The notes under the pieces were generated by a model. The model saw only the letters and a program-made list of their open reading frames with translations. It was not told the origin of the DNA and did no database searches. The translations under genes and the position numbers were made by a program. From Amphiura filiformis (lineage: Eukaryota > Echinodermata > Ophiuroidea > Amphilepidida > Amphiuridae): a DNA stretch of 64,000 bases. The stretch is from positions 9,493,274-9,557,273 of the forward strand of contig NC_092647.1 in assembly GCF_039555335.1 (NCBI RefSeq), given 5' to 3'. This document shows positions 1 through 64,000 of this stretch, in pieces. The number at the start of each line of letters is the position of its first letter. The first letter of the stretch is position 1.

Positions 1-107
1 GCACAGCCAGAAGTTCTTGACCTGATTTGCTTTACAGCGCAAAATATGCGTAATCGCAAGGTCATTGTGAGGTCATTTGGGGTCAGTCAGTCAGTTGAGG
101 GAACAAG

Positions 108-268
108 CAGGGCCATAGCAAGCGGGCGGCCGGGGGATGCCATGGCCGCCCCACTTTTCAGAAATTTGTTATGTTTTTTCTTTGTATCTTTATTTCAATA
201 TGGGCATAGATTTGGCCGCCCCATATTTGCGATGGCCACCCACATTTTTAGACCTTGCTACGGCCCTG
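108..268. mobile_element. Short hAT-like inverted-repeat element
   Basis: The ends are inverted (CAGGGCCATAGCAAG and CTTGCTACGGCCCTG) and flanked by 8-bp repeats ggaacaag (100-107) and ggaacagg (269-276), one mismatch apart. An 8-bp duplication and a CAGGG start fit the hAT superfamily. It is too short to encode a transposase. Confidence 0.6.
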
Positions 269-390
269 GGAACAGGATTGTGTGCCTCCCATGTCCTGTG
301 CATGCCACTGATCTTACCAGCTTTACAAACTGTGCTTAGTTAGACACACTAAAATAAATCGCTTCCACAATGGATAGTAGCAAATTTAAT

Positions 391-604
391 ACTATAGTCT
401 TTATATCTACCTTTAGTCACCGGCACTAGCTTTGAAACTCAGCGTGTGCTGTGTTCCCTTTGCATGGTTTCTTGCGTGTACATATGCGGCATGTTAATCA
501 CACGTAAAAATATGTACACGCACCAAGTAACGCTAAGCTAACACAGAACATGCTGAAATTCAAAGCTAGTGCCGGTGACTCGAGGTAGATATATGGACAT
601 GTAG
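391..604. repeat. Foldback repeat in the 5' flank
   Basis: Arms of about 45 bp are near-perfect inverted copies around GTCACCGGCACTAGCTTTGAA, with a loop of about 120 bp. The rest of the 5' flank, 605-1887, is AT-rich and I see no gene or clear promoter in it. Confidence 0.6.
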
Positions 605-1887
605 TTTCTATCATGTGCTTATTGGAAATAGGTCACCTGGTTGAGGTCACATTTAGGCATTCATTTTGAACAACATGTGATATCATAATAAGGCATCAAT
701 TTTGATATTTTATTTAGTTTGTGTTTTACTATAGACATATTCAAAGGGCATATGATGGATATAATATCAAACCTTAGGATATAAATGGTGAGTAGTTTAC
801 CTAGTTGAAATGGATTGGACAAATAAAGGTAAAATATACTACCCAGTCTTTGGGTATATGTGACGAGAAATGATATTTTTCAACATTGCTGTTGTTTGGT
901 CATGGAAACTTTTTACCTATGGCTCAATTAGGTTTCAGTGAAAAATAGCTCAATATTGAAAATCGAAGCATTTGAATCCATTCTTTTTAATAGGCGTACT
1001 GTGAATCACCAAATTCATTGAATCATAAAAGATATCAGCAACTACTTATTCCCATTTTACATATCAGCATTATTTATTTAATGTGTATCCAAAATTGTAA
1101 CAAAATGAAATAAATTTTGTTGCTTGAATGTAGTATAAAATTAGCAAGTTAAAAACACTTACCCTTCAAATAAAACTATTACTAAAATAAGAATCCTTGG
1201 ACCTTTACCTTTGAGATGCACTGTGAATTAATACAATATTTATTTTCAGAAAAAAAATCATTTTGTATGAGGCTACCTGCATCAAATTATGAGGAAAGAC
1301 TTTGCCAAAATTAGCATAGCTTTAACTATTCTTTTTATCCCTATGTAAACAATTTTTATATCAAGTATTTTGTCAACTGGTACGGTAGCCTTTGTACAGT
1401 CCTAGGTCCAAATCTGATACTATATGGCAGTTTTATTAAGATTAATTTAGACCAGGGGGGTGCCTACTACTTAAAACATGTTCTATGATTATGATATAAA
1501 GACTGGTTTGGTCACAAATGAGGCAGGTTACTCTTTATGTAAGAAGAATTACTTATTATTACTTGTGCAATAGAGTACCACACTACAAAACATCAACTAT
1601 TCAGAGGAATGTACTTGACTGTGTAAAAAGTAATAGTACATGGGCACCCCCTGGGATACAATAATTCATATGCCCATCTTCAATATGAATTGATAAATGT
1701 TGGTACAGGTTTGTTGATTCAGTAAAGTTTCCGCCCACTTTGTGCCTCCAATCACAGTAACATCTCATTTTGTCAGCAAAGTTCTCTTTAGTAACAGTGG
1801 CTAGCACTTTTGTGACTTTTCTGTTGGAGTACAAAATCTGTGATTTTGTAGCTGACTTTTCATTCATGGAATTATAAATGTGGTAAA

Positions 1888-1933
1888 ATGATGAAAAGAT
1901 TGTTACTGGTGTTGGTTGCATTAACTTCTGTGG
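1888..1933 (+). CDS. Exon 1: start codon and most of the signal peptide
   Basis: Two ATGs in tandem (1888, 1891) open a Lys-Arg then Leu/Val-rich stretch that reads, across the junction to exon 2, [19 protein letters not shown]. This has the basic n-region, hydrophobic h-region and small-residue A-F-A cleavage site of a secretory signal. The donor is gtaagt at 1934 and the exon leaves phase 1, which matches exon 2. The start is chosen because the signal ends exactly where the first CTLD begins. At 46 nt it is too short to be found by open reading frame length. An upstream non-coding exon is possible. Confidence 0.85.
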
Positions 1934-4900
1934 GTAAGTTAGTCTTGTCAGTTTTCAGTGTTTGCTTTCAGGGCTCATGCCCATTATAACAAACTATATC
2001 AGATGCTGTGGTTTATAGCATGCCCAACACAGTGGTGTACGCAACTGGTTCACAACCCTCCACTAGTTGAAAGAAAAAGCAATGTAAAAAGTAGAGCAAA
2101 AACTAATAAATTGACTTCATGAATATATTGAATCCAATTAAACCAGCCTACTACCATAAAATGAATGGTTTCCATTCAGCCAGGGCCGGCTTTACCATTG
2201 GGCCAGATGGGCCCCCAAATTGCCCTGTGTATGTTTCTTTTTAGCCCAGAAGCACTATTTTGGAACCAAATATGGTAAAATAGCAAAATTTTGCACGCTT
2301 CATGCACATTGGCCCATTACATAATAAATTTCATCTTCATTTTGGGCTAAAATGGTCTAAAATTGAAATTTTTCTTGCGCTTCGCGTGCAAATATTAAAA
2401 TCAGAACAAAATAAGGTATGCTAGTCTCTCTTCTACCGCCAATCTCGATCTTATAGTAGGCTCACGGTTTTAAACCAAAACTTTGTCACTTGAGTGCACA
2501 TGCATTCCTCACGGTGAGTTTGGGGCCTCCAAATTTTGACCTGGCCCAGGGCCCCAAAAAGGTAAATCCGGCCTGCATTCAGCCCTGATCATTTTCGTAG
2601 TTGAAATTGATAAAAAAAACTCTATCTGGTCAACAATGACTCAAGAAAGGCCCAAGAAACTCTGTGTTTTTGCTGTGGAGTCCACGTGGAGGCAGCGTAA
2701 TCCCCCCCCCTAACGTTTTGGGCCAAAATGTGCAAAATGGTCCAAAAATTTGGAATTTAGAAGCTAAAATTGCCACAAAAATGTTTGTTCAAACTACCTG
2801 TGAAGCATGTACAAATGTGAAGATGTTGTGTACATTTCTAAAAAAAGGGTGCTCATTGGGTTTAAGCTGAGGTCTTTGGTGGAAGCTGGTGATTAAAGGG
2901 GGTCAATGGTGTAGAGGTTGCTTTAAAAAAGGGTCTATTGGAAGTCACATGATGCATTCCCAATATACGGGAGTACAACCACCCAATACCCACCCCCGGA
3001 TTATGCCCTTGTCTTGAACAGCCAAGCATGAAACATTTCTTGTTTAGTGCAATTCTTTCCAAGCAGGCCTATAATCATAATACAGGCCTGAATCAAATAG
3101 GAAGATATGTTTGATATTATTCTTGATTTTGATTAATATTATAGGCCCACCTCTTTGTTTCCTTGACATCAGGTTATAATACAATAACAACTAGTGGCAA
3201 ATGGTGGTCATAGACCACAAACCTAGCTGGGGCATGTTGGTGTTTTGGAGGTATCTGACCCCTGCAAAATGTTCCAAAAATGTTCCCCTGGTCATGAGGT
3301 TAGTTGTCACTGAGTGTGAGTCCCATACTCCTTACAGATGCCTAGAAAATTAAATTAATAAGATTTGACCCAGATAATCTTTGACCTGACCCCTGCACAG
3401 CGTTCCAAAGTGTTCCCCTGGTCAGTAAGTTTGTTGTCACAGAGTTTGAACCATACCCCTTACAGATGTCCAGAAAATGCATTTCAAAAATTTGACCTCT
3501 GCATGACCTTTGACCTGACCCCTGCAAACTGTTACCCTGTTCATGAGATTTGTTGTCACTGAGTTTGACCCCCATACCGCTTACAGATGTCCAGAAAATG
3601 AAATTATAAGATTTGACCCCAGATAACCTTTGACATGACCCCTGCAAAATGTTCGAAAATGTTCCCCTGGTCATTAAGTTTATTGTCAGTAAGTTTGAAC
3701 CCTGTACTCCTTACAGATGTCCCGAAAATGCATTTCTAAAATTTGACCTCTGCATGACCTTTGACCTGACCCCTGCAAAATGTTCCATTGGTCATGATAT
3801 TTGTTGTCACTGAGTTTGAGCCCCATACGCCTTACAGATGTCCAGATAATACAATTGTAAGATTTTACCCCCTTAATGACTTTTGACCCCAATTCTGTGT
3901 GTAAGGTATGGGCACTGGGTAAAGCCGATGCACATGTGTAAGTGACGTCATTGTGCTGTGTAATATGTGACAGAAGAAGCATTTTGAAGATATTTGGTTA
4001 TATACCAAAAATGCTCCTTTAATGACCTTTGATCCCAATTCTGTTTGCACCATATGGGCACTGGATATAGGCGATACATATGTGCAAGTTACGTAATTGT
4101 TGGGTGTAACATGTAGGAGGAGAAGCATTTTGAAGTTTGTTGCCAGAAGAAGAAGAAAGAAAGAAGAATCGGATAGCAAAACAGTACCTAGCTCGGGGGG
4201 TTGAAAACCCCCCAGCTAGGTAATATTTTCCACATAAGCCTTCCAGATTGCAAGAGGCATATAATGAATATGCTGAGGAGTAACAGAATATTTTGTGTGC
4301 GTGTCCTGAACCAAGGTCTGTAGTGCAGATCTGTCTTTTTATCTACTGTTTAGACAATGTGTACTCGGCCGTTGCTATCAAAAGATTGTTGATTCTGGAT
4401 TCTTGTCCAAGTATTTAATGGCATTGTTCCATAATATGCCTACTGTGGATGCAGTTGCATACTGTAATTCTCCACTGAGGTATACAGGGTGTCCCAGAAA
4501 AAATTACCGGGTGAATAAATTTGGACATAAGTAAAAAAAAAATCTCAAAATTTAAAAATCAGCATGTAGCCCATCTGCTTATGCATCTTATATGTTAATT
4601 TTGCTTGTATCAGCAACACCATGCGCACTAGTGGTTAACTGTCAATGGACTTTATATTTTATTCGGTGAATCCCTTTCGTCCTTTTTAAATAACCTGTTT
4701 CTTGCAAACATCTAATTACATTTTGTTCAAATTTAAAAAACTGCACAATATTGAAAATGAAAGCTTGTATGTAAGATGATGCTCAGTTCTATCTTTTTTG
4801 TTAATGTTGATATAATTATTGTAGAAAGAATTATTGCTTAAAGAATTCAGGCTGGCTAAAAAGTTTTTGTCGCACACATCAATGTTTTCGGAATATTTCA

Positions 4901-7900
4901 AGAAATGGTAATGCAAAGTTCAAATCTTTTAAAACTTCAATATAATGTTGCATGATATCAAAAATCACACGTAAAGCTGTCCGCACTTGATCATTGTCAT
5001 TCTTGGCTCAAATGTTCTTTGGAAAGTTAAAGATATAATATATTTGTACAACATAAAGAATCAAAGCTGGGAAGCTTCTAATTGCAGAAATGAAATATCA
5101 AAGTTTTCTCAAAGCATGAATAACATACGTTGGTTTATAAAATAGTAAATGAGGACTACATTTTTGTGATACACAAACCTTAGGAAAGAGTGAACGAGTA
5201 TGAACAAGGTGCCTGTTGATCACACTTGGAATGAACTGCACCGATGAGCGCATTATGTAATCTTTAATTACTTCGCAACCAGTCAACCGAATCAAATAAA
5301 TTTTGCGTATGATTGCACGATAAAATGAGCTACACGCTACATTTTAAATTGTTTGATTCCAATGTCTATTTCTTGACTTATGTCCAAATTCATTCACCCG
5401 TTAATTTTTTCTGGGACACCCTGAATAGAACCTGATTCACAAACATTCATACTTCTCTGATATAAAGATTACAAGGGACAGGGGCGGCGCCACAAGGGGG
5501 GCAGGGCCTCCCCTATGATTTCCAAAAAAAGAGGTAAAAGGAAGGAAAAAGAGAAAAAAAAAGAAGGAGAGAGAGAAAAGGGAGGGGAGAGAAAGGAGGA
5601 GGAGGGAGAAGAAAAGGAGCCATTCCCCTTCCTGGTCATAAACTCCCCCTTCGGACATCTTGCCCTTCGTGGAATGCTGACCTACGCGGTTTTAAAGTTG
5701 TTGGTTTTTATATTTTGGGCCCATTTTCGGCAAATTTCCCTCCATAAAAGTTACATGGTCTCTCTTGCCTTTTCTCCCAAATATTTTGGAAAAATCCTGG
5801 CTACATCACTGTCCTGATGCGACAACACACGCAAGTTGTGTGTCATCAGTGCCAGCAATTAGGCCTAATCATTATAAATAAGTTTACTTTCAGTCCGATA
5901 TCACACATTTTTACGGGCTTTCATCACATTGTATATCCAAAACCTATACTAGAACGCCTCTCTCAGATAGTGTAAAAATTATAAATAAGCAATTGGCTTC
6001 ATTACGGCCAGGAGAGTAGCCAGGATTCATTGGGGGCTGATTTTGAAAAGGTGGACCTGTTTTGGACTTTTTCCTAAAATTTTTACCAAGAAAGCATAAA
6101 GAACCCAATGGGCAAATTTTGGCCCTTTCTGACTAAAAAAGTGGACCTTTTCGCGCGACTTTATTTAACTATTTCACCAGTTTTATCTTCAATATCGCAA
6201 ATTTTCGCGCACTTCATGCACATTTGTACCATGAACTTATTCCGTTGCCAAAAGGTGTTGGATTTACTACGTAATTGAGTAGGTCCATGCCTAAAACCAG
6301 CGGGCCGAAAGTCGTGCCAGTGAATGAAATCGATAAAAATATGCGGTTGGAAAATAAATAAATAGCCCCCAAAAGGGTGAAAATGTTGAATCAAATGGCT
6401 TCATTTGTGCTTTCATTTTGAAAATTTTCCAAATTCTGAGGGGGGCGTATCTCCCTGCGTTGCGCAAGCGCGACGGGCAGCGATGTCGCGCCGCATAACA
6501 AATTTCACACAATTGTTACCCCCATATCAAAATACCCTGGCGCCGCCCCTGACAAGGGATTATACACTTGAATGATGTTGTATTATCTACTGCTGTCGCT
6601 TGATGCAAACCTTTCTAATATGCTTCATGCATGGAGTGGATTGAAGCATGCACGGAAGTCTAACATTGTTACACGTCTGCTGATGCCCATTATATGTGCT
6701 AATATGAACTTTCGTTTCATATTCTAAATACCTTTCTGTACCAAGTACACGCACCTACAATCAAGGAAAAAACGAGTTGGCACACTTGCACTAAACAATG
6801 GAAATGCATGCCCTATTAAAATTGGAGAGGTGAGTGAAACATGCATGCAATATATGTGAAGTACAGACTCCCCCCTATATCTCACCCTTCCCCACTTCCC
6901 ATCTTTCAATGTTGGAGGATCTCACGGACCTGTTGACAACATGGCTTGGTCCAACATTGAATTGGGGGAGCGGGGGCAGAGATATACCAAAAGACAGGCA
7001 AAGTGTGCCAACCTTTTTTCGTGGATTGTAGATAGTATCTCTGTTATCTAATAACAAATTTGTGATGGTAGCATTTATTTAGCACTTAGTACAAACATGC
7101 ACTGTAACCCGATTTCCTAAATCCTAGCAAAGTCTGTAAAGGTCATTTTGTATAATGTGAACGTATTTTGAATCTTTAGGAAATAAAGCATGGAATTAGG
7201 CTTGCCAACTGTTGAAACTTTATTGCTTCTTATGAGATCAGTGTGCTTTATATTATTTATGTGGAGTGTCAGGACCCTTTGTGCTACACAAATTATTCTA
7301 CATATCCATGTATTGTACTTACACCATGTACCAATTTATTTCCTCAGCTTTTGCCCAGGATTGTGGAGGTAATTGGCAGAAATACAAAGATTTTTGTTAT
7401 CTTGCTTCATCAAAAACAAAAACATGGCATGATGCAAGGAAAGAGTGTGCCAAAGAACAGGCTGACTTAATGATAGTCACAGATGCTGATCAGACTGTAA
7501 GTGTAGTGGTGGTACTGGGGATGGATCAAGTAATAGATTTTATCTGTGAGGGGGCCCTCAAATGAAAAGATGGTACAGGTATGTGTGGCGGTCAATGCTC
7601 CCTTTTTCAGGTTCTCCAGCAGTTCCCCATATTTGGATTGTGCTCCAGTTCTTTAGACAATTGTGCTGTTAAGCTCAAATTTGGAATTATTTAGCTCCAC
7701 AGCTTATAAAAATGTTGAAATTTCAGTTCAGCAAGGCCCTACTTTGATACAAAATTGGATTGATTGAGCCTATATTTATTATTTATTTTGACGACATTTT
7801 TGACCAAAGATCACATTTTGACCAAAGATCACATTTTTGACTAAAGATCACATAAAAGAAAAAAAAAGATTCTGAAGACAATAATGATAAAATTGGACGG

Positions 7901-10900
7901 ATACTTTCGCATGATACCTGAATTTATTGATCTCGCTAGAGTTTTCAAATATTTGAAAACTCTAGCTTGACCAATAAATTCAGGTATCACACTCAATCCG
8001 TCCTGTATAGTGTCATGTTATTTGCATATTTATGAATATTAATGAGCTGATTTACAGATTTTGCCTAAATTTTCATTTTCATTAAATCACTCTGCAAAGA
8101 CCGATCGACTTTTTTATTATGTTTCAGGGTTATTAGGTTAGGAGTTAAGAAAACCTAATAACGATAATATTGGATGGCTTATTTCGCATGATACCATAAC
8201 ATATCGGATTCGTCATACAAATATCGAACTCGCCGTTGGCTTGTCCGATATTTTTATGACTCATCCGATATGTTATGGTGTCATGCTCAGCCATCAATAT
8301 TATATCAAACTTGGTATTGTGATAGTATATGGTGGCCTGATGTGCTGTATGTACTTATGTGTCATGTTATTTGCATATTTCTAAATATTAATGAGCTTAT
8401 TGCATATTGCATATTATTTGTATTTACAAACCTTTGTTATTTACACACCTTTGTGTGGGGCCACATTAATTACAAACCGCATAATTCTAGTGTATTATGT
8501 GGGATAAAAACACGCTGAAACAAAGCTAAACAATATACAGTTCATGTTTAAGCAATTATTTTGTGGAAGCTGAGGTGAAATAGACAAAACCGTGTAGGAA
8601 ATATGTATGTCCACATGTTATTTTAACATTGCATGCACCCTGGGAATGTGTTGTTAATTGTTTACATCTAAGACCTAATAATTATCAATTACGTGATATT
8701 ACAGGATATTAGTCTATAATGGTTGATGCATGTAGTGATGTCACTGCTATTAATTAGTATGTAGAAGAAGTAACATTTTCAGTGAAAATCACATATTTAG
8801 TCGTTTAATGTCATAAAAGCTAGTATACCCTATTTACCTACCAAAGTACTACTTCATTCGAGTACCGAAGCAAGCCATCACCTCGTTCAATCTGAATTAA
8901 AGTCTTCAATCAATACTGCAGTTTTCTTCTGTTTTGCCAAACATCAGAAAAAAATGTCAATACCAATGACAATTTGTATTGAATTATCCTTTATATTTAA
9001 GCCAATCCTACAACAAACATCAAATTGCTCGATAGATGATACTATCCTGAAGTTATTGGACTTAAGTAGACGCGTTTGATACCATCGACCATAGAACATT
9101 GTGCTTTGCGAGACCGAGGAAGATATCCGAGGTCCAAAGCACAATACATTGCCTTGAACTGGTTCACATTCGAAAAATAACTGATCGGACATTAACCTCT
9201 TCATCAATGGGGCTTTTCACTTTTTTAAATTCAATTTACGTCAGTTTGCTTCTTTTAATTTGAAAATGTCAGAACACAATTTTAACCTATCGGACCTCCT
9301 GTTCGTAGTCCATTAAGGAAATACGCTGCCCAATCACACTAATCACGCAATCATGATGTGCAAACTGCAGCCAGTGTCCGCGATGAAATTGTTGAACGCA
9401 CAACATGTCACATAACGCAGTCATTGTAGAGCATGCTTTTAGCTACGTCACGAGACGCGGGCATTATACTTTTCCAAGGACCTGCATTTGCGTCCGCGTA
9501 TTTAAAAGTTATTATATGTGATTGGAACACTTTCTGCGTATATTAATGAGGTTATGAATGGATATAATGGGCTATTCGATTTTTTTACCTGGAAAACGAC
9601 AGATAAAGTTAAACCTTGTGTTCTGTTTTCAAATTAAAAGAAGAAAATGTGGCGAAATTGAATTAAAAAATGTTTGACGATTATGATGATTAACTTTTGC
9701 ATCAGTTCATTTTGGTATTGTTTCCAAAGCTCTAAACAATGTTTCAGATATTTCACAATACCAAAACAACTGGCCATGCTAAACTCGTCATTAACCTCTA
9801 ATCAATTACCACCGTGAGTGGCATTACTGGCATAGTGTGATATTACGCAGTGCAATGACTTCCATATAAATTGATTTTTTTTTATTTGAGTGCGCCGTCA
9901 GGTATCACATTACCGGTGCTCGCCTCAATGTGAAAACTACAGTACTGGTGCAGCCAGTCACTGTGAAATCAGTCAAGCTTTCATCAGATGTTACTCTGAC
10001 TTCTTCAGGACTGGTGAAGTCAGAGCCACATCTGATGAAAGCTTGACCAATTTCACAGAGTGACTGGCTGCAGCAGTACTGTAGTTTCCACATTGACCGG
10101 CTGCAAATGTGATATCCGACTTTAAAAAAATCAATTGTTATGGAATCCTGTTGTGAAAGCCTATCCACTTACTCGACTTCCATATGCATGCATCCTCGCA
10201 GTTCACACATGCGCAGCTTCCATATTTGCACATTGCATGATCTCGCTTTTTTTTAAATTGTAAAATTAAATTTGGTGTAATTTGGATAATAAACATATTT
10301 GGGCACTCATGGTTGTAGCTTGATTTATATGATATGGAAGGTGTCCAGTCTGGCTGCTCACTCTGTGAGAGGATAATATTTTGTTTCATTTGATAAACCA
10401 TTGAGATAAAAAATAGATTATACTGTATTCTATGATTTGCAGGAATGGCTGAGACAATGGCTGACAACTTTTGGAGGACAGTACTGGATGGGTCTCCATG
10501 ATATCAGCGGTGAAGGAAACTTTGAATGGGTGGATGGATCTACACCAACATCAAATGGTTTTATGTAAGTTTGATTTACTCATTGATTGATTGATTTTGT
10601 TTAATTGATTGCTTGATTGATCAATTTTTTCATCAAAATGAAATGTAATTCATTCAAAAATTCAGTTTCAACTCTTATTTTCAGGTTTGTGGCACTGCAG
10701 AGAAGATATCTCACACTTCCCATAATGCATTTCTCCCATTGTAATTTCCTGTACTGCATGAGTAGCAACATGGGCCGATACTGACAAAATGTAACTCACT
10801 GAACAGAACACATCTTGATCCTTCAAAAATATGTTTATTTCTTGACTATCGACCCATGTTTAGCCAGTCTATTCTCAAAATAGAAACAAATGAAACCTGT

Positions 10901-13900
10901 ACAAAGTAATGGGAGTGTCAGTATTCTGGGAAGGATATCTTCTCTGCTAGTACATTCAAGTGTCAGTTAATTAGTGGACACACTTCCATTAATACCTTTC
11001 CCAATTTTAGATGATCTCAAAAACAAAGCTAAAAACTTCACATAATGGTAATTACCCTCTTCATTTTTTAACTCAAAATCTATGCATCCAATTTTAACAC
11101 TGAAATAGTAGATATAAATCCAGTTTTGTTCTGCAAATTTTGATGTCTCATTTTAATGCGCACAAAATTTGTTGCCATGGTGCTCCTTTGAATAAATAAG
11201 ATGCAGATTCAAAAGATGCATCTAAACCCATTGAAAATGCTGCTTGGGGTCACTCCTGGTCTAAAACCAAATACAGCTAACAATTTTTAGTAACCAGGAA
11301 AATCATAGCAGAGTAATATGGCATGGTTACACATGATTATTGCTGTTATCCAGTGTATATGTGTAGTTGTTTTTTATAAGGGGGCAAAGGTCATAAAGGG
11401 GTCACTTCCAGTCCGATGTGAAATACCTTCAAACTGCCTCATTTGCAACAAACTACAGGTGTGACAATACTTGCAAATTAAAAGACATGCATTGACATTA
11501 GCCAGTGCCTATGGGTTGGTCACAGTTATGTGATAAAAATCATTAACACTTCGGTTTGAGATGAAATACCTTTAAAATACCTCTTCTGCCCCAAATAACA
11601 TAGCACAGTGATGCCACTTGTACATAGGCATTGACATTAGCTAGTGTCTATGGGGTGCTCATGGATTTGGAGTCATTAAAGGTCATAAGAGGTCACTTTT
11701 GGTCTGAGGCCAAAAACATGCAAAACATTAAAGGGGGTAACCCTATTGGTTTAGGATATGGATACAATGTCAAATATTGTCCCCTTTATGCATCCATGTA
11801 AAAGAAATTAGAGAATATTTTCAGTGTAAATGTGAATATAATTAGCCCAATCAGCAAGCCAATATGTTTGTATGTATGAATTACATTGTAAACAGTGAAG
11901 CTATACCCACAATTCCCAGGGGAGTGTGAAATTTTCTAGCTTGGTAACCACAAATTGACGTTACCAAGACGTTACCAAGGAAGAACCAGTTCGATTGGAA
12001 ATCCCTGAGCACTGATAGAAATTCCAAAAGATGCACCTCGTGAAGTTCACACACAGGTTTGAAATCTTCCATGGAGGAAACAGCACGGATAAGTTTTTTT
12101 ATTGCCAAAAAGCAGCTGAAAGATCATTGGTGTAATTTGGATAATAAACATTTTGGGCACGTGATCCAAGAGTTGTAAGGCAAGAGACCATATCAGGATA
12201 TGAAGGTGTCCATCAACTGGACACTCTGATTGTAAAAGAGAGGATACATAGAAGTTTCAAGAAAAACCATTGATGATGCATACAATAGTTATACTGAGGC
12301 AGATCTATGAATGGCAAGTTGCAAGAATGGCTGAAATGCGCTGACAACTTTTGGACATGGTGAAAGTTGGAAACTGATCAACGACATCACTGGTAGAAAG
12401 GCATGCATACAGGTCAGTTGAAGGAAACTCATGAAAGGGTCACCATTGGATCTAATCACATCAAATGGCCTTCTTGGAAGCCCTCCTGATTTGATGATTG
12501 AAGAAGAAATTACACCAATTTTAGATTGCTTGATATGAAAGTGGGGCCATTTTGATCAAAATGAGAATATTCAAAAAGCTCAGGCATCTTTTTTTGAGGT
12601 TTGAAAGAGCTGTGGAGAAGATATCTACACTTCCAGAAGTGCAAGAGATCTCCCAGATGACATTGTCCTGTTCTGCAATGAGTAGCAACTTCTCGATACT
12701 GAAAAACCGTATCAATGGTCAGAACAATCTTGATCCTATCCCCAAAACAGGAGATTTATTCAGGAAACAACTATCGACCCATCAGTCTAAGCCAGTCCAA
12801 AACCTGAATGATACTAAATAGGATTAGACCTGAAATTGACCAGCATCTAAGAACAAATCAGAATGGATTTAGAGTTGTAGAGTGTTGGACACATCCTTGC
12901 ACTCGTAGCTGATTGAAGAGGTAAAGGCGCATAACCTGCCAGCGGATAATAACATTCATCCTTTCAAAAAGCTTTTAGACACCAAATAGAGGCAAGATGT
13001 TGAAGATACTCACATAATGGTATTACCCTCATTGTTTCGAGATATTGGCAAAATGTGCATCCAAAACAAAAAGCTGAAATAGTAATATCACCAGATGGCG
13101 AGACAGTTTTGTTGTTGAAATCTTAGCAGGATGTACTTCAGGGGATACCTAATGCTTACCTGTTTGTTGCCATTGTCCTCGACTTTGAATAAATAGCTAT
13201 TGCAGAAATGAAAGGATAGCATTCCATCTGCAAAAGGCGTGCTAGGAGAGTTGGTCCTTGTGGTGACAGACTTTGATTTTGCTACAGCTAACAATGTTGT
13301 CTGAGGAAATACACCAAGCAAAAACTGCTTAATAGAGGTTAGACTTCAGCTGCTAAAGTGGGCCTGAAGATGAATGGAAGTAAAACAAAGTATATGTCCT
13401 ACAATAACAGGAGAGAAAGCATCACAACAAATGGGGTGTAGAACTTCCAGTCCGAGGTAGATGACTTCAAATACCTGCCTCATTTGGATGAAAAGCACAG
13501 AAAGGTGTGTCAAGTTACTTGCACACATGCAGGGCGTGACATAAGCTAAAGCCTAATCTGGGGGTCACAGTTTCAAACTTCGTGATAAAGGTCTGCAAGG
13601 GGTCACTTCCGGTTTGAGTGAAATTTTGGATACCTCTTCTGCCCCAAATAAACTTGCAAAGGGTTTGATGGCTGCTTGTACACCTGTATGACAAGAACTG
13701 TACTCTATGTGCATTGGAAAGAACATTAAAGGTCATAAGAGGTCACTTTTGGTCTATAGGAGATCTTCCCAAATTAAGCCACAAGATCAGGGAAATTAAA
13801 GAACCCTTTGCTTGGCCACTGTTCTAGAATATGGCCCGCATCAAAAATGTTCATTGGACCCCAAGCATGGGAGGCGGAAACCTGGAAGACCTGCTCTGAC

Positions 13901-16900
13901 ATCTACATTGACATTCTGAAAATGACACTGGCCTGGAGGCAGCAGACTTCAAGATGTTTGTAATGTAGGACATTAAGTTGTGGAAAGCATCAAGTTCGAG
14001 GACCCACAATTCCCAGCAAGTAAGTTTTCTAGTAAGCAACCACAAATTGACTTTTTTCATGATTGTTTGGAAATACATCATTTCTTTTTCATTTTATTTC
14101 ATTTTATTTGCCAGTAAACATATAAAAATACATATATTGCATATTCAAAGCACTACGTCAAAAATACATTCAAATATTTAAAAACATTTATATACAGCAT
14201 GTGGGATCTAAGCAACTTGGCCCATTGGACATATAGCATCAACCCCTGGGAGGGTGTACCGGAGCAGCAAAATGACAAAAGAACAACAATACAAAAGGCA
14301 TAGAAAATATATAATAATAAACAAAATATTGCCCCAAAAAGGTAAAAACAACAACCCAGGATTAGATCTGGAACTGCCAGCTGATTTCATTTAAGTATTT
14401 TTAGTACCTCGTTAAAAACTAGGAAGACTCATCAAAAGTTGGTCCTTGACATGAGATGGTAAATTGTCAAAATAAATGGGTATTCTATTGAAAACTGTGA
14501 ATTTAATTAAAACTGTCTGTTCTGGCCTATGAATGGTGAAATTTAAAGAGTGTCTGCATGGCGTACATTAATCTTGATATATTTGAAAGGATTTAAGCTG
14601 TCAGCAACTGCTGACAAGGCCCCCCTGCTATTTTGGCCAAAGGGCCCGCTGCTTTTTTTTTTGCTTTAATTGTTTTCTGCAAGGTTCAAATGTGCGGTGG
14701 GTGGAATAGTAATGAAAAGTTTATGAATTGGTACACTGATAATCATGGAGCATTATACATTCTCAAAATAGAAGTAGGTCATCTAGTATGGGCCAAGGGC
14801 CCCGAATGTTAGATATAAGAGTATCATTAAAGCTGGTTCTAAAACTACAAAGGACCCTGTGGGCCCGTATGTGGACCGTGATACACTTAGGCCTAAATGC
14901 ATTTTCCCCTAGAAATGAATTTTGTCATTATTTTGGTCCATATAACCAAGATCAAGAGTTCCCGGGGCCCAAGTGTCAATACAAATGTCCAGTCGTTTCT
15001 CAATAACTATTCATGGGAACTTGAGCTCCAAAGGTCAAATATTATAGGCCCACTACAGTTCATGGTTCTGAATTGGTACACTTGGGCACTTGGGCAGGTA
15101 CCTTTACATGGGAACATGAGCCTTATAATGTCAAATATTATGGGCTACAGGGTCCAATTGTTAAATCAAAAGAGGTAGCCACTTTTTAACCAATAAAGCT
15201 GCTTCAGGACACTGTGTTGATAATACTGATAGCCTCCAAGTGTAAAACATTGGTACGGGTAAAGGCCCTCTATATGCATATTGACCCCTGCCGTCTGCCG
15301 TGGCCTTACCATTATCATTAGGCCAGATGGGCCCAGGGCCCAGAAAATAGCCATGTGCATCTTCCTTTTTTAGGTCTAAAACATCATGTTTTGGGCCAAT
15401 TAAATAGGGTAAAATTTCAAGATTTTGTGCGTGCAAAGCATGCAATGGCCCTTTATATATCAAAATTCACCGCCGAGCATGACATTTGACATTAATGTCA
15501 AATGTCATGCTCGACTCTTTCTAAATTGTTATACTTATGCCGCCACTATCGATCTTATACGTAAATCAAATTAAACTTAGCCACTTGAGTGCATATGCCT
15601 TCCCCACAATATTTTGCCAGAGGGATGGTCCATACAATCATCCCCAATGTTGCCTGGGTTTCTGACCAAATTAACCTCATATTTGGCCATTTTAGCACCA
15701 AAACTGCGCATTTCTACCATTAAGTCCCCCCAATATTTTGGCAGAGGGATGGTCCATACAATCATCACCTCCCCCATGTTGAGGCCTCTATGTGGGTTTC
15801 TGATCAAATTAACCTTATATTTGACAATTTTAGCCCCAAAAGTGCAAATTTTCGTGCACTTCGCGCGCATTTATTATACTTTTGCACCATATTTCATCAG
15901 TTTAACTTCAAAATGGCAACATTTTATGAGCGCATTTTTTTCTTGCCCTCCTCCCGACAAAAATTCAAGCACGCTCCTTCAACTCTTTTTCAACTCGATT
16001 TCAAATCTTTACTATTGGGCCCCCAGGATATTTTGCTGACAGGGCCCTTTTCCTTAAATCCGTCTCTGCACACCACACCAACACTTGGTAACATAGGCAA
16101 CAATATATGTATATCTTTCTCCAGTGAGGTAACAAGCCCTTGGAGGCAATGCCCTAGGTGCAATATACATCAATTTTGTATATTTCTGATTCTCCTAGTG
16201 AGTACACAAATACAGCTATACCCGATATATCAGTGTACACAAACTTATAGTTCTTATTTGCTTCTCAGTCCCTTTGTTTTAACATTTGGGGCCCTGGGCA
16301 TTATTTGAAAGCAACTCGTTAAGGTATACTAACTAGGCGCTGTAGCTGCTTTAGGATACAATATATGAGGCTCATCAATTTTGAGGTCCATTCGTCAAAT
16401 TTCAGGATGATAATTGAGAACTAGAGTGCCTTATATCTGTACACAAATACAGCTATACCCATGAAAGCATATTATCAGTGTACACAAACTTATAGTTCTT
16501 ATTTGCTTCTCAGTCCCTTTGTTTTGGCAATTTCACCATTTTGAATTTTAACTGTAAACATATTCAGGAATGGCAATTTCACCATTGTTTTATACATTTA
16601 ATCTTTGTTGTCTTCTTTGCTGCTCAAGGGAAGGCCACTCTATTCTCCGGTAATTATTGCATACAAACCGAGCTGCCCTGCACTGTATTGCCTCAATTCT
16701 TTGGATGTCGGACACATGGGGGTCCCATACAGCAATAAGCAAACTCAAGGTGTGGTCTTACCAATGCAAAGTACATTATTTTGCTGTGTTACATACTCTG
16801 GGCACCTTCAGAGATTTCTGCAAATAAACCAAAGAGCATTGTTGGCTTTAACAGTATATTGTTGATATAATATGAACATATCAGATTACTACTGAGTTCA

Positions 16901-19900
16901 ACCCCCAGATATGGGTGATGAGATACAGTTTCCAGGTTATCAGTGCCCATTCTATATGTATGAATGACAGGATTTTTCTTTGTAGTTATTCGCAATGTCT
17001 TAAACACAAAGCCCTAGTTCCTTTGTAGTTTTAGAGCTAGCATTGTCAACCTGTTGCTCCTTATTTTAACATTTGGGGCCCTGGGGCCCATAATATTTGA
17101 CATATGGGGCTCATGAACACTTGCAAATATAGAGTACCCCTGGGGTTATCAGTGTACCAACTCAGGCCCCTGGGGCCCCTAACATTAGACCTCTGGGGCC
17201 AAGATGGGTAGGTCCCATAAGTGTACCACATATTGGCCCTGGGGTCTTTGTAGTTTTAGCGCTAGCCTTGTCACTTTGATGTGTTTGATACGAAAGGAAG
17301 AGGATGGAGGAGAAGAAGAAACCACAGAATAACAACATACCCTTCATACTTTGCATGTGGTTATATGATCTATTATATGATGCCAAAATCTCATCAACAA
17401 TGAGGTAAATTGGGAGTAGGGGGATGCACGCTGTTAAACAAAATATGTTCTTGTAGAAATGACAAAGCAGAGTCACATCACTCACACACATTAGTCAATG
17501 TATAACATAGGCATAGATCACTGGGGGAGGGGGGATAACTCCCCCCCCCCAATATTTTGCCAGGGGGGATGGTCCATACAATCACCCCCCCCCCCCATGT
17601 TGATGCCTGTATGTGGGTTTCTGACCAAATTAACCTCATATTTGGCCATTTTATCCCCAGAATGCAAATTTGTTTAGCGCTTCAGCAAATTTATTCCATT
17701 TTGCACCATATTTCAACAGTTAAGCTTCAAATTGGTAAAATTTTTTCACGTGCTTGTACCATAAACTTATTATGTTGCCAAAAGGCAGAATTCACTATAC
17801 TTCAAGAAAAATTTTTTGAACCCCCATCTCCCCCAATGTCAAAAAGAAATCTATGCCACTGATGTATAAAAGGTGGTATATATGGTGTTTTGGGTCAATT
17901 ATGATTATCTATTGGGCCAAAAGAGTATCCTTACACTTGGAAAGATAATCACAATTTCAAAACTGAACAATATTGGGGTAAATTTGTTTTTTAATAGATG
18001 CACTATCTAATCCTTCACATTATGACACCACATTGAATCCAATGTGACCTCAAGAAGTAAAGTTACAAGCAATTGAATAGACGAAAGGTCTAATTTTAAA
18101 AGTGACAAACTGGCCTATTCTAGGTACAAAAAGATTCCAACAAGTGCAATAAAGAGACAACACAGTTTCTTCAATGGAGCTTTATTTAAAGCAGTTTTAT
18201 TTCAGTTTTACTTCTCTGTACTTTTCATAACTTTCATTTTATTTGTCAGTTCTTTTGTTTCAGTTTTTTTTTTTTCTTTGTTTTAAAGTAAAGGCACACA
18301 TAAATTAGCCATTCACCACTCTCAAACCAGATGTCTAGTCTGTGGAGTTTTGAATTGGCCAGTTTGTCACTTTTAAAACTGGACCTTTGTCTAATCAAAC
18401 GCTTGTAACTTTGCTCCTTGAAGTCACATTGGATTCAATTGGGTATCAATGTGCCAGAGTATATAGTGCATCTATCAAACAAATAAATTTACCCAAATAT
18501 GGTTTAGTTTTAAAATTAGGATTTTTCTTCCAAGTGTAATGATACTTTTTTGGTGCAGTATATATGAGCAGCTACTGTGCAATTGCAATACACTATTTAA
18601 TACAGACTGACATCTTGAATTTGATTCCCATTACGCTTTGGTCACACAGATCTATAAAATACACCATCTTATTTGTGTCTTTAAAGAATATAAACATTGT
18701 TTTTCAGAAATTGGTATCCAGGTGAGCCAAATGATTCGGGTGGTTCGGAGGATTGTGCTGAGTTCTGGCCTTCTCATAATGGTCAGTGGAATGATGATAC
18801 ATGTACCAAAGCCAACGATATGAGATATGTGTGCCAACGATCAATAGGTAATTATCAAGATGGATTGCAATTTATTCACTTATTTATTATTTTTCAATGT
18901 TTTAATTATATAATTAAAATTTAGTTGTTAGCTTTTAAATCTTGTAAAATTGCTTTAAATGTGTGCATTTACCTATATCGTCATAATCCATTAATAGCTA
19001 ATAAATTGTACCCAAAATGTCACAAAGTTTTTGCACAGAGCTGACAAATTGATTTATTCAAATGTAACTACCAGATTACAATAAGTTATCTGTTGATTAG
19101 AAGCAAACATTTTTTAAATGGTTTAAAGATTACTTACATAATAGAAAACAGTATGTGTATTACAATTCTTGTAAATCTGAATATAAAGATATAATATGTG
19201 GAGTACCTCAAGGCTCCATCCTAGGCCCATTATTGTTCATTTTGTATGTTAATGATATCATAAATACTTCCACCATTCTAAAATTTGTCTTGTTTGCCGA
19301 TGATACTACTATAACTTATTCACATAAGGACATTGTGTCCAAATACGATCTTATCAACAATGAATTAAAAGAAGTTAATAATTGGTTTAAGGCTAATAAG
19401 CTATCAGTGAATGCAAGCAAGACTAATTATATGGTGCTTGGTACAAATCACAAAACATCACGCGTATTGTACAATGCTACTAATAATATTATATTAGATA
19501 ATGTAATCCTGGAAAGGTTGAATAAGACCAAATTTCTTGGAGTGACAATTGATGAGAATCTAACTTGGAAATTTCATATTACCAACATCTCAAAGAATAT
19601 ATCTAGAGGTGTTGGTGTAATAAACCAACTGAAACATTTTGTTCCCGAACGAATAATGTATTCACTATATTGTACTTTAATACTTCCTTACATAAACTAC
19701 GGTATCTTAGCATGGGGAAATACTTGTCAAAAATATTTGGAAAAGATTTTCAAACTTAAAAAAAGCCCTTAGAATGATATCGAATAGTCACTTTTTAAGT
19801 CACTCAGCCCCTATTTTCAAGAATTACAATTTGCTTAATGTTTATGATAGTTATGATCTCGAACTAAGCACTTTCATGTACAAGTATAATACCAATCTGT

Positions 19901-22900
19901 TACCAAAGGCCTTCAATAGTTATTTCGTTGAGCAGAGGAATCACCTCAGGTATCACACAAGAAACGCTGAAGATTACAAGATCTGTCTTACAAAAACAGA
20001 GTTTGCTAACAAAACAATAAGAACCGCCGGGCCAAGAAAATGGCATTCGATTGACAGATGCGCCAAAACGGCTACATCAGTAAAACTCTTTAGATCCCAA
20101 ATTAAAACAAACCTTATGGAAATGTACACTTAATATCTCTTAGTTTTGATTTACTTATTTTTATTTTTCTCCCTTTTAAAACAAAAAATCGATTAAAATT
20201 AACTGATCTCTTAGCATTTATATTATATTTACAAAATGTTCAGCTTTCTTTTGCGATATACGTGAGCATATGTTATGAAATCCTAATTTGTCTTACACTT
20301 ATATTCTGCATGTTCTTTATTCATCATTTTTTTTTGCTTAGTTCGTTCTACATGAATGTATGAAAGAGGGTGGGGGGGGTGTTTGTATGTATGTATTTGT
20401 ATTTTATTAGATAAATTAAGAAACTTAGGCTAAGGTTAAGGGGGTGCTTGTTCAGGCCTTTTTGGCCTTCTGAGCATCTCCTCATTCAAATGTGTTGTCT
20501 TGCTGTTATTGTATTGTTGTATTTTGAATGAAATAAAGACTGATTGATTGATTGATTGATTGAAAGGTATTAATGATCATTATGGTAGCATTAGTGTCTG
20601 TCTGCCACCAACAAATCAGTTGTTTTTGAGTATTTGAAATCAATCATTTAATTGAGATATCAATTCTCAACAATTGAATATTATATAAAATGATTGATTG
20701 CCCAAAAGTGGATACCAATTATTCATCTTCTTTTGAATATGTTTTGTTGCACTCTTGTCCCATACCCATTTTGTGATATTCATACAGACACCACTATTCT
20801 ATGTGATCATGACAATGGGTGGATAACCTTTGCTGACAAATGCTACTACTTCAAAGATAGCTGGCTTAAATCCTGGGCAAGTGCTGAAACCTGGTGTGCT
20901 GGTCAAGGTGCAAATCTCGTCTCAGTTAACACCAAAGAGGAACAAATCTTCCTCAATGATCTGCAGATAATCTTCCAGCAAAAATATTGGATTGGTTTTT
21001 CAGACAAGGTAATGTAAACCAATTAATGTTTTTCCGTGTTTGTTCAATTCAGACACAACCATCCTATGTGACCATTTTAATGGATGGCAAACATTCCAGG
21101 ACAGATGTTACTATTTCAGAGAGACAAAAAAAAATTGGAAAAATTCAGAAAAATGGTGCGTGGGTGTAGGTGCAAATCTTGTCTCAGTGAATAGTCAGGA
21201 GGTGCAGACTTTTCTGAATGCTGTACAACTCACTTATGCAGATAACTATTGGATTGGCTTCTCAGATAAGGTGAGAACAGGTCAGTGGGTCCCTATCAAA
21301 CACCAGTGGCAGTGCTACAGGGTGGGTGGGGGTCAAGGAATATTTTTCTTTCCCCCCCCCCAGTTTGCCCCTCGCCACTTTTGAGGCAAACCCCCAAGAT
21401 TATGTCAATTTCCACTTTTGGCGGCAACTTTGCGCAAGATTTTGCCCCCTGGTGCTGCCACTGTGGAAAACATTACCTTGTATGGAAGACATGACCTTAA
21501 TAATCTACAGTGGCAAAGCCTGAGTCATCCTTGGGGGTAGGGATCGAATATGATTGGGGGCAACGATCAATATTGGGGGCACAATCCATTTTTTTGTAAT
21601 TTTCCTATGTGATTTTCTAAATTTTCAAATCAATCAGGGGGTGTATCCCCCTGTATGGTGCCTCTATATGCTCTGCCACTGACAGGGAGTGGGAGTTTCA
21701 AATAGGGTTACCTGAATTGAACCCCATTTGAAGTCTGGGTCCCCTGGGGATAAAAGATCATGTCTTCCATAGGGGGTGTATGGATTTAGAATAGCCCAAT
21801 GTTGGAATCACAAAATCATGGTAGCCATGTTGGAATCACAAAATCATGGTAGCCAGGGTTGCCAATTGAAGCAAACAATATACAAAATGCCATGGCATTC
21901 ATGCTCACCTGGCATTTTGAAAAGGCCAGCAGCAAATAAAACCTTATCATCATTTACTATTTTTGCTCATAAGTGCACTCAATACATTAGTATACTTTTT
22001 ATACACACACACATACCAAAATGTCGAGTACAAAGCATCTGTTTCTATATTAAATAGAATTGTAGTCATGTCAGCTACTTATTCTTATGCATTTTTCTTG
22101 CAAACACAAGTGAAATAGTGAAATGATGTACATTGTACATGCACAGTAGGGCACTCAGTATTTCAATCAGGGCACAGTACCAACTCAAACTCATTTTTTT
22201 GAAACAGAGAAAAAAAATTGTTATAAGACTAGTACTGCTACCCATCTGATTAAGTTGACGGAAATTTCTGCTAATGTCATTTTACATGTTTTAAAATTAT
22301 AAGAACTTTTCACTAATTTGAAAGCTATGTATATTCCTTTTCAGTATGCCCCAGCAGCTGGTCAGTATGAGTGGTCAGATGGGTCATCTTCAACAGATTT
22401 TGTGAATTGGGCTGCAGGACAACCAGATAACTCGTAAGTTTGCTGCACGTATTGCTTCAGTGTTTTCAGTATATGATAGCCAAATGTTAATCTTTACCCA
22501 TAGGAGCCAGCGCACATAAACATTAAAAAGAAACCAGTGCGTTGGGTCGGATTTGAACCAGTGACCTTTGTAATACTAGCACGGCACTATAACCAACTGA
22601 GCCACAGAGGCTTGCTGGAGAAGAGCTTGAGATTTAAATCTATAGGTATTAGGTTTGAATGATGTTTGTTACATTCCTAGCAAAAGACATCAGAACTGCA
22701 TATTTATAACCAATACACAAAATCACACAGAGTTGAAAATTATTATACTTAATTCTTATGTCTGGGTTAATAGGATGAACAAATTTTAAAATAAAATAAT
22801 TTCCACCCCTGATATGTTACTTTGTGTGTTTGTTATAAATTGCTAGTATTATGAAGGTCGATTCGGGCCAGATGCACTGTTCTTTATTTTAACATATGCA

Positions 22901-25900
22901 CTGGCAGTTCTGGGTAAAGATTAAAATTTGTTCATCCTATCAACACCAAAGAACTAAGTATAATAATTTTCATGATAGCCTAATGTTTGCATAAGGTAAT
23001 GATCATAGTAACTAAATTTTCAAAAATGCCTCTGGCCTCCATAGACCAGATCATATCACATACTTCTGGCCACTAGCCAGTTGGGCAGGTAACCTGAAAA
23101 AGTTACCAACATGACAGAAATGTTGCCAACCTGACATTTGCCCTAGTCAGAATATGTCTATTAAATAATTTAACGAAAAATATAACTACTCTGACCGTGT
23201 TGTGACCATTTGATTTATTGAATATTGATGCATGGAAAAGGAATAATAAGATATTGCTTCACTGAGGAGTATGTGTGGCCGAGTGGATAAAGCGCCCGAC
23301 TCATAATCTATAGGTTGAGAGTTCGAGCCCCGCTCGTGCCAACATGTTGTGTCCTTGGGCAAGGCACTTTATCCTCATTGCATACGGGTTATTGGGTGGA
23401 GTTGGATGTTTGTATAGTTGTTTGTTTCGATGTTGCAATATTGGCACTGATTAAGCTGCTGCCTGCAAAATTGCATTGTGTCTGTTCAAGTGTGTTTAAT
23501 GTAAATTCTAGCAATTTGACCTGCGGGTCACTATTAGAGTTTGAAATAAAAAAACCTTCCACTTTCACATTTCTTTCTTCATCAGTTCATCCATCCCCAC
23601 TGTCTTTTAGTTTTGGAGCTTTGTCCGAGTTGTCCCCTGCAACATTTTTCTGATATTTATAATGAAACTCTCTTTTCACTAAAACGAACCCAGAGCTAGC
23701 ATTTCTTACACATCAGGCTGGTGGATACTTTTGGAAATTTACCTGCCCGACAGCAAAGTCACCCACCCTTGGTGTTTGGGCAGGTGTTCAAGTACATATC
23801 ACATATATCAATATCTGCAGATAGCTGATTGCAAATTCATTAGGATTGGAAACCATGTCAGCATCATTTTTTTTTGTGACAATTAAGAAATTGTATGGGT
23901 TAATCCGATGCATGAATGCTTGGAAATCAAGCAGCTTGTTAACAGTTTGATTTTTGTTCACCAGCCCTACATTTTATCATCCTGTTATGGATTTGCTAGT
24001 TCTTTTATAGGGTAGCTGTTCCAAACTCTATGGTTACCTAATTTTTGCATCACCAATGTGGTGACCCATTAACTCTAACATTAAGAACTAAGACAAAGCT
24101 TTCCAAAGACAGTAAGGATCGATACAAGATGGTCCCATACTGATATGCATCTCCTAAAACATTGCATCTGCAAGTAAAATGTGTAATCGATGCAGGATTT
24201 AGATCTGCTCAGGGTGGCACCATGGAGGACACCCAGAAAAACACCTTGGAAAACAGCCCAGTCAAACAGTAAATTTGCATTATCTTGGTCAAAATTGCAC
24301 AATTTTATTCAATTTGTTTAATTTTTTGTTGAATTGTGAAATGTACCCTAAACAAATTCTGATGATGGCACTATTAGAGTGTTTCTATTACCGATAAAAC
24401 TGTTTGCCGTCAAATAGTGGCGAAAGGCAGATAACGGTCAGTTTCCATTGCACATTGTTTACCGGTAAATACTTGATGAACAGCATCGATTGACACGCCT
24501 TTAAAGTTTGCCGGTGAAAGGTTGTGCACTGATGTCAATCCCTGGGTCAATGGCAAAGCATTGTGGAATTTAGTATTGTAGTATTTTCTTAATTTTTTGG
24601 CTAAAAATGAGGTAGCAAACTCGAGAAAAGAAGACTGAAGAATATGGGTTTTTTTATTAGCGTTATCATTCGTTCTCGTAGGCCTATCACATTACGTCAT
24701 TGGGGAATCCCCTCAAATATAAACAAGCTAGCTCATTGACGATGCAGAGGTCAATTTCGCGACTCAACTTCCGTTTTCTTCCCCGTATGTGCATTCTCTC
24801 GGAACGGAGTGAGTTTCTATTGGAGTTTGCTGGTAAGCGTCCCGCTATTTTTCTTCCTTAAGAAGGAAAACGTTACCGGTAAACTCTCACCGCTATTTAC
24901 CGGTAAATAGCGGGGAAGGTCAGTTTCTATTGAGCAGAATTAATCCCTTTACCGTCTCTTTACCGGTAAATGGTCCCAATAGAAACACGCCTTATGCTTA
25001 ATGAGCCTCGAAATTGTCTTGGAACTTTGTAATTTTGGATGAGCTATGAAAACATTTATAACAAAATGACTGAAATCTCATATTGCTTAGAAGCAAACAT
25101 GTCCCTACCCAATGTCATTTATGCATAGAAGCTTTTAAATGCAAGTGTGCTTGAAAGTTATGATAACTAGATATTTGAGGCAATGCAGAGTAAGACCCCC
25201 GAGATGGTGTCAAATGAATGAGAAAAAAATAAGGAATACAATTTTGAAAGAGCCTGGTCACGGCCCAGTTTGGGAACCTCTGCTTTTCCAGATCCAGATT
25301 GACACTTGCTGAGCGAGGTTCAGCATTTGTCTGTCTGTGTGTATTTTGGAAAGACTTGATTACTCAAAGTTAAATGTTTATCATACTGAATTTAAATGAT
25401 ATGTGAAAAAGCAAGTTTGTTTTCAGGAAAAAATTGTTTCAGTTTGTTGTCATTGTCAAATGGACTTTCCAAAGCGTTTCTGTGAAATTAGTTTGCCTAT
25501 GTGTTGATTAACTACAACAGAAATGTAAGCATCAAACTTGTTTGTTTGTTTTACTAGAAATTACAACAATGGTGGTAACTGTGCTCGTGTGCTAAATACA
25601 GCAACTAATGGTGAATGGAGCACTGAGAAATGTGGCAATACTAACTACTTTGTATGCGAAAGAGACCAAGGTAAGCACAGTGCCAAGGCACGGCAAATTG
25701 TGCCAAGGCACGGCAAATTGTCTCGCCAGACCACGGTAAATGACTCTTAAGGCAGGAAACTTGGTTCCCACATGTTGGCAAGGAAAAATTATAAAAACAC
25801 CTTGATTTGTATGAGTAAACTACACATCCCAATGCTTGAAACCACAAATATTTGAGTCACTTATCAATATCAATTAGTTAGTTTAACCTTAATTTTAGGA

Positions 25901-28900
25901 AAAACTTCAACTCTGATTCAAACTTTTACTATTGGAAAAATTGTAAATGAATGTTATCTAAAATCTCTGGCCAGCTTTTTTGCCTAAGTCCATTAATTGA
26001 GTTATGTAAGCTATCCACCAGTGGATCTTCTGCGACCCCTACGCAGAACTTCCGTTAGTGGAATAACTGCACACGGTGGACGGAGGGAATCCACAGTCGG
26101 ATTTTTGGCGCACGTGCGCTGAAACTACCCTCCCGGTATATAGGCGCCGGTGGAGGTCGCAGGGAATCCACTGACGGATTTTCGGCGCACGTGCACAGGG
26201 AATCCACTGACGGATTTTCGGCACACGTGCGCTGAAACAACCCTCCGTATAGGTGTCAGTGGAGTATTTCTGCGCGCACGGTCGCAGGGAATCCACTGAC
26301 GGATTTTCGGCGCACGTGCGCAAAAACTCCCCTCCGTATATAGACGCCGGTGGAGTATTTCTGCGCACGGTTGCAGGGAATCCACTGACGGATTTTCGGC
26401 GCACGCGCGCAAAAACTCCCCTCCGTATATAGGCGCCGGTGGAGTATTTCTGCGCACGGTCGCAGGGAATCCACTGACGGATTTTCGGCGCACGTTTTTC
26501 TTGAATTTAATAGGCGCCGGTGGAGGTCGCAGGGAATCCACTGACGGATTTTCGGCGCACGTGCACAGGGAATCCACTGACGGATTTTCGGCACACGTGC
26601 GCTGAAACAACCCTCCGTATAGGTGCCAGTGGAGTATTTCTGCGCACGGTCGCAGGGAATCCACTGACGGATTTTCGGCGCACGTGCGCAAAAACTCCCT
26701 CCGTATATAGACGCCGGTGGAGTATTTCTGCGCACGGTTGCAGGGAATCCACTGACGGATTTTCGGCGCACGTGCGCAAAAACTCCCCTCCGTATATAGG
26801 CGCCGGTGGAGTATTTCTGCGCACGGTCGCAGGGAATCCACTGACGGATTTTCGGCGCACGTTTTTCTTGAATTGTTATGATTTAATATTGGCCTACCCT
26901 AGAATGTTACATAAGAGAAAAAGGGTAGAAAGTAAGAAATATTATTTAGGCCTATATTTTTAGAGTCAGAAGTTACGGCTCTGCGCATCAAATATCTTGT
27001 GTTTAAAAAGAATAACTTAGAAAGTTTGAAATGTATATATTTTTAGAGTTTATTTTTAATACGGTGGAGTATTTATTCTAGGGTAGGCCATTATTAAATC
27101 ATAACAATTCAAGAAAAACGTGCGTCGAAAATCCGTCAGTGGATTCTCTGCGACCGTGCGCAGAAATACTCCACCGGAGCTATATACGGAGGGAAGTTTC
27201 TGCGCACGTGCGCCGAAAATCCGTCACTGTGGATTCCCTGCGACCGTGCGCAGAAATGCTCCAGCGGAGCTATACGGAGGATTGTTTCAGTGCACGTGCG
27301 CAGAAAAATCCGTCAGTGGATTCATTAAGCCCACCGTGCGCAGTTAATCCACTAGCGGATGTTCTGCGTAGGGGTCGCAGAAGCTCCACTGGTGGATCAT
27401 GTACATACATGATTAATTACATAATAGCAGGTGTTTCTAGTCTGTGACAGTATCAAAGCTGTCAAAAAATGATTTCTGAAAGCTGAAAAATAACAAAAGC
27501 TGTTGAGAAAATTAGTTGAAAAAACTTGTTGTGTTGAACTTTCAACAAAAAAATGACCAAAAAATATGTACGTAACAAGAGCCAAAATTCATTCATAAAG
27601 AAAGATCTATTTCTAAGAATTAATCTCTTGATACTTTAAAAGTCACTGTTCAAACGCTAATGCTTTCGCTGGGCAGGAAAACACTATTCAGAAAAACACC
27701 AGGTAAAGTTGACTTAGGCTAGGTAAAGTTGGTTAAATATTTGCTCGCAGCCATCTTCTCTCATTCTGTTGTGAGCCTGATTGTGATGTGCATTATCACA
27801 ATGGGGAGAAAAATCTGTGCGGTACCTGGCGGCGGGATGACTCCTTTATGCTGTAGATGTACAGTGTTTATTGGAACAAGATTGCTTGTGGCTGGCAAAA
27901 TCGTGAAATTACCAGACATGTAAAACCCAATAATAATGGTTCAGTTTTAGAAACATGCATATCTCCACTTCATTTATGACTTCAAGATATTGGATACATA
28001 CCAAATTGAACACATGAATACAAAATTCAAGTCCATGGAAAGTGATTTTGAGAAAACTAAAAGAAAAAGATGTGTATCATTTTAATTCCTTCAGTTAGAT
28101 TTACCTGGTAAATAGGGCAAGTTTTACGGTTAGTACCTGCTAGTCCGAAGGATCGCTAGTCCGAAGGATCGCTAGTCCGAAGGTTCGCTAGTCCGAAGGT
28201 TCGCTAGTCCGAACACGTATTTCAATGGAGGATGTGACGGTCGCTAGTCCGAATTTGCAAAAAGGTTCGCTAGTCCGAAAAAAGGTTCGCTAATCCGAAG
28301 GTTCGCTAGTCCAAGATCACTTAGGGGTCATCTGAGGTCAAATGACTAAAATCTGTCGTATGGGCATTAAACTTGGTGGGTACAGTCAACATTGCTAGTA
28401 AACTGTCTGAACATACAAACTCCTCCCACACACGGCGGGGGTTGTTTTGGTAAAGCAATACCAACACCACGAGGGGATATCCCATATCCCAACCTGTGCT
28501 CTGGGCATCTTGTAAAACATAAACATTACACAGCCGTGCGGCCTATTACATTTCCATATTATTTCCTTCTTTAATCACCCCACACTCCCCATCCACCATC
28601 CAGGCTTCGCCCATACAGGGTTCTGAAAAGAAACTCACATTTAAACACAACCACTACCATACCATCACACACCAACCGCGTATGCCGAAAACCGCGCAAC
28701 CCGAGAACCGCTCTAGTTCTTTCTTTCTTTCTTTCTTTCTTAAATTCGGACTAGCGGACCTTATTTAAAATTCGGACTAGCGAACCTTATTTATAATTCG
28801 GACTAGCGAACCTTCGGACTAGCGAACCTTCGGACTAGCGAACCTTCGGACTGGCGGGCCTTCGGACTAGCGGGCTGTAACCGTTTTACATGCAAATGAG

Positions 28901-31900
28901 TGTGTTCAATTGTATTAGGTATAGCGATTATCATTTTGGGGACTTCATAGGGGGTTATTTTGTATACCGGAACTGGGTTGTTTTTATATATATTTTATTA
29001 TACCTATGGTTTTACGAAAATATTGCAGTTTCTCAATTTTCCGTTTGGCGCATCTGGTGTGCATCTGGCCAAGTGATTGAAGTGCATACATATAGCCATG
29101 GGACCTGTGAGCCAACCCTACGCTTTTTTGCCAGAAAAGGGTATATTAGAAATATTGTTCACATTTTAGCGATAATAGTTGTCAAAGGGCAAATAATTTG
29201 CGAAATTGCGAAATGAGATGAAAAAGGGTGTGTTTTTAAAGTTCACCGACAAGCATGTATATCCGCTTGTGGATCAATGTCTAGGCATTGTGTCTGTGCG
29301 TAATCGCTGCGCTTTTTTTAATGATATGTATTTAAAGTGTAATTTAGCTGGGAGGAAAAGTCGACAATCAATTGAAAATTTTGACCTTTCATATTGAAGA
29401 TATACATTTTAAAAGCACCTAAAATGTTCATAATCATATATAATCAAAGATAAAAGACTTGTTTATGTTTGACATCAGGGCGTAGGTGTGACATGAAATA
29501 GTCTTTTTACTATGAGCACTTTCATGTAATGGTGGAGTGGGTCAAAGGTCAAATGAGATAAACAAAAGCAAGTGACTCGTAAGCCATCTTGTCTGTCTCA
29601 CAATTTACAATATAACATATGAGCATGCCATTGGATTTTAAGCTTAATGATATTCTTTTGAATTAATCTGACAAAAGTCATAGCAATGGTGTGACAGGTT
29701 TGGCCTAAATAATGTCACCAACCCCAAGTCTAAACATGCATTGCGTTATTTACAAATTCAAATTTGTTGATTTTCTCATATATTAGGTACATGCCCTGTT
29801 GGTTGGAGAATACACCAGGGACAGTGTTACCAACTCAATGCTAATAACAGAAAGACATGGACAGATGCCAAGCATTATTGTGATGTGCAGGGAGCATATA
29901 TGGTCACAATTGTTTCGTAAGTATGGGTGCCAAGCATTACTCTGATACACATGGAGCATGGACACAATTGTATCGTATAGATGCCAAGCATTACTGTGAT
30001 ACACATGGAGCATATATGGTCACATTATTGTATCATATAGATGCAAAGCATTACTGTTAAAGACATGGAGCATATATGGTCACAATTGTATCTATTATTA
30101 GGTTGACAGAAAGATACAATCACGTAGATCACATATATAGTCTGGGGCAGCATCATTATCATGGCCATCACTTAATTTGTTTTGTTTCAGAGATGCAGAG
30201 AATCAGTGGGTGACATCTTTGTTGCCAGAATTAGCAGGTGTTGGAATAACTGACTTGTACATTGGTATCTCAGGTAAGTCTTGATAATAAATGATGTCAT
30301 GTAAAAATTAAGGAGTCCGGTCAGGTGATAGTTCTAGTTTTCTGATCGGAATATTCATGAGCTTCTGCCATTTTGTCAGGCTTGCACATACAAATGTGCT
30401 GTCTGCTACAGCGGAGGTAGTAAACTTTGAGTAAAGTTGATTTATAACTCTTTTTGTTTTCCAATTGAAATTTATGTTAAAGGTGTTTGAGCTGATTGAC
30501 AACCTCTCACATCCCGTAGATATTTTTGAGAAGCACATCCCTGTATGCCTCAAATATGATTCCCCGTTAGGATATGTTTTTTTTTTTTTTTAAAATTCTC
30601 CAACTGTATTAATTTCACTGCATAACAGATGTGGTTACCGATGGTAAATTCCAATGGTCACAAGGAAGTTCAGTGTCATACACCAACTGGAATCCAAATA
30701 TGCCAAAGGATACAGCAGGCCAAGATGACTGTGGTAACATGTATACAGGTATGTTACAATATTGCTCTACAGATATGCCTCATGATAACCCAGGCCATTT
30801 TTCATGTCAACCGCTATTTCATAGCCAAAATTAGCGAAAAATAATTATATCGAAAATTTTGAAGACTGCTACATTTATTTTATCATTATATTTGCTTTGG
30901 GGTTTTTAAAATTGTATTTTAATCATGTTATTTAATAGGGTCTATTGATGATTTATCGTGTTGCTTTTTAATAATTATTGTTGTACATGTAAGTGATATT
31001 TATTTTTGCTGTATCATTTTATACTATTGTGTTTTTAACCATGTTATTTGCTATTGTACAGCGCTGTGGTAATTTTTGATATAGCGCTCAATAAATGATG
31101 TGATATATATACAGTCCTAGCTAAAGAGTATCGCTTTAGCACTATTTTTCCGTTTCCCTTTCAAATATACCCTGCATACTCTGAGACACCCTGTATACAA
31201 ATCTAGAACCCTATTTGCCCTAAATTCAGGATTTTTGTAATTCTTTATTTTTTCCGGATGGCAGTATCCATTCATATACAGGGTGTCCCAAAAAAAAAAG
31301 CAGTCCCTCATTGCGCCCTCTTTTGCGCCTATTTTTGAAAAGTTAAGTTAAGTTAATCAAATATATTTTGGTATGTACAGAAACCTTTAATTGTTAGCTT
31401 TAATAAAACAAAACAATTATTTCAATCAGCTCACAACTTTTGAAGATATGCTCTTTTAAAGACAAGTACCCGTTTTTCACTCTGTCCACGGATAGCAAAC
31501 AGAGTGGTTGGGATGGGTCATGCTGTGGAGTGGCCTGCAAGACCACCTGACCTCACACCACTTGATTTCTTCATTTGTGGCAAAATCCAAGATCTTTGCA
31601 AACATATTATTGCTATATTCACACGTATCCGCACACAGGGTTGGTAATGCACGCAATTGATGCAATGAGGACTAGGGCTGAAACCTGTATTCGTCATGGA
31701 GGCAACCAGGTAGAGGTCAAAGCAGCACAGTAAACTCACTTCAAAAGAACCAAAGACAAACTAAACAGCCCTTTTCAGGGCTACCTTTTATACCAAAAAA
31801 GAGAAATGACTTATGTTGTCAATAAAAAGAAAGCAAGTAAGAAACATAATAAATTTAAAAAGGCATGAAATAACCAAGAAAAACATAACTAATTGCAAGT

Positions 31901-34900
31901 ATAGCAAAAGAAGTCCCACCCCACATCAATTTTGCCCAAATTAATGACACTTAACAACATCCATAACCCATAAGCCCACTGGTAAAGCCCATTCCCTAAA
32001 ATAAAGTTGTTATTTTATAAAGTTACCATCAAGGAATGTTTTATATTCATGCATGGAAGTAGCCAAACATCCTCCGTGGACAGAGTGAGAAACGGATACT
32101 TTTCTTCAAAAGGGCATATCTTCAAAAGTTATGCGCCGATTGAAATAATTGTTTCGTTTTTTTAATGCTAACGGATAAAGGCTTCTTTACATACCAACAT
32201 ATACTTGATCAACTTTTCAGAAATAGGAGAAAAAGAGGGCGCAATGAGGGGCCTCTTTTTTTTGGGACACCCTGTAGTAAATACTGTACCTCCACACATT
32301 GATCTATATAGCCGTTTTCCTTGGCAGAGCAGTTAGAGCGTCAAACTACTGATCCGGGCTTCTGATTTTGTGGCCCCAGTTCAAAACCCGGTACCATCTG
32401 ATTTTGTGTTATAAATGAAGGATAACATAATTTTAAAGGGCATTTTGTGATCCACAGCCTCATCCCCCCACTTTTTTCAAAAAAAGTTGAGATTTTTATA
32501 CCACTGGAAACCTCTGGCTACATAATGTTTATGTACCAACATTTTCTTGCAGATTGATTCGTTTAGCAAAAATATCATCAAATTTGAATTTCATTCTGGT
32601 ATACCAGAACGAAATTACAACAGTGGCCTATGGAGCAGTGTAATACACATAATCATGCATAACTCGCAAACGCAAAATCGGAATCAACTCAAATTTTGGA
32701 ATAAGCTTTTTCGTGGATATCTGATGCTAGGATCACGAAATCCTCCTTTAACACATCCATTGTATGATGATATTATTTTCAGACTGGGAAATTTCCTATT
32801 TATTTATATTACTAGTCCAGGCCTTTATTAGTCATTCACATTTATTGTCATCATCATAGGACCTCTGCTAGGCCTACTATAAATTTCACATTGAGAATAT
32901 ATAACAACATCAATATTTATGCCCAAAGTTGATAAAAGTGTCTTCTTCATATGACACTTAGATTGGATAGGTGTTGTATAAAGTATACATAATGGCAACG
33001 ACTTGGTCAATTCATCTGTGAGACCAAATTTTTCGCCAAAATGCTGATTTTTGGCCCAAAATTCCAAAAAATGGCTTTTTTGGCTTTTTTAAATTTTGAC
33101 CAACTTCACCAAAAATATTTTAAATTTTGTTTTTAGGTGATGCCTCTGGAAGATGGGACACTGTGGGCTGCTATCAACTTCAAGCTTTTATATGTGAGAT
33201 TCAAGCAGGTAGGTTTTCAGTCAGCACATGTTTTGTGTGGACAAGGTATCACCTGAAACCAATCCAACCTGCCAACCAATCTGAGAGTACTAAATTAAGA
33301 GAGGCGCTACTTTGATCGCAAAAGTGAGAACAGTGTGAGTTTGGGACCTTGTGTAAGAAATTATTGCGGCCATTCCAAAAGGTACACTCTTGGCCATATT
33401 TGGAGAATGATGTCATTCACACATACGCTGCCAAGTTGGCAGACGCTGCTGCAATAAAAACATCTTTTCTCATATTTTCTGAAGTTCTAAGTAATTATCT
33501 CTTTCATAGGTTATTTGATTACCCTTTAAAACAAAATGTTGGTAGAGTTACCTATTTATAGTCTCTATACCTTCCTCGAGTCAGGTTCTCTCATAAACTG
33601 TTAATTTTTGCAGGAATCTGTAATGCTAGTTGGATTCCTTGCATCATTTCCTTTCTAAAAATGTATACTTTTATATACTTCTCATCATTACACAATAAAA
33701 AATCTAAATCTAAATTACTGACTCGAGGAAGGTATACAGACTATAGATTTGTTTTTATAATTTTATTACCGATTTAACCCAGTAATTCTTTTCATTGTGC
33801 ATGATGATTGACAGCTGCATATTGGTGGTACAAAAAGGTGATTATTAGGGCTAACTACCTAGAGGGCGTAACACAGCTCACTGACCTCCGACCCTGACTG
33901 ACCTAGACTGTTTGTCACATAGACAGACCATGACCTGACCGCTGCGTACAAAGCAGGGGATCACGACTGTTGAACAGTTTTTGTCCTGAGAATCAGTATA
34001 GGCAGTTTGTACAGAGTACCGCTGGCCTTTCTTGGCTTTTAGATAATGCAGCTGAGTGCACATGAGTTGTGGACTTGATCTAAACCATCACTGCTACTTT
34101 GTAAATTTAATTTGAAACTAACAATCATAAAATTTGAGAGACACATTTAAACAAGCAAAACAGTACCAATATTATAATATGATCTGATTATCTTTCCCAT
34201 TTTACATTACACTCTTTGCAGGAAGACCAGTTTCACCAGTTCCTCCTGATTTTGGTAAGTTGTCCAAAGTTGGCCAGATCACTAAATCAGGCCCTCTCAA
34301 AGTCACTACCGTATTGTTTGTAATAAACGCTCCCCTCCAATTTTTCTGTGAAAAATTGACAAAAATTCCATGCTATATCGTGTGAGTAAGCTTAAAACTG
34401 GCATCAGTCAGTCAGTCTTGTCAGGGACGATCGGTAAATTGCATGGACAAAACCTGTTATGACTCACACTTCCATCCATTCCATTGCCTAATTATGGTAG
34501 AATTTCACTAGATTCTTGCTTAATGGTGTACTTACGGGTGTAATTTTGAAGCATTTACCACGAAAATTATATTTTCCATGGGCGTCGCCATTAGTATAGC
34601 CGTATATCCCTCTTTTCTACAGGAGCACCATCGGGAAATTTATCCCGATTTGTAAGTTTTTTCACTGACAATTCACCTTCAATAAACGCCCCCCCTTTTG
34701 GAAAAATGCAACGCCCCGGGGTGTTTATTACAAACAATACGGTATATGTCAAGTCAAACATGGCCAATATCTTAGTAAAGTCTTCAACAGAGGGAGTATT
34801 GTTTTTCAAATGGAATTGGCTACGGTTAATTATTTTGAAACATGTACTCTCCTATATGGCTTGTACCTATACGAGGGTTGGTCAATAATATCCCGCAACT

Positions 34901-37900
34901 ATTATTTATCTCCGCTCATGCATGACTTAGATGACTGTTACTTACGATCAATAAAGTTTGTACAATTAGTATTAGAGCACCTTTAATTATGTAATCTCAT
35001 AAACATTGGCAGGAAATTTGAATTATAGTTGAGGAACGTGTAATAAAAAGAAGCAGAAGTAAGGACCAACGCAGTTTACAAGCCTTATTGTTGGTATGAG
35101 GTAAACTAAGTATATTCAATTGATAATTGTGAAAGAAGAAATGTATCTGTCAATAGATGAAGAAAGGGACCGTCTTTGAACTTCACCAAAAAATAGGCCT
35201 TTACGACAAACAAAAATGATGTGAAAATCGTGAGAAAAGAGCCCACAAGGTAGAAGCAAGAATCCAAATTATCTCCAAAATGAAACAAAAACAAATATGA
35301 TTATTGGTATGGTATGAGAGATCATAGTCAGGACATTAGAAATTGTTGCAATAAAAATAGAAAAAATAAAAATTCATCAAAAAGTGCTAAAGATATGACT
35401 AATACAAGGTTTATGGAACAGTAGCTGTGTGAGTGAATCAGGTGAGGTAAAAACCTCACCAGATTCCATGCTTTTATTCTCAAGATATTTGGAATTATGT
35501 AACAATACCTCAATTTGGCGCGAGATTTTCTTGACTACTTTTCACCATAAATCAGGCAGTGTCCATGCTATTGCGTTTATGTTACGTAATCAAGTATTCA
35601 ACAACTCTTCCTATACCTTTGTACATGAGCCAACTGTTGTTAATCCGTGATGAATCCACAGTTCTGTAGCGTATACGCGAACATAAGGTTACGCGTATGT
35701 GTTACGCATGAGTGCGTAAAATTCGTCATGCCTTCATCAGAGTATCTTCTTGTGATAAAGTCAACATATTGAGTAAGGTTTAATGGATCTAAAGTTTGCG
35801 AAAGGAGTTTAAAAGTCTAGTATCTCCTTCTGAGAATCTCCCAGATGGTTGTGTATGTGGAATATCAATATTAAAGTCACCAACGAGCAACACATATGCG
35901 TAGATATGAACTCTCTTATGTTGGCAGAAGCAGCTAAATATTACCGCTTTATTCTTTAGATTTATCGCTGATATCTACAGAGAAATACCATGATCTTTTT
36001 TTTTTGTTGAGTGGCAATGACAAACAGACATTACGAATGAAAGAATCATGTGAATTAGACATCTTTAGCTTGTTTCCTTGTTGAAAGGGATTCAATCATG
36101 TTTCACCATTGTTCATCACTGATTAACAACTCGCGTCCGGCGCGTCTGCGTGGTTTACTTCGCTCGGGCAGGCGAAGTAAACCACTCAGTTAACTGGTGA
36201 TGAACAATAATGGTGAAACATGATTGAATCCCTAATTCAACCTCGCTAATACATATTTGTTTTGAAAGACAAAAGTACAAACTTGTATTTAGCGTAAGTA
36301 ACAGTCATCCAAGTCGTGCATGAGCGGAGATATACCGTAGTTGCGGGAACTTATTGACCAGCCCTCATATCTTCCACAACTGCATTATTTCAAATGGAAG
36401 TTACCCAATTGTCTTTTTTATATGAAACATATACTCCCACTGTAGAAGACTTTGGCTAAATCTTCCACATGGCTGCCAACTTTTTAGAATTGCTTGGCAT
36501 GAGATAATAGCTGTCGAACAGTGGTGCACCAGGATAGAATTATGGGGTTGTCTGCATCAAACATGCAGCTATTTATTTTACATATTCATAAATTTTGATT
36601 AATAATTAGTCATTCAATTAGTAATCATTTAGTAATACATGTAAATGACTAATTAAAACATGATAAATCATGACATAAATTCACCATTACAAATTGAATA
36701 TTATAAGTCATGAAAATATGTTGAGATTATGCAAATTAATGTAGAATGGCTATTATTTTTCTTGAATAGCAAAATTATACCTAGTATGGCTAATGTTTTA
36801 CTTGTTGAATTAGACCCTTTTTGACAGTGAAATTCATTGCTGTTAACACTAACAGGCTGGTTTAGGGTGAAAGGGTGACCACTTTGACGTCACATGATAC
36901 GTTGCCACACATTTCAAGATCTCAACATAATATGCTGATTAAAACCCAATATCACATTTTATCTGCCCAATTCATATTATGATTTGGGCAGATAAAACAT
37001 GATATTGTGTTTTGTCTTTTTTTGCTGATTTGAGGGGTTATATCAAGGGAAATTGTATTTAATATTTGTAGAAAGGGATTCTATAATTTATTAGCTTAAT
37101 TTTGATACCAAGTAATGTTTTCTTTCAAGGGTCACCTTCAATGCATGAGAGTTGATGCACAGGTCAAGTGTGGATTTGAAATGGAATAGCCCATTTGATC
37201 AGCATTCATTCATCATTGACTTATCTGTTTTCTTGTCTAGGTTCTGGTCGTTGTGAGACAAGATGGGATCTGTTTGGTGACTATTGTTATTATATCTCAT
37301 TGAATCATTGACTTATCTGTTTCCTTATCTAGGTTCTGGTCGTTGTGAGACAGGATGGGATCTGTTTGGTGACTATTGTTATTATATCTCATTGAATCAT
37401 TGACTTATCTGTTTCCTTATCTAGGTTCTGGTCGTTGTGAGACAGGATGGGATCTGTTTGGTGACTATTGTTATTATATCTCATTGAATCATTGACTTAT
37501 CTGTTTCCTTATCTAGGTTCTGGTCGTTGTGAGACAGGTTGGGATCTGTTTGGTGACTATTGTTATTATATCTCATTGAATCATTGACTTATCTGTTTCC
37601 TTATCTAGGTTCTGGTCGTTGTGAGACAGGTTGGGATCTGTTTGGTGATTATTGTTATTATATCTCATTGAATCATTGACTTATCTGTTTTCTTGTCTAG
37701 GTTCTGGTCGTTGTGAGACAGGATGGGATCTGTTTGGTGATTATTGTTATTATATCTCATTGAATCATTGACTTATCTGTTTCCTTATCTAGGTTCTGGT
37801 CGTTGTGAGACAGGATGGGATCTGTTTGGTGATTATTGTTATTATATCTCATTGAATCATTGACTTATCTGTTTCCTTGTCTAGGTTCTGGTCGTTGTGA

Positions 37901-40900
37901 TACAGGTTGGGATCTGTTTGGTGATTACTGTTATTATATCTCATTGAATCATTGACTTATCTGTTTCCTTGTCTAGGTTCTGGTCGTTGTGAGACAGGTT
38001 GGGATCTGTTTGGTGATTATTGTTATTATATCTCATTGAATCATTGACTTATCTGTTTCCTTATCTAGGTTCTGGTCGTTGTGAGACAGGTTGGGATCTG
38101 TTTGGTGACTATTGTTATTATATCTCATTGAATCATTGACTTATCTGTTTCCTTATCTAGGTTCTGGTCGTTGTGAGACAGGTTGGGATCTGTTTGGTGA
38201 CTATTGTTATTATATCTCATTGAATCATTGACTTATCTGTTTTCTTGTCTAGGTTCTGGTCGTTGTGAGACAGGATGGGATCTGTTTGGTGACTATTGTT
38301 ATTATATCTCATTGAATCATTGACTTATCTGTTTCCTTATCTAGGTTCTGGTCGTTGTGAGACAGGATGGGATCTGTTTGGTGACTATTGTTATTATATC
38401 TCATTGAATCATTGACTTATCTGTTTCCTTGTCTAGGTTCTGGTCGTTGTGAGACAGGATGGGATCTGTTTGGTGACTATTGTTATTATATCTCATTGAA
38501 TCATTGACTTATCTGTTTCCTTATCTAGGTTCTGGTCGTTGTGAGACAGGATGGGATCTGTTTGGTGACTATTGTTATTATATCTCATTGAATCATTGAC
38601 TTATCTGTTTCCTTATCTAGGTTCTGGTCGTTGTGAGACAGGTTGGGATCTGTTTGGTGACTATTGTTATTATATCTCATTGAATCATTGACTTATCTGT
38701 TTCCTTATCTAGGTTCTGGTCGTTGTGAGACAGGTTGGGATCTGTTTGGTGATTATTGTTATTATATCTCATTGAATCATTGACTTATCTGTTTTCTTGT
38801 CTAGGTTCTGGTCGTTGTGAGACAGGATGGGATCTGTTTGGTGATTATTGTTATTATATCTCATTGAATCATTGACTTATCTGTTTCCTTATCTAGGTTC
38901 TGGTCGTTGTGAGACAGGATGGGATCTGTTTGGTGATTATTGTTATTATATCTCATTGAATCATTGACTTATCTGTTTCCTTGTCTAGGTTCTGGTCGTT
39001 GTGATACAGGTTGGGATCTGTTTGGTGATTACTGTTATTATATCTCATTGAATCATTGACTTATCTGTTTCCTTGTCTAGGTTCTGGTCGTTGTGAGACA
39101 GGTTGGGATCTGTTTGGTGATTATTGTTATTATATCTCATTGAATCATTGACTTATCTGTTTCCTTATCTAGGTTCTGGTCGTTGTGAGACAGGTTGGGA
39201 TCTGTTTGGTGACTATTGTTATTATATCTCATTGAACAAGATGGTATGGGCAGATGCCAACAGTCAGTGTGTATCCATGAATAGCCAGCTCACCAGCATC
39301 CACTCAGCAGATGAACAGTCATTCCTAGTTGGTGAGTTAAACAGTGATGATGAAAAGCAAACAAACTGGGAAAAGTCAATCAAAATTTCACTTCCCACCT
39401 TGGAAATATTAATGAAAAGAGCAGAAATTCCAGAGCAGAAATTCCAAAAGTTATAAATAATATGAAAGAATACATCTGGTAACTGAATTTGAAAGAATTA
39501 GTGCTCTGCTGGTTCTATACAGCTTTCTTTACAGACTGGACAATAGAGCAAAGTGCAGTGGGAAGGGTGCCAGTATTCATGCTTGCAACAAAGCACATGG
39601 CATCCAAAAATGGCAAGATATCTTGAAGAACACAGTTTTTGATTGATGAATAGGTTCCAAAATGGCAGCACAAGATGTGATTTGTACAAAAGATACACAT
39701 TTACAAAAATACGGTTTTGGAAGTGGTACAGTTCTTCTTTTCAGCATTCCATTAGGCATAGGTAGTCATTAAGTTCCACTGCCTGAACAGAATTTGCCTC
39801 CTTTTTTCAATGAAATCAATGGTAATAACTCTTGAAGATGAAGTGAGTTATCAACATTTAACTACAAATTGGTGTCATTAAATCAGAAAAAATACAATTG
39901 TGTTCAGTTGATCACTGACAATTTATGATCACGAGGTGATAAGGGGTGTCCAACTGAACTATATATTAAAACAAAATGGTGAACTTTGTTTAAATTGTCC
40001 AACTTGAATTAACATCAGTTTGCTCTCTTATATTCTTGCAATGTAGCTCGATTGGATGTATACAAATCATCAACTTGGATTGGCCTCAATGACAATGCTG
40101 TGGAAGGCAATATGGTTTGGACTGATGGAACACCTGTAAGTTAAATATATATCAAGTGTAATAGCTCTCTTTTCTTCTCTCACTCCCTCCCTCTTTCTAT
40201 CGTTCCTTTCTCTCCCCATCTGCCTATCATAGACACTGTGTATTGAATGGAGTGCTGGGTGCACACCATCCCATCTGCCTATCATAGACACTGTGTATTG
40301 AATTGAATGCAGGGTGCACACCATCCCATCTGCCTATCATAGACACTGTGTATTGAATTGAATGCAGGGTGCACACCATCCCATCTGCCTATCATAGACA
40401 CTGTGTATTGAATTGAATGCAGGGTGCACACCATCCCATCTGCCTATCATAGACACTGTGTATTGAACGGAGTGCAGGGTGCACACCATCCCATCTACCT
40501 ATCATAGACACTGTGTATTGAATGGAGTACAGGGTGCACATCATCCCATCTGCCTATCATAGACACTGTGTATTGAATGTAGTACAGGGTGCACACCATC
40601 CCATCTGCCTATCATAGACACTGTGTATTGAATGGAGTGCAGGGTGCACACCATCCCATCTGCCTATCATATACACTGTGTATTGAATGGGGTGCAGGGT
40701 GCACACCATCCCATCTGCCTATCATATACACTGTGTATTGAATTGAATGCAGGGTGCACACCATCCCATCTGCCTATCATAGACACTGTGTATTGAATGG
40801 AGTGCAGGGTGCACACCATCCCATCTGCCTATCATAGACACTGTGTATTGAATGTAGTGCAGGGTGCACACCATCCCATCTGCCTATCATATACACTGTG

Positions 40901-43900
40901 TATTGAATGGAGTGCAGGGTGCACACCATCCCATCTGCCTATCATATACACTGTGTATTGAATTGAATGCAGGGTGCACACCATCCCATCTGCCTATCAT
41001 AGACACTGTGTATTGAATGGAGTGCAGGGTGCACACCATCCCATCTGCCTATCATAGACACTGTGTATTGAATGTAGTGCAGGGTGCACACCATCCCATC
41101 TGCCTATCATAGACACTGTGTGTTGAATGGAGTGCAGGGTGCACACCATCCCATCTGCCTATCATAGACACTGTATTGAATGGAGTGCAGGGTGCACACC
41201 ACCCCATCTGCCTATCATAGACACTGTGTATTGAATTGAATGCAGGGTGCACACCATCCCATCTGCCTATCATAGACACTGTGTATTGAATTGAATGCAG
41301 GGTGCACACCATCCCATCTGCCTATCATAGACACTGTGTATTGAACGGAGTGCAGGGTGCACACCATCCCATCTGCCTATCATATACACTGTGTATTGAA
41401 TGGAGCGCAGGGTGCACACCATCCCATCTGCCTATCATAGACACTGTGTATTGAATGTAGTGAAGGGTGCACACCATCCCATCTGCCTATCATAGACACT
41501 GTGTATTGAATTGAATGCAGGGTGCACACCATCCCATCTGCCTATCATAGACACTGTGTATTGAATTGAATGCAGGGTGCACACCATCCCATCTGCCTAT
41601 CATAGACACTGTGTATTGAATGGAGTGCAGGGTGCACACCATCCCATCTGCCTATCATAGACACTGTGTATTGAATGGGGTGCAGGGTGCACACCATCCC
41701 ATCTGCCTATCATAGACACTGTGTATTGAATGGAGTGCAGGGTGTACACCATCCCATCTGCCTATCATAGACACTGTGTATTGAATGTAGTGAAGGGTGC
41801 ACACCATCCCATCTGCCTATCATAGACACTGTGTATTGAATTGAATGCAGGGTGCACACCACCCCATCTGCCTATCATAGACACTGTGTATTGAATGGAG
41901 TGCTGGGTGCACACCATCCCATCTGCCTATCATAGACACTGTGTATTGAATGGAGTGCAGGGTGCACACCATCCCATCTGCCTATCATAGACACTGTGTA
42001 TTGAATGTAGTGCAGGGTGCACACCATCCCATCTGCCTATCATAGACACTGTGTATTGAATGTAGTGCAGGGTGCACACCATCCCATCTGCCTATCATAG
42101 ACACTGTGTATTGAATGTAGTGAAGGGTGCACACCATCCCATCTGCCTATCATAGACACTGTATTGAATTGAATGCAGGGTGCACACCATCCCATCTGCC
42201 TATCATAGACACTGTATTGAATGGAGTGCAGGGTGCACACCATCCCATCTGCCTATCATAGACACTGTGTATTGAATGTAGTGCAGGGTGCACACCATCC
42301 CATCTGCCTATCATAGACACTGTGTATTGAATGTAGTGCAGGGTGCACACCATCCCATCTGCCTATCATAGACACTGTGTATTGAATGTAGTGAAGGGTG
42401 CACACCATCCCATCTGCCTATCATAGACACTGTATTGAATGGAGTGCAGGGTGCACACCATCCCATCTGCCTATCATAGACACTGTGTATTGAATGGAGT
42501 GCAGGGTGCACACCATCCCATCTGCCTATCATAGACACTGTGTATTGAATGGGGTGCAGGGTGCACACCATCCCATCTGCCTATCATAGACACTGTGTAT
42601 TGAATGGAGTGCAGGGTGCACACCATCCCATCTGCCTATCATAGACACTGTGTATTGAATGGAGTGCAGGGTGCACACCATCCCATCTGCCTATCATAGA
42701 CACTGTGTATTGAATGGAGTGCAGGGTGCACACCATCCCATCTGCCTATCATAGACACTGTGTATTGAATGGGGTGCAGGGTGCACACCATCCCATCTGC
42801 CTATCATAGACACTGTGTATTGAATGGAGTGCAGGGTGCACACCATCCCATCTGCCTATCATAGACACTGTGTATTGAATGGGGTGCAGGGTGCACACCA
42901 TCACATCTGCCTATCATAGACACTGTATTGAATGGAGTGCAGGGTGCACACCACCCCATCTGCCTATCATAGACACTGTGTATTGAATTGAATGCAGGGT
43001 GCACACCATCCCATCTGCCTATCATAGACACTGTGTATTGAACGGAGTGCAGGGTGCACACCATCCCATCTGCCTATCATATACACTGTGTATTGAATGG
43101 AGCGCAGGGTGCACACCATCCCATCTGCCTATCATAGACACTGTGTATTGAATGTAGTGAAGGGTGCACACCATCCCATCTGCCTATCATAGACACTGTG
43201 TATTGAATTGAATGCAGGGTGCACCACCCCATCTGCCTATCATAGACACTGTGTATTGAATGGAGTGCAGGGTGTACACCATCCCATCTGCCTATCATAG
43301 ACACTGTGTATTGAATGGAGTGCAGGGTGCACACCATCCCATCTGCCTATCATATACACTGTGTATTGAATGGAGTGCAGGGTGTACACCATCCCATCTG
43401 CCTATCATAGACACTGTGTTGAATGTTGTAACACATACATCTTCTCTAGACAGACACAATTGATCTTTGTTTTGATAAAATGGCACCCTCCTAAAGAAGA
43501 CACATTCATCATGTTTGCCATCAATTTTTGGGAATCCCAATTTGAAAAAAAAAATGCCTAAACATATTGGGAATTTCCCAGTGTCCTTAAAGAAGACGGG
43601 CAAATTTTCTCAAATTTAAAAAAAATTCCCAACATGTAAGGAATCTATATTAACTATTTTGCTCTTTCTTCTCAAAAGAAAAGATAAAGTGTAGTTTTAA
43701 TATGCCATATGTTTGCTATACATTGGGACAACAATGCCATGTGCTCATAACCACCCATTACCTTGCTAATTATGCTAAATAACATTTATGCTGAAAATGT
43801 TCAGGTATTTTTACAAGGATGCATTAAAGGGAAAATATTTGACATTGTAAGCAAATTAGAACAAAATTTATATCTTAAACTAATCTGGTTACCCCGTTTA

Positions 43901-46900
43901 AAAGCATCTTAACTTCTGAAACATCTTTTTAGAAAGGTATGCCTTGAATTTAAAATAAAAAATTGAAGTGGTCTCAGAAATTAGCAGGCAGGGATGCTTT
44001 ACCTATTTATGTTTTGCATGACCTTACTATTTGATAAACCTTACATTATATCACACTGTATCAATAGGTTGATTTTACTAGCTGGTCTTCAGGTGAGCCA
44101 AAAATTGGGGATACTGGCGACTGTGTTCGTATGAAGAGTGACCGCAGTAAATTTGGAGAATGGCGTGATAGTGTGTGTGATGGTGAAGAAGAAACCTGGC
44201 CCTTTGTATGCAGAAAACTAAAAAGTATGTATCAAATTACATCTGTTTTACACAAATTCTTACATTATTTTGCAGTTGGATTTTACCAATTGGGCTCCAA
44301 ATGAACCCAAGCTTGGAGATGCTGCTGATTGTATAAAATTGAAAGATGACTTGAGTATGTTTGGAATGTGGAGAGATGCTGAATGTACAGAGGTTAGACC
44401 ATTTGTCTGCAGAAAACAAAAAAGTAAGACAACTGATTTTCATTCCAAAATTTTAATTCTGAACAACTTCAAGGGAAATTCACGCATCTGTTAAAGACCA
44501 ACAAAATTTGTAAAATTGTCAGAAATCACTTGAAGTAATTGAAATATCAACAACATACGAAGAAAACTGAAAAGCTTTGTCCATTTGTGAAATTGTATTC
44601 TCTGTTGGCTATACAGCGATATTCTGTATGCCCAGAAAATAAAGAATTAAGATTTCTCTCTTAACATGAATATGCATTGTCAAGTTTATTCATTATATGG
44701 GTTATTTACTACATTAGTAAATATTCTTAAAGTTCCAAAAACCAATGTGTGGGGAATGATGTATATTGGGATTGACAGATCTCTGAATGTCACCTTCATC
44801 TTAATCTTAAACCTAACCCAAATGTTAACCCTGACACATTACAGAATGTCTTAATGCTGACCCTAATCCTTGTAATCAAAAAAGCTTATCAGAATATGTT
44901 GTGCAAGTCCAGAATTTTACTCATGTTTTAGACGTTTTATCTTCTGTGCGGAAAATTTCCTCAGTAATGCACCTCTGGTCTTCCTACTGTCATTCCCAGG
45001 GAGTGTAGTTGCAGTAGCTTATGAGTTCCTTCATCGCGATTGATGATGTTATCTCCCCACTTTCTGATACACATTGCTCCCCTGATCCACCATGTTTGTT
45101 TACATGAATCTTTATCCAATTTATGACACTGTAAAAGTAAAAGTGCAATTTACTAAGTATTCATGCACAATATACAAAAGTATAAATTTTTCAAATGGAA
45201 AAGAGTCAAGATTGTTTTAGAACAAACTATCATTTTTATATTTCCTGATTCAATACTGGCCTTTGTGTTTTTCCTTAATCTTGACACTCTATTCTAGTAG
45301 GGATGACCAGTAAAATTTCATATTGCCCCAATTGCTACAAAATATTGTTTTCTGGTTAGCACTTATCCACAGAAGTATTTTGGTAGTTAAATGGTCAAAA
45401 TCGGTCAAAAACTTTTCGAATTATGAATTTTCAAAGTTTCCCATTCTGACCGGTCATTGGTACGAAATAAAATGACACAAGTCCAAAAATAGCAATTGGG
45501 AGCAAAATTGGCGTAAGCATATATTTACCTTTATATATTTCTTTATTTTAACATATATGCAAACATGAAACAAGCATATTGTGAAAGTATCAAAGAGGTG
45601 AACTTTTTTTTCACAACCAAAAATATCAATGTTATTGAGTTTAATATGACCAATTAGTAGGTGTATGCAAACAAAATGAAGCTCATTGACTTCACAACAA
45701 TAGAGGTTATCCACTTCACTCATGTGTGACTTCTAACAAAAGGCGCTGGTTCCTGTAGTATTCCTCATTCAAACCAATTCAATGCAATGACTTCAGAGAT
45801 ATCTGCATGACTTTGGCGGGCTATGTTGAACAGTTATGGTTGCACATTCAGGTAGTTCTTTTGAAAGTCCTAAACAAGGTATAGCAGTCGCTGATAGGAT
45901 ATGCAGCTTATAGAACACAGATAAAAAAATACATCGAATGAGCATGAAAATTCACATTTATGTTCAGAAAGGTGTCTTCTTAACATGATTCGAAAGGAGT
46001 ATGGAAATTCCAAAGGGAAGCTGGTGATTTAATTTGTAACTCAAGATCTACTTGATACATTTTTTAACCTTTTTACAGAGGATATGATAGAGGTATTACT
46101 GGCAACTCTGCCAAATTACAGCCCAGTAGGCCAAGGTTTTCACCTGATCCTATTGATCTGAATATTTTGTGCCATTCTGAGCAGTGCTGAACTCAGCCAC
46201 TGGCAATTAAGCACACTGTGGCGATGGACCAATTTTGACTCGCACTTACAGGAAAACAAAATAAGTTATGTTGCTGTAATTTACAGGATAGTTACAAAAT
46301 ATAATTGGCATTAACTTCCTCAATTTTTACAGAAAATATTGAAAAATAAAAGAATGAGCTCAATTTAGAAAGATCTGTGCAAGCAGTGCACAGCTGAGCT
46401 CCCTGCATGTCTATAGGAGTGTTCTAACCAAGTTGATGGTTCGATTCATTGGTCATCCCTAATTCTAGGGACTTTTTTTGTCTTGCCGAAGGTAGTATAC
46501 TATGTAAGCCCTTTTCCCTATGTATATATGTATGGGTGTATATATGTGATAAATATTTTTTGGTCAATCATCTCAGGTGAGAGGATTTCCATACCTCCAA
46601 TAATAACTTCTGTTACCAAAGTTCATGGCACAAGTGGCCAGTCGTGAAATCAGGCGAGGCTTGTGGTTCAAGAACTGCCTTGTTTCATTTTTTTTGTATC
46701 TGCCTTATTATTGACCAAATAAATCACAAAATATGACTTTTTAAATTTGTAGTCAATAATCTGTGGTGAATAAGGTCAAATAATGCTTAGTTTTCTTTGC
46801 TTTCTATTTTTGACAACAACCTGTCCATCAAGGTGAAAGGCAGTGACATATTGTGCACTCTTGGCCAATATTTTAGTTATTCCTAACAGGGTATTTGTGT

Positions 46901-49900
46901 GTGAGTGAAATAACATTGTATGTGACATTTTCAGCATCCATTAGTTTTTACAGGAAAACCTGGTTTAAGCTTTGTTTAAATTAAGAGCAAAGCTTCATTC
47001 AGTAATTCTTAGTTAAGAAAAGGAGATGAACATTATATATGATTTCTTAGTTATAATTTCATGACTTCATTGAAGTTGCTTCTACTGACTAGGATTGCTT
47101 TACACGTTGCAGTAATTGCTACAGTTAGTCTGTGACTCACTCACACTCACACTCACAATATATTTTTATATTACAGTTGATGATAATACCCCAGTGACTC
47201 CAAGTGTACAGCCCTCAAGTAAGTCACTCATTCATTGTGTTAACATGATAATACCCCAGTGACTCCAAGTGTACAGCCCTCAAGTAAGTCACTCATTCAT
47301 TGTGTTTACATGATAATACCCCAGTGACTCCAAGTGTGCAGCCCTCAAGTAAGTCACTCATTCATTGTGTTTACATGATAATACCCCAGTGACTCCAAGT
47401 GTACAGCCCTCAAGTAAGTCACTCATTCATTGTGTTTACATGATAATACCCCAGTGACTCCAAGTGTACAGCCCTCAAGTAAGTCACTCATTCATTGTGT
47501 TTACATGATAATACCCCAGTGACTCCAAGTGTACAGCCCTCAAGTAAGTCACTCATTCATTGTGTTTACATGATAATACCCCAGTGACTCCAAGTGTACT
47601 ACCCTCAAGTAAGTCACTCATTCATTGTATTTACATGATAATACCCCAGTGACTCCAAGTGTACTACCCTCAAGTAAGTCACTCATTCATTGTGTTTACA
47701 TGATAATACCCCAGTGACTCCAAGTGTACAGCCCTCAAGTAAGTCACTCATTCATTGTGTTTACATGATAATACCCCAGTGACTCCAAGTGTACTACCCT
47801 CAAGTAAGTCACTCATTCATTGTGTTTACATGATAATACCCCAGTGACTCCAAGTGTACAGCCCTCAAGTAAGTCACTCAATCATTGTGTTTACATGATA
47901 ATACCCCAGTGACTCCAAGTGTACAGCCCTCAAGTAAGCATAACCACATCCAGTTACGAAGGAGCGTAGTCACATCCAGTTACGAAGGAGCATAACCGTT
48001 TCAGTGGTAAATTGCAGTTGTTAAGATGAGATGTAAGGAAAGAAAATTAGTGAAAAAGTTCACATTTCTTGAATTTTGTTCTGCTTCATTGGTTCTTTTT
48101 TTTCTGGTTTACTATCATAACACAAATCATTCTATACTTGTAATTACCAGGAGCTCATGATCTTCATTGCGGTGAGGGCTGGGAACTCAACACTGACAAT
48201 GGCCTTTGCTATACATTCCGTTTGGGTCAGTACAAGTCTTGGCAGGATTCTAGATCTCAGTGTAGAATGGAAGGTGGTGATCTGGTCAGCATTGGGGTTA
48301 TGATGAAGAGAATTATCTGATGGGTAAGCTTTGTTCCTTTTTATAAGAAGCCCAATTATGTTCTGCATATTTAATGTATGATTTCAGTCAAATTTTAATT
48401 TTGTTATTATTTGCCCAAAATTATTACATAATATTAGTAACAACTGTCAATGAGGTTTTCTGATCATTTTAAGCTAAAAAAATGAGGTAAAATGAAAGAC
48501 ATTAAAGGCCCATTCAGTGATTTGCTCATTCAGATAATCATCAAAATTAATTGATTTGCTAACATAGCCTGCAAGTGGCTCAGCCGAAAGCTGTGTATTA
48601 CACACTGCGTCAGCTATTGGCTCGGGCGCATTTGACCCTGCGCCTGGACATGCTAAGAAGAAGACAGACAAAATATGACATTTAGCATGAAACTAGTATT
48701 TCTCTACTTAGGTTAAGAAATTGGCTCCATGTATTTGAATGGGGCTGCAACTTTGTCAATACTGCTCAGTGTTTCAAAAATTACCAATGAAAATTTTAAT
48801 GATTTATCCTTCACGTTTTAGTAACTTGTACTCAATTTTTTTTATTTTTACACTTTCACTGTGGTCACTGAATGTGTCTTAAATTCAAAATTGCTTTGTT
48901 GTCCTACAACACATTAAATTTAAGCTTGGACATGTGTAATCATTACAAATATCCCCCAAAATGCATTTGAGATTATACATGACTTTAATGCTCAATTGTT
49001 TTTGTTAGAAGCCCCTTCATTTGTTGAAATGGCAACCCTGTAAATTAAAACAATACAGCAGGCAGACACATGTACCAAAGTTGAAGTTGCACTTAAAGCC
49101 ATAATAGCTGATTTCTTGACCAAAAATTATGAAATAATATTAGTAATAACTGTCAGGAAGGTTTTCGGTCCATTTTGAGCAAAAATTAAATAGGATTATG
49201 TCTTCCGTAGGGGGTATATGGAATTCAACTGGAAAAACGCAATTTGCCTGGCTACCATGGTAACCCATTATTAAACCTGGCTACCATGGTAACCCATTAT
49301 TAAAGTTTTTTTTTAATCAATATTTAGACCGATTGAAAAATACCAATGATCCTAGTGGGTGGATTGGAGCAAATGACTTGAGTGCTGACGGGGGATGGGA
49401 GTGGTCTGACAGCATGCCATTACGATACATCAACTGGGATTCTGGTAAGTGCTAACAAACACTCCTCTACTCTACATCAATATCTTTTGTCATAAATTTA
49501 TTACAAATAAGAAAAAAATTGGAAAATGTATTGGATTTCTTGTAATAGAATCAGAAAGCTTGACATGATGCTCAAAACACCAAATAGTGTTAATATCTTG
49601 TCCAATGGGTTAGTTTTGCTCATCCTGGAACTGGTAAATGTTATATTAGAGGTTTTTCTATGTGTTAACTCATTAAATTCATCACTGTTCCCTCTTTTTG
49701 AAGGTGAACCCAGTAATATTGGTGGGGAGCATTGTGCTGAGATGTTGTATGTAAGTAATGGCAGAGGAAAATGGAATGATATAGACTGTGATGCTACGCT
49801 CACATACATATGCAAGAGAAGTCGTAAGTGTCAAGCAATTTGTACAAAATATAGAAACTAAACATGATACAAAACAAAATGCAATAATCTTTAGCTTGAA

Positions 49901-52900
49901 TTATTATACAAAAGTTTACAGACCGATTGCATTATTAAATTATCCCAAACTCATTGTTTGAAATTAATACAAAGATTGGAAGTAAGCTTGGTCCATACAA
50001 CTGAAAATCTGTAAAGGAAAGTTTTCCATATTGGAACAACCAAACAGTTTTGAGATTGACCCTGGTGCATTTGGAATGTGTAGAATGAGTGAAAGTAAAA
50101 TTTGAAGAAAGATACTCAGTAGCAATGTTTGTGAGACATTTTACAGTTAAAATAAATAAATAAATAAATACATAAATACAAAAAAAAAAAAAAATGAATA
50201 CAAAAATAAATAAATAAATAAATAAATAAATTATGATATTTTTCAACCAACTGTATAATCTCTCTAGGATTTTTAAATATGACAAATAAATCATTTGAAA
50301 ATAATATATTTGCCATGTTATTTATCATATTAGAAAATCCTATTTTACCCTTTTGCTATTTTGTCATATTGCCCACCCCTAAAAGCTAGCACTCTAATCC
50401 TAATTCTAATCTTAACTTGGCTTTAATAGGGTGTAAGACCATACGTGCCACATATAAAGTTGCAGCAACAGTAAATTTAAGCTCATTAAATTTGAAATTG
50501 AAGGTGTTAGATCAGCCATAAAAGGAAGGAAATTCCTTGACGTTATTGAAATATTTGCACAGAATACAGAAATTATTTTAGAGAGATGTCCAGAACATTG
50601 AAATCCTTTATGATCAGGTGTATCATTCTACAAGATTGAAATTTTTAGCCCTGTATGACATTCTGTATTTGTTGTATTTTTCTTCACTTTAGTCTGTTAT
50701 CTCTAAGGTTTTGCATTTTTACTATACACCACCATATATAGTTCACATACTGCATGCGTTTTTATCTTGTCTTTGTCTTATTTCAAATTGGTATACCTGC
50801 TTTGAATTAACTCACAATATTATTAATAATGCATTCCTTTTACAGCATTTTTATCTAAGAATTTCTATGTCTATACCATGGGTAAAGTGGATGGCTATGA
50901 TAATGCCATCTTAAGTGATATGTGGCCTCAAGACTGCGCCAAAGAGTGTGTCTCCACAGCAGGATTCACATGTCGTTCTTTTGATTATGATCGTGTGAAT
51001 CGTGTATGTTATCTGAGTGCTGTGACAAAGGATGATGTTGGTGGTTTGACTCCTACTTATGACACATACCCCTTTGATTATTATGAAAGAGGTAGGTGTA
51101 ATCTGTTCATCTGGACTTACTATTTTTGATAGCGACAGTATCGCGTCTCATCCAAGACGCATCATCAGGCTGATTGACCAGGTTGTTGACTATTGACCTG
51201 TGACGTACTTGATGGTATGACGTCACAGGGGAGTCGCCGGGGTAGCTTCTGGATTGCTGCGTCGTAGGTCCTTGACAGGTTGTGGCGAAGTCCCCCTCCT
51301 CTGTTGAGCGAAGGTTCCTCCCGCCGGACATGTATTGCCTCCTTAACTCCTCTTTCAAACCACTTATGTTCTCTGTCGAGCACTAGCACATCCTTGTCCT
51401 CAAAAGAATGATTGGCAAATTTGAGGTGCGTATAAACTGCCGAATCGTTCAAACCTGTAGAACTGGGTCTACGGTGCTGATACATACGCTTGTGCAAGGA
51501 TTGTTTAGTCTCCCCTATATAGGAGTCCTCACAGTCAGAGTCCTCACAGTCCCCTGTGACGTCATACCATCAAGTACGTCACAGGTCAATAGTCAACAAC
51601 CTGGTCAGTCAGCCTGATGATGCGTCTTGGATGAGACGCGATACTGTCGCTATCAAAAATAGTAAGTCCAGATGAACAGATTTAATATTCATTTTATTAT
51701 GCTGACTTAAACTTAATTTTAGAGTTTATTTTGACTGAGAAGAAACAGTGATTTTATGTTAATATATAGTTCACTGATATGTTATAGTAAGTGTGCACAT
51801 AGCAGAAATATCCATGCATTTAATTCTAGGTTAATAAATGCGTACCACTTGTTGAGAGTGAAATTGTACAAAATAATGCATGTATACTGAGATGTTGATG
51901 CATCTAATGCATGGGCCTCGAATGGGGAACTGCATTATTTTATACAATTTCTCGAGCAAAAAGTGATATGCATTTATTAACCTATTTCATACACGAAAAA
52001 AACTTCCGTGATTTTTACTATTTTATAACAAAATTGTCACTGAATATGTTGGAAAATGCAAGCAAATATAAATGCATCCACCCGCAAGAAAAATGAACGT
52101 GTCCAAAAGCACTGCTCATACAACGCGGAATGCGCACCCGTGCGATTATACAATATTTATGCACGGACAGTAATATAGGAGTCTATGAATCATAAATTAA
52201 TACACTGTTGCTGTTGGTTTCTGTGTAAGTCCCAATTTTATCTCGCAATACAAATTGGCTCTGGGAACTTTTGTTTGCATGATAAACCACAAATCAACAT
52301 TTTTTCACAATTTCTTCGGAAATACATAGATTTGGAACATCAAACTTTTGTTGTGACAACATAACAAAAACATAGCTCTTTCCAATTTTTTTGTTACCTA
52401 GCTGGTACTGTTTTTCTATCCGATTCCTCTTTCTTTCTTTCTTTCTTTCTGGCAACAAACTTCAAATGCTTCTCCTCCTACATGTTACACCCTACAATTA
52501 CGTAACTTGCACATATGTACCGCCTATATCCAGTGCCCATATGGTGCAAACAGAATTGGGATCAAAGGTCATTAAAGGGGCATTTTTGGTATATAACCAA
52601 ATATCTTCAAAATGCTTCTTCTGCCACATATTACATAGCACAATGACGTCACTTACACATGTGCATCGGCTTTACCCAGTGCCCATACCTTGCACACAGA
52701 ATTGGGGTCAAAGGTCATTAAGGGGGTAAAATCTTACAATTACATTATCTGGACATCTGTAAGGAGTATGGGGCTCAAACTCGATACAATGAATCTCATG
52801 ACCAGGGGAACATTTGCGGGGTCAGGTCAAAGGTCATGCAGAGGTCAAATTTTAAAAATGCATTTCCTGGACATCTGTAAGGGGTACGGGGCTCAAACTT

Positions 52901-55900
52901 GGTGACAGGGGAACATGTTGGAACACTTTGCAGGGGTCAGGTCAAAGGTTATCTGGGGTCAAATCTTTATAACTTCATTTTCTGGATATCTGCAAGGGGT
53001 ATGGGGCTCAAACTCAGTGACAACAAATTTCATGACCAGGGGAACATTTTGCAGGGGTCAGGTCAAAGGTCATGTAGAGGTCAAATTTTCTAAATGCATT
53101 TTCTGGACATCTGTTAGGGGTACGGGGCTCAAACTCCACAACAACAAACTTACTGACCTGGGGAACATTTTGGAACATTGTGCAAGGGTCATGTCAAATG
53201 TCAAATTTTCTGGATATCTGTAAGAGGTACCTCAAGACCAGGGGAGCATTATGGAACATCATGCATAGGTCAGGTCAAAGGTCATCTGGGGTCAAATCTT
53301 AGAATTGAATTTTTTGGACATCTGTTAGGAGTACGGGACTCAAACTCGGTGAAAACAAACCCCATGACCAGGGGAGCATTTTTGGAACATTTTGTAGGGG
53401 TCAGATACATGTACCTCCACAACACCAACATGCCCCAGCTAGGTTTGTGGTCTATGACCACCATTTGCCACTAGTTTTGTTTGTTTCTTAATGAGATTTT
53501 TATTATTTTATGTTATTTTTTTTTGTTTTTGAGATATTTTGACCATAGAAGGAACAAAATTTTTTTTAAATTCTCACATGCAAATCTGCATAAAATGATG
53601 CTTAATATTGGCCAAAAAATTCAATGAGCATTATTGCTCATCAATCAAAACTATGAAAACCATAGTGGTTCGACTAGGAGAGCATAATATTATGCTCCAG
53701 AGAAAAAAGTAGATGTTAGACTAGGAAAGCATATGCTCCAGAGAAAACCATCTCCTACTCTAACCTCTATGGTTTTCCGTAGAGAAAAGTGTAATTGCAT
53801 TGGTACTACCATAATAGTGTAGTATACTTCTGGAATTTTGTGAAAATTACCAATATTAAACTATAGGATGCATCTCTAAGTCATGTGAGTTCAAATATAA
53901 TCAGCCCAATGCATGCACATCACAAACATGTGCTCATTTTATATCAAAAGTTTCCTGAGTGTGTGGAGAAATGATCAGTATGTACAAATGAGTAGCTCGC
54001 ACATGCCAATATGCAGTGTTGCCAAAACTCTTCTGACCAATACACGGTCACAAAATCCATTGTTATTGCAATTTGGAGCTTCAGAGACTTAAAGCCTTTA
54101 GAATATGGCTAAATGAAAGGAAAATATGTCAAAATACTGTCTCATTCTGACTCTTGCAAAGTAGCCCAATTTTAGGCAAGTAGCACCACATTGTTTTTTT
54201 AAAGTAGCAGCAAGTGATCGCCAAGTAGCCCAATTGTGCTTTGGCTCTAGGCTTATTGCCAACTTATTTGATGCTAATTGCTCATCATTATACATCATTC
54301 CCAGATATGAGTATTACAACAGCTCCACCACCCACACCAGTACCACCTACCTATGGCTGTAGTGGAGACTACCAAGGGTACAATGGATATTGCTACAAAC
54401 ATAATCTGATAGCAGAGGAGTACATGGAATCTCAAACCAGATGCAGAAATGATGGGGCAGAATTGGTATCTATACACAGTCTTAATGAGAACAACTTTTT
54501 ACTGGCTTATGTGAATGATGGTAAGCTGTGAAAACAAAAGTAATCAAATAATGGTCCAAATAGGAACATGTATGCTATTATACGAGTGGATATTCATACC
54601 TGAGTGGAAGAAGGACCCAACTCCATCAACACTTTTTTTGAGATATTAACAAAAAACACAATATTTGGAAAATAAAGGGACAGACTGTTTTCATCTTTAT
54701 GAGGATCTTTAAAACTGGTTTAGAACATCCATTATGCATGTGACTTGCTACCACGAAATCAGCATAAAGTCGCTGCAACTTCATACTCATTTTGTTGATT
54801 TGGTAGTTCAAGATATTTGGTCTGACTAAGTTGATGTTCTTTGTTTGCCGCCACCTGTACAAGCAAGTAGTATTATCCTTTGTGAATGGCCCATGGTGCC
54901 CCCATTCACAAAGGACTTACAGACCCTTAGTGGCTTTAACAGGTGAGTGAACACCAATGCAGTGGTCAGGGTGTTTTGAGTGACTAACACCTTACATCTT
55001 TATGCTGATTTCGTGGTAGCAGGTCACATATGTGTGAAATGATATATGTTGCAATGACAAAGGTACAGGTCTTCAAAAAAAATGATAAACTCATTTTTGT
55101 AAAATGGAGTTAGGCTCTTCTTCCACTCAGGTATTCAATGGATTTGATAATCTGCAGAATTTGGCAAATATCTCTTAAATCCTATAAATGTGGCAGATGA
55201 TTTGCATCTTTTGTAACGGGTCAGTACAAAATGTAGGCTGGCTCAAATTGGCAGTCTTTTGTTTCTAAGGAGAACACTTCAGTACTGGTTTGATTGATGC
55301 ATTGGATCCCCTAATGTAGGCAAACCCCAATGTACACAAGAAGCAATCAACCACCTTGCTGAACACTTTCCAAATTTGCTTATGAAAATGTTCTTGGTAT
55401 ATTAATAACAAACAACTTATTTATTAACAAAATATGACAAACTACATGTAGTTTCTTCTAGTGACACACGTCATTGGATTGGTCTAAATGATTTGAACAA
55501 TGAAATGTTGTATGAGTGGTCAGACAGTACAGACGTCAAATTCACATACTGGTGGTTTGGTGAACCAAACAATTCAGGGGATGAAGACTGCTGTGAAGTG
55601 TTCAATAAAGGAGATGTAAGTACCTATGCAGACAGTCTAGTCTTTTTACTGTCAGGATAATGAATGTTTCTCTTCATTGTATACCAAATACAGTGTCTTA
55701 TTTTGATGAACGCCATTGGATTGGAATGAATGATTTAAATCAAGAAATGTACTATGAATGGGATGATGGGACAGAGGTTACTTTCACTCTGTGGTATTAC
55801 TATGAACCAAATAATTCTGGGGAAGAAGACTGTTGTGAAGTCTTAAACAGTGTAAGTTACAGATCATATCGAGGTAGGTCAACAGTCACCATTTGGATTC

Positions 55901-58900
55901 TGCTGAATTCCTCTCTGCAATCTTGCAACCAAACCTTTTGTTGATGCTACTGAATTCCTCTCTGCAACCTTGCAACCAACCCTTTTTGTTGATGTTACTG
56001 CATTCCTTTACCTTGCAACCAAACCTTTTGTTGATGCTACTGAATTCCTCTACCTTGCAACCTACCTTTTTGTTGATGCTACTGAATTCCTCTACCTTGC
56101 AACCTACCTTTTTGTTGATGCTACCTAATTCCTCTACCTTGCAACCAACCTTTTTGTTGATGCTTCTGAATTCCTCTACCTTGCAACCTACCTTTTTGTT
56201 GATGCTACCTAATTCCTCTACCTTGCAACCAACCTTTTTGTTGATGCTACTGAATTCCTCTACCTTGCAACCAACCTTTTTGTTGATGCTACTGAATTCC
56301 TCTACCTTGCAACCAACCTTTTGTTGATGCTACCTAATTCCTCTACCTTGCAACCAACCTTTTTTGTTGATGCTACTGAATTCCTCTACCTTGCAACCAA
56401 CCTTTTTGTTGATGCCACTGAATTCCTCTACCTTGCAACCAACCTTTTTGTTGATGCTACTGAATTCATCTACCTTGCAACCTACCTTTTTGTTGATGCT
56501 ACCTAATTCCTCTACCTTGCAACCAACCTTTTTGTTGATGCTACTGAATTCCTCTACCTTGCAACCAACCTTTTTGTTGATGCTACTGAATTCCTCTACC
56601 TTGCAACCAACCCTTTTGTTGATGCTACTGAATTCCTCTACCTTGCAACCTACCTTTTGTTGATGCTACCTAATTCCTCTACCTTGCAACCAACCTTTTT
56701 GTTGATGCTACTGAATTCCTCTACCTTGCAACCTACCTTTTTGTTGATGCTACTGAATTCCTCTACCTTGCAACCTACCTTTTTGTTGATGCTACCTAAT
56801 TCCTCTACCTTGCAACCAACCTTTTTGTTGATGCTACCTAATTCCTCTACCTTGCAACCAACCATTTTGTTGATGCTACTGAATTCCTGAACCCTTTTGA
56901 TGAAGCTACTGCACTCTTTTATCTTGCAACCAATCCATTTGTCAATGCAACCAAATTCCTCTACCTGGCAACCAACCCTTTTGCTGATGCTACTGAATTC
57001 CTCTACCTTGCAACCAACCAATTTGTCAATGCTACTGAATTCCTCTACCTTAAAACCAAATAATTTGTCAATGCTATTGAATTCCTCTACCTTAAAACCA
57101 ACTTTTATGTTGATGCTACTGAATTCCTCTACCTTGCAACCAACCCTTTTGTTGATGTTACTGAAGTACTCTACCTTGCAACCAACCCTTTTGTTGATGT
57201 TACTGAAGTACTCTACCTGGCAAACAACCCTTTTGCTGATGCTACTGAAATCCTGCACCCTTTTAATGAGGGTACCGTACTCTTCTATTTTGCAACCAAC
57301 ACATTTGTCAATGCTACACCTAGGTTTCATTATCATTGAGGTATAGGACTTTTTATTTTTTCGGAGAAGAGCAGGTAGGGCAACTACTTGATCATATGTC
57401 TACATGTTCATACTACTTACTCTGAAAATTTTAGAAAATTCGCACAAGTCCGTTTTTAAAAATCACATTTTGTTCCTAAAATGGGGTTATAGCGCCCTCA
57501 ACGGGCACTCTCTCCATAGGGCTACATGTAAAGACCAGTTATAGACAAATGGCCCTAAAATAAAACGGACTCGTACGAATTTCCTCAAATTTTGCATATG
57601 ATGTAGTTTTAACATCTTGAATGTAATGCAAGTGATGTCGTTGCTGCTCTCCTAAATTCATTTTTAAAATGTCCGCCCCAGACCAAGGTGGCTACTGAAT
57701 TCCACTACCTTTTGTAGGATTTTAGAAATTAAACTTGGTTATGTTTTTTGATTGCCAAATCCAAAAATACTCAGTAGTTATAGACTTTTACCATTTCAAC
57801 TGAAGGCTTCTTCAGAATGACCATTGTAAATGATCCACTAATAAGAACTAAGCCTCTGAGAGACTCGGAAGCAGCAGCCAAACCCGCAGGAAAAGTGGAT
57901 CCCAATGGTCATTCTGAAGAAGCCGTCAGCCTAATCTAAAACTAGTGAGTATTTTTGGATTTGGCAATCAAAAAATCTAACTAAGTTCAATTTGTTGATG
58001 CTACTGAATTCCTCCACATTGCAACCAACCAATTTGTCAATGGTACTGAATACCTTAACTAGCTTGCAACCAACCCTTTTGTTGATGCTACTGCATTCCT
58101 CTTTTGTTGATGCTACTGAATTTGGAACTACATTGCAACTAACCCTTTTGCTGATACTGCCGAATTCTGCTCTTGGATTCTGCTACCTTGCAACCAAATT
58201 CAGTAGCATTGATTTTAAGAATGTTTTACTTGTCAAAACCCAATATATTTACTGACCTGACAGTTTCGGCCATCTTGGTGGAAGACCATCATAGGAATGA
58301 TGGTTGATTGGTCACCAACAGAGGGTGTACTAGTGCCCATCATTGGATCAGTCATGTATTTGATCCACTTCTGGACACTGGTACGTCACCATCTGTTGGT
58401 GACTAATCAACCAGAAAAGTTCACAAAAAGTTTGAATCTGGTTAAAACTTGGTCTCATATGAACAGGTCAAATCCAACTGCAACCAAACTTAGGATATAG
58501 CTGCTCTGTGTGAACCCTCATGTAATGGTGGTGTTCAAGGTCACATACAAGTGAAATATTATTTTTAAAAACAATTTTAATGTTCATGTGAAACTATTGT
58601 GTTCATTTTCAGCCTATTTTACAAGTTGACCTCATATGACATGTGTGCTCTTAAACACCACCACTACATGAAAGTTTCCATATGCAGCTATGGCCCAAGT
58701 TTGATATAAAATTAGACAAATTGACCATATATATTGGTAGAGCTATGAGGTTTAAAAATATTGAGTGAGACATAGTCGAGCCCAATGTTTTCAAAGTCAT
58801 AGCGAGACCAATAAATATTGGGCATAAAACATCCAATTTGATCATTATTATGGTGTGGATCCAATATTTTTACACACTTGGATTCATCAAAACATAACAA

Positions 58901-61900
58901 TGATATAAAATTGGATGGTTTGAACCCAATGCACAAATTTATTGGTCGAGCTATGAGTTTTAAAATATTTTAAAACTCATAGCGAGACCAATAAATTTTG
59001 CATTGGGTGAAAAAAACCATCCAATTTTATCATTATTATGTTTTCAGAATCTTTTTCAAAAAGACAAAATTCAAATTTTTTTTCAATTTTTTTTTTTTCG
59101 TGATTTTTTTGGGGGGGGTCAAAATCGACTGATCTTACATGTCTAGAGCAAAAAAAAAAAAAAAAAAAAGCACATTTTTTTTCCGGCCTGTTTCCAGACT
59201 TTTTGGCCCTACTTCCGAATTCCATAAGTTTCCGTAACGTTTCCGTCAATGGGGATCCATTTCGCCAAAATTTATGACGATTCGTAGCGATTCTTAAGTC
59301 TCAAAATCCATCGTAACTTTAGAACGCATTATGAAATACATTCCATTAAAATAATTACAAATCTGCACTTCCCAGAGACCAGTACCAACACTAGAGGGAA
59401 AAAAATTGGGAAAAAATCCCTGTGTCTCATGAAGTTACGTACTCGTTCCGAGTCGTTCGTCAATTGCGAAATGATATAATTGAATTATGAGGGTTAAAAA
59501 TATGAAGTAATAAAGTGTTTATAATGATATTTGATAGGCAATAAACTGATAAAGTAAGCGTAACTTAAGCTACAAAAACAGAGTGCAAGCCTGCAGCCAG
59601 TGCAAGAGCCAAGGCAACCGTGCAGCTATGCATTTGGGTGGACTATATTTGCCGATTTCATAAGCTTATCTAAAACCCTACCTTGTCTGTGCTAACATCA
59701 TTCATACCTTGCAGAGTCTCAAATAGTTCAAAAAGTGATATTTGGCACTTGGCAGGTATAAATCCTCTGGTTTGGTCAGAAAATTTGATCATTTTTGATG
59801 TCCGATTGTGTGAGATTGCCGAATTCTGCAGCTTTTTACGTAGTGGTTTAGCACCGGTTTTACTAGTTTATTGTACTTTCCAAGGATATTTCAATAAACC
59901 ACATTAATTTCTTCATTTCTTAGCAGCTGAAACATGCATTTAGTACACCACAACGTTGATTTTCAAGCCTAGAATCATGAAATTAAACATCTCTTTCCGC
60001 GTCCGTAGAAAATCAAATTCTCCCGGTTTGACAGCAAAATAAACAAAATCGAGTTCATGAATGAATAGTCTCATACAGTGCATTTGTGTTCTCTCTTGAT
60101 CACATACGAACGGTCGATTTACAATACGTTAAAATTGGTGGCAATATCGGCGATTTTAAAAATCACGGGGGATTGGGATCCAGGTGGCGCTAAAATTGGA
60201 TCCGAAATGCATCCAATATGCTATTTTTTTGACGTTTTAAACTGTGTGGAGAGGTATAGGAAGCAAGATTCTGAAAACATAATAATGGTTGCAATTGGAT
60301 TTGAACCGTTTAAATATCCAATTACTATATGTAAAATATTCATAAGATGCCAATTATTACTTCATTCTATCTAGGGCCGCTGGAATGATTTACCTTGTCA
60401 TGGTGTTTATTTCAACTCTGTATGTAAGAAACCTATGACAGACCTTGGCAGTGTGCCTCCTCCAGATGATGGCTGTTCAACTGTGAGTACAACTTCTGCA
60501 TATTGATTACATGCCCTGAGGGACAATTGAAAAGCAATGAGACTAAATTATTTTTGCTCTGCCTGGTGCTGTTTGGACATGCCTAGTCTAAAGAAAAAGG
60601 CATGTTAGTCTAGTGTATGTATGTAGTATAACTTGTACTAGAGTAGCATGCAGGTAGGATAAAAATGGCAATCTTTATCCGATACTTCCAAAATACTAAA
60701 TTCAACTTGTAAGCATGATACGCACACAGGTTCCACACAGATTCCTCACGCGTAACGCGGATGTGCGCTGGCGTTCGCGTATACGCTTACTGTAAAAGTG
60801 TGGATTCATCACGGATTAACAACGGTTGGCTCCTCTACAAAAGTATAGGAAGAGCTGTTGAATGAGTTTTGCGCCATTACTAAGCCTCATGCATGAATTC
60901 TTCTTTGAACAATCTCTTCCGGTAGACCATAAAAAAATCCCCAAATAAAATAGACTCAAGGAAAAGGCAAGTGAAAGGTTCAGTAATATAACAGAGACCA
61001 TTATCTCACACCTTTCTGCTGACTGCCAATGTGGTTTTAAATTTGGAGCAGTGATTAACCACAAGTCATTTAGGCACCATGTCAAATTTGGTTCTATAGC
61101 ACTATCACTGCTCGGTTAGGTACCAATAACTCTTTTTATCATAGCCTGGTGATGTAATAAATTGTATCAAGCATAATAATTAACATTTTTTTAGTGTTAT
61201 CATTTTTCATATGAATAAAAAAATGAAAGCAATATGCAGGGCATGATATAAAGAGCTATCGGTACCTATAGGACCAAATTGGATGTTGTCCCTTAAAGTG
61301 CACCAAAAGTTTTCCCCTTTATTTAAGCTTACCTTGATGATTTTTTTAACAGGGATGGGTCGCATATCTATCATCCTGTTATAAAATTGAAAGTGGATTC
61401 CAGGCATCATGGGAGGCAGCCAATACACAATGTCAAAATGTTGGTGGACATTTGGTTGTCCTCAATGATATGTAAGTGTAAATTTAAATAAATAAGAAAG
61501 AAAAGAAGAAGGAAAAAAAGAAAGAAAATCATTGGAGGAATAAGAATACAAGAAAAGAAAAGAAGCAAAATAGGAAGGAAGACTAAGTAATAATGATACT
61601 ATACTGTAAAGGTTCGTCTAATGGCGCATATACAAATAAAGAGCTCCCTTCTCTGACAATAACAACAAGAACTAATAGTCCATGCCTTCATTTGTGGTGG
61701 GATGTTAATATGGGAGGGCACTGTTAGTTTGTGCCTTAACTTCAAGTTATGTCAAGCGACCTTGTAGTAGGGATGACCAATGAACCATCAACTTGATTTA
61801 ACACTCCCATAGACATGCAGGGAGCTCAACTGTGCACTGCTTGCACAGACATTTGTATTCTTATTCCTCCATATTAAACCCAATAACATTGAAATTTTTG

Positions 61901-62711
61901 GTTGTGAAAAAAAAGTTCACCTGTACTCCCTACTTAGTGCAATTTTGATTTTTGTGCCATATCGGCCATCTTGGATGATTTTTGCCAAATGTTCTCTAAA
62001 TGCATGATTTCAATGCCTCGGTTTGAAAAAATAATTTATGCCATTGACTAGTTAAGTGCCATTTCATAAGAAACCCTTTGATACTTTCACAATATGCTTG
62101 TTTCATGTTTGCATATATGTTAAAATAAAGAAATATATAAAGGTAAATATATGCTTATGCCAATTTTGCTCCCAATTGCTATTTGTGGACCTTGTCATTT
62201 CATTTCGTTCCAATGACCGGTCAGAATGGGAAACTTTGAAAATTCATAATTCGAAAAGTTTTTGACCGATTTTGACCATTTAACCACCAAAATACTTCTA
62301 TTGATGAGTTCTATCCAGAAAGCGATCTTTTGTAGCAATAGGGGCAACATGAAATTTTGATGGTTATCCCTACTTGTAGCACCATTAGGCAAATCTTTAC
62401 ACTATGTTAAAACGGGAGGAAAGGATAAAATATGGCGATAATCTGGCATTATTTATGAACATTACATTTATTTTTTAAGAATGTGAGTCCACTTAATATA
62501 GAAAAATTTCCTTTATCAAATGTTGCATTCAATATATGTTTGATATTTTGTATGTTTAATAGATGGGAAGCAGCCTATATTTCCAGTCAACTTGGGACTG
62601 ATATGACTGGAAATAATTATTGGATTGGCTTGAGTCAGGATGAGTTTGGGTCTTACACATGGGTTGATGGATCATATCTATGGTATGACAATTGGGGAGA
62701 AGGAGAACCAG
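1888..62711 (+). CDS. Multi-domain C-type lectin / PAN mosaic receptor gene (5' part, continues past the window)
   Basis: This is an overall gene model; individual exons are listed separately. It joins 25 exon positions, three with alternative copies, all with GT donors and AG acceptors, and the phases chain without conflict when one copy of each pair is used and one missing base in exon 17 is allowed. Coding length so far is about 3.18 kb, roughly 1,059 residues. Order: signal peptide, CTLD1-CTLD3, linker, CTLD4, linker, CTLD5, PAN domain, linker, CTLD6, partial CTLD7. All CTLDs begin with the long-form pattern (Cys, Gly-Trp or similar, then Cys-Tyr) and carry W-I-G-x core motifs and the C-terminal Cys pairs. 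By family knowledge such proteins bind glycans in a Ca2+-dependent way outside the cell, in recognition or adhesion. No transmembrane segment lies inside the window, so membrane anchoring is open. It resembles mannose-receptor-like mosaics, but I do not recognise a specific orthologue. Confidence 0.9.
2181..2575. mobile_element. hAT-like non-autonomous element with perfect 8-bp target duplication
   Basis: It begins CAGGGCCGGCTTTACC and ends GGTAAATCCGGCCTG, flanked by cattcagc at 2173-2180 and again at 2576-2583. No transposase frame. A related but rearranged sequence lies near 15290-15420. Confidence 0.75.
3187..4222 (+). repeat. Interspersed repeat with internal ~120-bp units carrying DR1-type motifs
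   Basis: The unit contains CTGACCCCTGCAAAATGTTC, a TTGTCACTGAGTTTGA box and TTACAGATGTCCAGAAAATG, repeated about four times. TGACCTTTGACCT occurs intact at 3504-3516 and 3755-3767. The right end is a hairpin (about 4183-4222) around CGGGGGGTTGAAAACCCCCC. An inverted copy occupies 52393-53476. No coding capacity; family unknown to me. Confidence 0.65.
4485..5423. mobile_element. Mariner/Tc1-like non-autonomous element (CAGGGTGTCCC ends)
   Basis: Inverted ends of about 50 bp start CAGGGTGTCCCAGAAAAAAT on both sides. The left flank is TA and the right flank AA, consistent with a decayed TA duplication. The AT-rich interior has no recognisable transposase. Confidence 0.65.
5479..6551. mobile_element. 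hAT-like element with perfect 8-bp target duplication
   Basis: The ends are CAGGGGCGGCGCCA and TGGCGCCGCCCCTG, flanked by acaaggga at 5471-5478 and 6552-6559. The interior includes a purine-rich stretch (5520-5620) and no transposase frame. From 6560 to exon 2 (7347) I see no further element. Confidence 0.78.
7348..7496 (+). CDS. Exon 2: end of signal peptide and N-terminal half of CTLD1
   Basis: Acceptor tcctcag, donor gtaagt; entry phase 1, exit phase 0. It supplies the A-F-A-Q cleavage region and then the long-form CTLD opening D-C-G-G-N-W ... F-C-Y-L. The helical part follows (T-W-H-D-A-R-K-E-C) and then the strand A-D-L-M-I-V-T. The Cys of F-C-Y and the later K-E-C are the expected family cysteines. 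The next exon completes the fold. Confidence 0.88.
7897..8002. repeat. Hairpin repeat A (about 50-bp arms)
   Basis: This near-perfect palindrome centres on TTTTCAAATATTTGAAAA; the arms contain CCTGAATTTATTG. It is followed by a tail, TGTCATGTTATTTGCATATT, shared with hairpin B. Confidence 0.65.
8164..8304. repeat. Hairpin repeat B
   Basis: Inverted arms run from ATTGGATGGC to GCCATCAATAT, with inner arms around CATAACATATCGGA. The same TGTCATGTTATTTGCATATT tail as hairpin A appears downstream near 8358, so A and B belong to one family. I see nothing definite at 8420-9215. Confidence 0.62.
9220..9672. repeat. Inverted-repeat element
   Basis: The left end (TTTTTTAAATTCAATTT and CTTCTTTTAATTTGAAAA) is mirrored at the right end (TTTTCAAATTAAAAGAAG and AAATTGAATTAAAAAA). 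No coding content seen. Confidence 0.5.
9869..10136. repeat. Large foldback element
   Basis: Arms of about 130 bp are inverted copies, including CTGGTGCAGCCAGTCA with its mirror TGACTGGCTGCAGCAG and ATCAGATG with TCATCAGATG/CATCTGATGA around a short centre near 10010. Confidence 0.62.
10443..10564 (+). CDS. Exon 3: central part of CTLD1
   Basis: Acceptor tttgcag, donor gtaagt; entry phase 0, exit phase 2. It encodes the CTLD core Y-W-M-G-L-H-D followed by F-E-W-V-D-G-S, which are the WIGL-type strand and the EW-x-DG turn of the family. A degraded second copy of this exon lies near 12325-12470 inside a mosaic segment and is not usable. Confidence 0.88.
10565..12120. other. Intron 3, left part: no element seen
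   Basis: Mostly unique-looking intron sequence with a short ATTG-rich run near 10585. Its main interest is that blocks of it recur, blended with LINE sequence, in 12121-14045. Confidence 0.6.
12121..14045 (+). pseudogene. Mosaic segment: degraded copy of exon 3 and its intron blended with an RTE-type LINE
   Basis: Blocks match, in order, the local sequence from about 10262 to 11960, including a broken exon 3 copy at 12325-12470. Between and within them lie pieces of an RTE-like reverse transcriptase: I-P-K-T-G-D near 12740, [11 protein letters not shown] near 12825, [12 protein letters not shown] near 13365, V-D-D-F-K-Y near 13460 and H-G-R-R-K-P-G-R-P near 13865. Neither source is continuous. 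It cannot be expressed. Confidence 0.6.
14046..15600. other. Intron 3, middle: AT-rich then GGCCC-rich repeat debris
   Basis: The part around 14080-14400 resembles a reversed LINE 3' end (GCCAGTAAACATATAAAAAT) but is not diagnostic. From about 14600, stretches rich in GGGCCC and phrases such as GGCCAGATGGGCCC point to old interspersed repeats. I see no gene. Confidence 0.4.
15603..15850. repeat. Tandem pair of ~122-bp repeat units
   Basis: AATATTTTGCCAGAGGGATG and TGGTCCATACAATCATC followed by GGGTTTCTGACCAAATTAAC occur twice in tandem. A third copy lies near 17549-17730. It is an interspersed repeat of unknown family. Confidence 0.55.
16190..16535. repeat. Direct duplication of ~85 bp
   Basis: The phrase GTACACAAATACAGCTATAC through TTGCTTCTCAGTCCCTTTGT occurs at about 16202 and again at about 16439, the second copy carrying a 10-base insertion. 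Confidence 0.5.
16590..17010 (-). pseudogene. LINE reverse-transcriptase fragment (CR1/jockey-like), minus strand
   Basis: Read on the minus strand, the fragment contains [15 protein letters not shown], then [13 protein letters not shown] and H-I-N-N-I-like residues. These are the thumb-region motifs after the catalytic core of CR1/jockey-type reverse transcriptases. Downstream it decays with stops. The catalytic FADD region is absent, so it is a dead fragment. Confidence 0.6.
17549..17850. repeat. Further copy of the 15.6-kb repeat
   Basis: It shares AATATTTTGCCAGGGGGGAT, GGTCCATACAATCA and GGGTTTCTGACCAAATTAAC with 15603-15850, then continues with CACCATATTTCAACAGTTAA, as near 15885. Confidence 0.5.
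17911..18562. mobile_element. Foldback element (~650 bp)
   Basis: Outer ends GGGCCAAAAGAGTATCCTTA and the mirrored GATACTTTTTTGGTGCAG, plus inner arms around CACATTGGATTCAA and AGTGACAAACTGGCC, are inverted over about 190 bp per side. No coding content. Confidence 0.6.
18708..18847 (+). CDS. Exon 4: C-terminal half of CTLD1 with EPN and WND motifs
   Basis: Acceptor ttttcag, donor gtaatt; entry phase 2, exit phase 1. It contains N-W-Y-P-G-E-P-N-D, the EPN motif typical of mannose-type Ca2+ sites, then E-D-C-A-E and G-Q-W-N-D-D-T-C with the Ca2+-ligand WND triplet, ending in Y-V-C-Q-R. CTLD1 therefore has the full ligand set for Ca2+-dependent sugar binding. Specificity is inferred from the motif only. 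Confidence 0.9.
19090..20565 (+). pseudogene. 5'-truncated non-LTR retrotransposon (CR1/L2-like LINE)
   Basis: The frame includes [20 protein letters not shown] and V-L-F-A-D-D-T-T, the catalytic F-A-D-D box of a reverse transcriptase, then [10 protein letters not shown] and a C-terminal W-H-S-I-D segment. One base in an A run near 19757 breaks the frame between K-L-K-K and L-R-M-I. The element ends AATAAAGAC followed by (TTGA)n, as CR1/L2-type elements do. The 5' half is missing, so it is inactive. Confidence 0.85.
20788..21008 (+). CDS. Exon 5a: N-terminal half of CTLD2, first alternative copy
   Basis: Acceptor catacag, donor gtaatg; entry phase 1, exit phase 0. It encodes T-T-I-L-C-D-H then [23 protein letters not shown] and ends Y-W-I-G-F-S-D-K. 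Exon 5b starts 44 nt after this exon ends and encodes the same segment, with about two thirds of residues identical by eye. Splicing 5a to 5b would put 5b in the wrong frame and reach a TAG, so the two should be mutually exclusive. Either copy joins exons 4 and 6 in frame. Confidence 0.88.
21053..21270 (+). CDS. Exon 5b: N-terminal half of CTLD2, second alternative copy
   Basis: Acceptor attcag, donor gtgaga; entry phase 1, exit phase 0, as in exon 5a. It has the same T-T-I-L-C-D-H start and Y-W-I-G-F-S-D-K end, with differences concentrated between the C-Y-Y-F and W-C segments (R-E-T-K-K-N-W-K-N in place of K-D-S-W-L-K-S-W-A) and in the helix before Y-W-I-G. The open frame, conserved cysteines and intact splice sites argue against a dead copy. 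The 44-nt intervening intron is near or below the usual minimum for splicing. Confidence 0.85.
21271..22344. other. Intron after exon 5b: repeat debris only
   Basis: A C-rich block near 21345-21365, a short direct repeat of TTGGAATCACAAAATCATGG near 21805-21850, and the phrase ATGTCTTCCATAGGGGGTGT shared with 49198-49220. No gene. Confidence 0.45.
22345..22433 (+). CDS. Exon 6: central part of CTLD2 with QPD motif
   Basis: Acceptor ttttcag, donor gtaagt; entry phase 0, exit phase 2. It encodes Q-Y-E-W-S-D-G-S-S then [15 protein letters not shown] in the long loop is the family signature usually linked to galactose-type binding, unlike the EPN of CTLD1 and CTLD6. Confidence 0.88.
22505..22618 (-). 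repeat. tRNA-Thr-derived SINE or tRNA pseudogene
   Basis: On the minus strand GTGGCTCAGTTGG matches a polymerase III A box and GGTTCAAATCC a B box at tRNA spacing. The loop CTAGTAT has an AGT anticodon as in tRNA-Thr. The 3' half of the acceptor stem does not pair, so it is not a functional tRNA. Confidence 0.6.
23271..23375 (+). repeat. tRNA-derived SINE with conserved core
   Basis: TGGCCGAGTGG (A box) and GAGTTCGAGCC (B box) flank a loop CTCATAA like tRNA-Met. Then follows TGTGTCCTTGGGCAAGGCAC, a core I associate with widespread SINE families, probably V-type; the family name is from memory. Confidence 0.65.
24379..24990. mobile_element. Inverted-repeat element rich in ACCGGTAAA motifs
   Basis: The ends GTGTTTCTATT and AATAGAAACAC are inverted. 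Inside, ACCGGTAAA or its complement recurs several times, and GGTCAGTTTC(T/C)ATTG occurs in both halves. There is no transposase frame. Confidence 0.55.
25558..25670 (+). CDS. Exon 7: C-terminal end of CTLD2
   Basis: Acceptor tactag, donor gtaagc; entry phase 2, exit phase 1. It encodes [16 protein letters not shown] and Y-F-V-C-E-R. The cysteines are intact, but the WND Ca2+ triplet is replaced by W-S-T, so despite the QPD motif Ca2+-dependent sugar binding by CTLD2 is doubtful. Confidence 0.88.
26013..27397. mobile_element. Foldback element with tandem sub-terminal repeats
   Basis: The outer ends ATCCACCAGTGGA are inverted, followed on both sides by TTCTGCGACCCCTACGCAGA. The left arm holds about ten tandem copies of a unit with GGGAATCCACTGACGGATTT and CGGCGCACGTGCGC, in two larger blocks about 371 bp apart. 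The right arm has three inverted copies. A central hairpin lies near 26871-27117. Long frames in these units are shadows of the repeat. Confidence 0.65.
28122..28889. mobile_element. Foldback element with GGTTCGCTAGTCCGAA tandem repeats
   Basis: The ends TTTTACGGTTA and TAACCGTTTTAC are inverted. The left arm repeats GCTAGTCCGAAGGTTC and the right arm its complement TTCGGACTAGCGAACC, several times each. A (TTTC)n run lies near 28720. No coding content. Confidence 0.65.
29787..29916 (+). CDS. Exon 8: N-terminal part of CTLD3
   Basis: Acceptor tattag, donor gtaagt; entry phase 1, exit phase 2. It encodes [16 protein letters not shown] and [10 protein letters not shown], then M-V-T-I-V-S. The last 60-70 bases of the exon are echoed by three decayed tandem copies in the following intron. 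Confidence 0.87.
29917..30115 (+). repeat. Decayed tandem copies of the exon 8 3' end
   Basis: GATGCCAAGCATTA(C/T)TGTGAT and GGAGCATATATGGTCACA of exon 8 recur three times in the following intron at about 60-70-bp spacing, with substitutions and stops. None keeps a clean donor. Confidence 0.65.
30191..30273 (+). CDS. Exon 9: helix and core strand of CTLD3
   Basis: Acceptor gtttcag, donor gtaagt; entry phase 2, exit phase 1. It encodes [14 protein letters not shown] then D-L-Y-I-G-I-S, where Y-I-G-I replaces the WIGL core. Confidence 0.85.
30629..30748 (+). CDS. Exon 10: long-loop part of CTLD3 with degenerate sugar motif
   Basis: Acceptor aacag, donor gtatgt; phases 1 and 1. It encodes F-Q-W-S-Q-G-S-S then [11 protein letters not shown] and [11 protein letters not shown] sits where EPN or QPD is expected, so the Ca2+/sugar site looks lost. 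CTLD3 may be structural or bind protein. Confidence 0.87.
31279..32274 (+). mobile_element. Mariner/Tc1-like element with transposase remnant and TA duplication
   Basis: The ends CAGGGTGTCCCAAAAAAAA are inverted and flanked by TA at 31277-31278 and 32275-32276. Around 31525-31600 the + strand reads [16 protein letters not shown], the C-terminal catalytic motif of mariner/IS630-type transposases. Near 31670-31730 it reads [15 protein letters not shown]. The rest of the transposase is missing. Confidence 0.75.
32325..32400 (+). repeat. Possible tRNA-like SINE head
   Basis: TTGGCAGAGCAGTTAGAGCG and AGTTCAAAACCC are spaced like weak A and B boxes. The fold is poor, so the call is tentative. The remainder, up to exon 11, shows no clear element. 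Confidence 0.35.
33137..33208 (+). CDS. Exon 11: C-terminal end of CTLD3
   Basis: Acceptor ttttag, donor gtaggt; phases 1 and 1. It encodes [12 protein letters not shown] and A-F-I-C-E-I, the last strands with the two closing cysteines. W-D-T replaces WND. Confidence 0.86.
33556..33746. repeat. Short foldback element
   Basis: TATAGTCTCTATACCTTCCT with CGAGTCA is mirrored by TGACTCGAGGAAGG and TATACAGACTATA. The arms are about 28 bp and the loop about 135 bp. Confidence 0.6.
34222..34254 (+). CDS. Exon 12: short proline-rich linker
   Basis: Acceptor ctttgcag, donor gtaagt; phases 1 and 1, 33 nt. It encodes [11 protein letters not shown], a proline-rich hinge between CTLD3 and CTLD4. It is identified only by its clean splice sites, phase match and position, so confidence is lower than for domain exons. 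Confidence 0.7.
34317..34744. mobile_element. Inverted-repeat element (TACCGTATTG ends)
   Basis: TACCGTATTGTTTGTAATAA and the mirrored TTATTACAAACAATACGGTA bound the element; the terminal TA may be the target duplication. No coding content. Confidence 0.62.
34872..36367. mobile_element. Mariner-like inverted-repeat element with TA flanks
   Basis: CGAGGGTTGGTCAATAA at the left is mirrored by TTATTGACCAGCCCTCA at the right, both flanked by TA. Sub-terminal matches (CTCCGCTCATGCATGACTT) extend the arms. A nested hairpin sits at 36088-36232. A block at about 35600-35700 recurs inverted near 60740-60870. No transposase recognised. Confidence 0.6.
36088..36232. repeat. Hairpin nested in the 35-kb element
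   Basis: GGATTCAATCATGTTTCACC with ATTGTTCATCAC is mirrored by GTGATGAACAATAATGGTG and AAACATGATTGAATCC; the inner arms GGTTTACTTCG and CGAAGTAAACC also pair. Confidence 0.65.
37241..39172 (+). repeat. 92-bp tandem array of exon 13 acceptors (21 decoy copies)
   Basis: Each 92-bp unit runs from GGTTCTGGTCGTTGTGAGAC to a TTATCTGTTTCCTTATCTAG acceptor. Units begin at 37241, 37333, 37425 and so on up to the true exon at 39173, exactly 21 x 92 bp. Each decoy encodes the first ~22 residues of exon 13 then L-N-H and TGA. A variant unit (GTGATACAGG) recurs 1104 bp apart, at units starting 37885 and 38989, so blocks of 12 units were duplicated. Confidence 0.9.
39173..39331 (+). CDS. Exon 13: N-terminal half of CTLD4
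   Basis: Acceptor cttatctag, donor gtgagt; phases 1 and 1. It encodes [20 protein letters not shown] then W-A-D-A-N-S-Q-C and [12 protein letters not shown]. Its acceptor and first 65 or so bases are repeated 21 times immediately upstream in a 92-bp array, but only this last copy continues into the rest of the domain instead of a TGA stop. Confidence 0.88.
39332..40046. other. Intron 13: no element seen
   Basis: Unremarkable AT-rich intron of about 0.7 kb. Open frames here on the minus strand have no family features. Confidence 0.5.
40047..40135 (+). CDS. Exon 14: core strands of CTLD4
   Basis: Acceptor atgtag, donor gtaagt; entry phase 1, exit phase 0. It encodes [10 protein letters not shown] then M-V-W-T-D-G-T-P, the standard WIGL core and W-x-DG turn. 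A 55-bp minisatellite of about 3.2 kb follows the donor within some 70 nt. Confidence 0.87.
40200..43430 (+). repeat. 55-bp minisatellite, about 58 copies
   Basis: The unit reads CCATCTGCCTATCATAGACA, CTGTGTATTGAATGGAGTGC, AGGGTGCACACCATC. Copies differ at a few fixed sites (GAC/TAC, GGAG/GTAG/TTGAA, presence of GT in TGTGTATT). Longer blocks recur, for example GAACGGAGTGCAGG followed by GGAGCGCAGG near 41343 and 43040. The array starts about 70 bp after the exon 14 donor. Frames of 86 residues within it are repeat shadows. Confidence 0.92.
43431..44067. other. Intron 14, right end: no element seen
   Basis: AT-rich intron between the minisatellite and exon 15a. Nothing recognisable. Confidence 0.5.
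44068..44224 (+). CDS. Exon 15a: C-terminal half of CTLD4, first alternative copy
   Basis: Acceptor caatag, donor gtatgt; entry phase 0, exit phase 1. It encodes [12 protein letters not shown] then [14 protein letters not shown] and W-P-F-V-C-R-K. EPK replaces EPN and WRD replaces WND, so the sugar site is altered. Exon 15b repeats the same segment after 51 nt; joining 15a to 15b would reach TGA within ten codons of 15b. Confidence 0.87.
44276..44423 (+). CDS. Exon 15b: C-terminal half of CTLD4, second alternative copy
   Basis: Acceptor tttgcag, donor gtaaga; entry phase 0, exit phase 1, as in 15a. It encodes [12 protein letters not shown] then [14 protein letters not shown] and R-P-F-V-C-R-K. 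It is three residues shorter than 15a, with about half of the residues identical by eye. All cysteines and the EPK and WRD motifs are kept, so both copies look functional. Confidence 0.87.
45298..46461 (-). mobile_element. Inverted-repeat element with 7-bp target duplication, longer copy
   Basis: It begins TAGGGATGACC and ends GGTCATCCCTA, flanked by attctag at 45291-45297 and 46462-46468. Its left third matches, in reverse, the element at 61768-62372, including TTGGGAGCAAAATTGGC(G/A)T and CTTTGATACTTTCACAATAT read on the other strand. No transposase seen. Confidence 0.68.
47177..47218 (+). CDS. Exon 16: short Thr/Ser/Pro linker
   Basis: Acceptor attacag, donor gtaagt; phases 1 and 1, 42 nt. 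It encodes [13 protein letters not shown], a likely O-glycosylated hinge between CTLD4 and CTLD5. Its 3' part and donor are repeated 11 more times in the next 710 bases. Confidence 0.75.
47182..47935 (+). repeat. 65-bp tandem array repeating linker exon 16 and its donor (12 copies)
   Basis: The unit is GATAATACCCCAGTGACTCC, AAGTGTACAGCCCTCA, then the donor AGTAAGT and CACTCATTCATTGTGTTTACAT. The phrase CCCTCAAGTAAG occurs at 65-bp steps from 47213 to 47928. Each copy keeps CCCCAG and a good donor 24 nt later, so a copy could act as a 24-nt exon that preserves phase 1. Confidence 0.88.
48151..48323 (+). CDS. Exon 17: N-terminal half of CTLD5, frameshifted as given
   Basis: Acceptor ttaccag, donor gtaagc. 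It encodes [24 protein letters not shown] and G-G-D-L-V-S-I-G, then the frame breaks at the GGGG run at 48294-48297 and reads to TGA at the end of the exon. In the +1 frame the expected family segment Y-D-E-E-N-Y-L-M continues to the donor. The length of 173 nt does not fit phases 1 and 1, but 174 would. A missing base in the G run is the simplest explanation, either an error in the sequence or a real inactivating deletion. Confidence 0.8.
49245..49305 (+). repeat. Short direct repeat before exon 18
   Basis: CCTGGCTACCATGGTAACCC followed by ATTATTAAA occurs twice in tandem. The rest of intron 17 shows no element. Confidence 0.6.
49328..49444 (+). CDS. Exon 18: core strands of CTLD5
   Basis: Acceptor atttag, donor gtaagt; phases 1 and 1. 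It encodes [10 protein letters not shown] then W-E-W-S-D-S-M-P and Y-I-N-W-D-S. It ends just before the sugar motif, which is carried by exon 19. Confidence 0.87.
49704..49823 (+). CDS. Exon 19: C-terminal end of CTLD5 with EPS and WND
   Basis: Acceptor ttgaag, donor gtaagt; phases 1 and 1. It begins [11 protein letters not shown], an EPS variant of EPN, and continues G-K-W-N-D-I-D-C and Y-I-C-K-R. The WND triplet is kept, so Ca2+ binding is plausible with altered sugar choice. Confidence 0.88.
50145..50235. repeat. (AAAT)n simple repeat
   Basis: Runs of AAATAAATAAAT interrupted by an A-only tract. The remainder of intron 19 (49824-50845) holds nothing recognisable. Confidence 0.8.
50846..51091 (+). 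CDS. Exon 20: PAN/apple domain
   Basis: Acceptor tttacag, donor gtaggt; phases 1 and 1, a complete domain in one exon. It encodes F-Y-V-Y-T-M-G-K, then [26 protein letters not shown] and Y-D-Y-Y-E-R-like closing residues. The C-x3-C, F-x-C-x-S-F and C-x-L-S pattern is that of PAN/apple domains, which mediate protein or carbohydrate contacts outside the cell. A Penelope-like insertion starts 9 nt after the exon ends. Confidence 0.85.
51100..51682 (-). mobile_element. Penelope-like element fragment with GIY-YIG domain and ~133-bp inverted ends
   Basis: On the minus strand the centre reads [15 protein letters not shown], then H-L-K-F-A-N-H-S-F and [18 protein letters not shown]. This is the GIY-YIG endonuclease C-terminus typical of Penelope-like retroelements. 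The flanks 51100-51232 and 51550-51682 are inverted copies with very few mismatches, pointing to a recent insertion. The reverse transcriptase is missing. It starts 9 nt inside intron 20. Confidence 0.75.
51683..52392. other. Intron 20, part: no element seen
   Basis: AT-rich intron between the Penelope-like fragment and the inverted repeat copy. No gene or repeat recognised. Confidence 0.45.
52393..53476 (-). repeat. Inverted copy of the 3.2-kb DR1-bearing repeat
   Basis: It matches 3187-4200 in reverse, from ACCTAGCTGG and a CTTT run to GACCACCATTTGCCACTAG. AGGTCAAAGGTCA occurs intact at 52824-52836, near 53059-53071 and at 53272-53284. No coding content; from 53477 to 54304 I see only unique-looking intron. 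Confidence 0.68.
54305..54520 (+). CDS. Exon 21: linker and N-terminal part of CTLD6
   Basis: Acceptor tcccag, donor gtaagc; phases 1 and 1. It starts with a Thr/Pro-rich hinge ([12 protein letters not shown]) and continues [30 protein letters not shown] and F-L-L-A-Y-V-N-D. Fusion of linker and domain in one exon contrasts with the separate linker exons 12 and 16. Confidence 0.88.
54598..55132. mobile_element. Foldback element in intron 21
   Basis: ACCTGAGTGGAAGAAG at the left is mirrored by CTTCTTCCACTCAGGT at the right. The inner arms GCTACCACGAAATCAGCATA and TATGCTGATTTCGTGGTAGC pair, as does a small centre TCCTTTGTGAATGG. Flanks ATTCAT and ATTCAA may be a decayed target duplication. Confidence 0.65.
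55452..55615 (+). CDS. Exon 22a: central part of CTLD6 with EPN, first alternative copy
   Basis: Entry phase 1, exit phase 0; donor gtaagt. It encodes [16 protein letters not shown] and [15 protein letters not shown]. The acceptor is uncertain: acatgtag (exon start 55452) gives the right frame and aligns with exon 22b, but a stronger-looking acceptor, ttcttctag, lies 10 nt downstream and would cause a frameshift and early stop. Exon 22b repeats this segment after 78 nt. Confidence 0.8.
55694..55851 (+). CDS. Exon 22b: central part of CTLD6 with EPN, second alternative copy
   Basis: Acceptor aatacag, donor gtaagt; entry phase 1, exit phase 0. It encodes [16 protein letters not shown] and [18 protein letters not shown] and the double cysteine are kept in both copies, while the residue before EPN changes from Gly to Tyr and the loop before it differs. 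Joining 22a to 22b reaches TGA after about a dozen codons. Confidence 0.87.
55895..57345. repeat. 42-bp tandem array, main block
   Basis: The unit reads GATGCTACTGAATTCCTCTA then CCTTGCAACCAACCTTTTTG TT, with 41-43-bp variants. Because 42 is a multiple of three and the unit lacks stops in some frames, long open frames appear on both strands; I treat them as shadows. Confidence 0.88.
57731..57989. repeat. Foldback insertion splitting the 42-bp array
   Basis: TTGATTGCCAAATCCAAAAA and its mirror TTTTTGGATTTGGCAATCAA bound the repeat, with inner arms around GCTTCTTCAGAATGACCATT. Array units resume at 57990. Confidence 0.65.
57990..58215. repeat. 42-bp tandem array, second block
   Basis: Five or six diverged units of the same TTGTTGATGCTACTGAATTC type continue beyond the foldback insertion. 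Confidence 0.7.
58303..58412. repeat. Small hairpin
   Basis: TTGATTGGTCACCAACAGA pairs with TCTGTTGGTGACTAATCAA; an inner match around TGGATCA/TGATCCA pairs too. Confidence 0.55.
58697..59045. repeat. Two adjacent hairpin repeats related to hairpin A
   Basis: The second hairpin (58908-59040) is near-perfect around GAGTTTTAAAATATTTTAAA; its ends read ATGATATAAAATTGGATGG and CCATCCAATTTTATCATTAT. The flank CATAATAATG... with CAGAATC, read on the other strand, matches the flank of hairpin A at 7868-7900. The first (58697-58855) is a diverged relative. Confidence 0.6.
59046..60374. other. Intron 22, right part
   Basis: It begins with homopolymer runs (T, G and A tracts near 59088-59170), then AT-rich sequence without a recognisable gene. 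AGATTCTGAAAACATAATAATG at about 60267 mirrors the flank at 59035-59055, so 59040-60290 may be the body of one inverted-repeat element. Confidence 0.45.
60375..60482 (+). CDS. Exon 23: end of CTLD6 with WND and first residues of CTLD7
   Basis: Acceptor tatctag, donor gtgagt; phases 0 and 0. It encodes G-R-W-N-D-L-P-C and N-S-V-C-K-K, closing CTLD6 with an intact Ca2+ triplet, then a short P-P-P-containing linker and D-D-G-C-S-T, the first cysteine of CTLD7. With EPN in exon 22, CTLD6 has a full mannose-type site. Confidence 0.87.
60715..61285. repeat. Intron 23 repeats
   Basis: 60740-60870 is an inverted relative of 35600-35700 (GCGTATACGC, GTTGTTAATCCGTGATGAAT in reverse). 61085-61285 forms a hairpin from AAATTTGGTTCTATAG and its mirror CTATAGGACCAAATT with inner GGTACC pairing. 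Confidence 0.5.
61353..61471 (+). CDS. Exon 24: N-terminal part of CTLD7
   Basis: Acceptor ttaacag, donor gtaagt; entry phase 0, exit phase 2. It encodes [22 protein letters not shown] and G-G-H-L-V-V-L-N-D, the usual opening of a CTLD. Confidence 0.86.
61768..62372 (+). mobile_element. Inverted-repeat element with 7-bp target duplication, shorter copy
   Basis: It begins TAGGGATGACC and ends GGTTATCCCTA, flanked by cttgtag at 61761-61767 and 62373-62379. It is an internally deleted, reverse-oriented relative of 45298-46461. Confidence 0.68.
62563..62711 (+). CDS. Exon 25: central part of CTLD7, last exon seen
   Basis: Acceptor taatag, donor gtaggt; entry phase 2, exit phase 1. It encodes [23 protein letters not shown] and [10 protein letters not shown]. 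The E-P of the sugar motif sits at the splice edge, so the third motif residue comes from the next exon, outside the window. The last 31 bases and the donor recur many times in the array that fills the window's right end. Confidence 0.87.
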
Positions 62712-64000
62712 GTAGGTACCGACTCTGCCCTGTGTTTGTGTGTCTCTTATGGAGGGCACTTAATGTACTTCCAGATTATGTGTGTAATATGTATGGTATG
62801 ACAATTGGGGAGAAGGAGAGCCAGGTAGGTACCGACTCCGCCCTGTGTTTGTGTGTCTCTTATGGAGGGCACTTAATGTACTTCCAGATTATGTGTGTAA
62901 TATCTATGGTATGACAATTGGGGAGAAGGAGAACCAGGTAGGTACCGACTCTGCCCTGTGTTTGTGTGTTAATATATATGGTATGACAATTGGGGAGAAG
63001 GAGAGCCAGGTAGGTACCGACTCTGCCCTGTGTTTGTGTGTTAATATATATGGTATGACAATTGGGGAGAAGGAGAACCAGGTAGGTACCGACTCCACCC
63101 TGTGTTTGTGTGTTAATATATATGGTATGACAATTGGGGAGAAGGAGAACCAGGTAGGTACCGACTCCACCCTGTGTTTGTGTGTCACTTATGGAGGGCA
63201 CTAAATGTACTTCCAGATTATGTGTGTAATATCTATGGTATGACAATTGGGGAGAAGGAGAGCCAGGTGGGTACCGACTCTGCCCTGTGTTTGTGTGTCG
63301 CTTATGGAGGGCACTTAATGTACTTCCAGATTATGTGTGTAATATCTATGGTATGACAATTGGGGAGAAGGAGAACCAGGTAGGTACCGACTCCGCCCTG
63401 TGTTTGTGTGTTAATATATATGGTATGACAATTGGGGAGAAGGAGAGCCAGGTAGGTACCGACTCTGCCCTGTGTTTGTGTGTTAATATATATGGTATGA
63501 CAATTGGGGAGAAGGAGAACCAGGTAGGTACCGACTCCACCCTGTGTTTGTGTGTTAATATATATGGTATGACAATTGGGGAGAAGGAGAACCAGGTAGG
63601 TACCGACTCCGCCCTGTGTTTGTGTGTAATATCTATGGTATGACAATTGGGGAGAAGGAGAGCCAGGTGGGTACCGACTCCGCCCTGTGTTTGTGTGTCA
63701 CTTATGGAGGGCACTAAATGTACTTCCAGATTATGTGTGTAATATCTATGGTATGACAATTGGGGAGAAGGAGAACCAGGTAGGTACCGACTCCGCCCTT
63801 TGTTTGTGTGTTAATATATATGGTATGACAATTGGGGAGAAGGAGAACCAGGTAGGTACCGACTCTGCCCTGTGTTTGTGTGTCTCTTATGGAGGGCACT
63901 TAATGTACTTCCAGATTATGTGTGTAATAGCTATGGTATGACAATTGGGGAGAAGGAGAACCAGGTAGGTACCGACTCCGCCCTGTGTTTGTGTGTCACT
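62681..64000 (+). repeat. Tandem array of the exon 25 3' end and donor
   Basis: TGGTATGACAATTGGGGAGA, AGGAGAACCAG and the donor GTAGGTACC are repeated to the window's end. Two unit lengths alternate: 113 bp (with ACTTCCAGATTATGTGTG) and 72 bp, for example steps 62681-62794-62907-62979. About 17 copies are visible. Frames of 60-140 residues in it on both strands are shadows. Confidence 0.88.

Follow-up and report, generated by a model that had tools for sequence, protein, structure and literature searches.

Alpha-tropomyosin carries a tandem duplicated pair of mutually exclusive exons. Exons 4a and 4b of vertebrate OGDH form another such pair; according to PMC7969005, their exclusivity is maintained by branch points at 25–41 nt from the donor, below a threshold of about 50 nt. 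Some human clusters of exclusive exons share parts of this design. According to the pages of PMC5740500 that treat them, 57 clusters (9%) have a donor–branch distance under 50 nt and 377 clusters (60%) have lengths not divisible by three; several genes contain three clusters (TCF3, NEB, ANKRD36C, MTHFD1L) or even four (TTN, CAMK2D, CUX1).

Here we describe a lectin gene of the echinoderm Amphiura filiformis with three tandem exon pairs. The window, that is, the whole stretch of DNA that was analysed, is 64,000 nt long, and all positions given below count from its first letter. The best explanation of our results, with a probability of about 0.8, is that the pairs represent three two-exon mutually exclusive clusters, in which steric crowding would prevent joint use and frameshift would act as a second safeguard.

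A multi-CTLD gene with three tandem exon pairs

The plus strand of the window encodes part of an animal multi-CTLD receptor with a PAN domain. Our exon model has 25 exons at 22 positions and contains CTLDs A to G, with the PAN domain between CTLD E and CTLD F, and CTLD G incomplete at the window end. In the joined model, a profile search found Lectin_C in seven stretches (E 1.2e-131), and the reading frame has 0 stops over 1018 residues if one lesion codon in exon E1 is read as X. The best matches among solved structures were proteins of the mannose receptor family (MRC1, MRC2, PLA2R, LY75, yolk sac IgY receptor), with which the gene shares its chain of CTLDs. Members of this family characteristically carry a ricin-type and an FN2 domain at the N-terminus and span the membrane with a single helix. 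The gene described here differs in having a PAN domain between CTLDs E and F, and in the absence of a ricin-type or FN2 domain from the part of the gene that was searched. The three plus-strand frames of about 1–15000 gave only Lectin_C at E up to 0.01, in a gene that is open at both window ends. Judged by its sequence, the gene product is a long receptor with many CTLDs, similar to members of the mannose receptor family. We know of no exclusive CTLD exons in that family.

CTLD A is encoded by exons A1 (7348..7496, its first part, phase 1 to 0), A2 (10443..10564, 0 to 2) and A3 (18708..18847, its end, with EPN and WND motifs, 2 to 1). The acceptor of A1 scores poorly in the gene's own splice-site matrix and may be wrong. 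The first half of CTLD B is encoded twice, by B1a (20788..21008, 221 nt) and B1b (21053..21270, 218 nt), both of phase 1 to 0, and is followed by B2 (22345..22433, QPD motif, 0 to 2) and B3 (25558..25670, the end of the domain, 2 to 1). CTLD C consists of C1 (29787..29916, 1 to 2), C2 (30191..30273, 2 to 1), C3 (30629..30748, 1 to 1) and C4 (33137..33208, its end, 1 to 1). CTLD D begins with D1 (39173..39331, 1 to 1) and D2 (40047..40135, 1 to 0), and its second half is again encoded twice, by D3a (44068..44224, 157 nt) and D3b (44276..44423, 148 nt), both of phase 0 to 1. CTLD E comprises E1 (48151..48323, one base short of the frame joining E2), E2 (49328..49444, 1 to 1) and E3 (49704..49823, its end, 1 to 1), and is followed by the PAN exon (50846..51091, 1 to 1). 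In CTLD F, exon F1 (54305..54520, a linker and the first half of the domain, 1 to 1) and exon F3 (60375..60482, its end with the WND motif, 0 to 0) flank the third pair, which encodes the middle of the domain: F2a (55452..55615, 164 nt, EPN motif) and F2b (55694..55851, 158 nt), both of phase 1 to 0. Exons G1 (61353..61471, 0 to 2) and G2 (62563..62711, 2 to 1) encode CTLD G. For F2a, an acceptor AG at 55460–55461 was considered and rejected, as it gives the wrong phase compared to F2b; the AG at 55450–55451, 10 bases upstream, fits.

The three tandem duplications proposed in the first-pass annotation were thus recovered at B1, D3 and F2, with outer borders at 20788 and 55851. The copies have GT-AG borders and a protein identity of 57–67% within pairs. 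All three pairs consist of adjacent homologous exons with equal phases and with lengths that differ by multiples of three (remainders of 2, 1 and 2 for B1, D3 and F2). Among the query exons, the best non-self match of each copy was its pair partner (E 1e-29 or 2e-29 for B1, 3e-17 or 7e-17 for D3, 1e-23 or 2e-23 for F2), while the next CTLD exon followed at E 8e-8 to 0.03. A base-shuffled copy b would be free of stops with a probability of only 0.003 (B1), 0.015 (D3) and 0.008 (F2).

Reading frame, intron length and probable exon choice

Phase asymmetry had been estimated at about 13 of 24 exon positions; we confirm the 13 but count 22 positions in total. Three random positions would all be asymmetric with a chance of 0.19, and hence asymmetry alone is weak evidence, as the annotation had anticipated. 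Likewise, all three pairs do lie in CTLDs, but this placement carries no weight of its own, because 21 of the 22 positions are CTLD exons and the remaining one is PAN.

What the asymmetric phases do provide is a penalty on joint inclusion, and the computed frames bear out this expectation at all three sites. For B1 and F2, a transcript with copy a alone or copy b alone reads into the following exons with 0 stops, compared to 4 to 17 stops if neither copy, both copies, or both copies with the intron are included. At D3, either copy alone is open up to a single stop (residue 190 or 187) where E1 ends, and this stop results from E1's own frameshift. The other combinations at D3 produce 2 stops (neither), 11 (both) and 11 (both with intron), and these begin earlier, at residues 132, 143 and 160. 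Hence, in all three pairs, joint inclusion or joint skipping yields a transcript that is non-functional by frame.

The between-copy introns are short, in agreement with the first-pass annotation. They measure 44 nt (B1, 21009..21052), 51 nt (D3, 44225..44275) and 78 nt (F2, 55616..55693), and are the three shortest of 24, the other 21 ranging from 259 to 8143 nt. If introns were exchangeable, this would occur in 1 of 2024 cases. However, short between-copy introns are not independent of the duplication, because a short duplicated unit initially gives a short intron. The units span 265 (B1), 208 (D3) and 242 nt (F2), and the introns may simply have been inherited from them.

The intron lengths point to steric crowding as the probable cause of exclusivity. 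In B1, where the branch-point candidate with the best score lies at +18 relative to the donor, and in D3, with its best-scoring candidates at +26 and +38, a donor-to-branch-point distance of ~50 nt, which is a vertebrate limit, is out of reach by length alone. In F2, the candidates at +33 and +45 fall within this vertebrate limit, whereas a third at +61 lies beyond it. Compared to the human clusters, the lectin gene has three of three pairs asymmetric and two of three within the distance rule by length alone. Crowding is not absolute, since human ultra-short introns can be spliced, with splicing evidence for 15 of 22 candidates of 37–65 nt in the data that PMC4463651 presents on them.

We envisage the following mechanism. 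In each of three CTLDs, a stretch of 49–73 residues is encoded twice, by tandem exons that would be spliced one-or-other. Exclusivity would most likely be enforced first by crowding: copy a's donor would lie so near to copy b's branch point that the two could not be used together, and as a result the short intron would stay and the outer exons would join either copy. Transcripts with both copies, neither copy, or a retained intron would lose frame, and their degradation is expected. As an outcome, CTLD B would vary in its scaffold half, CTLD D in its second half and CTLD F in the half that contains the EPN motif. Mutually exclusive splicing, crowding as its cause and the use of both copies are all inferred here.

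If the sites operate in this way, one gene could yield up to eight receptor versions. A more far-reaching version of this idea is that eight forms arise by independent choice at three crowding-locked pairs, that F2 alters residues beside the sugar-binding EPN motif of CTLD F, and that the animal tunes glycan recognition through splicing instead of enlarging a gene family. We regard this version as tentative and on balance doubtful. Somewhat more probable, although still short of even odds, is that the exons are exclusive but that their choices are coupled or set by tissue, for example as a whole-receptor a-form and b-form, without an eight-fold repertoire. This alternative is a refinement of the crowding explanation, and the odds of the two overlap. 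Each site has only two states, which suits coupling, and in the part of PMC9741552 that deals with human tandem duplicated exon substitution isoforms, three quarters of these were tissue-specific. Yet, coupling has no positive support, the distances between the sites amount to 22.8 and 11.0 kb, and crowding is local to each site and by itself would give independent choices.

Selection on the copies and a frame lesion in E1

Our results support the claim of diverged, open copies under purifying selection. All six copies are open, and amino acid identity between copies is 45/72 (B1), 28/49 (D3) and 35/52 (F2), with 40, 22 and 27 third-position differences, respectively. Synonymous sites are saturated or nearly so, while dN is 0.23–0.34 across pairs. 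The NG86 estimates of dN were 0.26, 0.34 and 0.26 for B1, D3 and F2, with a dS that was undefined (saturated), 2.1 and 1.7. Maximum likelihood gave an omega of 0.16 (B1), 0.01 (D3) and 0.06 (F2), overall about 0.16 or less; its dS was unstable for D3 and F2, and also when the three pairs were joined.

One could argue that the pairs are remnants of tandem duplication in a duplication-prone locus, with one copy of each pair dead or decaying. The locus is indeed rich in tandem arrays; three of these have a boundary within the edge of an exon (C1, D1, G2), and duplication into exons is therefore frequent here. Furthermore, D3 permits some recent relaxation: one of its copies could have been neutral along roughly a third of the branch (P 0.15 at 30%, 0.04 at 50%). 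Against this explanation, simulations with one copy neutral since duplication, in which third-position divergence was matched to that observed, reached the observed identity without stops in only 0, 1 and 0 of 400 kept runs (B1, D3, F2). A coarser simulation did not clearly reject a neutral copy when divergence was lowest (t 0.4; P 0.03, 0.17 and 0.04), but third-position differences were then much less numerous than in the actual pairs. The six copies are moreover open, in phase, bordered by GT-AG and similar in domain score. The six isoform domains score 72.5–80.5 bits with Pfam Lectin_C, compared to a cut-off of 22.6, and therefore no copy looks degraded. A tblastn search with the 25 exons (E up to 1) found no full-length decayed copy outside the model exons; below E 0.01 it returned only the C1 and G2 edge arrays, in a listing that excludes the D1 array at 37150–39170.

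A copy that has been dead since duplication is thus rejected in each of the three pairs, with D3 as the weakest case, and the remnant explanation is improbable. Relaxed selection on one member of a pair had been named as evidence against exon switching; our simulations reject it over most of the time since the B1 and F2 duplications, and with less confidence for D3. That both copies are kept by selection is strongly supported for B1 and F2, and less strongly for D3.

An equally improbable alternative is that the gene, or this allele, is a pseudogene, in which the pairs persist as fossils from a time when the gene was still switched. Exon E1 lacks one base relative to the frame that fits E2, which results in a stop at its end and, if real, truncates all isoforms inside CTLD E. 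Yet, this is the sole frame lesion found in 25 exons, all else being open across the joined model. The lesion also adjoins a run of four G, which makes an assembly error plausible.

Other mechanisms and known systems

The first-pass annotation likened the three switches to Dscam. Its interpretation is upheld in part, by the open diverged copies, the frame exclusivity and the purifying selection, but the likeness is not supported in the mechanistic sense: complementarity of the between-copy introns to their flanking introns is at shuffle level, and the intron lengths favour steric crowding. Exclusivity via competing RNA structures (a selector with docking sites), as proposed for Dscam exon 6 and described for other clusters in the accessible text of PMC6071210 and PMC1431710, is very unlikely here, because with the between-copy introns as the only selectors tried, each against 931–1500 nt of upstream and downstream intron in one sequence, the best duplex did not surpass those of 60 shuffles in any of the 6 tests (z −0.81 to 0.33). 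None of the 25 exon donors matches the U12 start pattern, and hence no U2/U12-incompatible pair was found. Rfam gave 0 matches at the gathering threshold.

Scored with a matrix built from the 19 remaining exons of the gene, the splice sites of the six alternative exons looked weaker (Mann-Whitney p 0.005 for donors, 0.049 for acceptors), although the F2 donors were strong. By a plain consensus count, the six alternative donors match 7–8 of 9 bases and the others 6–9. We therefore draw nothing from splice-site strength.

If both copies are used, the gene would provide a multi-site exon-choice system in a receptor of the pattern-recognition type. It makes two questions directly testable. One is whether animals other than vertebrates commonly achieve exon exclusivity by the simple means of crowding in ultra-short introns; the other is whether a CTLD can change its sugar specificity through splicing. 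The exon switch itself is of a known kind, and its occurrence in this gene family is without report in the open-licence full text searched. More generally, we found no multi-CTLD receptor described as having exclusive exons in the portions of that literature that were available. Those of PMC9021376 and PMC9013439 contain no multi-CTLD exclusive-exon case, that of PMC5343826 (on LOX-1) names exclusive exons only within a general list of splicing types, and the exclusive splicing named in that of PMC5826192 concerns MASP1, again without a multi-CTLD case.

Like OGDH 4a/4b as portrayed in PMC7969005, with its donor-to-branch distance below about 50 nt, each pair consists of two adjacent exons of which one would be used. 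It differs from OGDH in that three clusters occur in one lectin receptor gene, known from DNA alone. The presence of several separate clusters in one gene is shared with Drosophila Dscam and with the human multi-cluster genes, as far as the relevant passages of PMC5740500 and PMC1397879 describe them. Dscam, however, has four arrays with potentially 38,016 forms, whereas the lectin gene has two exons per cluster and at most eight forms, and no docking signal was found in its between-copy introns. Among invertebrates, the extracts of PMC7016707 on the molluscs Biomphalaria (BgTEP2, 12 exons) and Chlamys (CfTEP, 6 exons) likewise describe exclusive tandem exons in an immune recognition protein. 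These two genes have one cluster in a thioester protein, in contrast to the several clusters of the lectin gene described here.

A lectin gene with three pairs of exons

The window reads as animal DNA, with split genes that contain lectin and PAN exons. On the forward strand, the gene model places 25 exons at 22 positions between 7348 and 62711. Every border is GT-AG, and the gene runs past the window at both ends. All exon phases fit, with the single exception of a lesion in exon E1; as exon borders were partly picked by phase, this agreement supports but does not prove a single gene. The joined protein (1018 residues, with the upstream copy used at each pair) matches Lectin_C in seven stretches (C-type-lectin domains, CTLDs, lettered A to G) and PAN_1 once. 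Its top solved-structure matches are the yolk sac IgY receptor, the PLA2 receptor, LY75 and mannose receptors. The PAN domain exon (50846-51091, phase 1-1) lies between CTLDs E and F; we know of no such arrangement in vertebrate mannose receptors.

Three exon positions carry two tandem copies each, all on the forward strand. B1a and B1b (20788-21008 and 21053-21270) encode the first half of CTLD B, D3a and D3b (44068-44224 and 44276-44423) the latter half of CTLD D, and F2a and F2b (55452-55615 and 55694-55851) the middle of CTLD F. Aligned residues are identical at 45/72, 28/49 and 35/52 sites, respectively, which confirms the diverged tandem copies of the first-pass annotation. With 17 exon peptides as queries, the top match of each copy (itself aside) was its partner. 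The next CTLD exon was far behind, and hence the pairs are tandem exon duplicates rather than shuffled domains.

Exon E1 (48151-48323) lacks one base relative to the reading frame required by E2 and terminates in a stop, the sole frame lesion found in the gene model. The lesion lies next to four consecutive G near 48296. The frameshift is either an assembly error or a true truncating allele; if real, it would truncate the allele inside CTLD E.

Three tandem arrays start or stop in exon edges (C1, D1, G2) and offer a ready mutational source for exon duplication at the locus. Selection is needed for the retention of the copies, not for their origin. The C1 array (29863-30092) has ~4 copies of a 60-bp unit, from the 3' end of the exon into the intron. 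The 92-bp D1 array (37212-39236, 22 copies) ends in the exon, and its units hold the D1 acceptor and D1 start, then a stop; TCTAGGTTCTGGTC occurs 22 times, the real one counted, and the 21 decoy acceptors may compete with the true one. The third array runs from the end of G2 to the window end (62674-63996), its units holding the last G2 codons and the G2 donor, with GAGAACCAGGTAGGT in 10 exact copies from 62703 onward, the real one counted. Satellite also lies close to two of the three duplicated sites: a 55-bp array (40215-43419, 58 copies) takes up most of the intron ahead of D3a, a 65-bp array (47180-47938) lies within the intron downstream of D3b, and a 42-bp array (55922-57254) begins ~70 bases past F2b. 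Reverse-transcriptase-like open frames were seen by eye in the A3-B1a intron (19101-20133).

How exclusive use would be enforced

At each site, the neighbouring exons were translated with neither copy, a, b, both, or both plus the intron. B1 and F2 were stop-free only with a alone or b alone. At D3, either copy alone stayed open up to the stop at the end of E1, which is caused by the frameshift within E1 itself; with neither copy, both, or both plus the intron, stops came earlier. Joint inclusion is thus penalised at all three sites, as had been proposed, and the accompanying caution also holds: phase asymmetry is frequent in this gene (13/22 exon positions), so that three asymmetric sites would arise by chance with a probability of 0.19. 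Asymmetry therefore indicates how exclusivity would be enforced and is not a signal alone.

The introns between copies (B1 44, D3 51, F2 78 nt) are, as previously noted, short; none of the remaining 21 of the 24 introns is as small, their lengths spanning 259 to 8143 nt (median 1940). If branch points are assumed to lie 18-40 nt upstream of the acceptor, the distance from donor to branch point would be 4-26 nt at B1, 11-33 nt at D3 and 38-60 nt at F2, to be read against a crowding limit of ~50 nt that is a vertebrate figure and may not be this animal's. Some human introns of 37-65 nt do get spliced, according to one report (PMC4463651). Mutually exclusive use of the two copies, probably held by crowding together with frame, is likely at each of the three sites (probability roughly 0.8).

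The Dscam-type logic suggested earlier found no support, as pairing of between-copy with flanking introns was no better than shuffles in 6/6 duplex tests for docking. U12 incompatibility fares no better (0/25 donors in the gene model), and two measures of splice-site strength of the alternative exons conflict.

Constraint on the copies and what they would change

Synonymous sites are saturated or nearly so by NG86 (dS undefined for B1, 2.1 for D3, 1.7 for F2); maximum likelihood gave 1.7, 22 and 4.1, where the large values mean saturated and nothing more. By either method dN was 0.23 to 0.34 for single pairs, with omega ~0.16 or lower. In neutral-copy simulations matched on third-position differences (400 kept runs), a copy neutral since duplication matched the observed identity while remaining stop-free in 0/400 (B1), 1/400 (D3) and 0/400 (F2) runs. 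For neutrality over 20, 30 and 50% of the branch, P was 0.015, 0.0025 and 0 at B1, 0.23, 0.15 and 0.04 at D3, and 0.025, 0.01 and 0 at F2. A coarser, unmatched simulation (150 runs per setting) was in accord, save at the lowest divergences, where third-position differences fell far below those observed. Hence, B1 and F2 each comprise two copies constrained until recently at least, which rejects relaxed selection on one member of these pairs for most of their history; the rejection is less firm for D3, which leaves more room for recent relaxation. Lectin_C scores of the six isoform domains are similar (72.5 to 80.5 bits).

EPN and WND motifs mark mannose-type sugar binding. Both F2 copies retain EPN and an ED ahead of the cysteine, and the common exon F3 carries WND, so that CTLD F looks competent for such binding in either predicted form; the residues directly before EPN differ (WWFG vs WYYY). 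Both D3 copies have EPK and WRD instead, which makes sugar binding by CTLD D doubtful with either. The B1 choice would exchange the half of CTLD B without the binding site, QPD being in the common exon B2. An independent, eight-fold receptor repertoire from the three choices is possible but less likely than not.

Comparison with known exclusive-exon genes

Intron shortness is not independent evidence, because a short duplicated unit (B1 265, D3 208, F2 242 nt) gives a short intron from the outset. That these introns are still short after synonymous saturation, despite a repeat-rich locus, suggests a limit on their growth. This resembles the argument made for OGDH, where branch points close to the donor limit intron size and exclude transposons (PMC7969005).

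Tandem exons used one at a time form a class already known, and one survey counts 236 annotated substitutions across 214 genes in human and 154 in Drosophila (PMC9741552). Another survey lists one cluster in 554 human genes and three or four in seven named genes, with the crowding rule met by 9% and the frame rule by 60% of clusters (PMC5740500). Our search of open-licence literature, mostly in excerpt, found no report of exclusive exons in a multi-CTLD receptor. In an immune context, the mollusc TEP genes have one exclusive cluster each, with 12 exons in one gene and 6 in another (PMC7016707). In contrast to this one cluster per gene, the lectin gene of Amphiura filiformis would have three.
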